Assembly: GCA_900315095.1 (NCBI GenBank)
Contig: OMXS01000009.1
Location: 45,784 to 109,783 of the forward strand
Direction: 5' to 3'
DNA length: 64,000 bases
DNA from: an uncultured Prevotellaceae bacterium
GTDB lineage: Bacteria; Bacteroidota; Bacteroidia; Bacteroidales; Bacteroidaceae
This document shows, piece by piece, positions 1-64,000 of this stretch. The notes under the pieces were generated by a model. The model did not search any database and was not told the origin of the DNA. It saw nothing but the letters and a program-made list of their open reading frames with translations. Both the position numbers and the translations under genes were made by a program. Numbering within the stretch: the stretch's first letter is position 1; every line of letters starts with the position of its first letter.

Positions 1-366
1 GAACTGATCCCAGTAATCGCCCTTGTAGAAGACAGATGCCGCTACGGCTTTCGAATAGTCGCATACGCTGCCACCTCCCAAGGCAAGAACCAGGTCGATA
101 TCGTTCTCGCGGGCAATCTTCACGCCCTCGTTTAGTTTCTCCAACGTGGGGTTGGTCATCACGCCAGGATTCTCCACGATGGTCTTGCCTGCCTCCTTGA
201 GAATAGCCACAACTTGGTCGTAGATACCGTTGCGTTTCACGCTGCCACTACCATAGTTGAGCAGCACATTAGGCCCATAATGGGTTAACTCGTCCTTGAG
301 GAAGTTCAAGGACTCTTCACCAAAATAAAGTTTGGTGGGATTGTAATAAGAAAAGTTTCCTTGCAT
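1..366 (-). CDS. Iron-containing alcohol dehydrogenase (partial, N-terminal part)
   Basis: The gene runs off the left edge, so only the first 122 codons are present, starting at the ATG at 366. The N-terminus (MQGNFSYYNPTKLYFGEESL) and the nucleotide-binding stretch ALGGGSVCDYSKAVA near residue 100 are typical of group III, Fe-dependent NAD(P)H alcohol dehydrogenases of the butanol dehydrogenase/YqhD type, which reduce aldehydes in the cytoplasm. Full family members have about 385 residues; the metal-binding histidines lie outside the window. It sits 76 bp downstream of luxS in the same direction and may share its transcript. Substrate is unknown. Confidence 0.88.
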   Translation of the reverse strand, partial: MQGNFSYYNPTKLYFGEESLNFLKDELTHYGPNVLLNYGSGSVKRNGIYDQVVAILKEAGKTIVENPGVMTNPTLEKLNEGVKIARENDIDLVLALGGGSVCDYSKAVAASVFYKGDYWDQF

Positions 367-442
367 AGTAGTCTTTATTTGTTTATTCGCGTATGATTTC
401 TTGGCTGCGATTCATATTCTGTTATTTGTAATTAGCGCATCG

Positions 443-937
443 TTATGCGTCTGCAAATGTTTTTCCGTCATCTAACCGAACCTGAAGTTTGTCATACTCA
501 CAGTGGAAATCGTTCTTCAGACGGTCCAAATATCGTCTGCACTCCCATTTGCACATCGGGAGGTCGTGGAGCAAGTAGTTGCCGCAGGTCTGCGGTTCCG
601 TAGCAGGCACCTTCTCCTGTGTGATAATCCACTCCAGGCACTGTATCGTCAACTCCCGCATGTCCTGCACCGTGTAGTCGCCAGTCATTATGATATACAT
701 GCCCGTAAGGCATCCCATAGGACCCACATACACCACGTCGTCTTTAACTGAAGAATTGCGGAACCAGGTAGCCATCAAGTGTTCTATGCTATGGATGGCA
801 GCAGGGGCAACTGCTGGTTCTTTGTTCGGTTCTGTTATTCGAAGGTCAAATGTTGTGAATCCTTTGTCTTGTCTCGACACATAGATGCCTGGCTTCAGCC
901 GGGTGTGGTCGATTGTGAAACTCTGTATTACTTCCAT
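443..937 (-). CDS. luxS: S-ribosylhomocysteine lyase LuxS
   Basis: Cytoplasmic metalloenzyme that splits S-ribosylhomocysteine into homocysteine and DPD, the precursor of autoinducer-2, in the activated methyl cycle. At 164 residues it has normal family length. The hallmark H49-x-x-E52-H53 motif (HSIEH), the catalytic cysteine C76 in GPMGC and the third metal ligand C118 in TCGN are all present, so the enzyme should be active. A TACTTTTG-like promoter element lies on the minus strand at 998-1005, about 60 nt upstream. The alcohol dehydrogenase gene follows in the same direction. Confidence 0.97.
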   Translation of the reverse strand: MEVIQSFTIDHTRLKPGIYVSRQDKGFTTFDLRITEPNKEPAVAPAAIHSIEHLMATWFRNSSVKDDVVYVGPMGCLTGMYIIMTGDYTVQDMRELTIQCLEWIITQEKVPATEPQTCGNYLLHDLPMCKWECRRYLDRLKNDFHCEYDKLQVRLDDGKTFADA

Positions 938-997
938 CTTTACTATAATTATATTTTCCGCATTGTATGCAGTATGTAAATCTTATTTATCTATTTG

Positions 998-1005
998 CAA
1001 AAGTA
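998..1005 (-). promoter_or_regulatory. -7 element of the luxS promoter
   Basis: On the minus strand the sequence reads TACTTTTG, which fits the Bacteroidetes -7 consensus TAnnTTTG, about 60 nt before the luxS start. I see no convincing -33 TTTG at the expected distance. Confidence 0.5.
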
Positions 1006-1204
1006 GTGATAATTCACGAAACATCCTTATTTTGATGCCAACATTTGAGAATTATTATGAAAAAAGTGATTTGTATATTAGTCACATGTGTCTGCAGCCA
1101 AACATTAATATCATTATTCATCCATAACAAGTGCTAACATATTGAATTTCTTGAGAAAACACTCTAAATAATCTGCCAATAATAGTATTTTCCCCATTTG
1201 CGAC

Positions 1205-1233
1205 CTTGTTGCAAATTATTTTTCGTACCTTTG
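1205..1233 (+). promoter_or_regulatory. Promoter of the metal permease gene
   Basis: TACCTTTG at 1226-1233 matches the Bacteroidetes -7 consensus, with a CTTG at 1205-1208 as a likely -33 element. It lies about 68 nt before the preferred ATG at 1301. The stretch 938-1300 otherwise contains only the divergent luxS promoter. Confidence 0.6.
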
Positions 1234-1300
1234 CAAATGAATTATTATACTTAACAAGGTAATTGAAAATCTTGAAATCGTAAAATTGTCCAATAAACCC

Positions 1301-2617
1301 ATGCTGCAATATATAGAGAAATACTGGGATGCACTGATAATGATGCTTGCGGAGATGGCGCCCTACCTGCTGTTGGGATTCTTCTTCGCAGGACTGCTGC
1401 GTGCCTTTGTGCCTAAAAGCATATACAGGAAACATCTCGCACCGCGCAACATGAAGAGTGTGGTGAAGGCGGCGCTGCTTGGCATTCCGCTGCCGCTATG
1501 CTCTTGCGGAGTGATTCCTACAAGTGTGGGGCTACGCCGAGAAGGTGCTTCACACGGAGCATGCACCAGTTTTCTCATCGCTACGCCGCAGACGGGAGTA
1601 GATTCCATAGCAGCAACTTACTCACTCATGGGACTTCCCTTCGCCATCGTGCGCCCCATAGCGGCACTCTTCACCTCAATGTTCGGCGGATGGCTCGTGA
1701 ATAAGTTCGCCCATGAAGACGAAACGCTCTCTGAAGAAGCGACAAAGGAAACTGCGGAATGCAGCTGCGACCAACAAACATCACCCTCATTTTGGAACAA
1801 CTTCATCTCCGCAATGCGTTACGCATTCGTAGAGATGCTGCAGGATGTGGGCAAATGGCTCGTTGTTGGCTTGCTTATCGCGGCACTTATCACCGTCGCC
1901 GTACCCAACGAATGGCTCGCCGCACTTCACGATTACAAACTGCTGAACATGCTGATAGTGCTCGCTGTAGCCATCCCGATGTACGTCTGCGCCACAGGAA
2001 GCATACCCATCGCTGTGTCGCTGATGGCAAAGGGGCTGACACCAGGTGCGGCATTAGTGTTGCTGATGGCTGGTCCCGCCGTAAACAGCGCCTCGATGCT
2101 CGTTGTGGGCAAGGTGTTCGGGTGCCGCACATTGCGGTTATATCTCACCGCTATAATTACTGGCGCTGTAGTGTTCGGGCTTTGCATCGACTACCTACTG
2201 CCTCAGCAATGGTTCAAAGTAAGCGGTATGATAATGAGCGGAGGCCACTGTGCCCATTGTCTTGGCACAATGGACTGGGTGTGGATGACCATTTTCCTCC
2301 TTTTACTTGTCAACGCCTTTGTCGACCGCCTGCGCCATTCGTGGATGCTGCGGAGAGAAAAGAGCAAAGAGGAAAGAGGAGAGCAAAATATTAAAGAGGG
2401 AGATACGGTTTCCGACATTACCATATACGATGTTAAAGAGATGGCATGCAACCACTGCAAGGCGAACGTTGAGAAAATCATCAGCGGCATCGCTGGCGTA
2501 GAGAGCGTTGAGGTTGACCTCGTGAAAGGCATCGCCTACGTTCACGGACAGCATGACCACAGCGAGGTGGAACGACAAGTCACCGCCAATGGATATCCCA
2601 CCACCTTAAAGGTATAG
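1301..2617 (+). CDS. SO_0444-type Cu/Zn efflux permease fused to an HMA domain
   Basis: About 438 residues. The N-terminal part is a DUF318/ArsP-like permease with roughly eight membrane segments and the signature PLPLCSCGVIPTSV; a second half-signature (CATGSIPIAVSL, then AGPAVNSASM) follows. After a charged linker rich in Lys/Glu, the last ~70 residues form a heavy-metal-associated domain with MACNHCKANVEK (CxxC metal site) and the GVESVEVDL core. Likely role: export of soft metal ions across the inner membrane, with the HMA domain binding or delivering metal. A TTG at 1286 could add five residues, but the ATG at 1301 is preferred. The linker DNA contains GAGGAAA GAGGAGA, also found in an intergenic repeat at 31628. 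Confidence 0.88.
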   Translation: MLQYIEKYWDALIMMLAEMAPYLLLGFFFAGLLRAFVPKSIYRKHLAPRNMKSVVKAALLGIPLPLCSCGVIPTSVGLRREGASHGACTSFLIATPQTGVDSIAATYSLMGLPFAIVRPIAALFTSMFGGWLVNKFAHEDETLSEEATKETAECSCDQQTSPSFWNNFISAMRYAFVEMLQDVGKWLVVGLLIAALITVAVPNEWLAALHDYKLLNMLIVLAVAIPMYVCATGSIPIAVSLMAKGLTPGAALVLLMAGPAVNSASMLVVGKVFGCRTLRLYLTAIITGAVVFGLCIDYLLPQQWFKVSGMIMSGGHCAHCLGTMDWVWMTIFLLLLVNAFVDRLRHSWMLRREKSKEERGEQNIKEGDTVSDITIYDVKEMACNHCKANVEKIISGIAGVESVEVDLVKGIAYVHGQHDHSEVERQVTANGYPTTLKV

Positions 2618-2672
2618 CTTTCGGTACGCCATTAGTATATGTTTCACACTCCCAAACATGCTTGATTGGAAT

Positions 2673-2713
2673 GCGAAACACCCTTTATTGACGTGCAATA
2701 AAGGGTGTTTCGC
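2673..2713. terminator. Bidirectional terminator between the permease gene and glmS
   Basis: A perfect 17-bp inverted repeat (2673-2689 and 2697-2713) with a 7-nt loop lies between two convergent genes. The A/T-rich outer ends suit termination in both directions. Confidence 0.85.
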
Positions 2714-2734
2714 TCGGTAATATATGCTTAATGA

Positions 2735-4579
2735 CTATTCCACCGTTACACTCTTGGCGAGGTTTCGTGGCTGGTCTACGTTCTTACCCTTACATACGGC
2801 GATGTGATAAGCCATAAGTTGCAGAGGGATGGAGGCAATAAGAGGCTCCAGGCACTCAATGGTGTCGGGCAGTTCTATCACCTCATCGGCAATCTTGCTT
2901 ATGGTGTCGTCGCCCTTGCTCACAAGAGCTATCACCCTACCCTTGCGCGCCTTTATCTCCTGAATATTGCTCAGCACCTTCTCGTACATAGCGTTATGCG
3001 TGGCAATGACCACAACAGGCATATCAGAGTCGATGAGCGCTATCGGACCGTGCTTCATCTCGGCTGCAGGATAGCCTTCGGCGTGTATATAACTGATTTC
3101 CTTCAGTTTCAGCGCACCTTCCAAGGCTACAGGATAACTGAAGCCACGACCGAGATAAAGGAAGTTACGCGCATAAGTAAATGTGCGGCTGAGGTCTTTC
3201 ACGCGGTCGTTCACCTTCAGCACTTCCTCTATTTTTTCTGGCATTGCCGCCAGTTCCCTCACCACCTCAGCATATTCGGCTGGTGCTATAGTGCCACGTT
3301 CCTTACCCAATGCGAGGGCAAGCATAACAAGCACGGTCACCTGTCCGGTGAACGCCTTTGTGGAAGCAACACCAATCTCAGGTCCAACGTGGATGTAAGA
3401 ACCTGTGTTTGTGGCACGCGGAATGCTCGAGCCGATAGCGTTACAAATACCATAGATAAAAGCGCCACGCTCCTTTGCGAGTTGCACAGCAGCCAAAGTG
3501 TCGGCAGTCTCACCACTCTGCGAGATGGCAATAACCACATCCTTATCGGTCACCACGGGGTTACGATAGCGGAACTCAGATGCATACTCCACCTCAACTG
3601 GTATACGGCAGAAGTTCTCTATGAGTTGCTTGCCTATAAGTCCTGCGTGCCATGAAGTTCCACAAGCCACGATTACGATGCGCTCAGCTGCCAGAAGTTG
3701 CTCTTTATAGTCGATAACAGCACTCAAAATAACATTGTCTGCCTCGACATTAATGCGCCCGCGCATGCAGTTGGTGAGACATTCAGGTTGCTCGAAAATC
3801 TCTTTCAGCATAAAGTGAGGATAGCCGCCCTTCTCTATCTGGCCGAGACTGATGTCTACGGTCTTCACCTCTGGCGATAGCTTCACGTTGTACATGTTCA
3901 CCACCTGCAGGTCTTCACCACGACGCATCACGGCAATATTGCCGTCGTCCAGATATACAACACGGTCGGTATATTCAATGATAGGACTCGCATCGGAACC
4001 AAGGAAGAACTCATTCTCGCCAATGCCCACAACGAGCGGACTCTGCTTGCGCGCCGCAATGATGGTGTCGGGGTCGTTCTTGTCTACAATTGCGATGGCA
4101 TATGCTCCTATCACCTCATGTAATACAAGCTGAACGGCGGTGAGAAGATCTACAGACTTGCGTTGCATAACATACTCCACGAACTGCACTAGCACCTCGG
4201 TGTCGGTGTCGCTGCGGAAATTGATACCTTTCTCCTGCAACTTCCTTTTCAGGTCGGCATAGTTCTCTATGATGCCATTATGAATTATCGCAAGGTTCTT
4301 CGACTCGGAATAATGTGGGTGAGCGTTGCGCGACGAAGGCTCGCCATGAGTGGCCCAACGCGTGTGCGCTATACCTATAGTGCCCGTGATGTCCTTCTCG
4401 GCACAATAGTTCTCAAGGTCGCTAACCTTGCCTTTTGTCTTATAAACGTTCAGGTCACCGCCAGCATTGAGCAATGCCACGCCGGCACTGTCGTAACCAC
4501 GATACTCCAGTCTTCTTAATCCTTTTATGAGGATAGGATAAGCATCCCTATCACCCAAATAACCTACTATTCCACACAT
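2735..4579 (-). CDS. glmS: Glutamine--fructose-6-phosphate aminotransferase (isomerizing)
   Basis: Makes glucosamine-6-phosphate from fructose-6-phosphate and glutamine, the first step toward UDP-GlcNAc for peptidoglycan and LPS. The 614-residue length is normal. The N-terminus MCGIVGYLG exposes the Cys2 nucleophile of the Ntn glutaminase domain. The C-terminal half carries two SIS sugar-isomerase domains, with SQSGETADT near residue 353 and EIGVASTKAFT near 405; the end DQPRNLAKSVTVE is the family signature. It follows dapF after 25 bp and both probably share one transcript. No glmS-ribozyme-like leader fits in the 25-bp gap. Confidence 0.97.
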   Translation of the reverse strand: MCGIVGYLGDRDAYPILIKGLRRLEYRGYDSAGVALLNAGGDLNVYKTKGKVSDLENYCAEKDITGTIGIAHTRWATHGEPSSRNAHPHYSESKNLAIIHNGIIENYADLKRKLQEKGINFRSDTDTEVLVQFVEYVMQRKSVDLLTAVQLVLHEVIGAYAIAIVDKNDPDTIIAARKQSPLVVGIGENEFFLGSDASPIIEYTDRVVYLDDGNIAVMRRGEDLQVVNMYNVKLSPEVKTVDISLGQIEKGGYPHFMLKEIFEQPECLTNCMRGRINVEADNVILSAVIDYKEQLLAAERIVIVACGTSWHAGLIGKQLIENFCRIPVEVEYASEFRYRNPVVTDKDVVIAISQSGETADTLAAVQLAKERGAFIYGICNAIGSSIPRATNTGSYIHVGPEIGVASTKAFTGQVTVLVMLALALGKERGTIAPAEYAEVVRELAAMPEKIEEVLKVNDRVKDLSRTFTYARNFLYLGRGFSYPVALEGALKLKEISYIHAEGYPAAEMKHGPIALIDSDMPVVVIATHNAMYEKVLSNIQEIKARKGRVIALVSKGDDTISKIADEVIELPDTIECLEPLIASIPLQLMAYHIAVCKGKNVDQPRNLAKSVTVE

Positions 4580-4604
4580 ATTCTGTTATTCATTCAATGT
4601 TCAT

Positions 4605-5465
4605 TCAAATCCCCTCTGCCGCTCCCTCGAAAACAAATTCTGCGGGGCCCGAGAGGTAAACGCGATTGTCCACCTCATCCCAGCGCACATGAAGCGTGCC
4701 GCCGTCCATGATAATATCCGACTCGCGACCAGCGCGACCGGTAAGTGATGCCGCAACAGCTGTGGCACAAGCACCCGTTCCGCATGCCATAGTGATGCCG
4801 CTGCCACGTTCCCATACGCGCGTCCTTATCTTATTGTCGCCCAACAGTTGAGCAAATTCTATATTGCAACGCTCAGGAAAGGCTGCATTATGCTCAAGCA
4901 ACGAACCATAAAGCGATACATCAACCTCATTGATATCATCTACAAAAAACACAAAATGAGGGTTGCCCATAGACACAAACGTACCACGCCACTCCTTTCC
5001 ATCGGCCTCCAACAACATATGTCCATCGTCCGCTGTCTTCAGATTCTCTGCATTCAGGAGAGACTGAGTGGTGATTTGCGGGGTCCCCATGTCTACTGTG
5101 ACCGAGACGACTTTTTTCCCATCAACTTCAAGATGAAGATGTTTCACCCCCGAGAGAGTAAGCAAGCGGATGTCTTTCTTTCGCGTAAGTCCTTTCTCAA
5201 AGAGATACTTGCCTATGCAACGCGATGCATTGCCACACATCAGCGCCTCGCTGCCGTCAGCATTGAAGATGCGCATAGTGAAATCGGCTTCCGGAACAGG
5301 CGAAACACCTATCAACACCAAACCGTCGCTGCCTATTCCTGTATGCGGCTGACTCCATTGTCGCGATGTTTCTTCAGGATTGGGCACTTTGTAAAGCGAG
5401 GTATCAACATAAATATAGTCGTTACCAGCACCATGCATCTTTGTGAAATGAATACGTCTCTCCAT
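4605..5465 (-). CDS. dapF: Diaminopimelate epimerase
   Basis: Converts LL- to meso-diaminopimelate for lysine and peptidoglycan synthesis in the cytoplasm. The start [17 protein letters not shown] at 5465 is preferred because it places the conserved HGAGND motif at residue 11; an upstream ATG at 5480 would add five residues. Both catalytic cysteines are present: C77 in MCGNASRC and C228 in ACGTGAC. Length (286 aa) is slightly above the usual ~275. Transcription probably starts near the TAACTTTG element at 5532-5539 and continues into glmS, linking two cell-wall precursor enzymes. Confidence 0.96.
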
Positions 5466-5531
5466 ACAACTAATTGTCAACGGAACAAAGAGAAGAAATA
5501 CTTAAAAACATAGCACTTCCCTTTCGCGCTG

Positions 5532-5539
5532 CAAAGTTA
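5532..5539 (-). promoter_or_regulatory. -7 element upstream of dapF-glmS
   Basis: Reads TAACTTTG on the minus strand, a fit to TAnnTTTG about 67 nt upstream of dapF; the -33 box is not clear. The gap 5466-5777 otherwise holds A/T-rich sequence and the divergent promoter at 5751. Confidence 0.5.
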
Positions 5540-5750
5540 ATACAAAAAGACATAAAAAACATAATTCTTTCTGCTTTTTTGTTCAAGAAAAAGGGAAAAA
5601 ATTACAAACCGGTACCAAACAGTCGCCTTTTCTCTCAAAATGAAAGCAAAGGCACAACAAATCAGGCAAAAGAGTAATGCCATAGTTTTTTATTAGCGAA
5701 AACGTTTGTTAAAAAGACAACGATAAATGACGTAAATTGGAAAATAATAG

Positions 5751-5758
5751 TAACTTTG
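5751..5758 (+). promoter_or_regulatory. -7 element upstream of the 5778 gene
   Basis: TAACTTTG fits the Bacteroidetes -7 consensus, but it lies only 20 nt before the start codon, implying a very short leader. No good -33 element was seen. Confidence 0.45.
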
Positions 5759-5777
5759 TGGACAAAAAGAGAAAAGC

Positions 5778-6170
5778 ATGCTTCAACAAGACTATTTTAT
5801 CAGGATTCTTGAGGAATTTGCTAAGGCGCTGAGCCTTTTCATGCTCAACAAGAAAGACCTCGGACATAAACAAGAGGAAATCCTGAAGCTTTATGACAGT
5901 TACGTGGGAGACAACATCTTCTACCACACAGCCTCAATGGACGACATCATGGACTCGTTCACCCGTTTTCCTGAAGAGGAACGGCTCGATCGCATGGAAA
6001 TGCTGGCCGAACTGTATTACGCAGAAAGCTATCTGAAGTCTGGTCCTGCGCGCGACATGCTTCTCGAAAACGCTCATAAACTGTTCATCTTCATCGACAC
6101 CCACAGCCATACTCTATCTTTCCAGCGTCAGCAACGAATCATGCAAATAGGAAAGGAAATCGGGAAATAA
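5778..6170 (+). CDS. Small helical protein of unknown function
   Basis: 130 residues, cytoplasmic by appearance (no signal peptide or membrane segment), mostly predicted helical and acidic. Sequence blocks such as FIRILEEFAKALSLF at the start and EMLAELYYAESYLKSG in the middle resemble small TPR-like hypothetical proteins of Bacteroidales (a DUF6483-like look), but I do not recognise a defined function. It stands alone on the plus strand between divergent dapF and the convergent end of the aryl-polyene operon, with its own putative promoter. Codon use resembles the housekeeping neighbours, not the A/T-richer cluster beside it. Confidence 0.8.
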   Translation: MLQQDYFIRILEEFAKALSLFMLNKKDLGHKQEEILKLYDSYVGDNIFYHTASMDDIMDSFTRFPEEERLDRMEMLAELYYAESYLKSGPARDMLLENAHKLFIFIDTHSHTLSFQRQQRIMQIGKEIGK

Positions 6171-6198
6171 TAAGGCTATTGACGACAAATCAGTACTA

Positions 6199-7539
6199 TT
6201 ATGAACTTTTTGAACTCATGTTAATATAGAACTTTCTATCTATTTTCCCGTTAAAGGTCCTTTTAACACATTCTACCTTTTCATAAAGCATTGGCACCTT
6301 ATAAGGTTCAAGCCTTGACTTAAGGAATAGAGCCAGCTGTCGTTTATTTATGTTTATCCCCTCATTTTCCACATATAACAACTTAAGTGCCGAGCCTGTA
6401 ATTGGATGTCGAACAGGTATACATACACAATCTGAAATGCCAGGATAAGAAAGTACTGCATTTTCTACTTCTAAAGGAGCAACCTTAAAACCACCTACAT
6501 TGATGACGTCATCTTCTCTTCCCATCAGATGCAACATACCTTCTTCGTCAAGAATGCCCATGTCTGAGGTGTAAATAGTTCCGTTCTTCAGGACCGAGGA
6601 AGTCCTTTCAGAATCACCAACATATCCTGTCATGATTGTCTCACCCTTACATGCGATCAATCCTTGATCCGTAATGATTACCTGTGAGTGCTTCATAGGT
6701 TTCCCCAGACATCCTGCTATACATCTCCCGTCATTGTAATTATAGGTACAGATGATTCCCGTTTCTGTAGAAGCGTAGGTGTTATACAACCGACTGTTCG
6801 GCAGCAACTTGCATAATGCCTCCATGTCTGCTTGAGAGATTGCTGCGGCACCCGTCTCTATGAAATCTATCTTGTCTTTTAAAAGTGCCAATCTTTCAGA
6901 GCAGAACAGCAACAAGATTCTGATATTTGCAGGAACTAAGAATGTCGCCATCTTGGAGGAAGGGTAATCGAAAGCCTCAATGAATTTGTTCATGTCCTTC
7001 ATCCCGTCAACAATAATGAGCGTAGCGCCCAAGATGATAACAGGATATATCTTTGAAAGACTTCCTATATGATTAAGCGGTCCATTAACCACAAAGGCCA
7101 AATCATGACTAAAACCTTGTCCGGCAATCAGGTTCTCTGCATCAGCAATAATCGCACGATGGCTGATCATGACCCCCTTCGACAGTCCTGTCGTTCCTGT
7201 AGTATATAGTATGTCGGCAGTGTCCTCTGGAACAGTATGCTGCTCCAACTCTTTTGCTATCTTGCAGAACGTCTCTTCCGGTATATTCTGCTCTAATGGG
7301 GTGACAACACACCCTAATTGATGTAAGGCAAAATAAGTAACCAGATAATCTATTGTCGGGAACGCACGCAAACAGACAATATGTCCCTTTTGCGGATATG
7401 ACGTCCTTAATTCTTCCATCCGGGAAACGACTCTGTCATACAACTCTTCATAGGTACACTGCTCTTGTCCACAGACCATAGCGGTCTTGTGAGGATACCG
7501 TTTAGCGTTGCTCTCAAGATAATCTTCTAAATGCATCAT
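6199..7539 (-). CDS. AMP-dependent acyl/aryl-CoA or acyl-ACP ligase (ApeH-like)
   Basis: 446-residue class I adenylate-forming enzyme. Motifs in order: YTTGTTGLSKG (phosphate loop, about residues 111-121), YASTETG near 260, GREDDVINVGGFKV near 340 (hinge), and NGKIDRK with the catalytic Lys near 430. It would activate a carboxylic acid with ATP and pass it to an acyl carrier protein. In aryl-polyene clusters the equivalent ApeH loads the aromatic starter acid. It is the last gene of the 24-gene cluster, 82 bp after an ACP gene, which supports an ACP partner. Substrate (4-hydroxybenzoate, cinnamate or other) cannot be read from sequence. Start may be either of two adjacent Met codons. Confidence 0.9.
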   Translation of the reverse strand: MMHLEDYLESNAKRYPHKTAMVCGQEQCTYEELYDRVVSRMEELRTSYPQKGHIVCLRAFPTIDYLVTYFALHQLGCVVTPLEQNIPEETFCKIAKELEQHTVPEDTADILYTTGTTGLSKGVMISHRAIIADAENLIAGQGFSHDLAFVVNGPLNHIGSLSKIYPVIILGATLIIVDGMKDMNKFIEAFDYPSSKMATFLVPANIRILLLFCSERLALLKDKIDFIETGAAAISQADMEALCKLLPNSRLYNTYASTETGIICTYNYNDGRCIAGCLGKPMKHSQVIITDQGLIACKGETIMTGYVGDSERTSSVLKNGTIYTSDMGILDEEGMLHLMGREDDVINVGGFKVAPLEVENAVLSYPGISDCVCIPVRHPITGSALKLLYVENEGININKRQLALFLKSRLEPYKVPMLYEKVECVKRTFNGKIDRKFYINMSSKSS

Positions 7540-7621
7540 TACTTGAATTTCTTTCGACCTTTTCCTTGCCTCGGCTGAGTCGATGCAAGCATCGCCTCTG
7601 CTCTCGGCTGCATGAAAACGT

Positions 7622-7846
7622 TCATTTTTCAGATAGTTTCTTTTCTACTAAGGACACTATACTATCAAGTGTCTTTAAGTTCTTGGGGGTCGCATCTGTT
7701 GACTCCATCTTAATACCAAACTCATCAGATAAAAGCATGAGAATGGTAGTGACACCCAAGGAATCCAGCTCACTAAACAGGAACTCTGAATCAAAATCCA
7801 CCAATGGCAGGGCATCCTCTAATAAGTTTCTAATTCTTTCTTTCAT
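7622..7846 (-). CDS. Acyl carrier protein (third ACP of the cluster)
   Basis: 74-residue acyl carrier protein with the 4'-phosphopantetheine attachment Ser29 in ELDSLGVTT, flanked by acidic helices. Its start codon overlaps the exporter stop (TAATG), so translation is probably coupled. Lying just ahead of the ligase gene, it is a natural acceptor for the activated starter unit. The helix II region (LDSLGVTTILMLL) is shorter in acidic residues than in the other two cluster ACPs, suggesting that the three carriers have different partners. Confidence 0.9.
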   Translation of the reverse strand: MKERIRNLLEDALPLVDFDSEFLFSELDSLGVTTILMLLSDEFGIKMESTDATPKNLKTLDSIVSLVEKKLSEK

Positions 7847-10758
7847 TATCGTTGTGGAATTATTATCGGATTGTATTTACTATAGACTCTCAGATCTTCT
7901 TCTGAGGGTTCTATCATCACTAATTGCAGATGTTTATGTTTTTGGCATAACAGTTCTATTTGCTCTGCATCTTTTTTCATCTCTATTCTCAGTCTGGGAG
8001 CAATGCGTTCCGCACTATAACGGGCCACATCATATTCATCCGCATCATTAGCATAAGCATAAACGTCTGCCTCTGGACGCATCACGGCAATAAGAAGAGA
8101 GCACTCCCCCCACCCGTTATTGATTATTGCGAAGGATGTAGTATCTGACTGTCTGCCAATAGCCATAAAGTCAGATTGATATTGTTTTAGCCTCCTTTTC
8201 ACAGAGGAATAGATTTCTACGCCTTTATACCGATAGCAGTCTTTCACAAATTGTATATGATCATCCTTCCGGGGTTTGATGAGGAGGTTCCGTAACGTGA
8301 TAGGACGTAAGCGGGAACCCTGTTTACCCTCTACCAGCCAGCGGAAGATGAGCGGGGGAAACAGATAAGCCATCAGCACTACGGAGAACATGCCGACAAT
8401 GGTTACTTTTGCCAAGGATTGTAATGCAGGATGCTTAGCAATAATCAAAGCACCTATGCCAACAAACATAATTAATGCAGAGATGATGATACTGCTCTTG
8501 TAGGAGGAAAGCATCTTTCTGCGATACGCATACTCATACTGACAACCTTCGGTGATGAAAATGGTATAATCGTCTCCTTGGCCGAAGATGAACGTTGCAA
8601 GAATAACATTCACCACATTGAACTGGATTCCCAACAATGACATCATGCCAAGTATCCACACCCAACTTAATGCCATAGGCAAGAACGACAGCATGGCAAG
8701 TTCGATAGAACCCAAAGAGAACCAGAGGAAGAAGAATACAATCAATCCGCATGCCCATCCGATATAATTAAAATCATCGGAAAGCCGAGTCGCAATGGAA
8801 GTGTTCATACTCGGCACGTCAAACGCATATACTTCGGAAGAGCAACCTTGAATTTGATGAACAATATCAGATGTTAAGGACGGTTGCGTCTGAAGGGTCT
8901 GAATGACATGATAAGTATGACTGACACTATCGGATATAATATTTGTCGGGAATGCCAATGTATACAACGACTCTAAGCCGGTAGCATCGCCTGCCTTGAA
9001 TGGTGTATGCAACAACTTGTAGAACTCATCAAAGGTCTCAGGGATAAACCCTTCTGCTTGCGCTGCTTTTTTTACAGCCGTCTCTACCCTACCACCATAT
9101 TTAGCAATGAAAGTGTTCCACTTGTTTAGTCTCTTTTCCTGTTCCCCCTTAGAACATATAAACTGATGGCAGTCATGGAAGTCTGAGATTTCTCCTTTCT
9201 CTTTCATTTCCTCTACCTTCGACCTGACTGACATACTCTTGTCTAAAGCCTTATCCAATGAAGAATCGGAAGATACCACATAGACACTCTCCAAAGAGGT
9301 AGATGCTGGCTTCATGCTTTGCAAGTAGGCTAAGTCTTCCTTTTGGTCGTCTGTCATATAATTAATGTGACTGATATCGGGATCAAAAGTCGTTTTAAAA
9401 CTAAAATACCCAAAGACAAATGTCAGTATTACAACTATCCATACCACCCTATGATTGCTTTCTAAAGAAAACTCGCTCATCCTGTTCAACAGACGGCTCT
9501 GTACATTTTGCTTTCCACGTCTTAAGATATGAGGAAGATATAACAAAACAAACAATATAGTACCTACCAGTAACAAAGAACTGAAAAGTCCCAAGTCTCT
9601 CAGAGCCACTGACTCCAAAGGCACTAAGGCTAAGAAGGCACCTACCGTCGTGATATTCCCCACCACCAAAGGCATGGCAATCTCTTTTAAGGCGGCTTTT
9701 ACCGTTGGGGTATGCTTTAAGTGAGCAATCAGATGCAATGGATAGTTGACCGCGATTCCTACTATCACGGATGAGATTCCTATGACTATCAACGAGACAT
9801 TGTTGTGTATGAGGGTTAATGCACCCATCGCGAAGAGCCATCCCCATGCAACGGATATCACAATGAGCAAGATATTCCTGATGTCACGAAAAGCATAAAA
9901 TAGCAGCATCACGATAATCACGATGGCAATCGCCAAAGCCGTCAGGCTGTCTGTTTTTATCTGTTTGGCATTACCTACCGCAATGATGGGACCTCCTGTA
10001 AAGTGAATATCAATGAAAGGATACTTCTCTGCTGTTTGGTGAGCACAAGAGGAAAGAAGGCTATAAAGTTGAGCATTACCATCTGTCTCACTCGATCCAT
10101 AGGGTGAATCCAGCATGATGATAGCCTTCTTCATATCTGGCGTGAAGATATAGCCCTCGTAATTCTCATAGTTTAGACTTGAACCATTCTGAAGTTTCGC
10201 AGCAACGGGAGTAAAAAAGTTTAAGGGGTCACGCTGAAGATTATCAGACAACAGACTTGTTGCTGGAAGCATCATCATTTGTTTATCGTTATAAACCTGT
10301 GAAGGAATGTATCCCGGGTCTTCTAACAAGCTATCGAACCTACAATAATCCTCATCTGTCAAGAAACATGGTATATGCTGATAGATAAAGGACAGTGTTT
10401 CCGTCATCTTTTCCGTATCTATCTGACTGACAAGGTTTCGAACCTCCTTTTCTGTATCCTTCGTTTTCAATAGTTCCACATAATCATCTATTGCCTGAAT
10501 GATAGAATCAGGATCAGATTTGGTGGAATCCGCATATTGGAAGATGACAAAAATCCTGTTTGTACCTGATATGCTCTGATATACCTTTAATGCCTTGTTG
10601 TATTTGTTGTTAAGTGGCAGGAATGCAGAGATGTCCTCTTGATAGGTCTGTTTAAGCAATAAGACCGATAAGAGAACTGTCAGAAGAATGAAAGAAAGCC
10701 AGCATACTGTTCTTTGCCGTCTCATCCATTCATATATTCGAATGATAAATGCCACCAT
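7846..10758 (-). CDS. MMPL/RND-family lipid exporter with extra C-terminal soluble domain
   Basis: 970 residues with the RND/MMPL layout: an N-terminal membrane helix, a large periplasmic loop (about 35-250), a bundle of five or six helices, a second long loop (about 450-650) and a second helix bundle ending near 810. Both halves contain hydrophobic sterol-sensing-like segments. Such proteins export lipids and polyketides; the aryl-polyene equivalent is ApeM. Residues ~830-970 form an additional cytoplasmic domain in which AIINNGWGECSLLIAV followed by VYAYANDAD resembles a degenerate Rossmann/SAM-methyltransferase fold. It follows the acyltransferase gene by 29 bp and overlaps the ACP start by one base. 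Confidence 0.9.
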   Translation of the reverse strand: MVAFIIRIYEWMRRQRTVCWLSFILLTVLLSVLLLKQTYQEDISAFLPLNNKYNKALKVYQSISGTNRIFVIFQYADSTKSDPDSIIQAIDDYVELLKTKDTEKEVRNLVSQIDTEKMTETLSFIYQHIPCFLTDEDYCRFDSLLEDPGYIPSQVYNDKQMMMLPATSLLSDNLQRDPLNFFTPVAAKLQNGSSLNYENYEGYIFTPDMKKAIIMLDSPYGSSETDGNAQLYSLLSSCAHQTAEKYPFIDIHFTGGPIIAVGNAKQIKTDSLTALAIAIVIIVMLLFYAFRDIRNILLIVISVAWGWLFAMGALTLIHNNVSLIVIGISSVIVGIAVNYPLHLIAHLKHTPTVKAALKEIAMPLVVGNITTVGAFLALVPLESVALRDLGLFSSLLLVGTILFVLLYLPHILRRGKQNVQSRLLNRMSEFSLESNHRVVWIVVILTFVFGYFSFKTTFDPDISHINYMTDDQKEDLAYLQSMKPASTSLESVYVVSSDSSLDKALDKSMSVRSKVEEMKEKGEISDFHDCHQFICSKGEQEKRLNKWNTFIAKYGGRVETAVKKAAQAEGFIPETFDEFYKLLHTPFKAGDATGLESLYTLAFPTNIISDSVSHTYHVIQTLQTQPSLTSDIVHQIQGCSSEVYAFDVPSMNTSIATRLSDDFNYIGWACGLIVFFFLWFSLGSIELAMLSFLPMALSWVWILGMMSLLGIQFNVVNVILATFIFGQGDDYTIFITEGCQYEYAYRRKMLSSYKSSIIISALIMFVGIGALIIAKHPALQSLAKVTIVGMFSVVLMAYLFPPLIFRWLVEGKQGSRLRPITLRNLLIKPRKDDHIQFVKDCYRYKGVEIYSSVKRRLKQYQSDFMAIGRQSDTTSFAIINNGWGECSLLIAVMRPEADVYAYANDADEYDVARYSAERIAPRLRIEMKKDAEQIELLCQKHKHLQLVMIEPSEEDLRVYSKYNPIIIPQR

Positions 10759-10787
10759 CTTACCTTTGTACTTTGAACTTTTTATCT

Positions 10788-11915
10788 CTATTTATTGTCA
10801 ATAGGATTGGCGTAAATACCTAAGAATATATCCTTAAGACGCTCCATGTCGCACGTATCATATTTATCAAGCTTTGATAACCTATAAGTAAATGCGTCAT
10901 ATTGTTCCTCAGAATACATAGATTTATATTTAGAATTACCATACAACAAGTCATGAGCAATATAGTTGTTAGGATATAGCCTGTAGGCAAGATTAATTCT
11001 TCTATCTATCAGTTTGGCTACTGACTTATGGTATTCGTTGTTCGTCTGTCCTTCAAAAGAACTGAGTTCTGCAAGAGAGATAGGCCTGCATATCTCAAAG
11101 TGGACCCGGCCCTTGGGTTGGAGGATACCCGTTAATATACTATTTAAGTCCTCACCGGGTTTCTTCGTATAACGCGTAAACTGAGATTCGTATAGTTCTA
11201 GAGACTTAAGAATGTCACAGGATTCCCACTCATATGATACCGATACCGGTACGATATTAAGGTCTGCCAACGCCTTAATTTTATCTTTCGGCTCACTCAT
11301 ACAAAACATTTTTATAATGCCTTGGTCTGTGGTATCGATTCCATTCTTTGTCCTGCCATTACGTTGTGCAATCCATACAGACTCACCCTTTTCTGTGATA
11401 CAGTAACGAATATATTCAGACAGATGCATGGAAGCCCTGTAGAAATCTTTAATGTCTCCTCCTGGACGTTCCACCTTGAACATCTTGTTACATTTACCGA
11501 CATCAATAACAACGGGATTAATCATAAGATTTGCGCCAAATGTTATTTCGGTGGTTTCAAATCCATTAATGACAAAGAAATATTGTAACAAGCTGGCATC
11601 AAGCATTATATCCCTGTGATTGGAGACAAATAGATACCGTTTCTTGGAATCCAGGAATTCCAAACCAGAACAGGAGAAATCAGAAATACTACGAGCAATA
11701 ATCTGTTCGTTAACCTTACACATCGTATCTTCTTGAAACTCTTTAGTCGTAGCATAAGAACTGACTCTTTTCCGCACATCTTCTAAGGGCTCGTTGGGGA
11801 AGACATAAGAAGCCAGTAACGGAAACACATCACACTGGGCAATACGCTTCATCGCTGCAGGAATCTCATCCTCATAGTACGGACGGATGTCGTCAAATTT
11901 GGGATTCTTCATCAT
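10788..11915 (-). CDS. PlsB-like glycerol acyltransferase (ApeD-like)
   Basis: 375-residue membrane-associated acyltransferase. The catalytic HX4D motif is present as SNHRDIMLD near residue 100, followed by GANLMINP near 130 and AQRNGRTKNG near 185, the latter replacing the common EGxR block in PlsB-like enzymes. It would transfer the finished acyl chain from a carrier protein to a glycerol-type or other hydroxyl acceptor. Position and family match ApeD of aryl-polyene clusters. Its start overlaps the stop of the upstream hydrolase gene by four bases (ATGA), indicating coupled translation. Confidence 0.87.
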   Translation of the reverse strand: MMKNPKFDDIRPYYEDEIPAAMKRIAQCDVFPLLASYVFPNEPLEDVRKRVSSYATTKEFQEDTMCKVNEQIIARSISDFSCSGLEFLDSKKRYLFVSNHRDIMLDASLLQYFFVINGFETTEITFGANLMINPVVIDVGKCNKMFKVERPGGDIKDFYRASMHLSEYIRYCITEKGESVWIAQRNGRTKNGIDTTDQGIIKMFCMSEPKDKIKALADLNIVPVSVSYEWESCDILKSLELYESQFTRYTKKPGEDLNSILTGILQPKGRVHFEICRPISLAELSSFEGQTNNEYHKSVAKLIDRRINLAYRLYPNNYIAHDLLYGNSKYKSMYSEEQYDAFTYRLSKLDKYDTCDMERLKDIFLGIYANPIDNK

Positions 11916-12757
11916 ATCTTCAGTATTTTATTTATCCATTTTATAAATTCTTCTTTCCACTGTCTGCACTCTGGCGATCCCTTTATGTCACTCGCACCAA
12001 ATCCATGTCCACCAGTTTCGTAAAGAAGGTATTGGTGAGATATCTTCTGTGATGTCAGGGCGGAGTCTAGTAATATGGAATTATGATAATCCACGACTGG
12101 GTCGTCTTTACAGTTTATTAAGAATACGGGCGGACAATCAGACGGCACATGTTTCTCCAACGACAACAACTCCCTCAACTCCTTGTTCCTTACCCTTGAA
12201 TCGCCTAACAGCCCTCTACGTGAACGCTTATGCACACAAGGAGCCGTCATTGTCACCACGGGATAGACAGGAACGACAAATGCTGGCCAATCATCTTTTT
12301 CGAACAATTCCACGCTTGACATAACCAGATGTCCTCCCGCAGAAAAACCCATTACACCAATCTTATCTGGATCTATGTCGTATTCCTTAGCATGGTTTTT
12401 CACATAACGGATAGCCTGTCGTAAGTCATCTTGAGGATCTGGATAGCGATTTCCACGGAAGATATAGCGGAAATGGGTTATAAAGGCAGGCACATAGGCT
12501 GTCCTGTAATCCAGCACAAAGGCTGTGATGCCATTCTCCTGCAACCAGTGTGCTACCTTATCGCCCTCTGTTTCCGTATCGTGCCAGAAATAACTACCGC
12601 CAGGACATACGATGATGGCGACATGACGGGACTTCTGAGCGGGGAAAGCATCCATCCCCACCTTCGGCCTACCAGACTCTCCCTCCCAGATGTTTATCTG
12701 TGCTAAGGAGCTCAGGCTGAGCATCAAGTATACTATGATGATTAACCTCTGTCGCAT
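11912..12757 (-). CDS. Secreted alpha/beta hydrolase (esterase-like)
   Basis: 281 residues with an N-terminal signal peptide (hydrophobic core to about SLAQ20), so probably periplasmic. The fold is the BD-FAE/esterase type: oxyanion region IIVCPGGSYFWH, nucleophile Ser139 in GFSAGG, acid Asp219 or Asp223 in the KDDPVVD block, and His251 in GGHGFG. Family members cleave esters of sugars or lipids. Within this cluster it could trim or transfer the exported polyene, or remove an acyl protecting group; that is inference. The start overlaps the preceding oxidoreductase gene by 16 bp. Standard aryl-polyene clusters lack such a gene. Confidence 0.85.
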   Translation of the reverse strand: MRQRLIIIVYLMLSLSSLAQINIWEGESGRPKVGMDAFPAQKSRHVAIIVCPGGSYFWHDTETEGDKVAHWLQENGITAFVLDYRTAYVPAFITHFRYIFRGNRYPDPQDDLRQAIRYVKNHAKEYDIDPDKIGVMGFSAGGHLVMSSVELFEKDDWPAFVVPVYPVVTMTAPCVHKRSRRGLLGDSRVRNKELRELLSLEKHVPSDCPPVFLINCKDDPVVDYHNSILLDSALTSQKISHQYLLYETGGHGFGASDIKGSPECRQWKEEFIKWINKILKI

Positions 12758-14253
12758 TCGTTTATCTTGTTAATCACGTGATTAATACCTAAGATGGCTT
12801 CGCAAGTATTGATTGCCGTAAGTGGAACCCCACAAAAGCCATGCATATTATTGTTTTGCCCTGTGAGAAAGAGATTGCTGACTTTCGTGACCACAGGAAC
12901 CTGTGATAACGCAATATGATGACAGTCTTTGCTGAAGCCGCAGATGCTCCCCTCTTTGACGTGATAATAGTCACGGATGGTTAAGGGGGACGAAGCATTG
13001 ATGTCTGCGATACAATCCGTGAATCCCGGGTGGATATCCTCTATCTGGCTCAGCAAGGCTTCGGTCTTCTCTTTCTTCCATTCTTCGTAATCCTCACCTC
13101 GATGTCCTACGACAGTATGTTCCCATTTCTTCACCATCTCAAAGGGCATGGGGGCTGTCACAAGGACTTTTGTTGCATATTGTCCCTGTTGATGATTGGG
13201 CGGTGTCATGAAAAGGAAACCTAATGGCCACGGCTTTCCTGGATTACTGAAGTTCCATACATCATCATAGCACGTCATATAATACTCGGAATAATTGATG
13301 TACGGAAAACTTCTTTCCTTTAACTTAATATATAACGAGAAAGCAGAATGGGAATTGGGAATGGAATTCAAACGCTCCCGATAGGACTTGGGCATCGCCT
13401 TCTCGTCCATCAACTGAAGCATCGTACACGGATGGATATCCGAGATATAATAATCTGCCTGATACCGTTCTCCTCTCTTGGTTTGCACGTAATCCACCAC
13501 CCTATTATTCACTTCTATCCATTCTACTTCTTCATTGGTGATGACATATCCGCCATGTGAGGTTATTACCTGCGCCAGCAGGTCTGCAAAATGGTGACTG
13601 CCGTCCACGAAACGACTGGCACCATTGATATACAATGTACTAATGATAGCATGGATATATGCCGGCGTCTGATGAGCACGTCCTCCATACAGAGGATTCA
13701 TATAGGCTAAAACACTTCTTAGTTTCCTATTATCTGTATATTTGGCTATAAAGTCATTGGCAGACATCAAGAAGTCAGAGGAACCAGAGAAGAGACTCAT
13801 CGCGCCCTCTGAAGGACGAAGATTAAATAGATCCACATGAGCTGTCAGGTCAAAGACTGCCTCCACATATCTTTCCAGATTCTCTCTCTCTTCAGGGAAA
13901 CTGGCAGCTAGAGAATCCACAAACCCACGTTTCCCTTTGGCGATGGTATAACACTCATGGTCTTCCGCAAAATACAAGCGGTCTGTACATTCATCATCCA
14001 CGTCCATCAGCTTTACCTGGTCAAAAATACCGAGATAATTACATATCTTTCTGATATTCCCACCTGTCTGCATACCTCCTATCACATGCATGCCCGTGTC
14101 GAAAGTCTCACCAAACCTTTTAAAGGACTGAAGTCCCCCGCCTATCGTGGCGTTTTTCTCCAGCACAGTTACATGAAGCCCCTCCTTTGAAAGGATGGCT
14201 CCTGTAAAGAGCCCTCCAAGTCCACCGCCTATGATGACAACTTTTTTCTTCAT
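12742..14253 (-). CDS. CrtI/phytoene-desaturase-like FAD oxidoreductase 2
   Basis: 503 residues. The N-terminal dinucleotide fold VVIIGGGLGGLFTGAILSKE and the acidic end of the second strand (VLEKN) identify FAD binding. TGMHVIGG near 52 and the C-terminal GQNNNMHGFCG block belong to the phytoene desaturase/retinol saturase (CrtI/CrtO) superfamily. Members add, isomerise or reduce double bonds in polyenes and carotenoids. It starts within the stop of a second copy of the same family (ATGA overlap). The pair likely arose by duplication; divergence is considerable, so the two may form a heteromer or act on different positions. Exact reaction is not determinable. Confidence 0.88.
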   Translation of the reverse strand: MKKKVVIIGGGLGGLFTGAILSKEGLHVTVLEKNATIGGGLQSFKRFGETFDTGMHVIGGMQTGGNIRKICNYLGIFDQVKLMDVDDECTDRLYFAEDHECYTIAKGKRGFVDSLAASFPEERENLERYVEAVFDLTAHVDLFNLRPSEGAMSLFSGSSDFLMSANDFIAKYTDNRKLRSVLAYMNPLYGGRAHQTPAYIHAIISTLYINGASRFVDGSHHFADLLAQVITSHGGYVITNEEVEWIEVNNRVVDYVQTKRGERYQADYYISDIHPCTMLQLMDEKAMPKSYRERLNSIPNSHSAFSLYIKLKERSFPYINYSEYYMTCYDDVWNFSNPGKPWPLGFLFMTPPNHQQGQYATKVLVTAPMPFEMVKKWEHTVVGHRGEDYEEWKKEKTEALLSQIEDIHPGFTDCIADINASSPLTIRDYYHVKEGSICGFSKDCHHIALSQVPVVTKVSNLFLTGQNNNMHGFCGVPLTAINTCEAILGINHVINKINECDRG

Positions 14254-15749
14254 TTGTTCGCTTCTATTATTTGGTGATATACTTTCTCTGCCGTCAGGAA
14301 CTCACTACACGTCACGATAGTTCCCACAAGAACTCCCAACATACCATGTGAATTAACATTCTGACCTGTCTGGAAGACATTGGGAATCTTTGTCTTATGA
14401 GGAATACGGCAAGTAGCACCAAGACTAACGTCTTTCGCGACTCCATACATACCGCCATTCTCTGCTCCAGTATAGTCACGATAGGTTAATGGTGTGGAAG
14501 TATAGTAGTTCTGTATCGATTCCCTGATTCCCGGGAAACTCTTCTCTAAAGCATCTAACAACAGACAGGCTTTATGTTGCTTGAACTTTTCGTAATCCTC
14601 ACCTCGACATCCTACTTTCGTATCTTTCCATCGGGCTACATCCTGCATCTGCATATATGAAACGACAACACCTGTCGAAGCATACTTCGGATTAGGCTCT
14701 TGACAGAAATGCATGTAAAGGAACCCCTTAGGCCATGAAGCCTCGTCATATTGTTCACAGTTCCATGGTGTATTGTCACGATACCCATAATAATTGTAGT
14801 TCATATAAGGAACGGAGTCCTTCTTGAAATCCAAATAGACAGAGAAACATCCTACACTCTGTGGAAGGGAATTGATCCTCGTCCTGAATGCGGGTCGTAT
14901 CATCTTTGAGTCTATCAGTTCCAACGTTCTCATGGGATGAGCATCTGATATAATATAATCTGCAGGAAAGAATTTCTCTGAATTGACCTCCACACCGATG
15001 GCATGGGACTCATCACAGACTATTCTTGTTGCCTTATGACGCTTCAACACCTGACCGCCATACTTATTTATCGTATTGATTAAAGAAAAAGCAACCACCT
15101 CACTGCCTCCCACAAAGCGATAGGCACTTTGATTGTAGAAGTCCATGATAAAGGCATGTGTAGAGAACGGTGTCTTTCCCTTCTCTGCAGCATACAAGGG
15201 CAGGTTGCCTACTAACACATCAGCGAGCAGAGGGTCTGATATTACTTCACGAATCACCTCATCAATAGCGCGAAGTTGATACTCCATACTGACCGCCACA
15301 TCAGATTCAGCATACCGCAGTGAATGTAACGACGAGGCACCTGCCACCTTCTCCACCAAATCAAAGTATTTCACCAGATTGGAGCGTTGATTAGGGAAAT
15401 AGGAGGTCATCTTTTCAATGAAAGCATCACGACCATTGGCAAACTGATACTCCCGACCACCTAATGCAATCACTTCATAACCGTCTTTATCCAATGGTGA
15501 TAACACAACATCCTCCTTCATTTCAAGATAACGCATGATTCTGTCAAGCGTCTGTCCTTCCGATGCACTTCCTACGAAATGCATTCCCGTCTCGAACTTA
15601 GCACCCTTTCGAGAGAAACATTGAAGGCAGCCCCCCAGTTGAGGTGCTTGTTCCAAAACAGTAACCTCATAGCCGTTCTTTGAGAGGATCAAGCCACATG
15701 ACAGACCTCCCAGTCCACTTCCTATGATAACGACCTTCTTCTTAGACAT
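14250..15749 (-). CDS. CrtI/phytoene-desaturase-like FAD oxidoreductase 1
   Basis: 499 residues, same family as the next gene downstream. It has the FAD motif VVIIGSGLGGLSCGLILSKN, GMHFVGS near residue 55 and the C-terminal GQNVNSHGMLGV block. Compared with its neighbour, GQNVNSHGMLG aligns with GQNNNMHGFCG, showing a shared ancestor. Its start overlaps the glycosyltransferase-acyltransferase stop by eight bases. Likely substrate is the polyene chain, on a carrier protein or after attachment to lipid. Carotenoid genes such as crtB are absent from the window, which argues against a true carotenoid pathway. Confidence 0.88.
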   Translation of the reverse strand: MSKKKVVIIGSGLGGLSCGLILSKNGYEVTVLEQAPQLGGCLQCFSRKGAKFETGMHFVGSASEGQTLDRIMRYLEMKEDVVLSPLDKDGYEVIALGGREYQFANGRDAFIEKMTSYFPNQRSNLVKYFDLVEKVAGASSLHSLRYAESDVAVSMEYQLRAIDEVIREVISDPLLADVLVGNLPLYAAEKGKTPFSTHAFIMDFYNQSAYRFVGGSEVVAFSLINTINKYGGQVLKRHKATRIVCDESHAIGVEVNSEKFFPADYIISDAHPMRTLELIDSKMIRPAFRTRINSLPQSVGCFSVYLDFKKDSVPYMNYNYYGYRDNTPWNCEQYDEASWPKGFLYMHFCQEPNPKYASTGVVVSYMQMQDVARWKDTKVGCRGEDYEKFKQHKACLLLDALEKSFPGIRESIQNYYTSTPLTYRDYTGAENGGMYGVAKDVSLGATCRIPHKTKIPNVFQTGQNVNSHGMLGVLVGTIVTCSEFLTAEKVYHQIIEANK

Positions 15750-17241
15750 CTTGCTCTATCTTATTGGTTATGTCCTGATATTCCTGGATATATCGTTTTC
15801 GCATCCACGATGCCTGAGCCTTGTAATCACCGACCTCTTTTAATGTTGAAAGTGATATCGGGCTATCAACCTGAATATATATCGGGCTTTTGTTGAGTGA
15901 ATATGTTTTCTTGGGTAATACTTTCCCTGGTCCATAGAGACACATCGGCAGTATAGGTATCCCCAATTGCTCTGCCAGATAGAAAGCACCTTGATGGAAA
16001 CGCCCGATACGACAATCCTTAGAGCGTGTTCCTTCAGGGAATACAGCAATACTGTATCCTCGTTCTACCAATGATCTTAACTTAGGCAAGAGGGCTTCTA
16101 TTCCGTCTGCAACAGGATAGTATTCTGCATGACGTATCATAAATCCATAGAACGGATTATTCCATACCCAGTCGTTCGTTAGGAAAATCATCTTAGGGGA
16201 AAAGACCAACTGGCACACTAAATCCAAATGCGACTGATGGTTACAGATGATGATATGAGGGCTATCGAAAGAAACATCCTTGGCTACCTGATATTTAAAT
16301 GACGTACCAGGTATACCATGCTTCTTCATAATAAATTTAGAGAGCCATTGTATCAATTGATGTATGCGAAACTTCTTTTCCTCCGTCATGGCTCCCCAGT
16401 GTACATATATCCAACATAATGGGGTTACGATGAACAAAGAGAAGAATATAAAGAAAAGCAATGAGTAAATGGTTCTTATATATTTACAGAGGAAACGCCA
16501 GATTCTTAGCGGTAAACCATAGACTACTGCCAAGAAGCATAAAACCGTATTAAGGATGCTTATTCTTGCGAAATCCTTCACAGGGCGGAAATGACTGACC
16601 CTTTCCTCTTTGGGTGGATAGTACACTTCTATAGGAATGGGATGTATGCTGATTCCATGCCAGGAAGAGAAGACCAACAGTTCCAGTTCTGCCTCATATC
16701 TTGAAGTCAGCAGTGACAAAAAAGGCAGTTTCTTGATGGGATATAAGCGATAACCTGTTTGGGTATCAGAGAGTCTTTTCCCTGTCTGGATAAAAAACCA
16801 GAAATTAGAGAACTTGTTGGCGAAACTACTCCCTTTTGAACGTTCTACACCTGTAAGATTCCTATTTCCAATGATTAAAGAACCGGGATACTGCTGGTTA
16901 GCTTGAAGAAACAAGGGGATATCCTCAGGGTAATGCTGCCCGTCACCGTCAATCGTTATTGCATACGAGAAACCCATCTGAAGTGCCTGAGTAAACCCCT
17001 TTTTCAACGCATATCCCTTTCCCTTATTCTTGTCGTATTCAACCAAGGTAATACGTGGAATACTTCTTAATATTGAAGAAGTCTCATCTGTCGAACCGTC
17101 ATTAACCACAATGATATCATTACATTCTACCAGAGCTTTGTTTACGACAGAGTCTATCGTTCCAGCATTGTTGTATGTTGGAATCACGACGCATATTCCT
17201 CTGTCGTGGAGTAATTTCTTCTGGTATTCCTTCTCTGTCAT
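15742..17241 (-). CDS. Family 2 glycosyltransferase fused to a lysophospholipid-type acyltransferase (ApeJ-like)
   Basis: 499 residues in two enzyme domains. Residues ~15-230 are a GT-A family 2 glycosyltransferase (VVIPTYNNAGT, VVNDGSTD, TIDGDGQHYPED), of the dolichyl-phosphate mannose synthase-like type. A hydrophobic segment near 250-285 links it to an acyltransferase with HX4D in CNHQSHLDLV near 330 and FPEGTRSKD near 405. The same fusion defines ApeJ in aryl-polyene clusters, so it is a strong marker. It probably adds a sugar and an acyl chain to the lipid anchor at the inner membrane. It overlaps the hotdog gene upstream by one base. Confidence 0.92.
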   Translation of the reverse strand: MTEKEYQKKLLHDRGICVVIPTYNNAGTIDSVVNKALVECNDIIVVNDGSTDETSSILRSIPRITLVEYDKNKGKGYALKKGFTQALQMGFSYAITIDGDGQHYPEDIPLFLQANQQYPGSLIIGNRNLTGVERSKGSSFANKFSNFWFFIQTGKRLSDTQTGYRLYPIKKLPFLSLLTSRYEAELELLVFSSWHGISIHPIPIEVYYPPKEERVSHFRPVKDFARISILNTVLCFLAVVYGLPLRIWRFLCKYIRTIYSLLFFIFFSLFIVTPLCWIYVHWGAMTEEKKFRIHQLIQWLSKFIMKKHGIPGTSFKYQVAKDVSFDSPHIIICNHQSHLDLVCQLVFSPKMIFLTNDWVWNNPFYGFMIRHAEYYPVADGIEALLPKLRSLVERGYSIAVFPEGTRSKDCRIGRFHQGAFYLAEQLGIPILPMCLYGPGKVLPKKTYSLNKSPIYIQVDSPISLSTLKEVGDYKAQASWMRKRYIQEYQDITNKIEQDV

Positions 17242-17621
17242 TAATGAGACTTCTTAAAGATTATTGATAATTTAGCAAACAGGACATTGTCCTGCTGCAC
17301 TTGTACTTGAGTCTTACATTCATTCGTTTCCGGCAAAAAAGTTACCTTATCAAAGACATAGGCAACAGTAGGTGTTGATAAAGGAGAAAGCACAGACAGG
17401 AACTTGATGTTCTTGATGTACGAGATTTCATATTCCTCATGCAAATAGTCTTCCAAGAGTTCCTTGGCAATCTGTATGATACAGACTCCAGGCGTGATAG
17501 GTTCATTAGGGAAGTGAGCCTTATATATGAAATGATTCTTGTCCAGCAGTATCTGATAAAAGACACCACTTCCTTCCGTTTTCTTATCGGCTATTGTATA
17601 AAGACTATTCTTCAGTATCAT
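17241..17621 (-). CDS. FabZ-like hotdog protein keeping the catalytic His (ApeI-like)
   Basis: 126-residue single hotdog domain. The FabZ signature appears as AHFPNEPITPGVCIIQ with His36 at the catalytic position. Fourteen residues on, where FabZ has the catalytic Glu, this protein has Gln50. It therefore seems to supply only half of a dehydratase site; the other hotdog gene at 23242-23715 has the complementary pattern. In FabZ-type enzymes the site is built at the dimer interface, His from one chain and the acid from the other, so a heterodimer is the natural reading. It overlaps the preceding small secreted protein gene by 17 bp. Confidence 0.85.
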   Translation of the reverse strand: MILKNSLYTIADKKTEGSGVFYQILLDKNHFIYKAHFPNEPITPGVCIIQIAKELLEDYLHEEYEISYIKNIKFLSVLSPLSTPTVAYVFDKVTFLPETNECKTQVQVQQDNVLFAKLSIIFKKSH

Positions 17622-18051
17622 ACACTTCTTCAGTATTTAATGTCGAGAAACTATAGGTGATATGGTATTTTACGTCCTGATAGACAGATTCTCCTTTCTG
17701 AAGACACTTCATCAGTTGTTTTAAGTCCTTCTTAAGAATCTTCTTGATATACCATTTATCCATCAATTTAACGACCGAATATAGTTTTATCTTTTCTTTC
17801 TTTATATCATACGAGAAACTTAATGCCGTTATTCCAAATTCATTGAAAAGAGAACCTCGAATGACAGTTCCCTCATTGAAAAGAACACAGACACCACTAA
17901 CATATCCTTGCGGCATGTCTATATACGCAGAATACTTAGCCTTCTCCCCTTGGGCAGAAGGAAAGCAAACCTGAGCATTGACTGTACTAAAATGTGCAGT
18001 CAAGAATGTCAAGCTAACGAATATTAAACAGACTCGCGCTAATTGCTTCAT
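17605..18051 (-). CDS. Small exported envelope protein (possible ApeN counterpart)
   Basis: 148 residues with a signal peptide (MKQLARVCLIFVSLTFLTAHF, cleavage after about residue 26) and a short beta-rich mature part (GYVSGVCVLFNEGTVIRGSL, then FGITALSFSYD). I do not recognise a named family with certainty. Aryl-polyene clusters carry a small envelope protein, ApeN (DUF3261), next to the LolA-like gene, and this gene has the same position, so an accessory role in moving the product across the periplasm is plausible. It has no lipobox. Its start lies inside the LolA-like gene (38-bp overlap). Confidence 0.75.
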   Translation of the reverse strand: MKQLARVCLIFVSLTFLTAHFSTVNAQVCFPSAQGEKAKYSAYIDMPQGYVSGVCVLFNEGTVIRGSLFNEFGITALSFSYDIKKEKIKLYSVVKLMDKWYIKKILKKDLKQLMKCLQKGESVYQDVKYHITYSFSTLNTEEVYDTEE

Positions 18052-18637
18052 TTATAGATATGTTTTGTAATTCTATGATTGTTTTGTCTCCATTCTTTTC
18101 TAACAATTCAACCTTAGTCACATACTTTTTCTTCTTGTCAAAGTGAATAACTATTGTCTTAAACATCTGCTTCATGTTCTTACGCAGAGGTATCATAGAT
18201 GCTACATACTCCAAAGATGTCTCAGAGATAGTCGTTTTGAAACTCTTATCATCAGACAAATTATTTCCCACCACACTACTCATCATGATTTGTGCTATCT
18301 CCTTAAACAGTTTGTTCTGATTCACGTCGATAACATCATTCCTCTTCTTGTTTTTAAGCAGGACATTATTCCCATTGAGTATAAAGGTGTAATTATAAGG
18401 AGAGAGATATTCCCACCTCAGCTTATCACTTTTCTGATAATACATCTTACCCTTAGATACCATTTTCTCATTCAGCAATCTCATGTGTTTCGTCTGAACA
18501 AAACTGCATTTCATTGATGTAACCGCTGATGCTGCCTTGCTAATAGTATGAATTATCTGGGCATCACTACTTTTCTGTGCGAAAAGCGGCAAAGCCGTAA
18601 TCCATAGCAAGAATATTGTGACAAACTTTACTTTCAT
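18014..18637 (-). CDS. LolA-like outer-membrane lipoprotein carrier (ApeL-like)
   Basis: 207 residues from the ATG at 18637, chosen because it opens a clear signal peptide (MKVKFVTIFLLWITALPLFA). The mature part has the LolA look: CSFVQTKHMRLLNEKMVSKG, then MYYQKSDKLRWEYLSPYNYT, a half-barrel that binds acyl chains. Canonical LolA carries lipoproteins; cluster-embedded copies are thought to carry the polyene lipid from the exporter to the outer membrane. It lies between the DMT-like protein and the small exported protein, with overlaps or near contact at both ends. Confidence 0.87.
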   Translation of the reverse strand: MKVKFVTIFLLWITALPLFAQKSSDAQIIHTISKAASAVTSMKCSFVQTKHMRLLNEKMVSKGKMYYQKSDKLRWEYLSPYNYTFILNGNNVLLKNKKRNDVIDVNQNKLFKEIAQIMMSSVVGNNLSDDKSFKTTISETSLEYVASMIPLRKNMKQMFKTIVIHFDKKKKYVTKVELLEKNGDKTIIELQNISINEAISASLFNIR

Positions 18638-18639
18638 CT

Positions 18640-18993
18640 TTATTTCGCTATTAAGAAACAACCTAACATTATTAATACAACACCTATCCATTTTACGGCT
18701 GAAACCTCTTCGTGGAAAAAGAGAATTGCAGCCAGCATACCGAATACATAACTAAGACTTATCATAGGATATGCAGTAGCAAACGGGAAGTATTTTACGA
18801 TATACATCCATAAAAGGGAAGCCGCCCCAAAGAACAGGCCACATGCTGCAAACTGCCAGTTAGAAAGCAGAGCAACCCAGAAGTCCTTCGTCCATGAAAA
18901 GGCAGGCATCTTTATCAAGGCAAATTTTAAGAAAACCTGCCCGCCACAGAGTAACACACTCTGCAAAATCGCTAACGGTATTATCTTCCACAT
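18640..18993 (-). CDS. Small four-helix DMT/EamA-type membrane protein
   Basis: 117 residues from the ATG at 18993 with four hydrophobic helices and end sequence WIGVVLIMLGCFLIAK, as in EmrE- and ArnE-type half-transporters. These act as dimers; ArnE-like members flip lipid-linked sugars across the inner membrane. Given the glycosyltransferase in this operon, flipping of a glycosylated lipid intermediate is a reasonable guess. It overlaps the ketosynthase stop upstream by 13 bp and is two bases from the LolA-like start. A longer reading from 19065 would lie inside the ketosynthase gene and lacks support. Confidence 0.82.
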   Translation of the reverse strand: MWKIIPLAILQSVLLCGGQVFLKFALIKMPAFSWTKDFWVALLSNWQFAACGLFFGAASLLWMYIVKYFPFATAYPMISLSYVFGMLAAILFFHEEVSAVKWIGVVLIMLGCFLIAK

Positions 18994-20744
18994 GTTAATA
19001 CTATTGCTATTGAATGTATCGGTAATAAATCTTTTCTTTCCATACGTTCCATGAATGAACGCCACATCACAGTAGTTTCATCATGCAATCCAACTAAGAC
19101 GCTACGCACCTTTCCACTTCGAAGCAACATCTTTGCATCTCTCAATGCCCATTCCAAGGATTGATTGCCATGAGTATAAGTCATATTGTATCCATGACAT
19201 TTCGTATGAATGGCAATATTACTACTAATGGTGTTATGAGTGCTTTGCATAAAATAGGTAGGCTTTAACATCACCTCCCCTTCTTCATGAAGCTGGACTA
19301 ACAAACGTTCACTATTCTCCAAGCAACCCAGAGAAGTCGCAGTAATAATCGCATCGGGACATTCTATACCTGCCTGTTCCAATGCCTGCAATGACGAGAG
19401 TAAAGAGCTCTTGATAATCTTCCCCATTCTCCTGATTTCTAACGGCTTTACATAATTGCGAAGGTCACATAATTGGTCCTCGTTTGTTATCTCAACCCTT
19501 GAAACCTCATGTATCTCGACATCGGCATATATGTCTTCTGTATTATCAAGAACAGGTTTAGAAGACAGTATGATAGAGGAATCATTGCCTCCAAAACCAA
19601 AAGAGTTGCACATCACATGGTTCAGTTTACAGCCTTCAGCACCCATCGTCGGGATAATGCCGTTATCCATAGGATTCTTCCACCCGATATTAGCAGGAAC
19701 AAAAGAATTATTCATCGCAAGCAGACAAATGACAGCCTCTATACTGCCCGATGCACTAGTCGTATGCCCCGTAAAGGATTTTGTACTGGACACCTTCGGT
19801 ATGAAATCACCAAAAACACGTTGCAAGGCTACACTTTCTGTCTGGTCATTATTGGGTGTTCCTGTCCCATGAGCATTTACATAGTCAATCTCTTCAGGGG
19901 AAAGATGAGCCATTTCCAAAGCATCTTTCATTGCAAGAAAAGCCCCCTGGCCGTTATCTGATGTGGCAGTTTGATGAAAGGCGTCACAGGCATTTCCATA
20001 TCCAGTCAGATAAGCATGAATAGTTGCATTCCGTTGACGAGCCAAGTCCTCAGACTCCAGGACAACGAAAGCTGCGCCCTCTCCGAGATTCAAGCCTGCT
20101 CTATTCTCGTCAAAAGGCTTACATTGTTCACCATCCAAAATCATCAGAGAGTTAAAACCATTCAGATGAAAACGTGTCAAAGCCTCACATCCCCCAGCAA
20201 CCACGATGTCCGCTTCCCCTGCTTTGATGAGATTTGCTGCAAGAATCAAGGCGTTAGCAGCAGAGGAACATGCTGTAGATATCGTTGTGCTATCATCAAA
20301 CATGCCGAATCTCTCTGCTATCATTTGAGTACAACTTCCACAGTCATGAGCCTTTAAGCAGCCGATATATTTATCGCTATCAGTAAAGGTTTCAAAATAC
20401 TGCTCTGTTATATCCATGCCACCAACGGTCGTCCCGTTTACCAAGACTATCTTAAGTCCTTGCTGACGTACCAGTTTTGCTTCTTCTATTGCCTGTCCAA
20501 CAGCTAACATACCCATCATCGTCGTACGGCTAATCAACTCTGACGCACCGTAACCGAGCATGGCTTTCATCTCCTCATTCGATAGTTTTACTTCACCGAC
20601 AGGGAGTTCATGGTGAGACGATTTCAAAAACTTCATCTCACCTATTCCTGTCTTATTTCTCCTTAAGGAGTTTAAGACAGAATCCTTGTCGTTGCCTATC
20701 GCAGAGACGATACCTTCTCCTGTGATGACTATGTTCTTACCCAT
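18981..20744 (-). CDS. Beta-ketoacyl-ACP synthase with C-terminal KS-like half domain
   Basis: 587 residues, far longer than a normal FabF-type enzyme (~410). Residues 1-400 are a complete ketosynthase with the Cys-His-His triad: C159 (TACSSA), H292 (NAHGTGTPNND) and H327 (SFTGHTTSASG). After a linker, residues ~420-587 resemble the N-terminal half of another ketosynthase (the Ketoacyl-synt_2 look): IITATSLGCLENSERLL, QSTHNTISSNIA, SVLVGLHDE, without a catalytic triad. Aryl-polyene clusters contain a separate small KS-like protein, ApeC, and here it appears fused to a full KS. Likely role: chain elongation, with the extra part serving as a chain-length or dimer partner. Confidence 0.9.
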   Translation of the reverse strand: MGKNIVITGEGIVSAIGNDKDSVLNSLRRNKTGIGEMKFLKSSHHELPVGEVKLSNEEMKAMLGYGASELISRTTMMGMLAVGQAIEEAKLVRQQGLKIVLVNGTTVGGMDITEQYFETFTDSDKYIGCLKAHDCGSCTQMIAERFGMFDDSTTISTACSSAANALILAANLIKAGEADIVVAGGCEALTRFHLNGFNSLMILDGEQCKPFDENRAGLNLGEGAAFVVLESEDLARQRNATIHAYLTGYGNACDAFHQTATSDNGQGAFLAMKDALEMAHLSPEEIDYVNAHGTGTPNNDQTESVALQRVFGDFIPKVSSTKSFTGHTTSASGSIEAVICLLAMNNSFVPANIGWKNPMDNGIIPTMGAEGCKLNHVMCNSFGFGGNDSSIILSSKPVLDNTEDIYADVEIHEVSRVEITNEDQLCDLRNYVKPLEIRRMGKIIKSSLLSSLQALEQAGIECPDAIITATSLGCLENSERLLVQLHEEGEVMLKPTYFMQSTHNTISSNIAIHTKCHGYNMTYTHGNQSLEWALRDAKMLLRSGKVRSVLVGLHDETTVMWRSFMERMERKDLLPIHSIAIVLTCGR

Positions 20745-20749
20745 AGGAG

Positions 20750-21007
20750 TTATTTCTTACGGTTCTTACTGACAAAATCTGCAATAGTACCTACACTCTT
20801 AAAGATTGCCTTTCCTTCTGCAGGGTTTGCCAGCCTGATGCCATATTTCTTTTCTAACAAGACTATGAGTTCCAAAGCATCGATGGAATCTAGTCCTAGA
20901 CCTTCACCAAACAAAGGTGAGTCGGTCTCTATATCCTCTGGTGTCATTTCTTCCAGATTAAGGACCTCAATAATCTGTTTCTTAAGTTCCAAAACTAATT
21001 CTTCCAT
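20750..21007 (-). CDS. Acyl carrier protein (second ACP of the cluster)
   Basis: 85-residue ACP with the phosphopantetheine attachment Ser41 in GLGLDSIDALEL and the LLEKKYGI helix typical of polyketide and APE carriers (ApeE/ApeF type). It lies between two ketosynthase genes, with gaps of 11 and 5 bp, which suggests that it carries the growing polyene during elongation. The basic tail (SKNRKK) is unusual and could help membrane association. Confidence 0.93.
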   Translation of the reverse strand: MEELVLELKKQIIEVLNLEEMTPEDIETDSPLFGEGLGLDSIDALELIVLLEKKYGIRLANPAEGKAIFKSVGTIADFVSKNRKK

Positions 21008-21018
21008 TTTATCCTTTA

Positions 21019-22746
21019 TTATTTGATTACTTCTGTGATAAATAAGTCTGCTTCAAAATGAGCATCATCCTGATAGTCGAGCCACCCGCTAATCATACTT
21101 GTTGTATCTTTGTCAATGAAGGAAGCCTCAACAACTTGCTCTATGATGTCATCATTACGTTGGTTCAATATATAAAAAGACGTTTCACCTTGATAATGGT
21201 TACGAATCGCTATTTCGCCAATCACTATATTGGGAAGTGTATAGACGAAAGCAGAGGGGCTGGGGAAATAGTTGTCTTTATCCTCTATGGATTTCTCATA
21301 CACCATATCAGCCATAATAGAGGATGAGCCATTGAAAAATACGACAGCCCTGTCATTACGAGACGTGTCACTAGGACTATTCTCTGCCATTAACAAAAGT
21401 TCTGTGGCTATATAGCCTAAGCGGCACAAGGGATCCATCTTATAGTATTTCGGATTATCATCCAAATAACGCTTGTATATATCGGTAATAAGAGACATCC
21501 CTTCTCCATGACTTTCTCTTGACAATCCGTCAATAGAAACCCCATTTGGAGTTATCTTGGCAGAATGAGTCTTTCTAAGTATGGGACGAGTTCCTGGACT
21601 TTGGACTTTCCGATCAACCTTTTCGCTTTGCACATCTTTACATAAGATGGCACCATTACAGCCTCCAAAACCAGAAATCATCTTGATAAAACACCCTTGG
21701 GACGTTTTCTTGTTTTCTGTAGTTATAGTTATCTTTCCAGAAACGCCCTTTTCCTCATATCCTCTGGTATTAAGAATGATGTTTTCATCCATAGATGCCA
21801 TTGATATAACTGTCTCGAGAATACCTGCTGCGCCCAAAGTGTGACCAAAAACGCCCTTATAGGCATTAACAGGGACAGACTGTAATCCAGCCCTCTCGAT
21901 AGCAACAGATTCCATCTGGTCATTAAAAAGTGTCCCTGTGCCATGTGCGTTAATAAACGCAAGGTTTTCCACGGTTTCATCAGTCATGACAGCCCTAAGT
22001 GTTTCAAAAGCACCATCACCTAACTTCGAAGGAGAAGTGATATGAAATGCATCGTTTCGAATGGCCCCAGTTTCAATAACCCAATTCCTCTTGAACTTTG
22101 AACTTTCATCTTTATTACTCAGAATAATGGTTGCTGCCGCCTCCCCGAGATTAAGTCCTATCCGTTCAATATCGAAAGGTTTACATGCCTCTTCTGACAG
22201 AGCCTTGAGAGATTGGAATCCAGAGACAGTAAATTTATTTTGGACATCAGTCCCGCATACAATAGCATAATCATAACTGTTCGATTCCAACAAGCGCATC
22301 GCCAATACTATTGCAGAGACACCAGATATACAGGCATTGCACACGACTATCGGTTCCGTCTGTATATTGAGTTTCGAGGCTATATGCTTTGCGGACATAC
22401 CAGGATAAAGCATAGAAGGAGGCGTCGTGGGGTCTTCCAACAATTCAACATTTGCCTTGGTCGTACTGAGTATAAATACTACGCGATGACTTGACAAGTC
22501 GATATTAGTATGTTGAATAGCTTCTTTTACTGAGCAATATGCAAGAGACTCAAAACGTGTCAGTCCATCTATACTATATTGTTTTTGCTGTTCAGCAGAG
22601 AACAATGAAGCGGTAAAGGGCTCAGGAATACCCCATAAATGGTCATAGCGGCGAAGAGAGGAAATACCAGACTTAACTGCTTGGTAGTTCATCTCTGTCG
22701 TTGCACCAAGAGGTGAAATGATATTATCCGCCAATTTATAGACCAT
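21019..22746 (-). CDS. Divergent beta-ketoacyl-ACP synthase with C-terminal extension
   Basis: 575 residues. The first ~380 form a ketosynthase with C139 in CNACISG, H268 in NAHGTGTLFND and H302 in GVFGHTLGAAG, so the triad is complete though the nucleophile context is unusual. Residues ~400-575 are a second KS-like segment (LCRLGYIATELLLMAE, VVFFNGSSSIMADM, VYTLPNIVIGEIAIRN) without catalytic residues, the same design as the neighbouring 18981-20744 gene. The two may be ancient paralogues that work as a heterodimer. A heptamer repeat array lies just upstream of its start at 22796-22823. Compare ApeO/ApeR/ApeC of known clusters. Confidence 0.88.
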   Translation of the reverse strand: MVYKLADNIISPLGATTEMNYQAVKSGISSLRRYDHLWGIPEPFTASLFSAEQQKQYSIDGLTRFESLAYCSVKEAIQHTNIDLSSHRVVFILSTTKANVELLEDPTTPPSMLYPGMSAKHIASKLNIQTEPIVVCNACISGVSAIVLAMRLLESNSYDYAIVCGTDVQNKFTVSGFQSLKALSEEACKPFDIERIGLNLGEAAATIILSNKDESSKFKRNWVIETGAIRNDAFHITSPSKLGDGAFETLRAVMTDETVENLAFINAHGTGTLFNDQMESVAIERAGLQSVPVNAYKGVFGHTLGAAGILETVISMASMDENIILNTRGYEEKGVSGKITITTENKKTSQGCFIKMISGFGGCNGAILCKDVQSEKVDRKVQSPGTRPILRKTHSAKITPNGVSIDGLSRESHGEGMSLITDIYKRYLDDNPKYYKMDPLCRLGYIATELLLMAENSPSDTSRNDRAVVFFNGSSSIMADMVYEKSIEDKDNYFPSPSAFVYTLPNIVIGEIAIRNHYQGETSFYILNQRNDDIIEQVVEASFIDKDTTSMISGWLDYQDDAHFEADLFITEVIK

Positions 22747-22795
22747 CTATCGTTTCGTTTTTAATTTAAACTTCTGAACCGTTAAGCACTAACAT

Positions 22796-22823
22796 ATAAC
22801 CTTTAACCTATAACCCATAACCC
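22796..22823. repeat. Heptamer tandem array inside the aryl-polyene operon
   Basis: Four 7-bp units in a row: ATAACCT, TTAACCT, ATAACCC, ATAACCC. The array fills most of the 78-bp gap between the thioesterase stop and the next ketosynthase start, the largest internal gap in this half of the operon, and so lies in the ketosynthase translation-initiation region. Unlike the arrays at 31621, 39129 and 62118 it has no inverted partner nearby. Confidence 0.8.
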
Positions 22824-22824
22824 A

Positions 22825-23241
22825 TTATATGACATTCCAGCGTCGCTTCCATTCCATATAGAAATCAGGGTTGTCCCAGATTAATTGATATTCAGTATCC
22901 ATAAACACTTGTACCGAATGACCTGTAGCTATCAGGCTCTCATCTTCTGTGTCATGAATCTCGTAATCAAACACTATCTTTGCTGCCTCCGTAGGGCGAT
23001 AGATGATATCTATTCTTGGCTTCATGCCGTATTTGATGGGTTTCTTCCATTGAAAACTCATCTCTACCAGAGGCGCAAAGCAGCCATGATCGAAGAAGCC
23101 CATATAAGTAAGGTCATATTTCCTGCCGAATTCCTCACGGGCATCCTCGAAATAGAGCATGTACGAGCCATGCCATACCACATTCATCGAATCTACTTCG
23201 CTAAACCGTATCTCTATCTGTTTTGACGCTTTCAACTCCAT
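22825..23241 (-). CDS. 4HBT-type hotdog thioesterase (ApeK-like)
   Basis: 138 residues. The 4-hydroxybenzoyl-CoA thioesterase signature is clear: Asp17 in RFSEVDSMNVVWHGSYM (general base/nucleophile position), then YFEDAREEF. Such enzymes hydrolyse acyl- or aryl-thioesters from CoA or ACP. In aryl-polyene clusters ApeK-type proteins are thought to release or proofread intermediates. It follows the other hotdog gene with no intergenic base, so the two are translationally coupled. Confidence 0.9.
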   Translation of the reverse strand: MELKASKQIEIRFSEVDSMNVVWHGSYMLYFEDAREEFGRKYDLTYMGFFDHGCFAPLVEMSFQWKKPIKYGMKPRIDIIYRPTEAAKIVFDYEIHDTEDESLIATGHSVQVFMDTEYQLIWDNPDFYMEWKRRWNVI

Positions 23242-23715
23242 CTATTCTTCTTTACTTTTTATGGCAATTTTCATTTCCGTAGTCACAAGTTGCTTGTCAC
23301 CACAGTAGATTGTTGCTTCTGCTAAAATCATACCGAAGAGTTCTTCCTTGACATCCACATTGGTAACGATGGTGTCACCTATCTGCGGTAATGCTGATAT
23401 CATTAAATTACGAACTGCTCCAATAAACCCTATCTGAATTCCCTTTTTAAAGATATACTTGTTAACATATCCTATTCGTGCGGCACAGGTCTGGGCAATG
23501 TTCTCGATAAGTCCGAAAGCGCTGAGACAACCATTCTCAACGAAAATGTTATCTGCAAGAATATCGGTCTCTGTTGTCGTTCGAACCATATCAAACCGAA
23601 CCAACCGGCTAACCATCACAAACGGCTCTTGTTGGGGCAAGAGTTCATGAATGTCTATGCTTCTAAGAAAAGCAGTATCTGGCTGTTTAAAATCTGTCAT
23701 ATTTACGCTTTCCAA
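23242..23715 (-). CDS. FabZ-like hotdog protein keeping the catalytic Glu (ApeP-like)
   Basis: 157 residues from 23715, or 152 from an in-frame ATG at 23700 that sits just after the upstream stop. The FabZ opening motif is recognisable as HELLPQQEPFVMVSRLV. In the active-site helix, GLIENIAQTCAARIGY keeps the catalytic Glu (E71), but where FabZ has GHFPG the sequence is DNIFVENG, with no His. It is the mirror image of the 17241-17621 protein, which has the His and lacks the Glu. Together they could build one working dehydratase site per heterodimer, as proposed for ApeI:ApeP pairs. Confidence 0.85.
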   Translation of the reverse strand: MESVNMTDFKQPDTAFLRSIDIHELLPQQEPFVMVSRLVRFDMVRTTTETDILADNIFVENGCLSAFGLIENIAQTCAARIGYVNKYIFKKGIQIGFIGAVRNLMISALPQIGDTIVTNVDVKEELFGMILAEATIYCGDKQLVTTEMKIAIKSKEE

Positions 23716-24581
23716 AATTCAAAGAAGTTATACCACTGTGTCGGATAGAGTTTTAGCATACGCTCTACTTCAGCAATGTAACCATCGGCCAACTGGGATA
23801 TTTGTTGTTTACGAGAGGCCTCCTTGTCATAAGGTAAGGGCTTTACATAAATCTTATATCCCTTTACTGAGGTCTTCATTACATTTACTGCAAGGACATT
23901 CAATCCACGCATGGTCGCAACGGCAAATGGTCCCATAGGTATTTGAGCATCAGCCCCCAATAAGGTGACTTTGAGAGCCTTTTTTGACCCTAATATCCTG
24001 TCTGCGGGCATGCTGACAGTTTCTCCCTGTTGAAGGGCATGATCAATTAGGAACAAATGGCTCATGTCTTCTTTTACGGGAATCATTCGTATGTTAGTAT
24101 CCGCAAACATCTGGTTTCTATAGTCCATGATTGACTGTTTCTCACCGAAGAAAACCAATGTGTTAAATGGTTTGTCTTCAGCAACAAGTGTATAGCCAGC
24201 TATTTCATAATTGCCAATATGAGAACTTAATAGTATAAAACCATCCTGTTGCTTTGCCAAACTCAGGAAATGGTCGTAACCCTCAATATCCATATGAAAT
24301 CGCTTACCAGCATACATGGCAAATCTGTCAATGACTACTTGACCAAACATATAGTGATTCTGGTACGTCTTTATGAAAGCTTTTATAGGCGACAACTTCC
24401 ACCGCTCACGAAAGTAATGGTATATTGGCTTAAAGCCAGGACGCAGCAAACAAGGAGGAATCACAAACACATAGGTAAAGAAATAGATAATTCTGATATC
24501 TATGCCTCGCAACAGTTTGATGAGCCATTTGTGCATCAAGCTATTGCCGAAAGTTGTGCCTTCCCACTTTTTCTCCGTCAC
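23703..24581 (-). CDS. LpxL/HtrB-type lipid acyltransferase
   Basis: 292 residues of the lysophospholipid acyltransferase superfamily, lipid A acyltransferase branch. It has an N-terminal membrane anchor (IIYFFTYVFVIPPCLL), the catalytic HX4E as SSHIGNYEIAG near residue 118, and PMGPFAVA near 220. Family enzymes transfer acyl chains from ACP to a lipid at the inner membrane. Here the donor may be the cluster's ACP-bound polyene. It lies five bases after an ACP gene and overlaps or touches the downstream hotdog gene. One of three acyltransferase modules in the cluster. Confidence 0.88.
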   Translation of the reverse strand: MTEKKWEGTTFGNSLMHKWLIKLLRGIDIRIIYFFTYVFVIPPCLLRPGFKPIYHYFRERWKLSPIKAFIKTYQNHYMFGQVVIDRFAMYAGKRFHMDIEGYDHFLSLAKQQDGFILLSSHIGNYEIAGYTLVAEDKPFNTLVFFGEKQSIMDYRNQMFADTNIRMIPVKEDMSHLFLIDHALQQGETVSMPADRILGSKKALKVTLLGADAQIPMGPFAVATMRGLNVLAVNVMKTSVKGYKIYVKPLPYDKEASRKQQISQLADGYIAEVERMLKLYPTQWYNFFEFWKA

Positions 24582-24586
24582 TATTC

Positions 24587-24829
24587 TTATCCTACCTTGC
24601 TTTCAATATAATCACAAAACTGACTTAGCGTTGTCACGTCTTTCATCTCTTCCGGCTTGATTTTAAAGCCAAAGTTCTTTTCTACGATGACGACGATGTC
24701 AACAAAGTCAAGGCTGTCAATACCCATATCGTCTTTGAGCTTGGCATCGTCGCTAATCTTGTCCTCGTCTATTTCGAGGTCATCAATCAGGAAAGCCCTA
24801 ACCTTCTCTTCAATCTCTTTTCTTGTCAT
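24587..24829 (-). CDS. Acyl carrier protein (first ACP of the cluster)
   Basis: 80-residue ACP with attachment Ser39 in DDMGIDSLDFVDIV and a strongly acidic body. The DSLDFVD helix II motif is closest to fatty-acid and aryl-polyene ACPs. It lies between the methyltransferase (12 bp upstream) and the LpxL-type acyltransferase (5 bp downstream), suggesting that methylation or lipid transfer may occur on this carrier. Confidence 0.94.
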   Translation of the reverse strand: MTRKEIEEKVRAFLIDDLEIDEDKISDDAKLKDDMGIDSLDFVDIVVIVEKNFGFKIKPEEMKDVTTLSQFCDYIESKVG

Positions 24830-24841
24830 TATCTTTATATT

Positions 24842-25951
24842 TTATTTGTTAACAATCTTGCAAACTATTATAGAATGCCCTTGTCCCAGATGGTCATGAA
24901 TTTGTTCTATTTCCAAGCCGGCCTCATTGATACAATATTCCATGTCCTCTGTATTATACATCTTTGAGTTGCCATTGGCAATAGCGGAAAAATACAGGCT
25001 TGTCATAGTCAAACAGAATGCTGCGGGTTCAAAGCGCTGGCGATCCCAGAGGGTCTCCATGATGAACAGACGTGTTCGCTCGGTCATCGCATCTTTGGCA
25101 CGCTTTAAGATACAGATAATCTCATCCATACTGAAACAATCGAGGAACTGGCTCATCCATATTGCATCAAGTCCACCTTCCCGTTGAGGGAATACGGCAT
25201 TGGAATCAAGCAGATTAATGCCATACCCTTTGATGCGTTCTGCCCCTGTTTTGTCTGAAACGTTGTCTCGCATCAACTCTATTTGTTGTGGCAGATCCAA
25301 AATGACCACCTCCACTTCCGGGTTATAGCTTACACACCGTAATGCCCACTTTCCCGTATTACCACCAACATCATAGAGTGATCTGACCTGATACTTATCA
25401 AAGATGATTTTCAAAGCCTCAGGGAAAGACGAATCACTATAGAAATGATCAAAACCAAACCAGCTTTTTTGTACTTGTTCCGGCAAACTGGACAGACCTT
25501 CATAAACCGTAGGCCATGATCCGAAATGCTTCAGCCCCTCAGGTTTCCCATTACGCAGAGACTCCTCCAAATGAAACCATCCCTCATAATTGACATCGTG
25601 GTTAAAGTCAATATTTACACGCGTGGCTGGGTCATTTATCAGAAACCATCCCGTTTTGGATAATGAATACTTGTTTGTATTGACATCCACAAGGACAGTT
25701 CCAATACACAAAGAAGCCTCCAAAAGACATTTGACTGCATAATCGGAATAGTCTGTCTGCTCGCATATCTCCTGTCTAGTAAGGCCACCGTCAGAGTCGC
25801 GCAAAAGGTCAAAGATACCCCATTTGAGCATAATACGCGAGGCCTGAAATACAACAGGTCCCCACGCAATGAACTCAGCCAGCCTCTGGGCTTCACGGGC
25901 AGACAGAGTCTCCTTTGTATATTTCTCTACTAATGAGGGAAATAGAATCAT
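24842..25951 (-). CDS. SAM-dependent O-methyltransferase (ApeB-like)
   Basis: 369 residues with the two-part layout of plant-type/ActO methyltransferases: an N-terminal winged-helix dimerisation region (about 30-110: LKWGIFDLLRDSDGGLTRQE) and a C-terminal Rossmann domain with SLYDVGGNTGKWAL near 190 and VVILDLPQ as motifs I and II. Such enzymes methylate aromatic hydroxyl or ring positions. ApeB methylates the aryl head in known aryl-polyene pathways, the likely role here. Gap to the ACP gene is 12 bp. Cytoplasmic, no signal peptide. Confidence 0.9.
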   Translation of the reverse strand: MILFPSLVEKYTKETLSAREAQRLAEFIAWGPVVFQASRIMLKWGIFDLLRDSDGGLTRQEICEQTDYSDYAVKCLLEASLCIGTVLVDVNTNKYSLSKTGWFLINDPATRVNIDFNHDVNYEGWFHLEESLRNGKPEGLKHFGSWPTVYEGLSSLPEQVQKSWFGFDHFYSDSSFPEALKIIFDKYQVRSLYDVGGNTGKWALRCVSYNPEVEVVILDLPQQIELMRDNVSDKTGAERIKGYGINLLDSNAVFPQREGGLDAIWMSQFLDCFSMDEIICILKRAKDAMTERTRLFIMETLWDRQRFEPAAFCLTMTSLYFSAIANGNSKMYNTEDMEYCINEAGLEIEQIHDHLGQGHSIIVCKIVNK

Positions 25952-25994
25952 CTTATTTAATACGTGCTAATTCGTAACCTTAATCAATAAAATG

Positions 25995-26504
25995 TTATTT
26001 GTTAGGCAATTCTGACTTCAAAATACTTCCCAATTTTTTTCCTGTGACTGTAGCCCAGATCTTCATTCGAGCAAGTTTGGTACCAATCATGAAGGGGGGC
26101 TCTTTACCGCCTGTCAGTTCCTCCACCGTGAAATAGACATTTCCACTACTGTCTATAATGTCTGCATCACATATGATATAGCCATCATCTGTAATTGTAT
26201 TAACTTTTATCACAATTGTGTATTTCGCATCTCTATAGTCACCTATTTTATATGACTTTCCGATACCCACATTTGCTCCTGACCTGAAATTACGGACAAT
26301 TGTTGGCTTATCTTCTTCCCAGTCTTTCTCGTATCTTGAGAACTCATCTTCGCTCATTCCACAAATAAGAGCATCCGAGAAATCCATTCTTAGATTCATT
26401 CGGGCTCCCTTAATATTCTTGGGAAGATTGTTTTTTGTAACAGTCTGTGCATAGCTGCTGGCAGCTATGACCATAAACAACATAATTAATACTTTCTTTT
26501 TCAT
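25995..26504 (-). CDS. Exported protein of unknown function in the aryl-polyene operon
   Basis: 169 residues with a signal peptide (MKKKVLIMLFMVIAASSYAQ) and no lipobox. The mature part has beta-rich blocks YTIVIKVNTITDDGYIICDA and SSGNVYFTVEEL, like many Bacteroidetes periplasmic proteins that bind or respond to ligands, but I cannot place it in a family. Its start is one base from the ketosynthase stop, so it is clearly in the operon. It has no evident counterpart in proteobacterial aryl-polyene clusters and may serve the Bacteroidetes envelope export route. Confidence 0.78.
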   Translation of the reverse strand: MKKKVLIMLFMVIAASSYAQTVTKNNLPKNIKGARMNLRMDFSDALICGMSEDEFSRYEKDWEEDKPTIVRNFRSGANVGIGKSYKIGDYRDAKYTIVIKVNTITDDGYIICDADIIDSSGNVYFTVEELTGGKEPPFMIGTKLARMKIWATVTGKKLGSILKSELPNK

Positions 26505-26505
26505 A

Positions 26506-27732
26506 TTAAGCTAATTTTTTAATAACTAATGCACTATTTGTACCGCCAAAACCGAACGAGTTGCTGAGCACGGTATTTACCTCCGTTTCTACTGTCTTGG
26601 CAGTAAGATTAATCTTTTCAGAATATTCATCAGGATTCTCAAAGTTGATGTTTGGAGCCACAAAGTTGTTTTGCATCATGATGATGCTGTACACAATCTC
26701 GCTGGCACCAGCCATCCAACATTCGTGACCTGTCATGGACTTGGTAGAACTTATCAAAGCCCTTTGTCCCCTGAACAATCTGTCAAGAGCAATGGCCTCA
26801 TACATATCGCCTTGAAGTGTCGATGTAGCATGGGCATTGATATAGTCTATATCGTCAAGAGCAATACCCGCATCCTTGATTGCCCTTGACATAGCAATAA
26901 CGCTGCCATTATCACTAGGCTCAGAAATGCCACCACCATTGCTGGAGAATCCATATCCCGCAACCTCTGCAAGTATATTGGCTCCACGAGCAACAGCATG
27001 GTCATAGTCTTCTAACACCAAAGCAGCTGCGCCACCACTAGGAATCAGGCCATCTCTATCTCTGTCGAACGGACGGCTTGCCTTTGCGGGCTCGTCCATA
27101 CGGACGGAAAAAGCCCCAAGCGCATCGAATGAAGCCATAGAGTAGTAGTTGGTCTCTTGGGCTCCTCCACAAAGAACCATATCCTGTAGTCCTTGCTTTA
27201 TCATCATGTATCCCAAACCAATAGAATGGCTACCACTAGCGCAGGCCGCACTAATAGTAAAGTTAACTCCACGGAGATGGAAAATGGTACTAAGGTTCAT
27301 ATTAACCGTCGAGTTCATCGACTGGAAGATAATACCATAACCTAACATCGCGGAATCATGCTTCTCATCCATAATCTTTGACGCCTCAATAACTGGCTTT
27401 GCAGAAGAGTCATTACCAAAGATACAACCTACTTCGTTATCTCTCAAGTACTGATCGTCAATTCCTGCTTGTTCAAAAGCCTGCCGACTTGCCATATAGG
27501 CATATTGTGCCTCCTCTGACATACCGGCACGAGTATGCCTGTCTAACATCTGCTTCGTGATAACTGGCGTTTCCACTATTCCTGTTAGACCTGAACGATA
27601 CCCATATTCCAGACGTTCTGGCTGCAATCCAATGCCAGACTTCCCTTCATAAAGGGACTGCCTGACCATTTCGATATCCGTACCTAGGCAAGACCAAATA
27701 CCCATGCCTGTAATAACTACTCGTTTTGTCAT
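26506..27732 (-). CDS. FabF-type beta-ketoacyl-ACP synthase (third KS of the cluster)
   Basis: 408 residues, normal FabF length. The triad is complete: C164 (SAACASGSHS), H301 (NAHATSTLQGD) and H336 (KSMTGHECWM), with the gatekeeper-region and C-terminal SFGFGGTNSAL block. It condenses acyl-ACP with malonyl-ACP. Lying near the 5' end of the operon beside the FabG-type reductase, it is the best candidate for the main chain-elongating synthase (ApeO/ApeR type). Six bases separate it from the SUMF1-like gene upstream. Confidence 0.93.
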   Translation of the reverse strand: MTKRVVITGMGIWSCLGTDIEMVRQSLYEGKSGIGLQPERLEYGYRSGLTGIVETPVITKQMLDRHTRAGMSEEAQYAYMASRQAFEQAGIDDQYLRDNEVGCIFGNDSSAKPVIEASKIMDEKHDSAMLGYGIIFQSMNSTVNMNLSTIFHLRGVNFTISAACASGSHSIGLGYMMIKQGLQDMVLCGGAQETNYYSMASFDALGAFSVRMDEPAKASRPFDRDRDGLIPSGGAAALVLEDYDHAVARGANILAEVAGYGFSSNGGGISEPSDNGSVIAMSRAIKDAGIALDDIDYINAHATSTLQGDMYEAIALDRLFRGQRALISSTKSMTGHECWMAGASEIVYSIIMMQNNFVAPNINFENPDEYSEKINLTAKTVETEVNTVLSNSFGFGGTNSALVIKKLA

Positions 27733-27738
27733 AGTATC

Positions 27739-28605
27739 CTATTTAATAGAATCAGCACTTATTGCTATTCTAATACAAGCCTCAATATCATCAATACTCA
27801 TCGTTCCTGGTTTCCTGTCCCATTTGTTTTTCCCCACTCTATAAGAACGATATACATGCGACTTTCCCGAAAGAGGGCCTTGTGGATTGGTTTGTATACC
27901 TGGGGTATACTTCTCATAAAAATCAGAACACCATTCTAACTTTTTTTCTGATCCCAATACAGAATCTGCATTCGGCATTAAAGATGCATACTCCCATTCT
28001 GCCTCCGTCAACATTCTATAAGGTTTTTGGGTGGCAGATGCTATCTTTTCTACAATGTGATTTGCAGATTTCCATTTATTTACATAGTATTTATCTTTAT
28101 AAGAACCCTTTCCTTTTCCTAATAGTTTATATGCGGTTTCTTCCTTTATACATTGTTCGCTTATATAATAAGAAGAAAGGTTTACTTGGTGTACAGGCTC
28201 ACTTTTCATTCCTAGGCTTCCATTTCCATCATATCCCATGTTAAATGAGCCGCCCCTAACCAATATCATTTTTATTGTTTGCCCTTCAATATCTAAGGAA
28301 TAACTTTCTGGATAATCTTTATTGTCTGTTATTTCATAATACCCAACTTGGCCACTCGCAAAAGCATTATTTGCTTCAGCAGAAACTGTCGCCTCTTTTT
28401 TTGCCGCTTCGACAGATTTAACATTTGCCATCAGAACTGTAGTTTCTTTGCCTGCAACCTTGAAGGTCACATGATCTAAAGGGTCAAACTCTACCAGTTC
28501 TCCTATAACAACTACATCATTTTTCAAAGTCACCCTTACTTGTGAACTTTGAGCATATGTTAATGTGCTAACAATGATAAAACAAAACAATAAAATCTTT
28601 TTCAT
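27739..28605 (-). CDS. Exported protein with a SUMF1/formylglycine-generating-like domain
   Basis: 288 residues with a signal peptide (MKKILLFCFIIVSTLTYAQ). Residues ~25-75 form a small beta domain (VVIGELVEFDPLDHVTFKV). From ~115 the FGE-sulfatase pattern appears: VRGGSFNMGY, EPVHQVNLSSYYISE, then YRMLTEAEWEYAS and LEWCSDFY. The usual long C-terminal stretch with the conserved GGSW and RxxFR motifs is shortened or replaced by VYRSYRVGK. True FGEs need two active-site cysteines; only one Cys (EWCSD) is visible in this part, so it is more likely a non-enzymatic binding protein of the type used in Bacteroidetes gliding/secretion complexes. Role in the cluster is unknown. Confidence 0.8.
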   Translation of the reverse strand: MKKILLFCFIIVSTLTYAQSSQVRVTLKNDVVVIGELVEFDPLDHVTFKVAGKETTVLMANVKSVEAAKKEATVSAEANNAFASGQVGYYEITDNKDYPESYSLDIEGQTIKMILVRGGSFNMGYDGNGSLGMKSEPVHQVNLSSYYISEQCIKEETAYKLLGKGKGSYKDKYYVNKWKSANHIVEKIASATQKPYRMLTEAEWEYASLMPNADSVLGSEKKLEWCSDFYEKYTPGIQTNPQGPLSGKSHVYRSYRVGKNKWDRKPGTMSIDDIEACIRIAISADSIK

Positions 28606-28616
28606 ATTCTATGTTT

Positions 28617-29348
28617 TTATGTATATAGTCCTCCATTGATGTTAATTACTTCTCCTGTTATATATGCCGCATCCTCAGAGACGAGGAAACCCACTAAAGC
28701 TGCCACTTCTTCAGGCTTGCCAAATCTTCCCACAGGAACCATTCTCTTAAGTTCATCCTGAGGCAAGTCCTTTGTCATATCTGTTTCGATGAAACCGGGA
28801 GCAATAGCATTTACGGTGACATTTCGAGGAGCCACCTCTTGAGCCAAGGCTTTAGTCGCACCTATCAATGCCGCTTTTGCCGTACTGTAATTTGTTTGGC
28901 CAGGCATACCTTTAACACCTGACAAAGAAGAGATATTGATTATTCTTCCACCCCTTTTCCTAGGCATCATATGTTTCAGGAGTCTTCTTGTCAAATAAAA
29001 GAATCCGTTTAAGGTCGTATCGATAACACTATGCCATTCCTCGTCAGACATCATAAACATAACGTTATCACGACGGATTCCGGCATTGTTAACCAACACC
29101 TCTATATAATCGTCATTATGGTTTTTCTCCCATAAATCGATAGCATTATCTATCTCTTCTTTGCTCCTAACATCAAATTTCAGCAATTCCACATGACCGC
29201 CCATATTCTCAATGGAAGCCTTGACTTCCTCAGCTGCGTCTTGATTTGACTGAAAGTTAACAATCACAGAATAACCCAAAGAGGACAACTTTAAACAAAT
29301 TGCCTTTCCAAGCCCCCTCGAACCTCCTGTTACCAAAGCATACTTCAT
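28617..29348 (-). CDS. 3-oxoacyl-ACP reductase (FabG-like, ApeQ-like)
   Basis: 243-residue short-chain dehydrogenase. It has the NADP(H) motif TGGSRGLGKA (7-16), NNAG (87-90), and the catalytic Ser141, Tyr154 and Lys158 (YSTAK), ending with the family block GEVININGG. It reduces the beta-keto group after each condensation so that dehydration can produce the conjugated chain. It is the first gene of the 24-gene run and lies about 180 nt downstream of a likely promoter. Being in the cluster, it is probably the dedicated polyene ketoreductase instead of the housekeeping FabG. Confidence 0.93.
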   Translation of the reverse strand: MKYALVTGGSRGLGKAICLKLSSLGYSVIVNFQSNQDAAEEVKASIENMGGHVELLKFDVRSKEEIDNAIDLWEKNHNDDYIEVLVNNAGIRRDNVMFMMSDEEWHSVIDTTLNGFFYLTRRLLKHMMPRKRGGRIINISSLSGVKGMPGQTNYSTAKAALIGATKALAQEVAPRNVTVNAIAPGFIETDMTKDLPQDELKRMVPVGRFGKPEEVAALVGFLVSEDAAYITGEVININGGLYT

Positions 29349-29525
29349 AATTATTCAATAATAAACTAATATACTATACCCCCTCACACCGAGTTTTTAC
29401 TGCTCCGAAGCATATAATGACATCTCCATATTAGGCCAAATGCTACAGCATCGGGGTTTCTTCTACCTACCTTACATCACCCTTCAAAGTCCTGTTCGTT
29501 TCTTCTCGGCCTGTATAAATTCGAG

Positions 29526-29533
29526 TCCAAAGA
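29526..29533 (-). promoter_or_regulatory. Likely -7 element of the aryl-polyene operon promoter
   Basis: Reads TATCTTTG on the minus strand (TAnnTTTG consensus). It is the only good match upstream of the first gene and would give a leader of about 170 nt. No strong -33 TTTG is seen. No terminator-like hairpin was seen between cluster genes, so the whole 23 kb could be transcribed from here. Confidence 0.5.
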
Positions 29534-29777
29534 TAAACATTTTATTTTAAAAAGGCCGTAAGGAACCAAAAAAAATAAACTGCAGCAAGAAAAATTAAAA
29601 TACGTTTACATAATCCGCTAAAAATTTAGGGAGTTATATGCAATTATACCCGCAAACACAGAAAAGTCAAGATGAAGAATGGTTGACGACAAAGAGGTGT
29701 CATTAACGACGCTCACTCGCCAATGGTGACGGGGCAAATAATATATAACTGGCTTCTCATAAGACATGTCTTGTATA

Positions 29778-29845
29778 TCTCAATGATATATCTTTCGCTA
29801 CTCATTCATATATTGGCAGCAACACGAATACATATAAAAAAGGAA
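29778..29845 (+). repeat. Mini-ORF repeat module, copy 1
   Basis: About 65 bp that is clearly related to 63510-63578. Both begin with TGATATATCTTTCGCT and, read on the plus strand, both encode a short hydrophobic peptide beginning MIYLSLLI followed by basic residues. In copy 1 the start is ATG at 29780; in copy 2 it is TTG. It lies directly before the palindromic element. Whether the peptide is made is unknown. Confidence 0.65.
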
Positions 29846-29857
29846 AATCGAAAAAAC

Positions 29858-30145
29858 ACCTCACCACCTCACTTTTCCTTCCGAACTCCCTTTGTTTACA
29901 GGGCTTTTCGCGAGGGAGGTGTTCAGCAAAGAGGTCACTCAACACCTCACCTAACACCTCCCTCATTTTTATTCTGCATCTACTCTATTCCTGAACACGA
30001 CACTTCCAGAAATCTGATGAAGACGAAAAAGAGAGGAAAAGTGACCTATTAAGTGAGGTGTTGAGTGAGGTGTTTGGCAAGCACCTCACTCTCTGAACCC
30101 CCAGTAAACAAAGGGAGTTCGGAAGGAAAAGTGAGGTGGTGAGGT
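29858..30145. repeat. 288-bp near-palindromic repeat element, copy 1
   Basis: The ends are perfect 42-bp inverted repeats (29858-29899 and 30104-30145). Nested inside is a second perfect 15-bp inverted repeat (29936-29950 and 30053-30067), with weaker symmetry between, so one strand could fold into a long branched hairpin. Its left ~180 bp reappear at 63821-64000. No transposase and no obvious target duplication are seen, so it may be a MITE-like or REP-like intergenic element. The 933-bp gap 29349-30281 otherwise holds the operon promoter, the mini-ORF module and the tRNA-Leu terminator. Confidence 0.85.
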
Positions 30146-30222
30146 CTTTTTTGAAATTCTCCTCAAAAATCCGAATGCTCTACCCGCAGGGGCACTTATT
30201 GTCCTATGGGGTATATGCCTAT

Positions 30223-30269
30223 AAAAAGAAAGAAGTGTGTTGTAACTAAAAAATAGTCAACACACTTCT
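30223..30269 (-). terminator. Terminator of tRNA-Leu
   Basis: A perfect 12-bp stem (30231-30242 with 30258-30269) is followed on the minus strand by a T-rich run (TTCTTTTT), directly downstream of the tRNA. Confidence 0.85.
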
Positions 30270-30281
30270 AATTATTCAAAG

Positions 30282-30363
30282 TACCCAGAGCCGGGGTCGA
30301 ACCGGCACGGGTTGCCCCACTGGTGTTTGAGACCAGCGCGTCTACCGATTCCGCCATCTGGGC
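30282..30363 (-). tRNA. tRNA-Leu (anticodon CAA)
   Basis: 82 nt. Acceptor arms GCCCAGA and TCTGGGT pair with one G-U at the first position; discriminator A. The anticodon stem CTGGT/ACCAG encloses loop CTCAAAC with anticodon CAA. It has a short variable arm as in class II tRNAs and T-loop TTCGACC. No CCA is encoded. A strong promoter lies 35 nt upstream. Confidence 0.95.
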
Positions 30364-30397
30364 TTCAGCGAAACGTCATGGAGACGAATTGTGGGTG

Positions 30398-30428
30398 CAA
30401 AGGTAATTCTTTTTTAGTAAAAAACAAA
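30398..30428 (-). promoter_or_regulatory. Promoter of tRNA-Leu
   Basis: On the minus strand: TTTG (30428-30425), 19-nt spacer, TACCTTTG (30405-30398). This is a full match to the Bacteroidetes consensus. Confidence 0.8.
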
Positions 30429-30519
30429 GGAATTGGAAAAAATATTTAAATAATGCAGGTAAAACTTGGAAGTATGAAGAATTATGCTTATTTTCGTGGC
30501 GCGAATAAAATCTAACTGA

Positions 30520-31617
30520 ATGAGAACTCAAAATAAAGATAATTTCTGTGTTATTTTAGCGGGTGGAAAGGGACGACGGTTGTGGCCATGCAGTCGAGAA
30601 GAGAATCCTAAACAGTTCCTAGACTTTTTCTCAACAGGCAGGACGCTACTGCAGCATACCTTTGACCGCATGAGCAAAATTATCGCTGTGGAAAACATTT
30701 ACGTCAACACAAATCATGTTTATGCCCATTTTGTTGAAGAGCAGTTGCCCGAGTTGCCTCGTGAGAACATCCTCAGCGAGCCTATATTCCGCAACACCGC
30801 CCCGAGCGTGGCATGGGCGACATACCGCATTTACCATCAGAACAAGAATGCGAGGATGGTGGTGGTGCCGAGCGACCAGGCTGTTTTCAAAGAGGATGCG
30901 TTCCTTGACAATATAGAACAAGGACTGGACATCGTGTCGGAGTATGACGCGTTGCTCACTATGGGTGTGCAGCCTACACGCCCTGAACCTGGATACGGCT
31001 ACATACAGTACTGCGAGAAGACACAGTTCGACTCTATCTACCGCGTGAAATCGTTCACAGAGAAGCCCGCCCGCGAGTTCGCCAAGATGTTTGTTGACAG
31101 CGGCGAGTTCCTTTGGAACAGCGGTCTTTTCCTATCGAACGTGAGATACATGCGACACAGCATGAAGAAAGTGTTCCCGCTATCGGTGTTAGGCAAGATT
31201 GACGAGGAAGGTCATGTATGGAATCTTGAAGAAGAAACCACATACATTCAGAACAATTTCCCTGCATACCCCAACGTTTCTATTGACATGGCGATATTGG
31301 AGAAGAGCGAAAATGTGTTTGTGATGAAATGCGATTTCGGATGGGCAGATCTCGGCATGTGGCACAGCATATATGAGAGCATGCGCAAGAGCGACGACGA
31401 CAATGTGAGCATCAGCGGTCAGACGATTATCGAGAACAGTCGCGGCAACATAATAAAGTTGCCCGACGACCATATAGGAATTATAAACGGCCTAGAAGGT
31501 TTCATCGTTGCCGAAAACGACAACGTGCTGATGATTTGTAAGCGTGAAGACTCTTCTGCACTAATAAGAAAGTATATAAATGATGTGCAGTTGAAGTACG
31601 GGGAGGAGTATATTTAA
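30520..31617 (+). CDS. manC: Mannose-1-phosphate guanylyltransferase
   Basis: 365 residues. The nucleotidyltransferase opening LAGGKGRRLWPCSREENPKQF and the later FTEKP and WNSGLFL motifs identify the GDP-mannose pyrophosphorylase family. It makes GDP-mannose from mannose-1-phosphate and GTP for surface glycans and protein O-glycosylation, in the cytoplasm. It lacks the C-terminal isomerase domain of bifunctional AlgA-type enzymes, so it is the short type. It is a single-gene unit, ended by a 21-bp-stem inverted repeat built on heptamers. Confidence 0.93.
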   Translation: MRTQNKDNFCVILAGGKGRRLWPCSREENPKQFLDFFSTGRTLLQHTFDRMSKIIAVENIYVNTNHVYAHFVEEQLPELPRENILSEPIFRNTAPSVAWATYRIYHQNKNARMVVVPSDQAVFKEDAFLDNIEQGLDIVSEYDALLTMGVQPTRPEPGYGYIQYCEKTQFDSIYRVKSFTEKPAREFAKMFVDSGEFLWNSGLFLSNVRYMRHSMKKVFPLSVLGKIDEEGHVWNLEEETTYIQNNFPAYPNVSIDMAILEKSENVFVMKCDFGWADLGMWHSIYESMRKSDDDNVSISGQTIIENSRGNIIKLPDDHIGIINGLEGFIVAENDNVLMICKREDSSALIRKYINDVQLKYGEEYI

Positions 31618-31620
31618 AAG

Positions 31621-31720
31621 GAGGAGAGAGGAAAGAGGAGAGAGGAAGGAGAATACATCTGTGAGCATGTTTTTATGCCTTGCCCATAAATGTATTCTCC
31701 TTCCTCTCTCTTCCTTCTTC
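31621..31720. repeat. Inverted heptamer-array element 1, probable bidirectional terminator
   Basis: Left side: units GAGGAGA, GAGGAAA, GAGGAGA, GAGGAAG from 31621. The right side carries the complementary 7-bp units to 31720. The inner 21 bp of each arm (31638-31658 and 31690-31710) are perfectly complementary, around a 31-nt loop. It lies between the convergent manC and HIT genes and can act as a terminator, but the repetitive heptamer build is unusual and recurs at 39129 and 62118. Confidence 0.85.
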
Positions 31721-31725
31721 AGAGC

Positions 31726-32121
31726 CTACTTTGAAAATTCCTTATAAATTTTGTCGGCAATAGCCTTGAACTCCTCTTCTGTGAGTTGCAGTTTCTCCTT
31801 GCGGAAGTCAACATCTGCCTCGCTCTGCATAGGGATGAGATGAATGTGAGCGTGTGGAACCTCAAGACCGAGCACCACCTGCGCCACTTTCTTGCAGGGG
31901 AATGCAGCCTTCAGCGCCACAGCCACTTTCTTCGCGAACACCTGAAACTCGGCAATCTCCTCGTCAGAGAGGTCGAAAATATAGTCCACCTCCTTGCGGG
32001 GAATCACCAATGTGTGCCCTTTGACCAGCGGGTTAATATCGAGGAAAGCGTAGAACTTGTCGCTTTCCGCACACTTATACGACGGTATCTCACCTGCTGC
32101 TATCTTACTGAAAATGCTCAT
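31726..32121 (-). CDS. HIT-family nucleotide hydrolase
   Basis: 131 residues. The histidine triad is intact: H90, H92, H94 in VPHAHIHLIPM, with the N-terminal IFSKIAAGEIPSY block typical of HINT/PKCI-like proteins. These cleave nucleoside phosphoramidates and aminoacyl-adenylates in the cytoplasm. It follows greA by 42 bp in the same direction, the usual arrangement in Bacteroidales, and likely shares its transcript. Confidence 0.95.
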   Translation of the reverse strand: MSIFSKIAAGEIPSYKCAESDKFYAFLDINPLVKGHTLVIPRKEVDYIFDLSDEEIAEFQVFAKKVAVALKAAFPCKKVAQVVLGLEVPHAHIHLIPMQSEADVDFRKEKLQLTEEEFKAIADKIYKEFSK

Positions 32122-32163
32122 GGTTTTATTTAATTGTTTTACGATTTTACAATTGTATGGTTA

Positions 32164-32631
32164 TTATCCCACGGTGATTTTGTCGATGCGCAGTTTAATG
32201 GTGCCACGCGGAATCGTCACCTCCACCTCATCTCCCACTTTGTGGTTCAACAGTCCCTGTGCTATCGGGGTAGTGATTGAGATCTTACCCTCGCGAAGGT
32301 TTGCCTCACTCTCGCTGACGATAGTGTAGGTCATTTTCGCTTTCGTGGCCATGTTGGTCATCTCCACCTTCGACATTATCTGCACCGCGTCTGTGCTCAG
32401 TCTTGAGGTGTCCACGATTTTTGCCTCCGCCAGTTGGCGTTTCATAAGATTTATCTTGTTCTCCAGTTTCGCCTGCGCTTCCTTTGCAGCGTCGTATTCG
32501 GAGTTCTCGCTAAGGTCACCCTTGTCGCGTGCCTCTGCGATAGCTGCCGAAGCCTTGGGTCTTTCCACTGCTTCCAGCCTTTTCAGTTCAGCCACGAGAT
32601 TGTCGTAGCCCTCTTGTGACATATATGCCAT
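32164..32631 (-). CDS. greA: Transcription elongation factor GreA
   Basis: 155 residues. The N-terminal coiled coil carries the acidic tip (DKGDLSENSEYDAAKE), which enters the RNA polymerase secondary channel and stimulates cleavage of backtracked RNA. The C-terminal FKBP-like domain ends in VTIPRGTIKLRIDKI. Family length ~158. A promoter at 32911-32942 gives a ~270-nt leader containing two competing hairpins, suggesting regulation before translation. The HIT gene follows. Confidence 0.97.
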   Translation of the reverse strand: MAYMSQEGYDNLVAELKRLEAVERPKASAAIAEARDKGDLSENSEYDAAKEAQAKLENKINLMKRQLAEAKIVDTSRLSTDAVQIMSKVEMTNMATKAKMTYTIVSESEANLREGKISITTPIAQGLLNHKVGDEVEVTIPRGTIKLRIDKITVG

Positions 32632-32745
32632 AGTTATTCCTTTTTTATATTATTTTATAGTTTTCAATCGCTTAGCAATCCAACGTTCTCATTCTGCCGA
32701 GGGCAGAGTCCAAAGCATGTTTGGCTATGCCGAGGCATGGGAAAG

Positions 32746-32801
32746 GTCGGATGAAATCCGACAAAAAAAGTATTCCGACATTCTCATCATGATGTCGGAA
32801 T
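32746..32801 (-). promoter_or_regulatory. Candidate attenuator in the greA leader
   Basis: On the minus strand, transcription first meets a 10-bp hairpin (32801-32792 with 32781-32772) followed at once by ACTTTTTTTG, which looks like an intrinsic terminator. A second hairpin follows (7-bp stem, 32762-32756 with 32752-32746). Both use nearly the same arm, ATTCCGAC/GTCGGAT, so the arms can exchange partners and the two structures exclude each other. The rest of 32632-33015 holds the greA and tRNA-Ala promoters. Confidence 0.55.
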
Positions 32802-32910
32802 CCGTCTTTTTATCATTTGTCAATGGCATTCTGCTTAGTTGCGCCCTTATGGACAGGAAACACTCTCCTTTCTCTGGCGCCTACTTAGCCATCTTGTATT
32901 TTTCAAGGGG

Positions 32911-32942
32911 CAAAGTTAGTGTTTTTTTTCATAACATACAAT
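32911..32942 (-). promoter_or_regulatory. Promoter of greA-HIT
   Basis: On the minus strand: ATTG (32942-32939), 20-nt spacer, TAACTTTG (32918-32911). A good match to the consensus, 280 nt upstream of greA. Confidence 0.65.
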
Positions 32943-32967
32943 TATTTTGTCTTTTTTTTCGTTTTTC

Positions 32968-32999
32968 TTTGTTACTTTAAATCAAATGTGCTATATTTG
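32968..32999 (+). promoter_or_regulatory. Promoter of tRNA-Ala
   Basis: TTTG (32968-32971), 20-nt spacer, TATATTTG (32992-32999): a textbook Bacteroidetes promoter, 16 nt before the tRNA. Confidence 0.85.
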
Positions 33000-33015
33000 C
33001 AATCGGTAATTTCAA

Positions 33016-33089
33016 GGGGCATTAGCTCATCAGGCTAGAGCGTTTGACTGGCAGTCAAAAGGTGGCAGGTTCGAGTCCTGTATGCTCCA
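33016..33089 (+). tRNA. tRNA-Ala (anticodon GGC)
   Basis: 74 nt. Acceptor GGGGCAT pairs with ATGCTCC and contains the G3-U70 pair, the identity element for alanine. Anticodon loop CTGGCAG gives GGC. D-stem GCTC/GAGC and T-loop TTCGAGT are normal; discriminator A; CCA not encoded. A weak hairpin with a T-run at about 33105-33140 may terminate it. Confidence 0.96.
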
Positions 33090-33198
33090 CTCCATCACAC
33101 TCTGTGCACTTTTCCGTCTTGACTGAAAGGTGCTTTTTTATTACCTCTACTAATGTTATGACAAGTTGCTGGAAATTAACAACATAACCGTATTATTG

Positions 33199-33385
33199 CC
33201 TCTACTTAACCTCTACTTTACTTCTACTAAGCACCCGCTTTTACTCTGCTGACGAGCAGAAAGGCTTAAACAGCATGCAAGATGTATACATTTGGCCGAC
33301 GAGAAGTATACCTTTGACAACCCCAAAAGGCATCAATGGGAAGCCGAAAGGGCATCAATGGCGAGCCGAAAACATATAAAAGGGG
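33199..33385. repeat. Intergenic repeats between tRNA-Ala and the rhodanese fusion gene
   Basis: 33199-33231 holds three 11-bp units: CCTCTACTTAA, CCTCTACTTTA, CTTCTACTAAG. 33337-33381 holds two ~22-bp copies built on GGCATCAATGG and GCCGAAA, preceded by GTATACCTTTGAC at 33307. The latter motif string (GTATAC, then CCAAAAGG-CATCAA) has a relative at 37355-37415. Apart from these and a promoter, the 449-bp gap contains nothing recognisable. Confidence 0.6.
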
Positions 33386-33450
33386 AAATCAAAGAGGCAA
33401 GATTGGAAAGAGGCATGACTGAGAAAAGTAGTTAAAGAATGTGTAAGAGA

Positions 33451-33481
33451 ATTGCGGTTACCATATTATTGATTATCTTTG
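33451..33481 (+). promoter_or_regulatory. Promoter of the rhodanese-metallohydrolase gene
   Basis: ATTG (33451-33454), 19-nt spacer, TATCTTTG (33474-33481), 57 nt before the start codon. Confidence 0.7.
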
Positions 33482-33537
33482 CAAATGCAATGATATTTCT
33501 ATCACTAAACAATAATCACTAAAAACATTACCATACG

Positions 33538-34617
33538 ATGAATAGATTTATAAAGTTATTGTTGGCAGGACTGTGCATCAGCGGCACGGCTTGCAGCCAG
33601 AAGGCATATAAAGACCTCAATGTGGAGGAGTTCGACGCATACATAGCAGAGAACAAGGACAAGGGACTGCAACTCGTGGACGTGCGTACGGCAGAAGAGA
33701 ATGCCGAGGGCACCATCCCTGGCGCTATGCTCATAGACTTTAAACAGAGCGATTTTACTGAGCGTGCCGAGAAGATGCTCGACAAGGAACGTCCTGTGGC
33801 GGTGTTCTGTCGAAGTGGACGCAGGTCGGCTAATGCCGCTTCGATTCTCACGGAAAAGGGTTTCAAGACGGTAGTAAACCTCGCTGGCGGATTCCTGGAA
33901 TGGCAGAAAACACACAAGGATGTAGCGGAGGAGACTAAAGACGAGTACGGTATGGAGATTGACCGCATAGACACTAAGAGCGGGGCGCTTACATTCCATT
34001 GCATCAAGCACGCCTCGGTACGCATCGAAATGGGCGAAAAGAATATTTATGTTGACCCCGTTACACGTCTCGGCAACTGGAGTATAGACTATTCTAAACT
34101 GCCTAAGGCAGACTATATCTTCATAACTCACGAGCACGGCGACCACTACGATGCAGCCGCCATCAATGCTCTGAGCAAGGAAGGAACGGTGGTAGTACTG
34201 AACAAGAGGTGTGCCGACATGCTGGGCAAGGGCATCGCAATGAAGAACGGCGACCGTCAGGCGCTAGAAGGCATCGACGTGGAGGCCGTGCCAGCATACA
34301 ACAACACTCCAGGACGCGAGAAGTTCCACCCCAAAGGTCGTGACAACGGTTATATCCTCACCATCGACGGCAAACGTATTTATTTCGCAGGCGACACCGA
34401 GGACATTGAGGAGATGGCACAGGTGAAGGACATCGACGTGGCATTCCTGCCTTGCAACCAGCCTTACACCATGACTCCCGACCAACTGGTGCGCTCTGCA
34501 AAGACCATAAAACCGAAGATTCTCTTCCCTTATCACTACGGAGACACAAAGGTGGATGCTATCACCGACATGCTGAAGGATAGCGGGATAGATGTGAGGA
34601 TTAGGAGATATGAGTAG
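33538..34617 (+). CDS. Exported rhodanese domain fused to a UlaG-like metallo-hydrolase
   Basis: 359 residues. An N-terminal signal sequence ends in ISGTAC-S, so it is exported and possibly a lipoprotein (Cys19). Residues ~25-128 are a rhodanese domain with LVDVRTAEE and active Cys91 in FCRSGRRSA. Residues ~145-359 are a metallo-beta-lactamase-fold domain with THEHGDHYD (199-204) and a later FAGDTEDIEEM and PYHYGD, closest in look to UlaG-like hydrolases. The pairing suggests sulfur-relay or persulfide chemistry in the envelope, but in known persulfide dioxygenase fusions the order is usually reversed. It is a single-gene unit with its own promoter. Confidence 0.88.
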   Translation: MNRFIKLLLAGLCISGTACSQKAYKDLNVEEFDAYIAENKDKGLQLVDVRTAEENAEGTIPGAMLIDFKQSDFTERAEKMLDKERPVAVFCRSGRRSANAASILTEKGFKTVVNLAGGFLEWQKTHKDVAEETKDEYGMEIDRIDTKSGALTFHCIKHASVRIEMGEKNIYVDPVTRLGNWSIDYSKLPKADYIFITHEHGDHYDAAAINALSKEGTVVVLNKRCADMLGKGIAMKNGDRQALEGIDVEAVPAYNNTPGREKFHPKGRDNGYILTIDGKRIYFAGDTEDIEEMAQVKDIDVAFLPCNQPYTMTPDQLVRSAKTIKPKILFPYHYGDTKVDAITDMLKDSGIDVRIRRYE

Positions 34618-34679
34618 GAATTATAGGGAAGTAACCCCACAACTCCAAGAACAAAAATTCTGTTAAATACTGACAATTT

Positions 34680-34711
34680 CTTGCAAGAACGGCGTTTTAT
34701 GTTTACTTTTG
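34680..34711 (+). promoter_or_regulatory. Promoter of paaK-ACT
   Basis: CTTG (34680-34683), 20-nt spacer, TACTTTTG (34704-34711), 45 nt before the start codon. Confidence 0.7.
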
Positions 34712-34756
34712 TAAGCCAAAACGCAAAATAAGTTACAAAAGAGAAAATAAAAAAAG

Positions 34757-36055
34757 ATGATTTGGAATCCTAGTATTGAGTGTATGGACCGCGAGCAGCT
34801 GCGCGAGATGCAGAGCATCAGACTCCGGAAGATGGCAGACTATGTTTATCACAACACTCCCTTCTATCGCAGGAAATTTCAGGAACTGGGCATTGAGCCT
34901 GGCGACATCAAGGACATTGACGACATCGTGAAACTGCCATTCACGAACAAGCTCGACCTGAGAGACAACTATCCCTTCGGTCTGGCTGCCGTTCCTATGA
35001 GTCAGATAGTGCGCATACATGCCTCTTCAGGAACTACAGGAAAGCCTGTGGTGGTGCTTTACACCCGCAAGGACCTTGCAATGTGGGCCGAGAGCATCTC
35101 GAGAGCATTCACAGCATATGGTGCAACAAAGAACGACATCTTCCAAGTGTCATATGGCTACGGACTGTTCACAGGAGGTCTGGGAGCCCATGATGGTGCC
35201 ACGAACATCGGCGCGAGCGTAATCCCGATGTCATCAGGCAACACTCAGAAGCAGATAACGCTGATGCACGACTTCGGCGCTTCTGTTCTGTGCTGCACAC
35301 CGTCGTATGCGATGTTCATAGGCGAGGCGCTGAACGAATGTGAATGGCCGCGCGAGGAGTTCAAACTGAAGATTGGCGCCTTTGGTGCAGAACCCTGGAC
35401 CGAGGAGATGAGACAGAAACTGGAGTCAACACTAGGCATCAAGGCATACGACATCTACGGACTGAGCGAGATTGCAGGCCCTGGTGTGGGATACGAGTGC
35501 GAGCATCAATGCGGCACACACCTCAGCGAAGACTATTTCTATCCCGAGATACTCGACCCGAACACAGGCGAACCGCTACCCGAGGGCACACTTGGAGAAC
35601 TGACATTTACTCACCTCACCAAAGAGGGAATGCCGTTGCTGCGCTATCGCACACACGATCTCACCGCCCTGCACTATGAGAAATGCCAGTGCGGCAGAAC
35701 TCTGGTGCGCATGGACCGTATCCTTGGCCGTTGCGACGACATGCTCATCATACGCGGTGTCAATGTATTCCCGTCACAGATAGAAGCAGTCATCCTCAGC
35801 CTGCCTGAGTTCGAGCCACACTTCATTCTCACCGTCGACCGCGTGAACAACACCGACACCTCAGAACTGAAAGTTGAGGTCAAGGAAGAGTATTTCACCG
35901 ACGAGATGGCACAACTTGTGGGACTTCAGAAGAAACTTGAGGCAGAACTGCGCAGCGTCATCGGCCTGGGCTTCAAGGTAAAACTCGTAGAGCCGAAGAG
36001 CATTGAGCGTTCTACAGGAAAGGCCCGCCGTGTGTTTGACAACAGAAAACTGTAA
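34757..36055 (+). CDS. paaK: Phenylacetate--CoA ligase
   Basis: 432 residues of the adenylate-forming PaaK family. It has the phosphate loop HASSGTTGKP near residue 93, YGLSEIAGPG near 237 and LIIRGVNVFPSQIE near 330. It makes phenylacetyl-CoA (or related aryl-acetyl-CoA) from acid, ATP and CoA. In gut Bacteroidales such genes usually serve interconversion of aromatic amino acids and aryl acids via indolepyruvate:ferredoxin oxidoreductase. It is followed 61 bp later by an ACT-domain protein, its usual partner. It is separate from the aryl-polyene cluster and on the opposite strand. Confidence 0.94.
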   Translation: MIWNPSIECMDREQLREMQSIRLRKMADYVYHNTPFYRRKFQELGIEPGDIKDIDDIVKLPFTNKLDLRDNYPFGLAAVPMSQIVRIHASSGTTGKPVVVLYTRKDLAMWAESISRAFTAYGATKNDIFQVSYGYGLFTGGLGAHDGATNIGASVIPMSSGNTQKQITLMHDFGASVLCCTPSYAMFIGEALNECEWPREEFKLKIGAFGAEPWTEEMRQKLESTLGIKAYDIYGLSEIAGPGVGYECEHQCGTHLSEDYFYPEILDPNTGEPLPEGTLGELTFTHLTKEGMPLLRYRTHDLTALHYEKCQCGRTLVRMDRILGRCDDMLIIRGVNVFPSQIEAVILSLPEFEPHFILTVDRVNNTDTSELKVEVKEEYFTDEMAQLVGLQKKLEAELRSVIGLGFKVKLVEPKSIERSTGKARRVFDNRKL

Positions 36056-36116
36056 ACAACAGCCCTGCCCTCCCCACTTTTGAGAGACGGGAGGGCGGCC
36101 TCAAAAATAAAAGAAT

Positions 36117-36542
36117 ATGTTAGCAAAACAACTATCAGTGTTCTTAGAGAACAAATCCGGAAGACTTACCGAAGTGACCGAGGTGCTTGGCAACGCCGGC
36201 GTAAACCTCTCGGCAATGAGCATCGCTGACAACAGCGATTTCGGTATACTGCGCTGCATTGTAAGCGACCCCGACAAAGCATACAAGGAACTGAAAGCCG
36301 CTCACTTCACGGTAAAGATTACCGATGTTATCGGTTTTGTTTGCCCCAACACCAGCGGCTCTCTTGCAAAGGTGCTGAAACACCTGTCTGACAACGGCAT
36401 CTTCATAGAGTACATGTACTCCTTCGCCAACGGCGATGTGGCTCATGTGGTGGTGCGTCCCACCGACCTCGAGGCATGCGACCGCGTGTTGTCAGAGAAG
36501 AAGGTTGAGCTGATGGCAGCCAGCGACCTCTACAAGCTTTAA
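36117..36542 (+). CDS. Tandem ACT-domain protein
   Basis: 141 residues made of two ACT domains: KQLSVFLENKSGRLTEVTEV at 4-23 and IGFVCPNTSGSLAKVLKHLS starting near 72. ACT domains bind amino acids and control linked enzymes. The constant position behind paaK in Bacteroidales suggests that it senses an aromatic amino acid and tunes the ligase or its pathway; this is inferred from context. A terminator follows at 36631. Confidence 0.92.
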   Translation: MLAKQLSVFLENKSGRLTEVTEVLGNAGVNLSAMSIADNSDFGILRCIVSDPDKAYKELKAAHFTVKITDVIGFVCPNTSGSLAKVLKHLSDNGIFIEYMYSFANGDVAHVVVRPTDLEACDRVLSEKKVELMAASDLYKL

Positions 36543-36630
36543 CATGTCATGTCTAGATGACGGGCATCTAAGCATTGCCTTGCAAAATGAGCAATTTGGC
36601 TGCTCTAATTCAATTGCGATTACCCCAAAC

Positions 36631-36669
36631 GAAAGGCCCTGCAACCACTGTTGCAAGGCCTTTCTTCTT
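36631..36669 (+). terminator. Terminator after paaK-ACT
   Basis: Stem AAAGGCC ... GGCCTTT with inner TGCAAC/GTTGCA pairing, followed by TCTTCTT. It is also usable in the minus direction for the convergent His-rich gene. Confidence 0.8.
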
Positions 36670-36738
36670 AATACTTTAAATAATTAACAACCTAATCTTT
36701 TATCTTTAACTAACCTTTATGAAGCATTATTTCCTTTT

Positions 36739-37122
36739 TTAGTGACGGTGATGACGCGGTGCCGGTGCATGATGGTGTGGGTGATGTGCCGGTGCGTGGT
36801 GCATGTGATGACGAGCGGGAGTCCAACGTGCATGCGATGAAGCCATGTAACGATGGAACTGATGACCGTTCAACACTCTTCTCAACTCGCTGTTGCGTAT
36901 GTCGATGCAGCGACGCACGTCAGCGCGGGGATGGTCAATAGCGTTGATGTAACGCAGGTTGATATTGTAAACCATAGCCTCCTGATGCCTTGTCAGACGC
37001 AGATCCATTGCCATCCTGTCGGTCATCATGCGTGCTGTGCTGCGAATTTCGCGACTATTCATTGCTGCGGCAGAAGTTGCTATCGCTACTATCAATGCCA
37101 TTGTTGCAAATATCTTTTTCAT
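36739..37122 (-). CDS. Exported protein with a His-rich C-terminus
   Basis: 127 residues. Signal peptide MKKIFATMALIVAIATSAAA; the helical central part (TARMMTDRMAMDLRLTRHQE, then VYNINLRYINAID) recalls small periplasmic helical proteins of Bacteroidetes (Spy/CpxP-like look). The last ~30 residues are almost only His, Pro and Ala, with about 15 histidines (HHMHHAPAHHPHHH), a likely metal-binding tail for Ni, Zn or Cu. A TATCTTTG element at 37169-37176 may be its promoter. Function is unknown. Confidence 0.8.
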   Translation of the reverse strand: MKKIFATMALIVAIATSAAAMNSREIRSTARMMTDRMAMDLRLTRHQEAMVYNINLRYINAIDHPRADVRRCIDIRNSELRRVLNGHQFHRYMASSHARWTPARHHMHHAPAHHPHHHAPAPRHHRH

Positions 37123-37168
37123 AATCTTGATCTTTTAAATGGTTCAACTTTTGTTCTTTTTTCTGGTG

Positions 37169-37176
37169 CAAAGATA
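37169..37176 (-). promoter_or_regulatory. -7 element of the His-rich protein gene
   Basis: TATCTTTG on the minus strand, 47 nt upstream of the start. The gap 37123-37549 also holds a repeat related to 33307-33381 (GTATACTTCTGAC at 37356, then CCAAAAGG, then GAAAAGGCATTATGAA) and the divergent promoter. Confidence 0.5.
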
Positions 37177-37443
37177 ATAACAAAACATCTTCACTGAAAA
37201 GGATTGTTCCTAAAACGCCATAGGCTTTTCCCTATACGTTAGGGGAATTCCCTCCTCTGCTGCTATTATACATAATTAAATATATAAAAAGGCGCCATCC
37301 GGCGGCCAAAAGTGTATCTCTCGCACCCTGAAAAGCCATCATTCACCACCCCACTGGTATACTTCTGACATGCCAAAAGGTACATCAAACGCAGCGCGAA
37401 AAGGCATTATGAACAGGAAAGGACATGTTTTCTTCGAGAAAAA

Positions 37444-37475
37444 TTTGGCGGTATTAACAGAAAACACTATTTTTG
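37444..37475 (+). promoter_or_regulatory. Promoter of the lipoprotein-YARHG operon
   Basis: TTTG (37444-37447), 20-nt spacer, TATTTTTG (37468-37475): a full consensus match, 75 nt before the start. Confidence 0.8.
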
Positions 37476-37549
37476 CGGATAGTTTATACTAAAACAAAAC
37501 CTATCTATTAAATAAATTATTATTAACCATCTAAACTACTACGACATTT

Positions 37550-38149
37550 ATGAAGAAAGCATTTATGAGTATCGCCATCGCCGTAGCTGCTATTGCTATG
37601 GTATCGTGTGGAAACAAGGGCGCTGAGGGCGCGGGTGCAGGTACAGACAAGGCAGAACCAGAGGGCAAACAGCTCACTCTGGCCGTTCATACCTATGAAG
37701 GTGACACGCTCATGCTGTCATGCGATGTCTGGTATCCCGAAGATGCCAGCATGAAGGAGATTGAGGAATACGACACATTCAACGGAAGAAAAACCCTCGC
37801 CGACTCTACAGAGAACGTGAAGATGACGCTGTACCTCCAAGAGAGCGTTACTTATTCAAATCACAAGACAAACGCCAAGGAGAGTTATCCCGAGTCTTAC
37901 AAGGAATTCAAGGTGGGCGAATATGATGCTTATGCCTACGCTTCCAACAAAGACTATAATGTGACCATTCTTTTTGAGAACATCTCTGAGACAACCGACC
38001 GTTACCTTGATATACAACTGAAACAACTGATGATGAAGAGCGACGGTCCTGGCGGCAAGGAGTTCTTCGAGCAGAACGAAAAGGTGAAGTCTATTGTCAA
38101 CTCTTTGAGATACAACGGAATTGTGAAAAGAACAATGGAACTGCAATAA
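37550..38149 (+). CDS. Putative lipoprotein of unknown function
   Basis: 199 residues. Signal peptide with lipobox MVSC, lipidated Cys20, then a Gly-rich linker (GNKGAEGAGAGTD). The remainder is a mixed alpha/beta domain without motifs that I recognise (LSCDVWYPEDASMKEIEEYD, later YNVTILFENISETTDRYLD). It lies seven bases before the YARHG gene, so the two form an operon and may act together at the cell surface or in the periplasm. Confidence 0.83.
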   Translation: MKKAFMSIAIAVAAIAMVSCGNKGAEGAGAGTDKAEPEGKQLTLAVHTYEGDTLMLSCDVWYPEDASMKEIEEYDTFNGRKTLADSTENVKMTLYLQESVTYSNHKTNAKESYPESYKEFKVGEYDAYAYASNKDYNVTILFENISETTDRYLDIQLKQLMMKSDGPGGKEFFEQNEKVKSIVNSLRYNGIVKRTMELQ

Positions 38150-38155
38150 GAAACA

Positions 38156-39118
38156 ATGAAGAAAACTGTTTTAACAACAGCTATACTGTGCCTGTTCGCC
38201 CTCTGTGACGTGCAGGCACAGATAGATAACCGCTACCATTGGTATGACGGGACTATCACCTACACGGCAACCCACCTTGAGCACAGCAACGTGAAGATGT
38301 ACGGAATGGACGAGGGCGAGGAGCATGAGTTCGTATTGCGTTATACCAAGGAAGTGAACCCCGAACATCAACTGTATTCGGTAATTGACGACAACCTAGG
38401 TTTCTACAATACAGGGCTCACAGCACACCATCAGAAAGCCGAGGGACTGGACGTCATCTGCATCTACGACAGCAATGACCTTCTGAAGACTGTGATGTCG
38501 GGAGAGACGGAGTGGGAAGCAGAGATTCTGAACCAAAACAGATGGCTGAACCAGGTAAAGGGCAGCTACACCACCAAAGACAAAAACGGCGACGTTAAGA
38601 ACATAGAATGGACAATGGAAAAAATGAGTGTCGACCATATCGTCTATCCATACGAAATAATATGCTTCAACGGCCGTGCAACAGGATTTATAAGAGTGGA
38701 AGAAGTGCCGGGAGCCCTCAACGAACTGCAGGGCATGTGGAAGATAGAGCCCACCCTCGAAGGACTGCACATGTATTCAGTAAACACGGAAACAGGTAAT
38801 TCACCGTGGGATTGGGAGGCCGATGGCAAAGAGTTCAACCTAAAGAGAACCGACCTGCAATCGGGACGTTTCGACTATGCCAGTCGCATACTGCTCAACG
38901 ACAAGCAGTTCCGCCACTTCGACAAGAAGACTCTGCGCATCATGCGCAACGAGATACTCGCACGTCACGGTTACCGCTTCAAGTCAAAAGACCTGCAGGA
39001 ATACTTCGGCAAACAGTCGTGGTACAAGCCAATATCAGACAACTCGAAGGTGAAACTCTCCTTCTTAGAGCAGCTGAACGTGGAACTCATAAAGTATGAG
39101 GAGGCACAGAAACAATAA
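38156..39118 (+). CDS. Exported YARHG-domain protein
   Basis: 320 residues with a signal peptide ending near VQA21. Most of the protein has no family that I can name. The C-terminal ~80 residues are a YARHG domain: MRNEILARHGYRFKSKDLQE, then YFGKQSWYKP, an extracellular domain thought to bind peptidoglycan or surface glycans in many bacteria. It follows a lipoprotein gene by six bases. The operon ends in a striking inverted-repeat region (39129-39306). Confidence 0.85.
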   Translation: MKKTVLTTAILCLFALCDVQAQIDNRYHWYDGTITYTATHLEHSNVKMYGMDEGEEHEFVLRYTKEVNPEHQLYSVIDDNLGFYNTGLTAHHQKAEGLDVICIYDSNDLLKTVMSGETEWEAEILNQNRWLNQVKGSYTTKDKNGDVKNIEWTMEKMSVDHIVYPYEIICFNGRATGFIRVEEVPGALNELQGMWKIEPTLEGLHMYSVNTETGNSPWDWEADGKEFNLKRTDLQSGRFDYASRILLNDKQFRHFDKKTLRIMRNEILARHGYRFKSKDLQEYFGKQSWYKPISDNSKVKLSFLEQLNVELIKYEEAQKQ

Positions 39119-39128
39119 CCACGAAAAG

Positions 39129-39306
39129 TCATCAATTCATCAATTCATCAATTCATCAAATGCCCTTTTCAGAATTCATGATTTTATATGTCTAATTTTT
39201 ATTATATTATATATATTATAATATATATAATATAATAATATATATAACACATTTTTGTGGCTGTTCACTTGGCAAAACCCTATTTGATGAATTGATGACT
39301 TGATGA
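39129..39306. repeat. Inverted octamer-array element 2
   Basis: Left arm 39129-39160: TCATCAAT three times, then TCATCAAA. Right arm 39283-39306: TTTGATGA, ATTGATGA, CTTGATGA, the reverse complement with one or two changes. Between them (39195-39245) is a TA-only palindromic stretch. Same design as 31621-31720 and 62118-62293. It covers most of the gap between the YARHG gene and tRNA-Val, which otherwise holds only the tRNA promoter. Confidence 0.85.
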
Positions 39307-39430
39307 CTTTCTATGCAACATGCTGCTATATTGTATTTTACAGTCACCAAACAAGATTTGATGACAACTTGCACGCCCTCACATGTCCCTAACGAGTGCG
39401 CAAAAGAAGAAGATTTTCTTTGCCAAATGT

Positions 39431-39461
39431 TTTGCAATGTCATGAGAAATCGCTACTTTTG
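39431..39461 (+). promoter_or_regulatory. Promoter of tRNA-Val
   Basis: TTTG (39431-39434), 19-nt spacer, TACTTTTG (39454-39461), 20 nt before the tRNA. Confidence 0.85.
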
Positions 39462-39480
39462 CAGTCGCTAACAAGATAAT

Positions 39481-39555
39481 AGGGGCGTAGCCCAGTTGGT
39501 TTAGAGCGCTGCAGTCACATTGCAGAGGTCATCGGTTCGAGCCCGATCGTCCCTA
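39481..39555 (+). tRNA. tRNA-Val (anticodon CAC)
   Basis: 75 nt. Starting at the A at 39481 gives acceptor AGGGGCG pairing with CGTCCCT (one G-U); starting one base later breaks the stem. Anticodon stem CTGCA/TGCAG holds loop GTCACAT with anticodon CAC. The D-stem GCCC/GAGC has one C-A mismatch. T-loop TTCGAGC; discriminator A; CCA not encoded. Confidence 0.9.
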
Positions 39556-39654
39556 CATAAAGAGGATATGTCAATAGGCATACCCTCTTTTGTTTTACCC
39601 ACGAGAATGATGGATGGCATCCTACGTTAAATATCACAAAATACGCTGTTTTGT

Positions 39655-39686
39655 TTTGCACGTTCCACGTTTTTCCATTACCTTTA
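39655..39686 (+). promoter_or_regulatory. Promoter of the 39754 gene
   Basis: TTTG (39655-39658), 20-nt spacer, TACCTTTA (39679-39686), one base off the consensus. Confidence 0.55.
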
Positions 39687-39753
39687 CAGCGATTTTTCAA
39701 TAACAGAGGTCAGAACCCTGAATTATAAAACTATAAACCAATTTACAACTGAA

Positions 39754-40245
39754 ATGAAAAAGACTATTCTTTTATTTGTCATGTCAATGATGGCATGTTT
39801 GGGAGCAATGGCCCAGGAAAAAGGCCCTACTGTAGTAGAGACAGAAAACTTCTCAGTCAAAGTGCCTAAAGGTTGGGTGGTTAAGAAAAAGTCATCTGGA
39901 AATATCAGCTCGGTAACTTTGGCTCCCGAAGTAAAACCTGACGTTCGTACTAATTTTGGCTTTGACCTTGAAATTTGGTCATTCAACAGCCGCACATTTA
40001 CCGTAGAGAAGATTATAGACGAGGCGTTGCATCAGTACGGAGAAAATGCGGTTGAGAAGAAAGAAGATATTAAATTCGGCTCTAACACTTTCCAGCACAC
40101 TTTCTTTGATGAAGGTTATGGTTCGTCCCAAGTCCTTGCTCTTCCACTTAAAGAAATCGGTGCTATGCGTATAGACGTAAGAACTTATCCGTTGACAGAC
40201 AAGGATGTCAAGGCAATCCTTAAGAGTATAAAGGTTAAAAGATAA
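39754..40245 (+). CDS. Small exported protein of unknown function
   Basis: 163 residues. Signal peptide MKKTILLFVMSMMACLGAMA, cleaved before QEKGP. The mature part looks like a PsbP/DUF1795-type beta-alpha fold: ETENFSVKVPKGWVVKKK at the start, a central VEKIIDEALHQYG helix, then AMRIDVRTYPLTDKDVKAIL at the end. Such proteins are small periplasmic or surface proteins of unclear role. It is a single-gene unit with promoter and a strong terminator. No lipobox. Confidence 0.82.
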   Translation: MKKTILLFVMSMMACLGAMAQEKGPTVVETENFSVKVPKGWVVKKKSSGNISSVTLAPEVKPDVRTNFGFDLEIWSFNSRTFTVEKIIDEALHQYGENAVEKKEDIKFGSNTFQHTFFDEGYGSSQVLALPLKEIGAMRIDVRTYPLTDKDVKAILKSIKVKR

Positions 40246-40284
40246 GAGTTTGGAAAAGTACTAGACAGAAGTTAAATAAATAAG

Positions 40285-40319
40285 AAAACGCACGTTTGAG
40301 TTCAAAACGTGCGTTTTTA
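40285..40319. terminator. Terminator after the 39754 gene
   Basis: Stem AAAACGCACGTTT / AAAACGTGCGTTTT with a short loop and flanking A- and T-runs, so usable in both directions, serving also the convergent DUF3127 gene. Confidence 0.88.
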
Positions 40320-40418
40320 GTTTATTCGTTTCAGTCCCTTAAACCCCCGAAAGGGCCGCGTCTGTTCATGACAAACGAGCGGAGTGATGTGTGTCACACC
40401 TTCCGACAAACATTAAGT

Positions 40419-40826
40419 TTAGAATGGGAGGTCGTCTGTGGCGCCATCTCCAGCCTGCGCTGCTGGTTGCTCTCCGAATGGAGTCGCTGGTTGTTGCGTC
40501 GCGAACGGGGTCTGTACGTCTGGCTGTAACGGTCCCTGAGCAGCTGCTGCCGGATCTATACGCTCCACTTTCCATGCTGTGAGCGTGTTATACCAACGTC
40601 CCTGATATTCGCGTGCGTCAACATCGAAGCTGACGCGCAGCTCCTCGCCTACCTGGATGTTCATTGCTGTGATGCGGTCCTCACCGAAGACGCGGAAACA
40701 GCACTTGCGTGGATACTGCTCGTGTGTCTCAATGACATATTCCTGAGAAGCCCAGTGGTTACCTGTTTTGTTTGATGTTCCTTCCTGCTTCTGCAGCACA
40801 TTGATTATTCTACCTTCTATTTCCAT
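40419..40826 (-). CDS. DUF3127 protein with an SSB-like acidic tail
   Basis: 135 residues. The first ~90 form an OB-fold-like DUF3127 domain (MEIEGRIINVLQKQEGTSNK, later FRVFGEDRITAMNIQVGEEL), followed by a Gln/Pro/Ala-rich linker and the C-terminus GATDDLPF. That layout (OB-like domain, flexible linker, acidic tip ending in PF) is the layout of single-stranded DNA-binding protein, whose tip recruits replication and repair proteins. It is transcribed divergently from dnaN. A role in DNA metabolism is likely but unproven. Confidence 0.87.
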   Translation of the reverse strand: MEIEGRIINVLQKQEGTSNKTGNHWASQEYVIETHEQYPRKCCFRVFGEDRITAMNIQVGEELRVSFDVDAREYQGRWYNTLTAWKVERIDPAAAAQGPLQPDVQTPFATQQPATPFGEQPAAQAGDGATDDLPF

Positions 40827-40952
40827 TTTATTGATTGTGTTTAGTGTTTAACGTTTTGAGTCTCGTGTTTCACAATGCGAAATGTTCCTCATTGCAAAAT
40901 CGTTTGCGAAATTAATAAAAAAGATTTAAAAGCAGAAACTTTTTGCTTTTTT

Positions 40953-40984
40953 TTTGCTTACCTCTAATGTTTTTTGTAATTTTG
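40953..40984 (+). promoter_or_regulatory. Promoter of the dnaN operon
   Basis: TTTG (40953-40956), 20-nt spacer, TAATTTTG (40977-40984), 43 nt before dnaN. Confidence 0.8.
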
Positions 40985-41026
40985 TACCTAATTCGAGAAT
41001 TATAAAAAAATAACAAATATAATAAT

Positions 41027-42151
41027 ATGAGATTTACCGTATCAAGCACGGCTCTTAGCAGCCGTTTGGGCACTCTTTCAAGAGTGATTAACAGTAAAAA
41101 CAGTATAGCAATACTCGACTGCTTCCTCTTCGAAGTGGCTGGGGGACAGTTGGAAATCACGGCTTCTGACAGCGAGAACGTGATGAAGACCACGCTGACT
41201 CTCGACGAGGTGGAGGGTGAAGGCAGCTTCGCCGTGAACAATCGCAACATCCTCGATGCAGTAAAGGAACTGCCTGAGCAGCCCCTTACACTGGACGTGA
41301 ACCTTGAGGAGATGCTGATAAAGGTGATTTATCAGAACGGTATGTATAAGTTCACCTGCCAGAACGCCGAGGAGTATCCACGCGCACAGCAGATGGGCGA
41401 CCAGGCTGCCACGCTGCAGTTGCCGTCACAGGTTCTGCTCGACAACATCACGCGCTCGATATTCGCCACAGCCAACGAGGAACTGCGCCCGGTGATGAAC
41501 GGCATCTACATGGACCTTACCAGCGAGTCGCTGAACATCGTGGCAAGCGATGGACACAAACTGGTGCGCAACAAGTATTTCGCACTGAAGAGCGAGCAAC
41601 CACGCTCGTTCATTCTTCAGAAAAAGCCAGCAACTCTGTTGAAGAATGTACTGCCAAAGGACGAGAGTGACGTTATAATCCGCTTCGACGACCGCAACGC
41701 AGAGATAGCGTTCGATAGTTCGCTCCTTTCATGCCGCCTCATCGATGGCCGCTACCCCAACTACAACTCGGTGATTCCGCAGGACAACCCGTTCCAGCTG
41801 AGCATCGACCGCAAGACTCTCATCGGAGCTCTGCGCCGTGTGTTGCCATTCGCAAGCGAGAACAGCCAGCAGGTGCGCCTGCGCATTGAGTCAGGCAAGA
41901 TAGAGGTGTCGTCAGAAGATATCGACTTCAACACCAGCGCCAAGGAAGAGGTGAGCTGCTCTTACGACGGCAGCGCGATGAGCATAGGCTTCAAGGGTCC
42001 GTCACTCACCGAGATTCTGAACAATCTGGACAGCGACGAGGTGTTGCTGGAGTTTGCCGACCCAAGCCGTCCATGTCTTATCGTACCGGCAGAGCAGCCT
42101 GAGGGCGAGGAGGTTCTCATGCTCATCATGCCAATGTTGCTGAACGACTAA
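41027..42151 (+). CDS. dnaN: DNA polymerase III beta subunit (sliding clamp)
   Basis: 374 residues, normal length. The three-domain clamp pattern is visible: MRFTVSSTALSSRLGTLSRV at the start, ELRPVMNGIYMDL near 155, and the C-terminal PAEQPEGEEVLMLIMPMLL closing block. It forms a ring dimer around DNA that tethers polymerase. It heads a block with a DnaQ-like exonuclease (10 bp downstream), coaBC, DUF4835 and recN, an order I associate with Bacteroidales. No dnaA or origin boxes are seen, so this is not evidence for oriC. Confidence 0.97.
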   Translation: MRFTVSSTALSSRLGTLSRVINSKNSIAILDCFLFEVAGGQLEITASDSENVMKTTLTLDEVEGEGSFAVNNRNILDAVKELPEQPLTLDVNLEEMLIKVIYQNGMYKFTCQNAEEYPRAQQMGDQAATLQLPSQVLLDNITRSIFATANEELRPVMNGIYMDLTSESLNIVASDGHKLVRNKYFALKSEQPRSFILQKKPATLLKNVLPKDESDVIIRFDDRNAEIAFDSSLLSCRLIDGRYPNYNSVIPQDNPFQLSIDRKTLIGALRRVLPFASENSQQVRLRIESGKIEVSSEDIDFNTSAKEEVSCSYDGSAMSIGFKGPSLTEILNNLDSDEVLLEFADPSRPCLIVPAEQPEGEEVLMLIMPMLLND

Positions 42152-42161
42152 TCATCATTTT

Positions 42162-43013
42162 ATGAAATTGAATCTTACAAAGCCCCTTGTGATCTTCGAC
42201 CTCGAGACCACGGGGCTTGATATTGTTAGAGACCGCATCATACAGATATCCTACATCAAGGTGTGTCCTGACGGCAAGGAGGAGCGCAAAAACATCTTTG
42301 TGAACCCCGAAAAGGCCATCCCCGTAGAGGTGGAGAAACTGACGGGCATTACCAACGAGGACGTCAAAAACGCTCCGACGTTCAAGAGCATCGCAAAGAC
42401 TCTGGAGGACGACTTCAAGGGATGCGACTTCTGCGGTTTCAACTCCAACCACTTCGACGTGCCTATGCTTGCCGAGGAGTTCCTTCGTGCAGGGATTGAC
42501 TTCGACTTCGGCAAGTGCCGCCTCATCGACGCACAAACGATTTTCCACAAGATGGAGCGTCGCAACCTTGCAGCAGCATATAAGTTCTATTGCGGCAGAA
42601 AGATGGAGGAGGACTTTGTGGCGCACAAGGCCGACCAGGACACCGAAGCCACCTACCGCGTGCTTATGGGACAGCTCGACATGTATGAGCCAGGACGTCA
42701 GGAGGAGCCCGAGAGACAGTTGCACAATGATATGGACGAACTGGCCGAATTGTCGAAGACCAACGACAATGTAGATTTCGCAGGACGCATAGTGTGGAAA
42801 CCTATGCTCGATAAAGACGGCAAACCGTTGCTTGACAACGAAGGGAAACCACGACGACACGAGGTGTTCAACTTCGGCAAGTACAAGGGATGGGACGTGG
42901 CCGAGATTCTGCGAAAAGACCCAGGCTACTACAGTTGGATGCTCGGAGGCGATTTCACCAACAACACCAAGCAGGCACTCACGAGGATTCGCCTGCGCGA
43001 AATGCAAAAGTGA
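42162..43013 (+). CDS. DnaQ-like 3'-5' exonuclease with ExoX-type C-terminal domain
   Basis: 283 residues. The N-terminal ~185 are a DEDD-family exonuclease: FDLETTGLD (Asp-Glu pair at 11-13), then FNSNHFDVPML and HKADQDTEAT. The C-terminal ~60 (FNFGKYKGWDVAEIL, then DPGYYSWML) match the DUF3820/exodeoxyribonuclease X-like domain. It could act as a stand-alone proofreading or repair exonuclease; Bacteroidetes PolC/DnaE systems often rely on such proteins. Located between dnaN and coaBC with short gaps, so co-transcribed. Confidence 0.93.
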   Translation: MKLNLTKPLVIFDLETTGLDIVRDRIIQISYIKVCPDGKEERKNIFVNPEKAIPVEVEKLTGITNEDVKNAPTFKSIAKTLEDDFKGCDFCGFNSNHFDVPMLAEEFLRAGIDFDFGKCRLIDAQTIFHKMERRNLAAAYKFYCGRKMEEDFVAHKADQDTEATYRVLMGQLDMYEPGRQEEPERQLHNDMDELAELSKTNDNVDFAGRIVWKPMLDKDGKPLLDNEGKPRRHEVFNFGKYKGWDVAEILRKDPGYYSWMLGGDFTNNTKQALTRIRLREMQK

Positions 43014-43031
43014 CAATAGAGAACAAACGAT

Positions 43032-44237
43032 ATGTTAAACGGCAAGAAGATAGTATTGGGCATTACGGGCAGCATCGCTGCCTATAAGGCATGCATGATA
43101 ATAAGGCAACTCGTGCGCAAAGGCGCCGAGGTGCAAGTGGTCATCACACCTGCAGGCAAGGAGTTCATCACTCCCATCACGCTCTCGGCATTGACACGTA
43201 AGCCGGTAATCAGCGAGTTCTTCTCACAAAGAGACGGCACATGGAACTCGCACGTGGAGCTGGGACTGTGGGCTGACGCTATGCTGATAGCACCCGCTAC
43301 AGCAAGCACGATAGGCAAAATGGCCAACGGCATTGCCGACAACATGCTCATCACCACCTATCTCTCAATGAAGGCTCCGGTGTTCGTTGCTCCAGCAATG
43401 GACCTCGACATGTACGCACACCCCACAACGCAGAACAATCTGGAACGCCTGAAGGAGTTCGGCAATATCATCATTGAACCCGAGAGCGGCGTGCTTGCCA
43501 GCGGTCTTGAGGGCAAAGGACGTATGGAAGAACCCGAGGAGATAGTGAGGATTCTCGACCGTTACTTCGACGAGGAATACTACTCCAACTCGCCGCTGTG
43601 GGGAAAAACGGTGCTCATCACCGCAGGACCAACCTACGAGAAGATAGACCCTGTACGCTTCATCGGCAACTACTCAAGTGGCAAGATGGGCTTTGCACTC
43701 GCTGAGGAGTGCGCACGACGCGGTGCGGTGGTGAAACTCATCACCGGCCCCGTTAACCTAACATGCTCGAGCACAATAGAACGTATTGACGTGGAGAGTT
43801 GCGAGGAGATGTATAACGCTGCCGTAGCAGCATTCCCTGATGCTGACGCAGCCATATTGTGTGCCGCCGTAGCCGACTTCAAGCCTGCCGAAGTGGCCGA
43901 CGAGAAGATTAAGCGCGAGGGAAACGAACTCACGCTGCACCTGCAATCGACAAAGGACATCGCGGCAGCACTAGGCAAGATGAAACATCCCGACCAGATT
44001 CTCGTGGGCTTCGCACTCGAGACGAACAACGAAGAGGAACACGCCGAGCAGAAATTGCACAAGAAAAATCTCGACTTCATTGTGCTTAACAGCACCCGTA
44101 ACGAAGGAACCACATTCCGCAGCGACGACAACCAGGTGGTGATTATATCGGAAGCAGCAAAGAAAGCATTCCCAAAGAAGCCGAAGACAGAGGTCGCCCG
44201 TGACATTATCGACGAACTGGAAATACCTTGGAGATGA
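43032..44237 (+). CDS. coaBC: Bifunctional phosphopantothenoylcysteine decarboxylase/synthetase
   Basis: 401 residues. Residues ~1-180 are the FMN-dependent CoaC decarboxylase (LGITGSIAAYKA, APAMDLDMY). Residues ~190-401 are the CoaB synthetase (LITAGPTYEKIDPVRFIGN, then SSGKMG), which joins 4'-phosphopantothenate with Cys. Together they make 4'-phosphopantetheine for coenzyme A and for ACP prosthetic groups. Its stop overlaps the DUF4835 start (ATGA). Confidence 0.97.
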   Translation: MLNGKKIVLGITGSIAAYKACMIIRQLVRKGAEVQVVITPAGKEFITPITLSALTRKPVISEFFSQRDGTWNSHVELGLWADAMLIAPATASTIGKMANGIADNMLITTYLSMKAPVFVAPAMDLDMYAHPTTQNNLERLKEFGNIIIEPESGVLASGLEGKGRMEEPEEIVRILDRYFDEEYYSNSPLWGKTVLITAGPTYEKIDPVRFIGNYSSGKMGFALAEECARRGAVVKLITGPVNLTCSSTIERIDVESCEEMYNAAVAAFPDADAAILCAAVADFKPAEVADEKIKREGNELTLHLQSTKDIAAALGKMKHPDQILVGFALETNNEEEHAEQKLHKKNLDFIVLNSTRNEGTTFRSDDNQVVIISEAAKKAFPKKPKTEVARDIIDELEIPWR

Positions 44238-45136
44238 AAAGACTTTTAATCATCATACCTCTGCTCGCCATTGCCCTATGCTCGAAAGCACAGGAGTTAC
44301 AGGCGCGTGTCACCATAAACCGACAACAAGTACAGGGCACCGATGCATCGGTATTCGAAAACCTTCAGCAAACACTGGAACAGTTTATCAACGAGACGCA
44401 ATGGACTTCGTTACAGTTTCAGAAGAACGAACGCATACAATGCAATTTCAATATAACTGTGACGAAGTATGATGCATCGTCGAATCTTTTCACCTGCAAC
44501 GCACTGATACAAGCAAACAGACCGGTGTATAATTCTTCTTACACCACCACACTTTACAACAACCGCGACAACAACTTCGACTTTGAGTTTGCACAGTTTG
44601 ACCAGTTGAACTTTAACGAGGAGCAGATAGATAACCAACTCGTGGCGCTCACCGCCTATTATGCCTTTCTCATAATAGGGATGGACCTCGACTCGTTCTC
44701 ACCGCTGGGCGGGGAGGATGTGCTGCAACGATGCCTCAACCTTGCCAACAATGCCCAGAACTTTAGTTTTGCTGGGTGGAAGGCATTTGAGAACGACCGC
44801 AACCGATTCGCCATTATCAACGACTATATGGAAGGAGCCATGCGACCGTTCCGTCAGTTGCAGTATGACTACTACCGCCTCGGACTTGACGAGATGGCAA
44901 ACAACGTGGAACGCGGGCGCACAAACGTGACTACTGCGCTCGAGAACAACCTCAAGAAAGCGCACGAAGACCGTCCGCTGAGCATGCTGCCGCAAATATG
45001 GACCGACTACAAGAAGGATGAACTTGCCAACATATACAAAGGCAAGGGAACACAAAAGGAGAAGGAATCGGTTTACGAAATACTGTTCTCTATCAACGCC
45101 TCGCAGAATAACTCGTGGGAAAAGATTAAAGAATAG
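44234..45136 (+). CDS. DUF4835 exported protein
   Basis: 300 residues from the ATG at 44234, which overlaps the coaBC stop; a TTG two codons earlier is less likely. Signal peptide MKRLLIIIPLLAIALCSKA. The mature sequence (LQARVTINRQQVQGTDASVF, later DNQLVALTAYYAFLIIGMDL) matches the conserved Bacteroidetes DUF4835 family, found at this place between coaBC and recN; a link to type IX secretion or gliding has been suspected for such conserved envelope proteins, but the role is unknown. Four bases from recN. Confidence 0.92.
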   Translation: MKRLLIIIPLLAIALCSKAQELQARVTINRQQVQGTDASVFENLQQTLEQFINETQWTSLQFQKNERIQCNFNITVTKYDASSNLFTCNALIQANRPVYNSSYTTTLYNNRDNNFDFEFAQFDQLNFNEEQIDNQLVALTAYYAFLIIGMDLDSFSPLGGEDVLQRCLNLANNAQNFSFAGWKAFENDRNRFAIINDYMEGAMRPFRQLQYDYYRLGLDEMANNVERGRTNVTTALENNLKKAHEDRPLSMLPQIWTDYKKDELANIYKGKGTQKEKESVYEILFSINASQNNSWEKIKE

Positions 45137-45139
45137 GAA

Positions 45140-46807
45140 ATGCTGAAACAACTATACATCAAGAACTTCACGCTTATCGACGAGCTCGACATGATGTTCC
45201 ATCCTGGTTTCTCGGTTATTACAGGCGAGACGGGAGCAGGAAAAAGCATCATTCTCGGTGCAATAGCATTGCTGCTTGGACAGCGAGCAGACTCGAAGCA
45301 GATAAAATCGGGTGCAGAACGTTGCATCATAGAAGCGCACTTCGACCTCAGCCACTACGACTTACTGCCTTTCTTCAAGGAAAACGACATCGACTACGAT
45401 GCCGAAGACTGTATCTTGCGGCGCGAACTGACCGCTGCAGGCAAAAGTCGTGCGTTCATCAACGACACTCCTGTGGCGCTCACAGCCATAAAACAACTGG
45501 GACAGGCACTGCTCGACATACATAGTCAACACCAGAACCTGATGCTGCGCGAAGAGGATTTCCAGCTCAGCGTGGTGGACATTATAGCAAAAGACGACAA
45601 GGCTCTTGCAGAATACCAAAGTGCTTTTGGTGAATATACAAAGGCAAAGAAACGCCTGGAGCAGATGCAAAGTGACATAGAGCGCAATGCAGAGAGCGAG
45701 GACTTCATGCGCTTCCAACTTAATGAGTTGCGCGAGGCAAATCTTAGCGAGGGCATTCAAGAAGAACTGGAGCAGGAAGGCGAGACACTGAGTCATGTGG
45801 AAGACATCAAGGAAGCCTTGTTCACGGCAGAATCGCTTATAGGAGGCGACAATGACCGCACTGTGGTCGAGAGCATCAAGGAGGCAAGCAGAGCGCTCAC
45901 GGGCATCGCAGATGTTTATGCCGATGCTGCGGAACTTGCAGAACGTCTTGACAGTTGCGCCATTGAACTGAAAGACATCGCGCAAGACCTAAGCCAGAAA
46001 GCCGAGTATGTGGAATTTGACCCACAACGTCTCGAGGACATCAACAACCGGCTAGACGCTATCTACTCGTTGCAAAAGAAGCATCGCGTGAGCACCGTAG
46101 AAGAGCTTTTGTCTATTGAACACGACCTTGCAGAGCAACTTTCTCACATCGAGAACAGTGACGAGGAACTTCAGCAACTGGCTGCAGAGGTGGAACAATT
46201 GCACAAAAAATGCATAGACAAAGCGACGGCACTAACAAAGCAACGGCGCAAGGCTGCCGCCGCAATAGAGAAGGAGATGAAGGAGCGGCTGGTACCGCTG
46301 GGCATCCCGAAAGTGCGCTTCAGCATAGCCATCGATGAGAAACCTTTGTCGCAGAACGGAGGCGACAAGGTGTCGTTCCTCTTCAGTGCGAACACCAGCA
46401 CCGAAATGCGACCCGTCAGCGAGATAGCATCGGGTGGAGAGATAGCACGCGTCATGCTTTCCATCAAAGCAATGATAAGCGGTGCGGTGAAACTCCCCAC
46501 CATCATCTTCGACGAGATAGACACTGGCGTCAGCGGCAAGATAGCCGAGCAGATGGGCATGATTATGCAGGAGATGGCCAATGGCAACCGTCAGGTAATC
46601 AGCATCACCCACCTGCCACAGATAGCAGCGAGGGGCACCACGCACTATAAAGTTTATAAGGAAGAGACGCAGAAAGGTACCGTTTCCACAATGACAATGC
46701 TTTCTGATGATGAGCGTGTGCAAGAAATAGCACAAATGCTGAGCGGCTCTGACATCACCGATGCCGCCATCAGCAACGCAAAGGTGCTGCTGGGTCATAG
46801 CAGATAA
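45140..46807 (+). CDS. recN: DNA repair protein RecN
   Basis: 555 residues, SMC-like ATPase for double-strand break repair. Walker A GETGAGKS at 29-36, long coiled coils in the middle (about 150-360, with LEQMQSDIERNAE and EEELEQEGE-like heptads), the signature SEIASGGEIARVML near 430 and Walker B IIFDEIDTGVSG near 455. Last essential-type gene of the dnaN block. Confidence 0.97.
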   Translation: MLKQLYIKNFTLIDELDMMFHPGFSVITGETGAGKSIILGAIALLLGQRADSKQIKSGAERCIIEAHFDLSHYDLLPFFKENDIDYDAEDCILRRELTAAGKSRAFINDTPVALTAIKQLGQALLDIHSQHQNLMLREEDFQLSVVDIIAKDDKALAEYQSAFGEYTKAKKRLEQMQSDIERNAESEDFMRFQLNELREANLSEGIQEELEQEGETLSHVEDIKEALFTAESLIGGDNDRTVVESIKEASRALTGIADVYADAAELAERLDSCAIELKDIAQDLSQKAEYVEFDPQRLEDINNRLDAIYSLQKKHRVSTVEELLSIEHDLAEQLSHIENSDEELQQLAAEVEQLHKKCIDKATALTKQRRKAAAAIEKEMKERLVPLGIPKVRFSIAIDEKPLSQNGGDKVSFLFSANTSTEMRPVSEIASGGEIARVMLSIKAMISGAVKLPTIIFDEIDTGVSGKIAEQMGMIMQEMANGNRQVISITHLPQIAARGTTHYKVYKEETQKGTVSTMTMLSDDERVQEIAQMLSGSDITDAAISNAKVLLGHSR

Positions 46808-46844
46808 GGCAAAACAGTTTGTCCTGAAAAAAACAAAAAGAACA

Positions 46845-48512
46845 ATGAAAACAAGAAAGATATGCATAATGATAGCAATGGCGCTGATGCCATTGCTCGT
46901 TACAGCACAGCCGGCAGCAGTGAAAAATGCCGGGAAGGCTGTTTTTACGCTTACCACATTCAAGGCCGACGGCTCGCTGCTTGCCTCCTCTCACGGTATT
47001 TTCGTGGGAAAGAACGGCGAAGCAATAAGCCAGTTGAAACCTTTCGAGGGTGCTGCAAGCGCCGTTGTTATTGACAATAGCGGCAAGAAGATGAACGTTA
47101 TCAGGATTCTTGGCGCCAACGATATCTACGATGTAATAAAGTTCCGCGTTGACGGCAAAACCACTCCAGCCCCCATTGCCTCACGACAGGAGCAGACTGG
47201 CGCTAAAGTGTGGGTGGTGGGCTATGCCAAAGGTTCTGCAGTTCCCGAGGAAAATAGCATTAAGAGTGTGGAGATGTTCAACACCTCATATCCTTATTAT
47301 ATATTATCACAGACAGCGCCAGAGGCAAACGCTTCATGCCCGTTGGTGAATGGCGCTGGCGAAGTACTCGCATTGGTGCAGCCCTCGCTGACATCGAGCG
47401 AGACACATGCCACAAGTGCTCAGTTCGCTAACAGTCTCACCGTGAGCGGACTCTCGCAAAACGACCCAGTGTTGCGCCGCATAGGCATAACAGCAGCACT
47501 GCCACAAGACTATCAGCAGGCGCAGATAGCACTGGTGATGGCGCCACAAGTACTCGATGAGAAAAAGTATGACGAACTGATTAATGACTTCATAGAGCAG
47601 TTCCCCAACTACACCGACGGATATCAGGCACGTGCCGAACGTGAGGTAGAGAAGCACATGTTCGGTGAAGCCGACAAGGACATGCAGACTGTGATAAGCA
47701 AGGCTAAGAACAAGGCCGATGCACATTTCTCATACGCGCGCCTTATTTACAGCAAAGAACTCAGGATGCAGGACGCTCCTTATGCCCCATGGAGTTTCGC
47801 AAAGGTGGCAGAAGAGGCACAGAAAGCGTATGACATAGACCACCAACCGCTGTATCAGCATCTCATTTATCAGGCACTTTTTGCACAAAACAAGTATCAG
47901 GAGGCATACGACGGCTTCATGTCTCTCGCCAAGACTAACTTCCGTAACCCAGAACTCTTCTATGAGGCAGCACTCTGCAAGAAGCAGATGGGCGCTGAGA
48001 CCGACGAGATAATAGCACTTATTGACAGTGCTGTGGTGAATACCGACACGCTACGCTTCAACGAGGCGGCACCCTACTTTATGGCTCGTGGTGACATTGA
48101 GAGAGAGGCAGGACGATATCGTGATGCGGTGTTCGATTACGCACGCGTAGAACTTCTGATGCAAGGCCGCATGAGTGCCGATTTCTATTACATGCGCGAA
48201 CAAGTGGAGATTAAGGCAAAACTCTTCCAACAGGCAATTTCGGATATAAATCATGCTATTGCTATCGACTCTCAAGAACCACTCTACTATGCAGAGAAGG
48301 CTTCGCTGCTTTTGCGTGTCAATAAGAAAGAGGAGGCTCTCGATGCGGCTCGCCAATGTGTAGGCATCGCACCCGACTACGACGAAGGTCATCTTGTTCT
48401 TGGCATGGCACTTGTACAGTCAGGGCAGAAATCCGAAGGACTACAACATTTGCAAAAGGCTAAGGAGCTCGGTAACACCCAGGCAGAAGAGCTTATAAGT
48501 AAATACCAATAA
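46845..48512 (+). CDS. Exported protein: degenerate trypsin-like domain plus TPR repeats
   Basis: 555 residues from the ATG at 46845, which opens a signal peptide (MKTRKICIMIAMALMPLLVTA). Residues ~25-220 have the trypsin/DegP outline (SHGIFVGKNGEAISQLKPFE, VVGYAKGS, CPLVNGAGEVLALVQ), but the catalytic His position reads QLKPFEG and the serine motif GNSGGPL reads ANASCPL, so the triad appears lost. Residues ~260-555 are TPR-like helical repeats (AFDYARVELLMQGRMS, SDINHAIAIDSQEPLYYAEK). Likely a periplasmic scaffold or binding protein. Transcribed with recN; a strong terminator follows. Confidence 0.85.
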   Translation: MKTRKICIMIAMALMPLLVTAQPAAVKNAGKAVFTLTTFKADGSLLASSHGIFVGKNGEAISQLKPFEGAASAVVIDNSGKKMNVIRILGANDIYDVIKFRVDGKTTPAPIASRQEQTGAKVWVVGYAKGSAVPEENSIKSVEMFNTSYPYYILSQTAPEANASCPLVNGAGEVLALVQPSLTSSETHATSAQFANSLTVSGLSQNDPVLRRIGITAALPQDYQQAQIALVMAPQVLDEKKYDELINDFIEQFPNYTDGYQARAEREVEKHMFGEADKDMQTVISKAKNKADAHFSYARLIYSKELRMQDAPYAPWSFAKVAEEAQKAYDIDHQPLYQHLIYQALFAQNKYQEAYDGFMSLAKTNFRNPELFYEAALCKKQMGAETDEIIALIDSAVVNTDTLRFNEAAPYFMARGDIEREAGRYRDAVFDYARVELLMQGRMSADFYYMREQVEIKAKLFQQAISDINHAIAIDSQEPLYYAEKASLLLRVNKKEEALDAARQCVGIAPDYDEGHLVLGMALVQSGQKSEGLQHLQKAKELGNTQAEELISKYQ

Positions 48513-48515
48513 AGA

Positions 48516-48550
48516 ATAAGCAGCGATATACTCCATATCGCTGCTTATTT
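48516..48550. terminator. Bidirectional terminator between the TPR protein and the large secreted operon
   Basis: Perfect 15-bp stem (48516-48530 and 48536-48550) with a five-base loop, followed by TTCTTTT. It lies between convergent genes. Confidence 0.93.
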
Positions 48551-48569
48551 CTTTTATCGTTTATAGTTT

Positions 48570-51500
48570 TTATTTCACCGCATACTTCTTTCCACCTCGT
48601 ATGTAAATGCCACGCTTGGTAGGTTGTCCATTGATGCGACGGCCATCGAGAGTGTACCAGTCTTGTTGTTGGGTGTCGGGCGTTATGTGTTGGGTAATGC
48701 CCGTTGGATCGTCGTCAACGATACTGAACAAAAGATACTGATTGGCATTGGCAACCCACTCGTATGTAAGGTATGCACGATAAGGAGGTATAGGAACCGT
48801 GCCCTTGTAATAGAAGAATCCGAGCTCTCCGTCGCTGTTGCGGCCAAGTGTCAAAATGCTACCCCTGTCAGCATCGCTCTGATACACCTCCATTCCGTCA
48901 CGTCCCACACCGTTGAGTTGATTATTATACATCTTCCAATCTTCTAACGACTCTTCGAGAGGGAGAAGACGGTAAGTACCAGGTTCATCTGCGAAGATAA
49001 CTATTGGCGAACGGTTGGGAATCTGGTTACTCATCCTCTTCAGATATGCCAGTTTCTCCTCCTTCGAGTCAGAGGTGACAATATATGCCTTGAGGCCTGA
49101 CGGAAGTTCTGTGTCGAAACCTATGTACATAGTGGCTGCCTTGGCAGACCCCACCTTCAGAGGATAGTAGCAATGCAGCTTATTTGCATCGGCATAGTCC
49201 TCCCACGACTCGTCGTCAAGGTACTCATTAAATAGCACGCTGCCATAGGTGGCATCGCTAATGTAAACATCCACAAGCGAACCGTCTCCAGTGAATATGC
49301 CATTGTCATCGAGGTCGGCAACAGTACTGTAGTCGGTGGTGTCAAAGAATATCTTTTGCAATCTGTTTGTAATGTCATACACAGCACCTGGCTTTATCTC
49401 TTCTATGACACCAGGGATTGTGATTTCTTCGCCTAAGCGTCCGTTGGGGAATGCCACAAGGGCATTGTTATTATCGAAAAGGATGCCCTCGCGAGAAACA
49501 AACTTGGCGTTGAACGGGTCAACGTAGATGTTCTCTATCTCGGAACCTGTGAAAGCACCGGGTTCAATGGTTGTCACCTTACCTGGAATAATGATATCTT
49601 TTATCTTGTTCATTGAGAACGGTCTAATGCCGTTGCCTGTAAATTCTGGGTCACCACTGATGGCCTGCAGGTTGTATGGCAGGCGCACCTCTTCCAGGTT
49701 GTTAAGTCCGCTAAGTTGTGTCGTGAGTGTTGTCACTGACTTAAAGAAACGGAACTCCGGGAACTTCTTTATCAGCTGTCCTTCTGTGGTATGGAAGGCA
49801 TTAAGCGTTTGTTCTGTAGTTACACTACTTATTTCCTGCAGCGACAGTCTTCCATCACCGTTTTTGTCAAACGCTGCCACACACGCAGCCTCGGCATGCG
49901 GGTCAACGAAGGAGATGCCGCGTTCTACGTCGCTGCTGTTGGTACGCATCGGAATGTAGTAAAACGACTTGCCCAAGGTGGTATAGATTGCCTCCATAGG
50001 ACTCGTCAGATAAACTGATATGCCTGATGGCACGGGATTCATGGGATTTGACGGTGCGATAATACCCAGTTCATCATCCGCTTCGATGTAGTTGGTTCCA
50101 TGAACGTTATCCCATTCGGATGCTCCAGGTTCAAATTCCAGCATCTTCTTGAATCCTAACAGGTAGTTGTTGGCTGTTTGGGTCGTTTCGTCAAAGATAT
50201 AGTTTTTATCTGTGCGCACGGGCACCATCATCAGTTTTGCAATGTCGGTATTGGCAAATGTCTTAAGTGTTGGGAAGTAATCTTTTGTCCATGTCCATCG
50301 GTCCCGACTGCCCAGTGCTTCCCCAATCTCTTCAAGTGTATAGCCTGTGTTGCCTGGCTCATATCCTTTCAGCCAGTAGCAGTCCTGTACTGCAGCAATG
50401 TCGCCCGAACTCTTGTCGGCAGAGGAAAACATCGTTGGTGTCACAAAGAGGCAGTTCTTTACACTTCCCTGACTTCCAGCCCCCGGGTTGTAAGCGATGA
50501 ATGGTGTGAACAGGTCCAGCGTCGTGGTTTGCGGTACCACGGCAGAGATACAGTCCTCCAACGTTCCATTGTTCTTTACATAGGCACAGATGCCTCCACA
50601 TGGTCTGCCAACAGCATTAATGCCTTGTGCAATGCAGTTAGTTATGGCTCCATACACCTTGCCAGCAATGATGCCATAATGGGTTGTGAGGTCCGCATTA
50701 TTTTTTCCATGCATAACCACTGATTGTTCAATGCCTATCCATGTGTCCACTACAGCGAGATTATTTATGGAGCCATAGGTTCCGACATTACCGAATAGCG
50801 AGAAGAATGTTTCTTCACTTGTTGGTGCCGGGTCGACATAGTCAAACAGATACAATCCCGACACTGTGTGTCCGTCGCCGTTATAGTTGGCATTCCATGT
50901 ACACTGGTGTGTCTTCCAGTAGTTTTCGTAATGTCTTGTCGGAATGTTCGGTGAAAAGCATCCTTCTGTGATGAGCGTGTTGTTGACAGTGTTGGCACCC
51001 AGTATAACGCTCTTTGCTATGATGATATTGCAAAGTTGCTTGTAGAACTGACCAGTACCGTTTGTCTTGATGGCATGATACAGTTGTGCAGCATTCTTTA
51101 TGAGGTATGGGTCGCCAGCCGTACCTGAACCACCGGCAAACTCGTTAGCCTCGTCGCCAAACCATTCCTCGTCGATGGTGGAATTAAGACTGATGTATTT
51201 TGTACCGCCAATGACAGCAGGCCGGTTATATGCCACCGCCTTCTTTCTCACCGATGCCGTAGTGGTGACGAAGCAAGTGCCGTTGTTATAAGCCGTAGCC
51301 GTTTTGTCCTTTACCCTGATTACCTCTGTTTCAGGGAAGAAACTCTCGCATGTCATTATAATATTGCGCCCTGTGCCTTTCTCTTCCCAGTTGTATGTCT
51401 TAGTTGGTGCCGACATTGTGGATACAAAGTCACCCGCACAGTCGCCCTTGACAAAAGTCACCGGCATAGCACACAGCAATGCTCCTGGCATATATACCGT

Positions 51501-53303
51501 GCTTTTTTTATTGGATTCATCAATTCTTCCAATGTCGAAAAGCATCTCAAGATTTTTGTTAACAAAACGCCCAATCTCGGCATCATATTTGTTGACATAG
51601 TACGCAGCGAGTTCACCCTTGTTCTCGTAAAAGATGGGATAATAACCTTTTTCCAATCTATACCCATAGTGCTCCTCTTCTGTGTCACATGCGTTGAGCG
51701 ACTGCATCTTGGCTGCGTCGCCTGATATGAGAACATCTGTGGTAAGGCCCTTCACCGACTCTCCCCCTTCCTTACTGCCAGGGATAGCATTGCCATTAAA
51801 CAGACGAGTGTCATAATAGCAGAAGGTCACAGTAGATGACAAATGGCTGCCTGCCTTACCCACTATGGCACTGGGCATAACATCATCGTAAATATAGTCG
51901 TCATTGGTTATCGTACCCAGTAACAGGCAGCGTGTTAAATGCTCCCGATTATCGTCCCATTCCAGATTTCCGCATATACCTCCAATATAATTATTGCGTG
52001 GGTTTGTCGAAAGGGTTGCGTAGGTCTGCCCTTTCTCGTCAATCTGTTTACGACTGCCGTCCAAATGACCGCTGAAAGAACAACACTCCACCTTGCTTTT
52101 CTCAGACAAATCGGGATTCGTGCTTTTTATAATTCCGACGATACCACCGACATTACCAAACGACTTTATGAACATGGTACTGCCGCAGGCAAAGATACCT
52201 GCCCCTGACTGCAGATTTCCGCACACACCACCAACGCTATGGATAGCTCTTGTGTTGTCAGGATACGTACACTTGATGGAGCCCATTGACACACAGGCGT
52301 ATGCATTTTCTCCTTCTTCCATCTTTCCTACGATGCCACCCACCATTACCGAGCGATTCTGGGTGTCATTGCATGTAATAGTGGCATTAGAGACGCAGTC
52401 GTATAGACAGTTACTATTATCGAGGAGTTTATTATACACACCTTTATTGATGCCGCAAATACCACCGACATGCTGACAGTCAGAGGTATTTATAGTAACA
52501 TTGGCTGTAGTATGAATAATGCCTACGTTGTCAAACCTTCCGCAGATGCCACCCACAGCAAAGTAAGCCTGGTCGTTGCCCTTGGCAGAAATGCTACCGC
52601 TGACAGCCACATCGTAGGTGGCATAGGAAACGTACTTTTTAACTAAGTCACCATCTCTTTCAACGAACCCGCCTCGGTACCACAAGCCGCCAGAACCACC
52701 TGAATTATTGTTCTCATCAAAGGTGTTGCCATACAGTCCACCCACGAAATAGTATTCCGCCACATTCAAGGCAGACAAATCTACGTTGATGCTGACATTC
52801 TCCAGTTGCAGGTGTGACACATTACCGCCAAGACAGCCAAATAGTCCGAACCGCTTTACGGTGCTGGCAGATGAAACGTTGATATACACGCCACTTATCT
52901 TGTGCTTCTGCTCTGCCTTGAAACCATTTTCAACATAGTCTTTCAAATCCATACCCAAGAAGAGTCCCTCAAAACAATGACTGATGTCGTAGCCAATGGG
53001 AATCCACTGTACACGTTGCCCATCCTCTGTCTTATTCAGGTCGATGTCTGCGGCAAGTGCCACAACCTTGTCTTTATATGTCATCGCGCCAGTATTCACG
53101 TTGTATGCCAACTGTGCCAACTGTCCAGGTGTACTTATGATGAAAGGGTCGGTCATCGTGCCTGTTGCATCGGGAATATCTTCCCGGTATTCATACCATG
53201 TATGCCCCGTGAAGTCTGCCGGTGCCACATCGTCAGCATAGGTGTTTACTGGGAATAGCATCCCTGCTATACAAAGCAGAAGTGCTGATAAAGTCTTTTT
53301 CAT
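48570..53303 (-). CDS. Giant secreted GLUG/BspA-repeat protein with EF-hand and T9SS-like tail
   Basis: About 1577 residues from the ATG at 53303, chosen because MKKTLSALLLCIAGMLFPVNT is a signal peptide. Residues ~60-560 contain at least seven GLUG-like repeats (VGGICGxx: HVGGICGINKGVY, MVGGIVGKMEEGE, YIGGICGNLEWDD). A second repeat block follows near 850-1000. Near 1180, FDKNGDGRLSLQEIS is an EF-hand/dockerin-type calcium loop. Residues ~1210-1370 are BspA-type leucine-rich repeats (KIKDIIIPGKVTTIEPGAF). The end YTLDGRRINGQPTKRGIYI resembles a type IX secretion sorting domain. A surface adhesin is likely. It follows the 1673-residue gene by 22 bp. Confidence 0.9.
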   Translation of the reverse strand: MKKTLSALLLCIAGMLFPVNTYADDVAPADFTGHTWYEYREDIPDATGTMTDPFIISTPGQLAQLAYNVNTGAMTYKDKVVALAADIDLNKTEDGQRVQWIPIGYDISHCFEGLFLGMDLKDYVENGFKAEQKHKISGVYINVSSASTVKRFGLFGCLGGNVSHLQLENVSINVDLSALNVAEYYFVGGLYGNTFDENNNSGGSGGLWYRGGFVERDGDLVKKYVSYATYDVAVSGSISAKGNDQAYFAVGGICGRFDNVGIIHTTANVTINTSDCQHVGGICGINKGVYNKLLDNSNCLYDCVSNATITCNDTQNRSVMVGGIVGKMEEGENAYACVSMGSIKCTYPDNTRAIHSVGGVCGNLQSGAGIFACGSTMFIKSFGNVGGIVGIIKSTNPDLSEKSKVECCSFSGHLDGSRKQIDEKGQTYATLSTNPRNNYIGGICGNLEWDDNREHLTRCLLLGTITNDDYIYDDVMPSAIVGKAGSHLSSTVTFCYYDTRLFNGNAIPGSKEGGESVKGLTTDVLISGDAAKMQSLNACDTEEEHYGYRLEKGYYPIFYENKGELAAYYVNKYDAEIGRFVNKNLEMLFDIGRIDESNKKSTVYMPGALLCAMPVTFVKGDCAGDFVSTMSAPTKTYNWEEKGTGRNIIMTCESFFPETEVIRVKDKTATAYNNGTCFVTTTASVRKKAVAYNRPAVIGGTKYISLNSTIDEEWFGDEANEFAGGSGTAGDPYLIKNAAQLYHAIKTNGTGQFYKQLCNIIIAKSVILGANTVNNTLITEGCFSPNIPTRHYENYWKTHQCTWNANYNGDGHTVSGLYLFDYVDPAPTSEETFFSLFGNVGTYGSINNLAVVDTWIGIEQSVVMHGKNNADLTTHYGIIAGKVYGAITNCIAQGINAVGRPCGGICAYVKNNGTLEDCISAVVPQTTTLDLFTPFIAYNPGAGSQGSVKNCLFVTPTMFSSADKSSGDIAAVQDCYWLKGYEPGNTGYTLEEIGEALGSRDRWTWTKDYFPTLKTFANTDIAKLMMVPVRTDKNYIFDETTQTANNYLLGFKKMLEFEPGASEWDNVHGTNYIEADDELGIIAPSNPMNPVPSGISVYLTSPMEAIYTTLGKSFYYIPMRTNSSDVERGISFVDPHAEAACVAAFDKNGDGRLSLQEISSVTTEQTLNAFHTTEGQLIKKFPEFRFFKSVTTLTTQLSGLNNLEEVRLPYNLQAISGDPEFTGNGIRPFSMNKIKDIIIPGKVTTIEPGAFTGSEIENIYVDPFNAKFVSREGILFDNNNALVAFPNGRLGEEITIPGVIEEIKPGAVYDITNRLQKIFFDTTDYSTVADLDDNGIFTGDGSLVDVYISDATYGSVLFNEYLDDESWEDYADANKLHCYYPLKVGSAKAATMYIGFDTELPSGLKAYIVTSDSKEEKLAYLKRMSNQIPNRSPIVIFADEPGTYRLLPLEESLEDWKMYNNQLNGVGRDGMEVYQSDADRGSILTLGRNSDGELGFFYYKGTVPIPPYRAYLTYEWVANANQYLLFSIVDDDPTGITQHITPDTQQQDWYTLDGRRINGQPTKRGIYIRGGKKYAVK

Positions 53304-53325
53304 ATACATTATATATATTATAAAT

Positions 53326-56300
53326 TTAGAATCTAAACTTAAATATCTCCTCACCTGTGCTCAGCAGGTAAACGTCATGTCGGCTCAACGGCACGAACAT
53401 GGTGGTTCCAGTTGCCTCTTTCTTAAAGGCTGTCATACCATCGGCAGTGAACACACGCACCATGTTGTCTGCTGTGAGACCATCGAGACGCACGCCATTA
53501 TCAAGAATGGTGACAGTCACCTTATGGCCTGTCGGGTCCTCACTGATAACAGGACGCACGAAGGAAGTTGGGTCTTCGGCCGGGAAGAGGTTGATGAGCG
53601 TCGGGTTCTCCTGTGCTCTGATATTCTTGACTGCCGCCATCATCGTCTCTAAACCCTCCTCTGCATAATTCCAGTCAACCAAGTGACAGTTGACGTAAGC
53701 CTGTATCGGTTCGGTAATTCCGTTAACCTCAATGGGGACGTATGCCTTGCGTTTGCCGCCAATTGTATGGAATTTGTAGTAGCCGTTTTCCTCTGGAATG
53801 CCATACTCTTCATTTTCAGCAAAGACAACATATTTAGCATTATCCAAGGCTTCGAAACTGTCTGGATGGGGGTACACACCGACAAAGGCAGTCATATCCT
53901 TCTTTAGATTTGCATGGTCAGTGAGTTCCACGAGTATGATATTCTTTCCATTCTCGATGCTATGGCTCACCACGTTGCACTCCACGTCTTCCATCGTGAC
54001 TCTGGTGTTCTTGACTGTACTTGCCTGACGGCGGAAACTCTTCGCCTTGTTGCGTGGATGTGCTTGGGCTTGGAAGGTGTTGAGATAATCTACTATCACC
54101 TGACTGCTAATGTGTCCGTCGAAATCGTCGTTGATAGGATACAGTACCACAAACTCCTTGGTATCGTACGGTTTCACATAGGCACCCTCTATTACATGGC
54201 TCTCACCGTTGATAATGGCTGTCACACCATTGATGGCAGAAGTGCCGGTGTTCTTAATCTTTACAGCGACGGGCAGGGTACTGCTTCCAAGCAACGAGGC
54301 ACTGCCGTATGACACATCCCACTCGTAACTGTTGCGGAAGTATTTGTCGTTGCGCATTATCACGGCACCATTCTCCTTGACATCAGCAAGAGTATAAACG
54401 GCACTTATCTTGGCATCGTCAAGGAAACCATCGAAACTGGTGATAATGAGGTTGCGCTCCTCGTCACCTACTTTGTCCACCATCTCTGCACCTAGGGTTA
54501 TCGGGTCGGTAATCTGCAGTGCATTGGATACAAAGATACGCGAGGCTTGAAGCATCATCGTGGAGTTTTTAGAGAATTTCTTTTCACCCTCGTCGCCATG
54601 ATATACGCTGCTCATTTGTGTCCACATAACGACAAAGTTGTTCAGGTCCTCGGCATTGCTGTCGGTGACTATCTTGACCTTGCTCGGCAAATTGTAGCCT
54701 ACACCGAGATCGTTGCCCTGACGTCCATCACCCCTACCTGTCATGTCGATGGTCTTGACATATATGTCTGAGATGGAGTCGGATGCAGCATAAATCATCG
54801 CTACCACTGCATTCTTTCCCACACGCTTCATGTGGAAAGAAAGGGCTTTGAGCGACTCGTCATAATAGTTTACGGTGTTGTTGCTGATATATTTCGAGGC
54901 ATAGCGCATCACGCTCTTCTTTCCCGTTTCAAGCAATGTGGCTGCCACAAGTGTTGTGTCGCCGCGCATCAGCAGGTCGTAATTCTGGATTACGTGGTCT
55001 TTGTCAAGGTCGAAGTCGTAGAGCGCTGTCGGATCGCTCCAAGAAGTTCCGTCGAAGGTGCGGAGCATCAAGTTGCCCTTGAACTGTATGTTGCTGAGGG
55101 AGTCTGCCGACTCATTGGGATCGATGACATCAAACTTTCCATGCTGATAGATTAAAGCGGCATGCCCGTTCTCCTGCATGGTCACTATCGGCTTCAGGTC
55201 TGCCCATCCGTCATCTGGTGTTACATCGGTGACAGTCCAGTTGCCTGTTCCCTTGCGCATTGCCGTACGTATGCGTGTGGTCTGCTGCACTTCGCTGTTT
55301 TGACTTACCACGTGTTCCTCGTCAACATCTCCGATGGGTTGTGACAGTTGCTCAAAGACGATTATCTCATATTCGCCACGCTTCGAGTGCATGTGGTTAC
55401 CAGCAAAAAGACCATCGGCGGAAATGACCTCTTTGGTCATCTCGTCGTTGGCGAAGTTGGCTACGATAACCTTGTCGTCGTTGTAGTTGCCTGCTGCTCC
55501 CAGATCATTATACACTATTTGGTCGCTATCGAAGAAGTGTGGATTTGCATCAGGTGCCACGTCGTTTATAATGGCTTTACCGCTAATCTCTGTTGTCTCA
55601 GGTGCTGGAATCCTGTGATATGCCAGTGCCACAGGCTTGGCCTCGGCATCATTGAGCCAGTAGGGGAAGTCGTTGTGGAACGGATTATGGTTGTTGTCTG
55701 GTACAAGAAGTCTGCCACCTAGTTGGAAGCCAGCGCTGCCACTCCAATAGAAGATAGGAGTTTTGACGTTGAGATAAGCCTGACCGACTATTACGCCAAT
55801 AAATGCGGCACCGACACCTGGAACGTAACGGTCGAACGGACCTTCCACTCCGAAGCGGAAGCCCGCTTTTGCTCCTAAGCGGAGGCCCGCCTGGATATTT
55901 GCAATAGCAGAGAGTTTGAATCCCCACAGCTCCTCTGGAGTGAACAAGTCCAGTGAGGCTCCTGCCGATAGTTTACCACTGAAATCGAAGAAATAGCCCA
56001 TGTTGGTGCTCGACATGCTCTCAGAAACGCCATCTTGGAAGGATTTTATTCCGAAATCAGCCTGCATGGATAACTCGAAGCAAGCAGACAGGGATATGTA
56101 GTCGCTCACCTTATCCAAAACGGCCGCCAGTTTTTTGAAACGTTTGTTCTCTGCGGCATTCCATCGCATACCGACGCCATAGCCTAACTGACCAGCTGCC
56201 TCGGTCACCTGGAAACGCTTAAAGTCGAAAGGTGGCATATTGAAACTGAGTTTGGCTCCGCCAAACCATCCCCGACCGATGCGTCTGCTTGAGATGTCGA

Positions 56301-58347
56301 AGATGTCATCAATCTCATCATATATCCAGTCATCGAAACTTACTTCATCACCGAGACCGCTTGCTTCCGTTTTGTCATTAATATTAAAGTTCTCATACTT
56401 CTCTAATTCTATCAGTTCCTTGCGTGCTTTACTATATTTCTCATCTTCTTCAGGAACTTCGCCATTCTCGTCACCACGATTCAAAGCCACGTTGATTTTA
56501 AGAGAGTAAAGGTTCTTGCGGATGTCATAAACGAAGGCTGTGTTCAGCGATACAGGTTTGAACGAAAATTTAAACTGGAAAGGCAGTTTCAGGTCGTAGC
56601 CGGCATCAGCAAAGCCACGTGCTGCACCCTCACTGTCATTGTCTCCTACATAATTTTCGTTGATTTCTTCTGCTGCATCTTTCTCCACTTCTTCACGATT
56701 GAAATCCAAGTTTCTAAGGTAAGGGAAACCGGCATACTGTTTAGCACCAACCTTCAAGGCCACCTTTGCTGTGGTTCCCTTGTCAATGACATCGAGGAGA
56801 TTGAATCGAACGAAATAATAGTCGTATTGGAACGACGTGAACTCCGAAGCTCTGACAACCGTGGTGTTCTTCTCAGTTGCTTCCTTACTGATGTTTGTCT
56901 CTATGTCGGTGGCAATGAGTTCGCAGTCGGGTGCGCTGCCACCCTTGGCTATCGAGAAAGAAGTCTCAAACTGCGCATAATGCTCCACCACCTTATTGTT
57001 GAGCAGTTTCGGGAAATTATTGCCAAGGTCGTCCATATAGGAAATCGTGTCAGCCTCAACCCTTCCACTCAGGTCCACGGCATCTATGGAGCACAAGCGG
57101 TGGTCTGTGCCGTTACGCACTATGATGGCTCTATTATCGTGGAGGTTCAAGAAGTGCTGGTCGCTAATATTGAATCCACTGCTAACGGTGCCTTTTTGCG
57201 GTGTGAGCGCCACTTGGCATAGTTCAGGATTCACGATTCCCTCTTCATCAAAGGCTCCTGGATATTTATAGAGCATCGGCAGATAGTCATCGACGAGAAT
57301 CTCGATGTATGCAGGGTTACTCATGGTGACAACTCTATGCTGCTTGGTCTTGTTGTCATAGCCGGCGTATCTTACCGACGCATCATTAATGCGGTTACCC
57401 TCATGGTCAACGCGCTCAGGATGTATTGTGGCATTCTTTATATACTTGCCCTTGTCGTTGAACAGAGAAATGTAAAGTGTATCGTACTTCTCGTATAGTC
57501 CCGTTCCGAGCCAGTTGAAATTCATCATCTCCCTACCCTCATGCTTGTCCAAATTGAACGTGGAGGATATTTCCATGAAACTCATCCGGTCGTTGAGGTC
57601 AATGCCCGTGTGTAGTTTGCTCTTATTCAGTCGTAGTTTCTTGTCGTCCCCGCTGAGCAGGAACACGTCCAGCAGGTCACTGCCCTGGGGCACGTAGAAA
57701 CTCTGAAACTTGTCGCTCTGCAATTCCAGGGTGTTTGATGTCTTATACAAGTCACCGTCCTCGTCCATATAACCAGTTACATACTCTAGTTTGTATGTCT
57801 CACCTGTCACCTGACGCTTCTGGTCAAGCATGAACATGTAGAGATTTTCGTTTCCCCATTCATAGACGTAGTATTTGAACCTTACAGTCTCGTCATTGTC
57901 CACCCTCCTGACAGAGATATCGTATGCTACTGTATCTTGTGGTACAGGTGCATTCACGAAGAAAAAGTCATCTACTGTCTGTGATATGGTGTCGGAACCG
58001 TTGCTGACAAAGACCTCGTAGGTGTGGTTTACATTGTCGAGGTCTTCTATCTTGAAACACAGCAAACCGTGGTCTCGCATACGCCAGAACTGCCGTTTGT
58101 CTTCGAGACCTTTCATCCTTGTCGAGGATAGCATCTGTTTCAATTTGCTCACTTCCACCAGATTGCCGGCAACAGTCTGGGTGTTACTATCCACCTCTCG
58201 CCAGTTGAGTCCGGAACCTTCACTCTCGATGTCGTCAAGATTGGCGACATCGGTAACGTTATTAGCATACCAGAGTTTGAAACTCTGTGCTTCAGCCACG
58301 ATAACTATCGTGAATATTAGCGTTATAAGTAGCGATAATCGTTTCAT
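53326..58347 (-). CDS. Giant secreted protein of unknown function with T9SS-like tail
   Basis: 1673 residues, signal peptide MKRLSLLITLIFTIVIVAEA. I recognise no catalytic family. Visible parts: an N-terminal beta-rich region; Gly-rich beta-strand stretches near 760-900 (SAGASLDLFTPEELWGFKLS, LGAKAGFRFGVEGPF), which look like a beta-barrel or beta-helix section; a region near 950-1330 with repeating VVMWTQ/IRTAMRK-like strands resembling beta-propeller blades; a CARDB-like Ig domain near 1385 (KIKNTGTSAINGVTAIING); and a C-terminus (VYLLSTGEEIFKFRF) of the type IX sorting-domain style. It is the middle gene of a three-gene operon, so it probably acts on the surface with the GLUG/BspA protein. 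Confidence 0.85.
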   Translation of the reverse strand: MKRLSLLITLIFTIVIVAEAQSFKLWYANNVTDVANLDDIESEGSGLNWREVDSNTQTVAGNLVEVSKLKQMLSSTRMKGLEDKRQFWRMRDHGLLCFKIEDLDNVNHTYEVFVSNGSDTISQTVDDFFFVNAPVPQDTVAYDISVRRVDNDETVRFKYYVYEWGNENLYMFMLDQKRQVTGETYKLEYVTGYMDEDGDLYKTSNTLELQSDKFQSFYVPQGSDLLDVFLLSGDDKKLRLNKSKLHTGIDLNDRMSFMEISSTFNLDKHEGREMMNFNWLGTGLYEKYDTLYISLFNDKGKYIKNATIHPERVDHEGNRINDASVRYAGYDNKTKQHRVVTMSNPAYIEILVDDYLPMLYKYPGAFDEEGIVNPELCQVALTPQKGTVSSGFNISDQHFLNLHDNRAIIVRNGTDHRLCSIDAVDLSGRVEADTISYMDDLGNNFPKLLNNKVVEHYAQFETSFSIAKGGSAPDCELIATDIETNISKEATEKNTTVVRASEFTSFQYDYYFVRFNLLDVIDKGTTAKVALKVGAKQYAGFPYLRNLDFNREEVEKDAAEEINENYVGDNDSEGAARGFADAGYDLKLPFQFKFSFKPVSLNTAFVYDIRKNLYSLKINVALNRGDENGEVPEEDEKYSKARKELIELEKYENFNINDKTEASGLGDEVSFDDWIYDEIDDIFDISSRRIGRGWFGGAKLSFNMPPFDFKRFQVTEAAGQLGYGVGMRWNAAENKRFKKLAAVLDKVSDYISLSACFELSMQADFGIKSFQDGVSESMSSTNMGYFFDFSGKLSAGASLDLFTPEELWGFKLSAIANIQAGLRLGAKAGFRFGVEGPFDRYVPGVGAAFIGVIVGQAYLNVKTPIFYWSGSAGFQLGGRLLVPDNNHNPFHNDFPYWLNDAEAKPVALAYHRIPAPETTEISGKAIINDVAPDANPHFFDSDQIVYNDLGAAGNYNDDKVIVANFANDEMTKEVISADGLFAGNHMHSKRGEYEIIVFEQLSQPIGDVDEEHVVSQNSEVQQTTRIRTAMRKGTGNWTVTDVTPDDGWADLKPIVTMQENGHAALIYQHGKFDVIDPNESADSLSNIQFKGNLMLRTFDGTSWSDPTALYDFDLDKDHVIQNYDLLMRGDTTLVAATLLETGKKSVMRYASKYISNNTVNYYDESLKALSFHMKRVGKNAVVAMIYAASDSISDIYVKTIDMTGRGDGRQGNDLGVGYNLPSKVKIVTDSNAEDLNNFVVMWTQMSSVYHGDEGEKKFSKNSTMMLQASRIFVSNALQITDPITLGAEMVDKVGDEERNLIITSFDGFLDDAKISAVYTLADVKENGAVIMRNDKYFRNSYEWDVSYGSASLLGSSTLPVAVKIKNTGTSAINGVTAIINGESHVIEGAYVKPYDTKEFVVLYPINDDFDGHISSQVIVDYLNTFQAQAHPRNKAKSFRRQASTVKNTRVTMEDVECNVVSHSIENGKNIILVELTDHANLKKDMTAFVGVYPHPDSFEALDNAKYVVFAENEEYGIPEENGYYKFHTIGGKRKAYVPIEVNGITEPIQAYVNCHLVDWNYAEEGLETMMAAVKNIRAQENPTLINLFPAEDPTSFVRPVISEDPTGHKVTVTILDNGVRLDGLTADNMVRVFTADGMTAFKKEATGTTMFVPLSRHDVYLLSTGEEIFKFRF

Positions 58348-58390
58348 ATCTTATGGTCGTTTGGGGGATTTGTTGTTTGGTCGTTTGGGG

Positions 58391-58642
58391 CTATTCCCTC
58401 CCCATTATATTGTCAATGGCGTCATACCAGTTGCCGTCTTTTTGTCCCAACTTATAATGCATTTTTGTATCCATGACCTTTTCACATTCTGTGTCTTCGT
58501 CAACGAGGTCAGTTTCCTTGCTCAGCGCTTCTGTAGTGCCGGTTTCCGGGTCGAAAATCGTGGTTTTCACACTTTCTTCGAGCAAACCTGCCACCATACA
58601 TGGAAGGCATTCTGCGGATGGTTTGATGTATTTCGATTTCAT
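58391..58642 (-). CDS. Small 'YIKPS' protein of unknown function
   Basis: 83 residues, acidic, no signal peptide. The start MKSKYIKPSAECLPCMVAG fits a loose pattern (M-K-x-x-Y-x-K-P, then a short hydrophobic stretch with one or two Cys) that I have seen in many small Bacteroidales proteins lying before large surface-protein genes. The remainder is rich in Glu/Asp/Thr. It is the first gene of the operon with the two giant secreted proteins (43 bp gap) and is preceded by a good promoter. It could be a leader/regulator peptide, a short surface structure or a RiPP-like precursor; none is proven. Confidence 0.75.
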   Translation of the reverse strand: MKSKYIKPSAECLPCMVAGLLEESVKTTIFDPETGTTEALSKETDLVDEDTECEKVMDTKMHYKLGQKDGNWYDAIDNIMGRE

Positions 58643-58694
58643 TGAGAAAAATATTAATCACCCAAGGGTACTTGTTTAGTGCTATATAATCGTG

Positions 58695-58727
58695 CAAAGT
58701 TAAATAAAAAAAAGCATATACAACAAG
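58695..58727 (-). promoter_or_regulatory. Promoter of the large secreted operon
   Basis: On the minus strand: CTTG (58727-58724), 21-nt spacer, TAACTTTG (58702-58695), about 55 nt upstream of the small gene. The 330-bp gap 58643-58973 contains this and the divergent dehydrogenase promoter only. Confidence 0.6.
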
Positions 58728-58872
58728 TTTCTTTGACATTTAACACTTTTGGGGCGCATTTTATGTCAAATAAGTGATTATAAGGTTTTGAAAATGGCAA
58801 AAATATAAGTGTACGACTAGTGCTTACCGTATTTGTTATTAAAGAAAAAAATGTTAAAAACTCTATGCAGGT

Positions 58873-58904
58873 GTTGCTTATTATAATAAAAAAGACTATT
58901 TTTG
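58873..58904 (+). promoter_or_regulatory. Promoter of the FAD/Fe-S oxidoreductase gene
   Basis: GTTG (58873-58876), 20-nt spacer, TATTTTTG (58897-58904), 70 nt before the start. Confidence 0.75.
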
Positions 58905-58973
58905 TAAACAATATACGATTTCGTACCTAACTATCCTTTCTATTAACCGATAATACACGTAACTTATATAACT

Positions 58974-61900
58974 ATGGGAACAAACAATTTTGCTGGATTC
59001 ATGTCCGAATTGGGCAACATCCTTCCTAAAGAACGCATTTATACAGACGAACTACGCACTCTGGGATGGGGCACCGACGCCAGTTTCTACAGGCTTACGC
59101 CTAAGGTTGTGGTGCGCTCCGACGGCGAGCAAGAACTCTCTAAGATAGTCAAGCTGGCATCGAAATACAAGATGCCCTACACTTTCCGCGCCGCAGGCAC
59201 ATCGCTCTCAGGACAAAGCGTGAGCGATTCCGTGCTCATAGTGGCAGGAAAGAACTGGGAGAAATACGAAATAGAAGAAGGCCAAAACAGCATTCGACTC
59301 CAGCCAGGAATAGTAGGTTCGAGGGTAAATGAAATCCTTAAACCCTACGGCAGAGTGTTCCCACCCGACCCAGCGTCCATCGGCTCGGCAATGGTGGGCG
59401 GCATCGTATGTAACAATGCGTCGGGAATGAACTGTGGCGTTCATGCCAACAGCGACCGCATGCTTATCTCGGCACGCATCATTCTGGCCGACGGCACGGT
59501 GCTGGACACGGGCGACGAAAAGAGCAAGGAGGAGTTCCGCAAGTCACATCCGGAGTTTATTAAGAAGATTGAAGACCTGCGCGACCGCGTGAGAGCCAAC
59601 GAAAAACTCGCCGAGCGCATACGTTATAAATACTCCATCAAGAATGTCACAGGTCTTAACCTGCGCCCGTTGGTGGCTTACGACGACCCGTTTGACATCA
59701 TCGCTCACTCGATGGTGGGCTCTGAGGGCACGTTGGCATTCCTCGCCGAGGTGACGATGAAGACTCTCTTCGATTATAAGTACAAGGCATCTGCTATGGT
59801 TTACTTCCACACGATGAAGGAAAGTTGTGAGGCTGTGGTGGCGATGAAGAAACTGAAAGCAACGGAAGAGGACATCCGCATGAGCGAGGAAGACCTGATG
59901 GTGAAGTCGGCAGAGATGCTCGACTACCTCTCGCTGGCATCTGTTGACGACCCCGTTTATCTGCAATACAAGAAAGACGTTGACGCAGGAAAGGTGCCTG
60001 GAGTGGAGCCTGGCGACTACCATAACCTGACGGCGGTGCTCACAGAGACAAAGGCAATCACTCACGAGGAACTGCTGAGCAAGATTGACAGCATTACAAA
60101 GTGCCTTAGCAACTTCAACCTCTATGTCCCTGCCGAGTTCACCGAAGACCCTGCTGTTTACGGGAAATACTGGGCTATCCGCTCAGGAATATTCCCCAGC
60201 GTGGGAGGTATGCGTCCGATAGGCACCAGTTGCTTGATTGAGGACGTTGCATTCCACATCGAGGACCTGCCCGAGGCAACGGTGAAACTGCAGAAACTCA
60301 TTGCAGACCACGGATATAGCGACGCATGTATCTACGGCCATGCCTTCGAGGGCAACTACCACTTCATCCTTAATCAGAGTTTCAAGAGCGATGCCGACGT
60401 TAAGCAATACGAAGACATGATGCGCGATGTGGCCCGACTCGTAGTGGAGGAGTACGACGGCTCACTGAAGGCAGAGCACGGCACAGGCCGCAACATGGCT
60501 CCGTTTGTTAAGTATGAATGGGGCGATGAGGCTTTCGAGGTGATGAAGGAGTTGAAGGCAATCTTCGACCCTGAGAACCTGCTGAACCAGGGATGTATCT
60601 TCAACGACGACCCCAACTGCTTCATCAAGAACTTCAAGCCGCTGCCAGAACTTAACTATAACTTCGACGGAATACCCGACGGAGGGCATTACTACAAACT
60701 GGAGGACGACAAAAAGTCATCGACACAGGAGACCATCGAGGGTGCGAAGAAGGCAAATAAGTGTATCGAGTGCGGATTCTGTGAGGTGAACTGCATGTCT
60801 TGCGGATTCACGATATCGTCGCGTATGCGTATCGCCATCCAGCGCGAGATTCTGCACTTGCAGGCAACAGGCGAGAATCCAGCACGCGTGGAACGGCTGA
60901 AGAAACTCTATAAGTACTACGGCGACGAGACATGTGCTGCCGACGGACTCTGCGCTACATCATGCCCGATGAAGATTAATACCGGCGACCTCACTCACCT
61001 CATCCGCCAACTGAACATGCAAGAGAGCAACATGGGCTACAAGATTGGCGACTTTGCTGCTCACCACATGAAAGGAATAAAGAAGGGATTAAGAGTGGTG
61101 CTCGACGTGGCTAACCTCGGTCACTCGGTAATTGGTTCTTCCGCGATGCAAGGTATTTGCAACGGATTCCACAAGATGGGTGTTCCGCTGTGGACTCCTT
61201 CAATGCCACGCAAGTTCAGTCAGCCACAACCGGGAAGCGTGCGCGCACCAAAGAATGCCAAGATGGACCTGAAGGTGGTTTACTTCCCCAGCTGTATCAA
61301 CCAGACAATGGGACTTGCAAAGGGTGCGCCTGTTAGCAAATCGGTGGTCGATGAGATGTGCAACCTGCTCAACAAGGCTGGCTATCGTGTGATATTCCCC
61401 AAGCACATGGACAAGATGTGCTGCGGACAGATATGGGAGTCGAAAGGTATGCTCGACATCGCAGACATGAAGACTGCCGAACTGGAGGAGGCTCTTTGGG
61501 AGGCAAGCGACCACGGAAAGTATCCTGTTCTGTGCGACCAAAGCCCTTGCTTGCACCGCATGCGCAAGATGATAACCAAAATGAAACTTTACGAGCCTGT
61601 GGAGTTCATCATGACATTCCTGCGTGACAGGCTAGACTTCCACCCCACCGACCGCAGTATCTCGGTACATGTGACATGCTCTACACGCGAGATGGGACTT
61701 GGCGACAAACTTATCGAGTTGGCACGCCTATGCTCTAACAACGTGCTCGTACCTGTAGGAGTTGGCTGTTGCGGCTTCGCTGGCTACAAGGGATTCAGCA
61801 ATCCAGAGGTCAACAGATATGCCCTGCGCAAACTACGCAAGCAAATAGAAGAGCACAAGGTGGTCTATGGCTATTCTAACAGCCGCACCTGCGAGATAGG

Positions 61901-61976
61901 ACTGCAAACGAACTCTGGCGTGCCGTACATGTCCATCGCATACCTTGTAAATGAATGCACCACACCAAAGGCGTGA
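58974..61976 (+). CDS. FAD-binding D-lactate/2-hydroxyacid dehydrogenase fused to an Fe-S/CCG protein
   Basis: 1000 residues joining what are GlcD- and GlcF/GlpC-type subunits in many bacteria. Residues ~40-270 are the FAD-binding part (TFRAAGTSLSGQSV, PDPASIGSAMVGGI), with the oxidase C-terminal domain to ~560 (EHGTGRNMAPFVK). Two [4Fe-4S] motifs follow: CIECGFCEVNC near 597 and CAADGLCATSCP near 655. Two CCG domains close the protein (MCCGQIWES near 815, CCGFAGYKGFSN near 932). It likely oxidises D-lactate or a similar hydroxyacid and passes electrons to the membrane pool. Single-gene unit with promoter and terminator. Confidence 0.93.
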   Translation: MGTNNFAGFMSELGNILPKERIYTDELRTLGWGTDASFYRLTPKVVVRSDGEQELSKIVKLASKYKMPYTFRAAGTSLSGQSVSDSVLIVAGKNWEKYEIEEGQNSIRLQPGIVGSRVNEILKPYGRVFPPDPASIGSAMVGGIVCNNASGMNCGVHANSDRMLISARIILADGTVLDTGDEKSKEEFRKSHPEFIKKIEDLRDRVRANEKLAERIRYKYSIKNVTGLNLRPLVAYDDPFDIIAHSMVGSEGTLAFLAEVTMKTLFDYKYKASAMVYFHTMKESCEAVVAMKKLKATEEDIRMSEEDLMVKSAEMLDYLSLASVDDPVYLQYKKDVDAGKVPGVEPGDYHNLTAVLTETKAITHEELLSKIDSITKCLSNFNLYVPAEFTEDPAVYGKYWAIRSGIFPSVGGMRPIGTSCLIEDVAFHIEDLPEATVKLQKLIADHGYSDACIYGHAFEGNYHFILNQSFKSDADVKQYEDMMRDVARLVVEEYDGSLKAEHGTGRNMAPFVKYEWGDEAFEVMKELKAIFDPENLLNQGCIFNDDPNCFIKNFKPLPELNYNFDGIPDGGHYYKLEDDKKSSTQETIEGAKKANKCIECGFCEVNCMSCGFTISSRMRIAIQREILHLQATGENPARVERLKKLYKYYGDETCAADGLCATSCPMKINTGDLTHLIRQLNMQESNMGYKIGDFAAHHMKGIKKGLRVVLDVANLGHSVIGSSAMQGICNGFHKMGVPLWTPSMPRKFSQPQPGSVRAPKNAKMDLKVVYFPSCINQTMGLAKGAPVSKSVVDEMCNLLNKAGYRVIFPKHMDKMCCGQIWESKGMLDIADMKTAELEEALWEASDHGKYPVLCDQSPCLHRMRKMITKMKLYEPVEFIMTFLRDRLDFHPTDRSISVHVTCSTREMGLGDKLIELARLCSNNVLVPVGVGCCGFAGYKGFSNPEVNRYALRKLRKQIEEHKVVYGYSNSRTCEIGLQTNSGVPYMSIAYLVNECTTPKA

Positions 61977-62008
61977 TGCATGGAATTAAGCACTTTCTAT
62001 CACTATCA

Positions 62009-62040
62009 GGGGTATACTTAATGTATGCCCCTTTTTTATT
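62009..62040 (+). terminator. Terminator after the FAD/Fe-S oxidoreductase
   Basis: Stem GGGGTATA / TATGCCCC with a short loop, followed by TTTTTT. Confidence 0.88.
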
Positions 62041-62117
62041 AGGCGATAATACAATTATACCCACTAAACACTTGATGGCCTAGTAGAGAAGGTATAATGA
62101 TGAATTATTAATCACGC

Positions 62118-62293
62118 AAATCTCAAATCTCAAATCTCAATTAAAAAAATAAGTCACTATCCACATCCCTATCTTCTGTTATATTACTTATAACTTATTA
62201 ATAATCAATAATATATATAATATATATAGTATAAAAGAAAAGTTGGGGGTACCTTAAAAAACAACTGAGATTTGAGATTTGAGATTTGAGATT
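62118..62293. repeat. Inverted heptamer-array element 3
   Basis: Left arm: AAATCTC three times (62118-62138). Right arm: TGAGATT four times (62266-62293), its inverse complement. Between them is A/T-rich sequence with a TA palindrome near 62205-62232. Same plan as the elements at 31621 and 39129. The remaining gap to 62631 holds AAAAGGCATCAAG-type motifs near 62440 but no gene. Confidence 0.85.
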
Positions 62294-62631
62294 TCGGAAG
62301 GAAATCCAAAGCCTCAATTACCATACTAAATACCTAATAATCAATACGTTACAGCATATCAACAACATCACATCTACGATGTCAAAACCTTCTAAAGGCA
62401 AAAACAGGAGCATTTTTCTTCCCTAAAAGGCATCAAGAGACAGGCAAAAACCGCTTATTTCGATGACGATTCCTGCACTTTTCGGCCATTTAACCAATGT
62501 TAAATTCTTGCTTTTCGATAACAAATACTATGAATTGTGCGGTCTAATGGGCATCTCATAGGTCTAATAGTATACAAATGCTTATTATTGAGAGATAAGT
62601 TCCCCCCTCTCAGGCATTTATTCCTAATTGT

Positions 62632-63069
62632 TTATCTTTGCTTCTTGAATATTTGCTTCATCGTCTCAGGGTCCAGCGGCTGCATGGTGGGGAGGTTCAG
62701 ACTCTTCACCATATGCAACGTGCCCTGCTTGTACTTCTGGAAATGGTCTGTCTTCAGGTGTTGCTGGTAGGCTTCATCCGAAGCATAGATTTCAAGGATG
62801 CGTATCTGAGTGGAGTCCTCCGCACTCTGCATCGGGAAGAGACAAATGACACCAGGCTCTAGTTCAACACTAAGGCGGTCAACCTCGTTGGCATAGGCAA
62901 GATATTCCGCAAGATACTGCGGATACACCTCAATTTCTGCGATACGGACAATCATACTATCATTAAATTCGGAAAGAGCCGTAATTGTTGCGGGAAAAAT
63001 GTTTTGCGCCTGGGTACCAACTGAGATAGTCATTAGGGCAGCTAATAAGAGGTATTTTATTTTCTTCAT
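62632..63069 (-). CDS. Exported ABM-domain (antibiotic biosynthesis monooxygenase-like) protein
   Basis: 145 residues from the ATG at 63069, which gives a signal peptide (MKKIKYLLLAALMTISVGTQA) and lies 30 nt below a TATCTTTG element (63091-63098). The mature part is one ABM/YgiN ferredoxin-like domain: VRIAEIEVYPQYLAEYLAY, then EIYASDEAYQQHLKTDHFQK. Family members are cofactor-free oxygenases or small-molecule binding proteins. Export to the periplasm is less common. Enzymatic activity cannot be judged; no operon partner is present. Confidence 0.88.
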   Translation of the reverse strand: MKKIKYLLLAALMTISVGTQAQNIFPATITALSEFNDSMIVRIAEIEVYPQYLAEYLAYANEVDRLSVELEPGVICLFPMQSAEDSTQIRILEIYASDEAYQQHLKTDHFQKYKQGTLHMVKSLNLPTMQPLDPETMKQIFKKQR

Positions 63070-63090
63070 AAGTAAATGATATTTCGACAG

Positions 63091-63098
63091 CAAAGATA
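63091..63098 (-). promoter_or_regulatory. -7 element of the ABM-domain gene
   Basis: TATCTTTG on the minus strand, about 22 nt before the start codon. The -33 element is unclear. Confidence 0.5.
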
Positions 63099-63363
63099 CG
63101 AAAAAAAAGAAAATGCTTAAACGATTTACCGATAATTCAACCATAATGTGAATCACAAGTAGTGCCTATTGATACTAAACGATGTTACATCTGTCATTTC
63201 CATATCTCGTTCTACTGATGTCCTTTCTTCGCTCTACCCAAGGAACAGGCCACTTTTTAAAGTGAAGCGACTAAAAGGACTTGACGCTTGACACCTCGCC
63301 TAAGACACACTTAACCCATACTCTACCTATACCCTAAGCATCCTGTTTGAGTATGCCTAGAGC

Positions 63364-63747
63364 GAGAGAAGAAGGAGAGAAGAAGGAGAGAAGAGCGAGC
63401 CGAGCATCAGGTTCAATGTTCCCTCTGTGCCCTCCGTCTCCTCTGTGAACTCTGTGCTTTCATAGCGAAGCGGAGAAAGAATGTTCCAAGTACCATGTTT
63501 GACATGTTAATTGATATATCTTTCGCTTCTCATTCGTATACTACTTGCATCACGATTACATATAAGTAAAAAAGGCAATTATATATTATTAGTCCCTACT
63601 ATTGATGGTATTTCGTTAAATGCTCAGCCGACAATTGCTTTTCTCTTCGGCCCGCGACCGTTGGTTCCCCACCCATGCAGGGGCGGGGATAGGGGCGGGG
63701 TCGGTGATACTTCATAATGCGTAAGTCATAATTCATAATGCGTAATG
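63364..63747. repeat. Intergenic region packed with short tandem arrays
   Basis: Three separate arrays: 63364-63396, 11-bp units GAGAGAAGAAG (three); 63422-63457, 9-bp units CCTCTGTGC, CCTCCGTCT, CCTCTGTGA, ACTCTGTGC; 63713-63747, 7-bp units CATAATG, CGTAAGT, CATAATT, CATAATG, CGTAATG. No gene was found in 63070-64000; the other content is the mini-ORF module and copy 2 of the palindromic element. Confidence 0.75.
63510..63578 (+). repeat. Mini-ORF repeat module, copy 2
   Basis: Related to 29778-29845. The start is TTG at 63511, the peptide again opens with IYLSLLI and continues with basic residues. Here about 240 bp separate it from the palindromic element, whereas in copy 1 they are adjacent. 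Confidence 0.65.
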
Positions 63748-63820
63748 CTTCACTCGGCCTTCAAGGGCGGGGAGTCGTTAGCAATGAAATCTAACAGTAT
63801 ATACTTCCCTAAAAAAAGAA

Positions 63821-64000
63821 AAATCGAAAAAACACCTCACCACCTCACTTTTCCTTTCGAAACCCTATTGTTTAAAGGGCTTTTCGGGAGGGAGGTGTTC
63901 AGCAAAGAGGTCACTCAACACCTCACCTAACACCTCCCTCATTTTATTCTGCATTTATTCTTTTCCTGAACATACTACTTTTAGAAACCTGATGAAGGCG
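63821..64000. repeat. Palindromic repeat element, copy 2 (cut by the window edge)
   Basis: Aligns with 29845-30025 over about 180 bp with roughly 20 differences and a few small gaps; the stretch from GGGAGGTGTTCAGCAAAGAG to the CCTCCCTCATTTT block is almost unchanged. The right arm, if present, lies beyond the window. Confidence 0.85.

Follow-up and report, generated by a model that had tools for sequence, protein, structure and literature searches.

How is the chain of an aryl polyene (APE) started in a cluster that carries none of the initiation genes known from flexirubin synthesis? The question is raised by an operon in a 64,000-nucleotide stretch of an uncultured Prevotellaceae genome (contig OMXS01000009.1), hereafter the window. 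In Chitinophaga pinensis, flexirubin synthesis is described as being initiated by FlxA and FlxY (PMC3992019). No other class of biosynthetic cluster is believed to be as abundant in the human microbiome as APEs, according to PMC6469967, and few have been characterised so far.

Layout and identity of the operon

We found 24 consecutive ORFs between 6199 and 29348, all on the minus strand and running from 29348 to 6199, with an overlap or a gap of at most 50 bp at 21 of the 23 junctions, in agreement with the first-pass annotation, which had described 24 consecutive minus-strand genes mostly overlapping or less than 50 bp apart. The two larger gaps are 82 bp (ACP3/ligase) and 78 bp, and the first-start rule overstates some of the overlaps, that at the GTG start of 18640-19065 being one case. 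In the direction of transcription, the features are:

29528-29535 (-): TATCTTTG, probable operon promoter, 187 bp before the first start codon; we take it to be a Bacteroidota-type -7 element
28617-29348 (-): FlxB/FabG-type ketoreductase, first gene (NF053542 FlxB_rubin_SDR 404.6 bits, cut-off 340; 42% to CFT073 FabG2)
27739-28605 (-): predicted secreted accessory protein, weakly FGE-sulfatase-like (PF03781 29.2 bits, short stretch; signal peptide by eye)
26506-27732 (-): stand-alone ketosynthase (Cys-His-His by eye; 35.5% to CFT073 C_RS05565)
25995-26504 (-): accessory 169-aa protein of no known family (no Pfam/NCBIfam match; signal peptide by eye)
24842-25951 (-): FlxJ-family methyltransferase, probably for aryl-ring methylation (NF053543 592.8 bits, cut-off 560; 44.5% to the CFT073 methyltransferase)
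24587-24829 (-): acyl carrier protein 1, ACP1 (PF00550 53.3 bits)
23703-24581 (-): LpxL/HtrB-type acyltransferase (PF03279 60 bits; matches the acyltransferase portion of the GT2 protein in CFT073)
23242-23715 (-): probable hot-dog dehydratase (no Pfam match; FabZ 19.2 bits only; CFT073 dehydratase 12.5 bits)
22825-23241 (-): 4HBT thioesterase (PF13279 48.6 bits)
21019-22746 (-): ketosynthase with C-terminal extra domain, KS-CLF1 (PF00109/PF02801; 6qsp_A, 1.5e-29, second-best solved structure)
20750-21007 (-): acyl carrier protein 2, ACP2 (51% to CFT073 C_RS05630)
18981-20744 (-): ketosynthase fused to a chain-length-factor-like domain, KS-CLF2 (PF00109, PF02801, PF13723; 6qsp_A 5.5e-50, behind many FabF structures)
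18640-19065 (-): EamA/ArnE-ArnF-like small membrane protein (PF00892 44.8 bits)
18014-18691 (-): LolA2, periplasmic carrier (NF053544 LolA2_flexi 209.9 bits, cut-off 125)
17605-18051 (-): LolB2-like protein (NF053540 29 bits, below cut-off 60)
17241-17621 (-): ApeI-like dehydratase (PF22818 22.7 bits, cut-off 28.5; ApeI-like/FabA below cut-off)
15742-17241 (-): GT2 glycosyltransferase-acyltransferase fusion (PF00535 + PF01553; 33% over 229 aa to CFT073 C_RS05605)
14250-15749 (-): FAD1, CrtD-like FAD oxidoreductase (TIGR02733 121.7 bits, below cut-off)
12742-14253 (-): FAD2, CrtD-like FAD oxidoreductase (TIGR02733 125.2 bits, below cut-off)
11912-12757 (-): alpha/beta-hydrolase of the BD-FAE family, esterase (PF20434 83.9 bits; signal peptide by eye)
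10788-11915 (-): acyltransferase-like protein, AT, overlapping the esterase gene (PF01553 22.9 bits, cut-off 23)
7846-10758 (-): MMPL-family exporter (PF03176 67.3 bits)
7622-7846 (-): ACP3, carrier paired with the ligase (PF00550 28.3 bits; DSL motif by eye)
6199-7539 (-): compact AMP-forming ligase, predicted loader of an aromatic starter onto ACP3 (PF00501 138.1 bits, PF13193 35.7)

Genome G035 (G numbers denote the genomes compared) matched 22 of the 24 genes in the same order on one strand, the exceptions being the 169-aa protein (25995-26504), without a match, and the FGE-like protein (27739-28605), matched over 12% only; no match in 15 relatives covered more than 12% of the latter. In others of the 15 relatives the operon was rearranged to a greater extent, truncated, or interrupted by the end of a contig. 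Because gene order is kept in other genomes, the grouping is more than chance. A consensus scan bearing on internal terminators gave 7 sites in one half, where 8.6 were expected, and 14 in the other, where 7.9 (sd 2.9) were expected, and the sole Rfam match at the gathering threshold was a tRNA outside the operon. Of 42 loci, 27 have the word TAnnTTTG in the 330 bp preceding FlxB, and none of the seven TAL loci in the set does; both are raw counts, uncorrected for chance.

By its sequence, the operon is a Bacteroidales APE cluster, as had been proposed: FlxB, FlxJ and LolA2 score above the NCBIfam flexirubin cut-offs, and 15 of the 24 proteins match one of the 18 of the E. coli CFT073 cluster APE_Ec (apeA-R), the matches comprising KS, KR, ACPs, methyltransferase, thioesterase, GT2-acyltransferase, LolA and MMPL. 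The general APE set is present in one cluster (type II KS/CLF, KR, ACPs, thioesterase, acyltransferase, and LolA and MMPL export), with two dehydratases that are weak matches only. The FAD oxidoreductases, esterase, AT and ACP3 had no match in APE_Ec. An LpxL-type acyltransferase also lies inside the gut Bacteroides APE cluster at the B. vulgatus BVU_1014 locus, as described in PMC5850320. The earlier gene list agrees with ours apart from three changes, in that we count three genes of KS type and three ACPs, the two dehydratases called "FabZ-like" (17241-17621 and 23242-23715) are weak matches, and the LolB-like gene (17605-18051) and the ArnE/F-like gene (18640-19065) had gone unlisted. That annotation also held that best matches of the KS and GT-acyltransferase genes in fatty-acid or lipid A pathways would count against an APE; this check was not decisive, since the KS proteins score highest with general FabB/FabF models, all of those listed being below cut-off, and the assignment rests on FlxB, FlxJ, LolA2 and the gene set. 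The product would be membrane-attached and would probably carry an aryl head.

Initiation genes and the ACP3-ligase module

The label "flexirubin-type" proved half right. The operon shares with the flx/dar clusters of C. pinensis and Flavobacterium johnsoniae the three proteins above cut-off and, judged from the published description (PMC3992019), the same functions, namely KS, reductase, dehydratases, acyltransferase, LolA, glycosyltransferase and exporter, but it differs in that FlxA, FlxY and DarB were not found, an ACP3-ligase pair is added, and KS and a CLF-like domain are fused in one ORF. Neither cluster nor genome yielded the tyrosine ammonia-lyase (TAL) FlxA in searches with PF00221 and the FlxA model, or the coumarate ligase FlxY, for which the best A2-profile match had 209.9 bits, against at least 553 for FlxY-type genes. 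DarB, the resorcinol synthase needed for the dialkylresorcinol ester, had no match at 1e-40 in the window's own genome and was matched in 18 of 66 genomes. That the cluster is an ordinary flexirubin cluster with its TAL encoded elsewhere is conceivable in that, in 23 of 47 TAL genomes, TAL is on a contig other than that of FlxJ or over 35 kb away from it, but we consider it highly improbable here: completeness of the genome is 99.98%, the one PF00221 gene that it carries is HutH (hutH model 601, cut-off 539; FlxA 374, cut-off 700) and lies between hutU and hutI, and FlxY and DarB are likewise not found, so that this explanation is contradicted unless the HutH homologue deaminates tyrosine.

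The ACP3-ligase pair (7622-7846 and 6199-7539) closes the operon at its 3' end. ACP3 adjoins the ligase in all 14 ligase-bearing genomes (the window's and 13 others), and no ACP3 match better than 3e-4 was present in sequence stretches of 20 non-ligase genomes. The module lies at the operon 3' end in the window, G035, G016, G019, G062, G229, G085 and G273, inverted near that end in G030, divergent at the 5' end in G012, and detached beside a carB-like gene in G032 and G166; at a further locus, L065, ACP3 and ligase are about 4 kb apart on opposite strands. Although the ligase had been counted among the APE hallmarks, it is the unusual part of the cluster: FlxY is PaaK-like and the window's ligase is not FlxY, nor is it by sequence an orthologue of E. 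coli ApeH (24% over 270 aa). The logic of an adenylating ligase with an ACP is common to APE_Ec, but no UbiC was found here to supply 4-hydroxybenzoate (4-HBA). Among solved structures, the ligase matched NRPS adenylation domains and feruloyl-CoA synthetase best, and such matches reveal neither the acid nor the acceptor. AlphaFold2 with three sequences gave a mean pLDDT of 58, with much of the protein middle below 50, and the ligase tree gave no resolution. The best-scoring NCBIfam models for the ligase include long-chain acyl-CoA ligases (all 25 listed below cut-off), as might be expected if it loaded an aliphatic acid and the product were a non-aryl polyene or a modified fatty acid; this is improbable, however, because the FlxJ methyltransferase is kept, 45% identical to that of the CFT073 APE cluster, which is presumed to have the aromatic head as its substrate (PMC8253772).

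We consider it probable that FlxA/FlxY initiation has been replaced in this Bacteroidales APE operon by the two-gene module, with the starter loaded straight onto ACP3. In the replaced route, FlxA would convert tyrosine to 4-coumarate and FlxY would form 4-coumaroyl-CoA; here, the ligase would adenylate an aromatic acid and hand it over to holo-ACP3. The KS-CLF proteins and the stand-alone KS would extend the starter with malonyl units on ACP1/ACP2, each cycle including reduction by FlxB and dehydration by the two hot-dog dehydratases to give a conjugated polyene, and FlxJ may methylate the ring. Transfer of the polyene acid onto a lipid anchor would fall to the thioesterase, LpxL-like and GT2-acyltransferase proteins, and its transport to the outer membrane to the MMPL, LolA2 and LolB2-like proteins. 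As a precedent, Xenorhabdus doucetiae ApeH is described as loading 4-HBA on an ACP without a CoA ester (PMC8253772).

Exclusion and apparent repeated exchange of initiation modules

We compared 66 genomes that have FlxJ-family genes, in 42 of them over the FlxJ cut-off. Of these genomes, 46 had TAL and FlxY, 14 the ligase only, four FlxY only, one TAL only and one none of these; TAL with ligase and FlxY with ligase each occurred in none. A second set of 50 further loci, which has at least one genome in common with the main set, gave FlxA in seven, ligase (E<=1e-60) in 32, both in none and neither in 11. The initiation modules are mutually exclusive in the genomes examined. Ligase scores were bimodal, with 14 genomes at 1.2e-150 or better and a best match of 4e-31 among the others (38 of 52, those searched that deep); G085 has an additional paralogue (30%, 7e-62). 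The TAL calls were confirmed by the FlxA model in five genomes (G168, G281, G219, G057 and G129; 804-890 bits, cut-off 700) and rest on a span criterion (at least 1395 nt of PF00221) in 42 of 47, and FlxY calls were confirmed by model in four (G168, G281, G274 and G024; 688-721 bits, cut-off 520); four FlxY matches hold one stop each. On the same contig and within 35 kb of FlxJ we located TAL in 24 of 47 genomes, FlxY in 17 of 50 and ligase in 10 of 14. The exclusion therefore holds for whole genomes and is not simply an exchange within the cluster. In G109 and G312, the genes around the FlxJ-family gene do not form anything recognisable as an APE cluster. Among the papers listed in PMC searches, no title or opening abstract reported TAL/ligase exclusion, a weak negative, subscription journals lying largely outside that literature.

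A tree of 14 genes, used in place of a two-gene tree with weak nodes and leaving out G109, G244, G312, G141 and G037 (little sequence), placed the ligase clusters in two separated groups: those of G012 and G030 group with the FlxY-only G024 (nodes 100), and the window's ligase clade is sister to the TAL-bearing G219 (100). The tree gives four Fitch changes, and gut bacteria appear to have swapped their initiation genes on at least two occasions. A clean exchange that recurs in this way singles out the genes that determine the head group, and provides a marker for classifying Bacteroidales APE clusters.

Possible sources of the starter

The starter may still be a hydroxycinnamate (4-coumarate or ferulate), now from plant food, with TAL dispensable in the gut and ligase-ACP3 later replacing FlxY for the same acid, a reading that we favour only tentatively. 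G274 and G024 (the window's genus, single-contig, 99% complete) keep FlxY over cut-off in a full cluster and lack any PF00221 match at 1e-30, which suggests that they obtain coumarate from another source; the ligase-type G012 is sister of G024 (100), C. pinensis FlxY is reported to prefer 4-coumarate 121-fold over cinnamate (PMC3992019), and several relatives bear names that refer to ruminant stomachs. We rejected the BD-FAE esterase, which might be a feruloyl esterase, as a marker of scavenging because the TAL-bearing clusters of G281 and G219 carry it too. A benzoate starter (4- or 3-hydroxybenzoate), of the kind found in the APEs of E. coli and Xanthomonas, is somewhat unlikely; it would have to be made from chorismate by an enzyme that we did not recognise. 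The direct ligase-to-ACP architecture resembles that described for ApeH (PMC8253772), and XanB2-type enzymes are described as supplying hydroxybenzoates in other APE producers (PMC3949708); however, a search limited to the UbiC-type chorismate lyase (Chor_lyase, PF04345) found it in 0 of 20 genomes, the window's own included, with a positive E. coli control, and no acid-making gene was seen beside the detached module of G032 and G166 (neighbours by eye).

Our broader proposal, put forward with less than even confidence, is that gut Bacteroidales have at least twice independently replaced tyrosine-to-coumaroyl-CoA initiation by a mobile ACP-ligase cassette without an acid-making gene, the head depending on which aromatic acid is available from the gut or from central metabolism, probably a plant hydroxycinnamate, and that genomes with FlxY and without TAL represent the intermediate state. 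The exchange makes testable the idea that a membrane pigment of gut bacteria is built from aromatic acids of outside origin.

Other parts of the cluster also vary. KS-CLF2 corresponds to separate ORFs in most TAL-type clusters compared (by ORF lengths), and its fusion, which we considered as a marker for ligase-type clusters, proved no more than a tendency: one fused ORF was found in 9 of 13 ligase genomes (the window, also fused, is outside this count), in 1 of 15 TAL genomes (G206; G037, G109 and G244 had no KS-CLF2 match) and in 0 of 4 FlxY-only genomes (two without a match). The flxY gene adjoins the esterase gene in G219, G281, G274 and G024, and the window has AT in that place. The EamA position is taken by a deacetylase-like gene in the TAL-type cluster of G168 (by resemblance also in G057 and G129) and by EamA in that of G219.

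Cluster type and relation to known clusters

The first-pass annotation had described one operon of 24 minus-strand genes at 6199-29348, which ORF calls in the window bore out, and had assigned it to an aryl-polyene (APE)/flexirubin-type cluster; the APE part of that assignment stood, but the flexirubin-type initiation and ester did not, as FlxA, FlxY and DarB were not found. FlxB, FlxJ and LolA2 scored 404.6, 592.8 and 209.9 bits against curated flexirubin cut-offs of 340, 560 and 125, respectively, and both KS-CLF proteins matched chain 6qsp_A, an APE ketosynthase, with general FabF structures also scoring well. Among named records, those closest at FlxJ came chiefly from MAGs of uncultured Prevotellaceae, Prevotella and other Bacteroidales, several of them titled as ruminant-stomach, and this similarity would place the window's genome near Prevotella. 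A Bacteroidota-type -7 word, spotted with what we take to be the consensus, lies 187 bp upstream of FlxB/FabG, the first gene of the operon; of 42 loci examined, 27 carried such a word no more than 330 bp before the FlxB gene, a raw count that includes none of the seven TAL loci in the set, in which the tyrosine ammonia-lyase gene (TAL) precedes FlxB. A tRNA gene (30282-30363, minus strand; Rfam 54 bits) precedes the operon by about 0.9 kb, and 48570-58347 (minus strand) holds two very large ORFs (1594 and 1673 aa) whose products look secreted on visual inspection.

APE clusters are already known in Bacteroidota, and the cluster as such is therefore ordinary. For example, passages in earlier papers name BVU_1014 of B. 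vulgatus as part of an APE cluster (PMC5850320), place 268 BGCs from five Bacteroidetes classes in a flexirubin cloud (PMC9248904), record numerous arylpolyene clusters in camel-rumen Bacteroidota (PMC9177762) and describe flexirubin-like loci as always having LolA2/LolB2 (PMC11885536). The APE cluster of E. coli CFT073 was located from its annotation; against its 18 proteins, a small set, 15 of the 24 window proteins gave matches (E 5e-99 to 1e-4), the weakest being LolA (3e-8), an ApeI-like protein (4e-7), the ligase (6e-7) and one dehydratase (1e-4), whereas ACP3, an acyltransferase-like protein (10788-11915), an esterase, FAD1, FAD2, LolB, EamA and the accessory, secreted-looking hyp169 and FGE had none. 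In C. pinensis, flexirubin synthesis starts with the tyrosine ammonia-lyase FlxA and the 4-coumarate-CoA ligase FlxY (PMC3992019); the window's cluster has neither.

Initiation genes in the window's genome and its relatives

The source genome (3.24 Mb, 99.98% complete) has a sole PF00221 gene, which reached only 374 bits against the FlxA cut-off of 700 in a genome-wide profile search, exceeded the hutH cut-off (601/539) and sits between hutU (416/375) and hutI (393/298); it is highly improbable that a TAL is hidden elsewhere in this genome. The best FlxY profile match in the genome was 209.9 bits, compared with 553-853 for FlxY-type genes, and the resorcinol synthase DarB had no match at 1e-40. 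In place of these three genes, the operon ends in the following pair:

7622-7846, minus strand: ACP3
6199-7539, minus strand: AMP-forming ligase, 446 aa

At 34757-36542 (plus strand), some 5 kb before the operon begins, a PaaK-like phenylacetate-CoA ligase gene (TIGR02155 548 bits, cut-off 646) is followed by what we read as a possible ACT-domain gene, and G273 has a comparable pair near its cluster; as a candidate FlxY, the window's PaaK-like ligase was rejected (209 bits against a cut-off of 520). In the TAL-type cluster of G168, a gene for a C45-family autoproteolytic hydrolase (L145 12623-14290, minus strand), absent from the window's cluster, adjoins FlxY.

FlxJ was over its cut-off in 16 of 61 relatives searched and matched at 1e-80 in 56 of 296 Bacteroidales genomes, 32 of these over cut-off (both counts including the window's own genome). 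The main set of 66 genomes consists of these 56 and 10 more from the 61-relative search, leaving out three positives that are 79-86% complete (G001, G002 and G011) and six weak sub-cut-off matches. TAL was called from PF00221 matches spanning at least 1395 nt with the HutH class excluded, FlxY at 553 bits or more, and the window-type ligase at E<=1e-40.

Initiation genes among 66 FlxJ genomes (related to one another; plain counts, no p-value)
TAL and FlxY: 46
ligase only: 14
FlxY only: 4 (G024, G141, G274, G312)
TAL only: 1 (G327, lowest score)
none of the three: 1 (G020)
TAL and ligase: 0
FlxY and ligase: 0

The FlxA model confirmed TAL in all five genomes checked and the FlxY model confirmed FlxY in all four, and when 38 of the 52 non-ligase genomes were searched for the ligase at 1e-8, no match was better than 4e-31. 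In a second set, the 50 lowest-identity loci among 80 named FlxJ loci, which shares at least one genome with the first (L090 = G062), FlxA was over cut-off in 7, the ligase was present at 1e-60 in 32, 11 had neither and none had both. In a screen mainly of titles and opening abstracts in PMC, which covers few subscription papers, we found no report of this exclusion of TAL and ligase. Linkage of the initiation genes to FlxJ is partial: TAL lay within 35 kb in 24 of 47 genomes, FlxY in 17 of 50 and the ligase in 10 of 14, and G109 and G312 had no recognisable APE cluster around the FlxJ-family gene. Two of the ligase-type genomes, both from the same genus as the window, have DarB over cut-off (G032:C60:58186-59316, locus L042, inside the APE cluster; and G018:C245:993-2123), suggesting that some relatives may make a resorcinol ester.

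The ACP3-ligase pair

ACP3 adjoins the ligase gene in all 14 ligase genomes (the window's and 13 others), being cut by a contig end in G018, and also in G001 and G002; the named locus L065 has them on opposite strands, separated by about 4 kb. No ACP3 match better than 3e-4 was found in the sequence stretches examined of 20 non-ligase genomes. The pair occupies several positions:

operon 3' end: window, G035, G016, G019, G062, G229; also G085 and G273, whose operons are shortened
inverted, near operon 3' end: G030
divergent, at operon 5' end: G012
detached, on the same strand as a carB-like gene and just 3' of it: L178 (G032:C29:27599-29142) and L179 (G166:C36:23781-25323)

The carB-like neighbour, named by eye, accompanies the detached pair in genomes of two different families (G032 and G166), and in G007 and G018 the pair is on another contig than the cluster. 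G085 has a second such pair (L181, G085:C63:18991-20531), in which a 30% identical ligase follows a small ACP-like ORF; the gene cluster around it is another one and includes reductase-like genes. Because the pairing recurs, including in this paralogue, we think that the ligase would load an ACP rather than CoA.

Proposed replacement history and predicted route

In a tree built from 14 cluster proteins (concatenated, 32 clusters, midpoint-rooted), the window's ligase clade had the TAL+FlxY cluster from G219 as its sister (node 100), and ligase-type G012 and G030 grouped with FlxY-only G024 (nodes 100); some deeper nodes had values of 86-95 and several inside the window's clade 41-85. The labels required 4 Fitch changes over 28 labelled tips, and the ligase tree gave no resolved branching order. 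With two separated ligase groups, this history calls for two or more replacements, or for a single one combined with horizontal transfer. Two single-contig, 99% complete genomes keep FlxY over its cut-off in a full cluster:

G274:C1:1794214-1795512: FlxY
G024:C1:2529605-2530927: FlxY

As neither has a PF00221 (aromatic ammonia-lyase) match at 1e-30, their state looks like an intermediate that would need coumarate from outside.

The core APE steps are taken from studies on E. coli and X. doucetiae, in which ApeH combines adenylation with direct ACP loading (PMC8253772). By analogy, KS-CLF, together with KR and the dehydratases, would then extend the loaded starter, followed by methylation, release, transfer to lipid and export, and we argue that only initiation would differ from that route. 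A UbiC-type lyase was found in none of 20 genomes searched, the window's own included. The two CrtD-like FAD oxidoreductases (12742-15749, minus strand), which lack a match in the E. coli cluster, perhaps serve polyene desaturation or isomerisation; G019 showed none, and many Bacteroidales clusters of both the TAL type and the ligase type have one or two.
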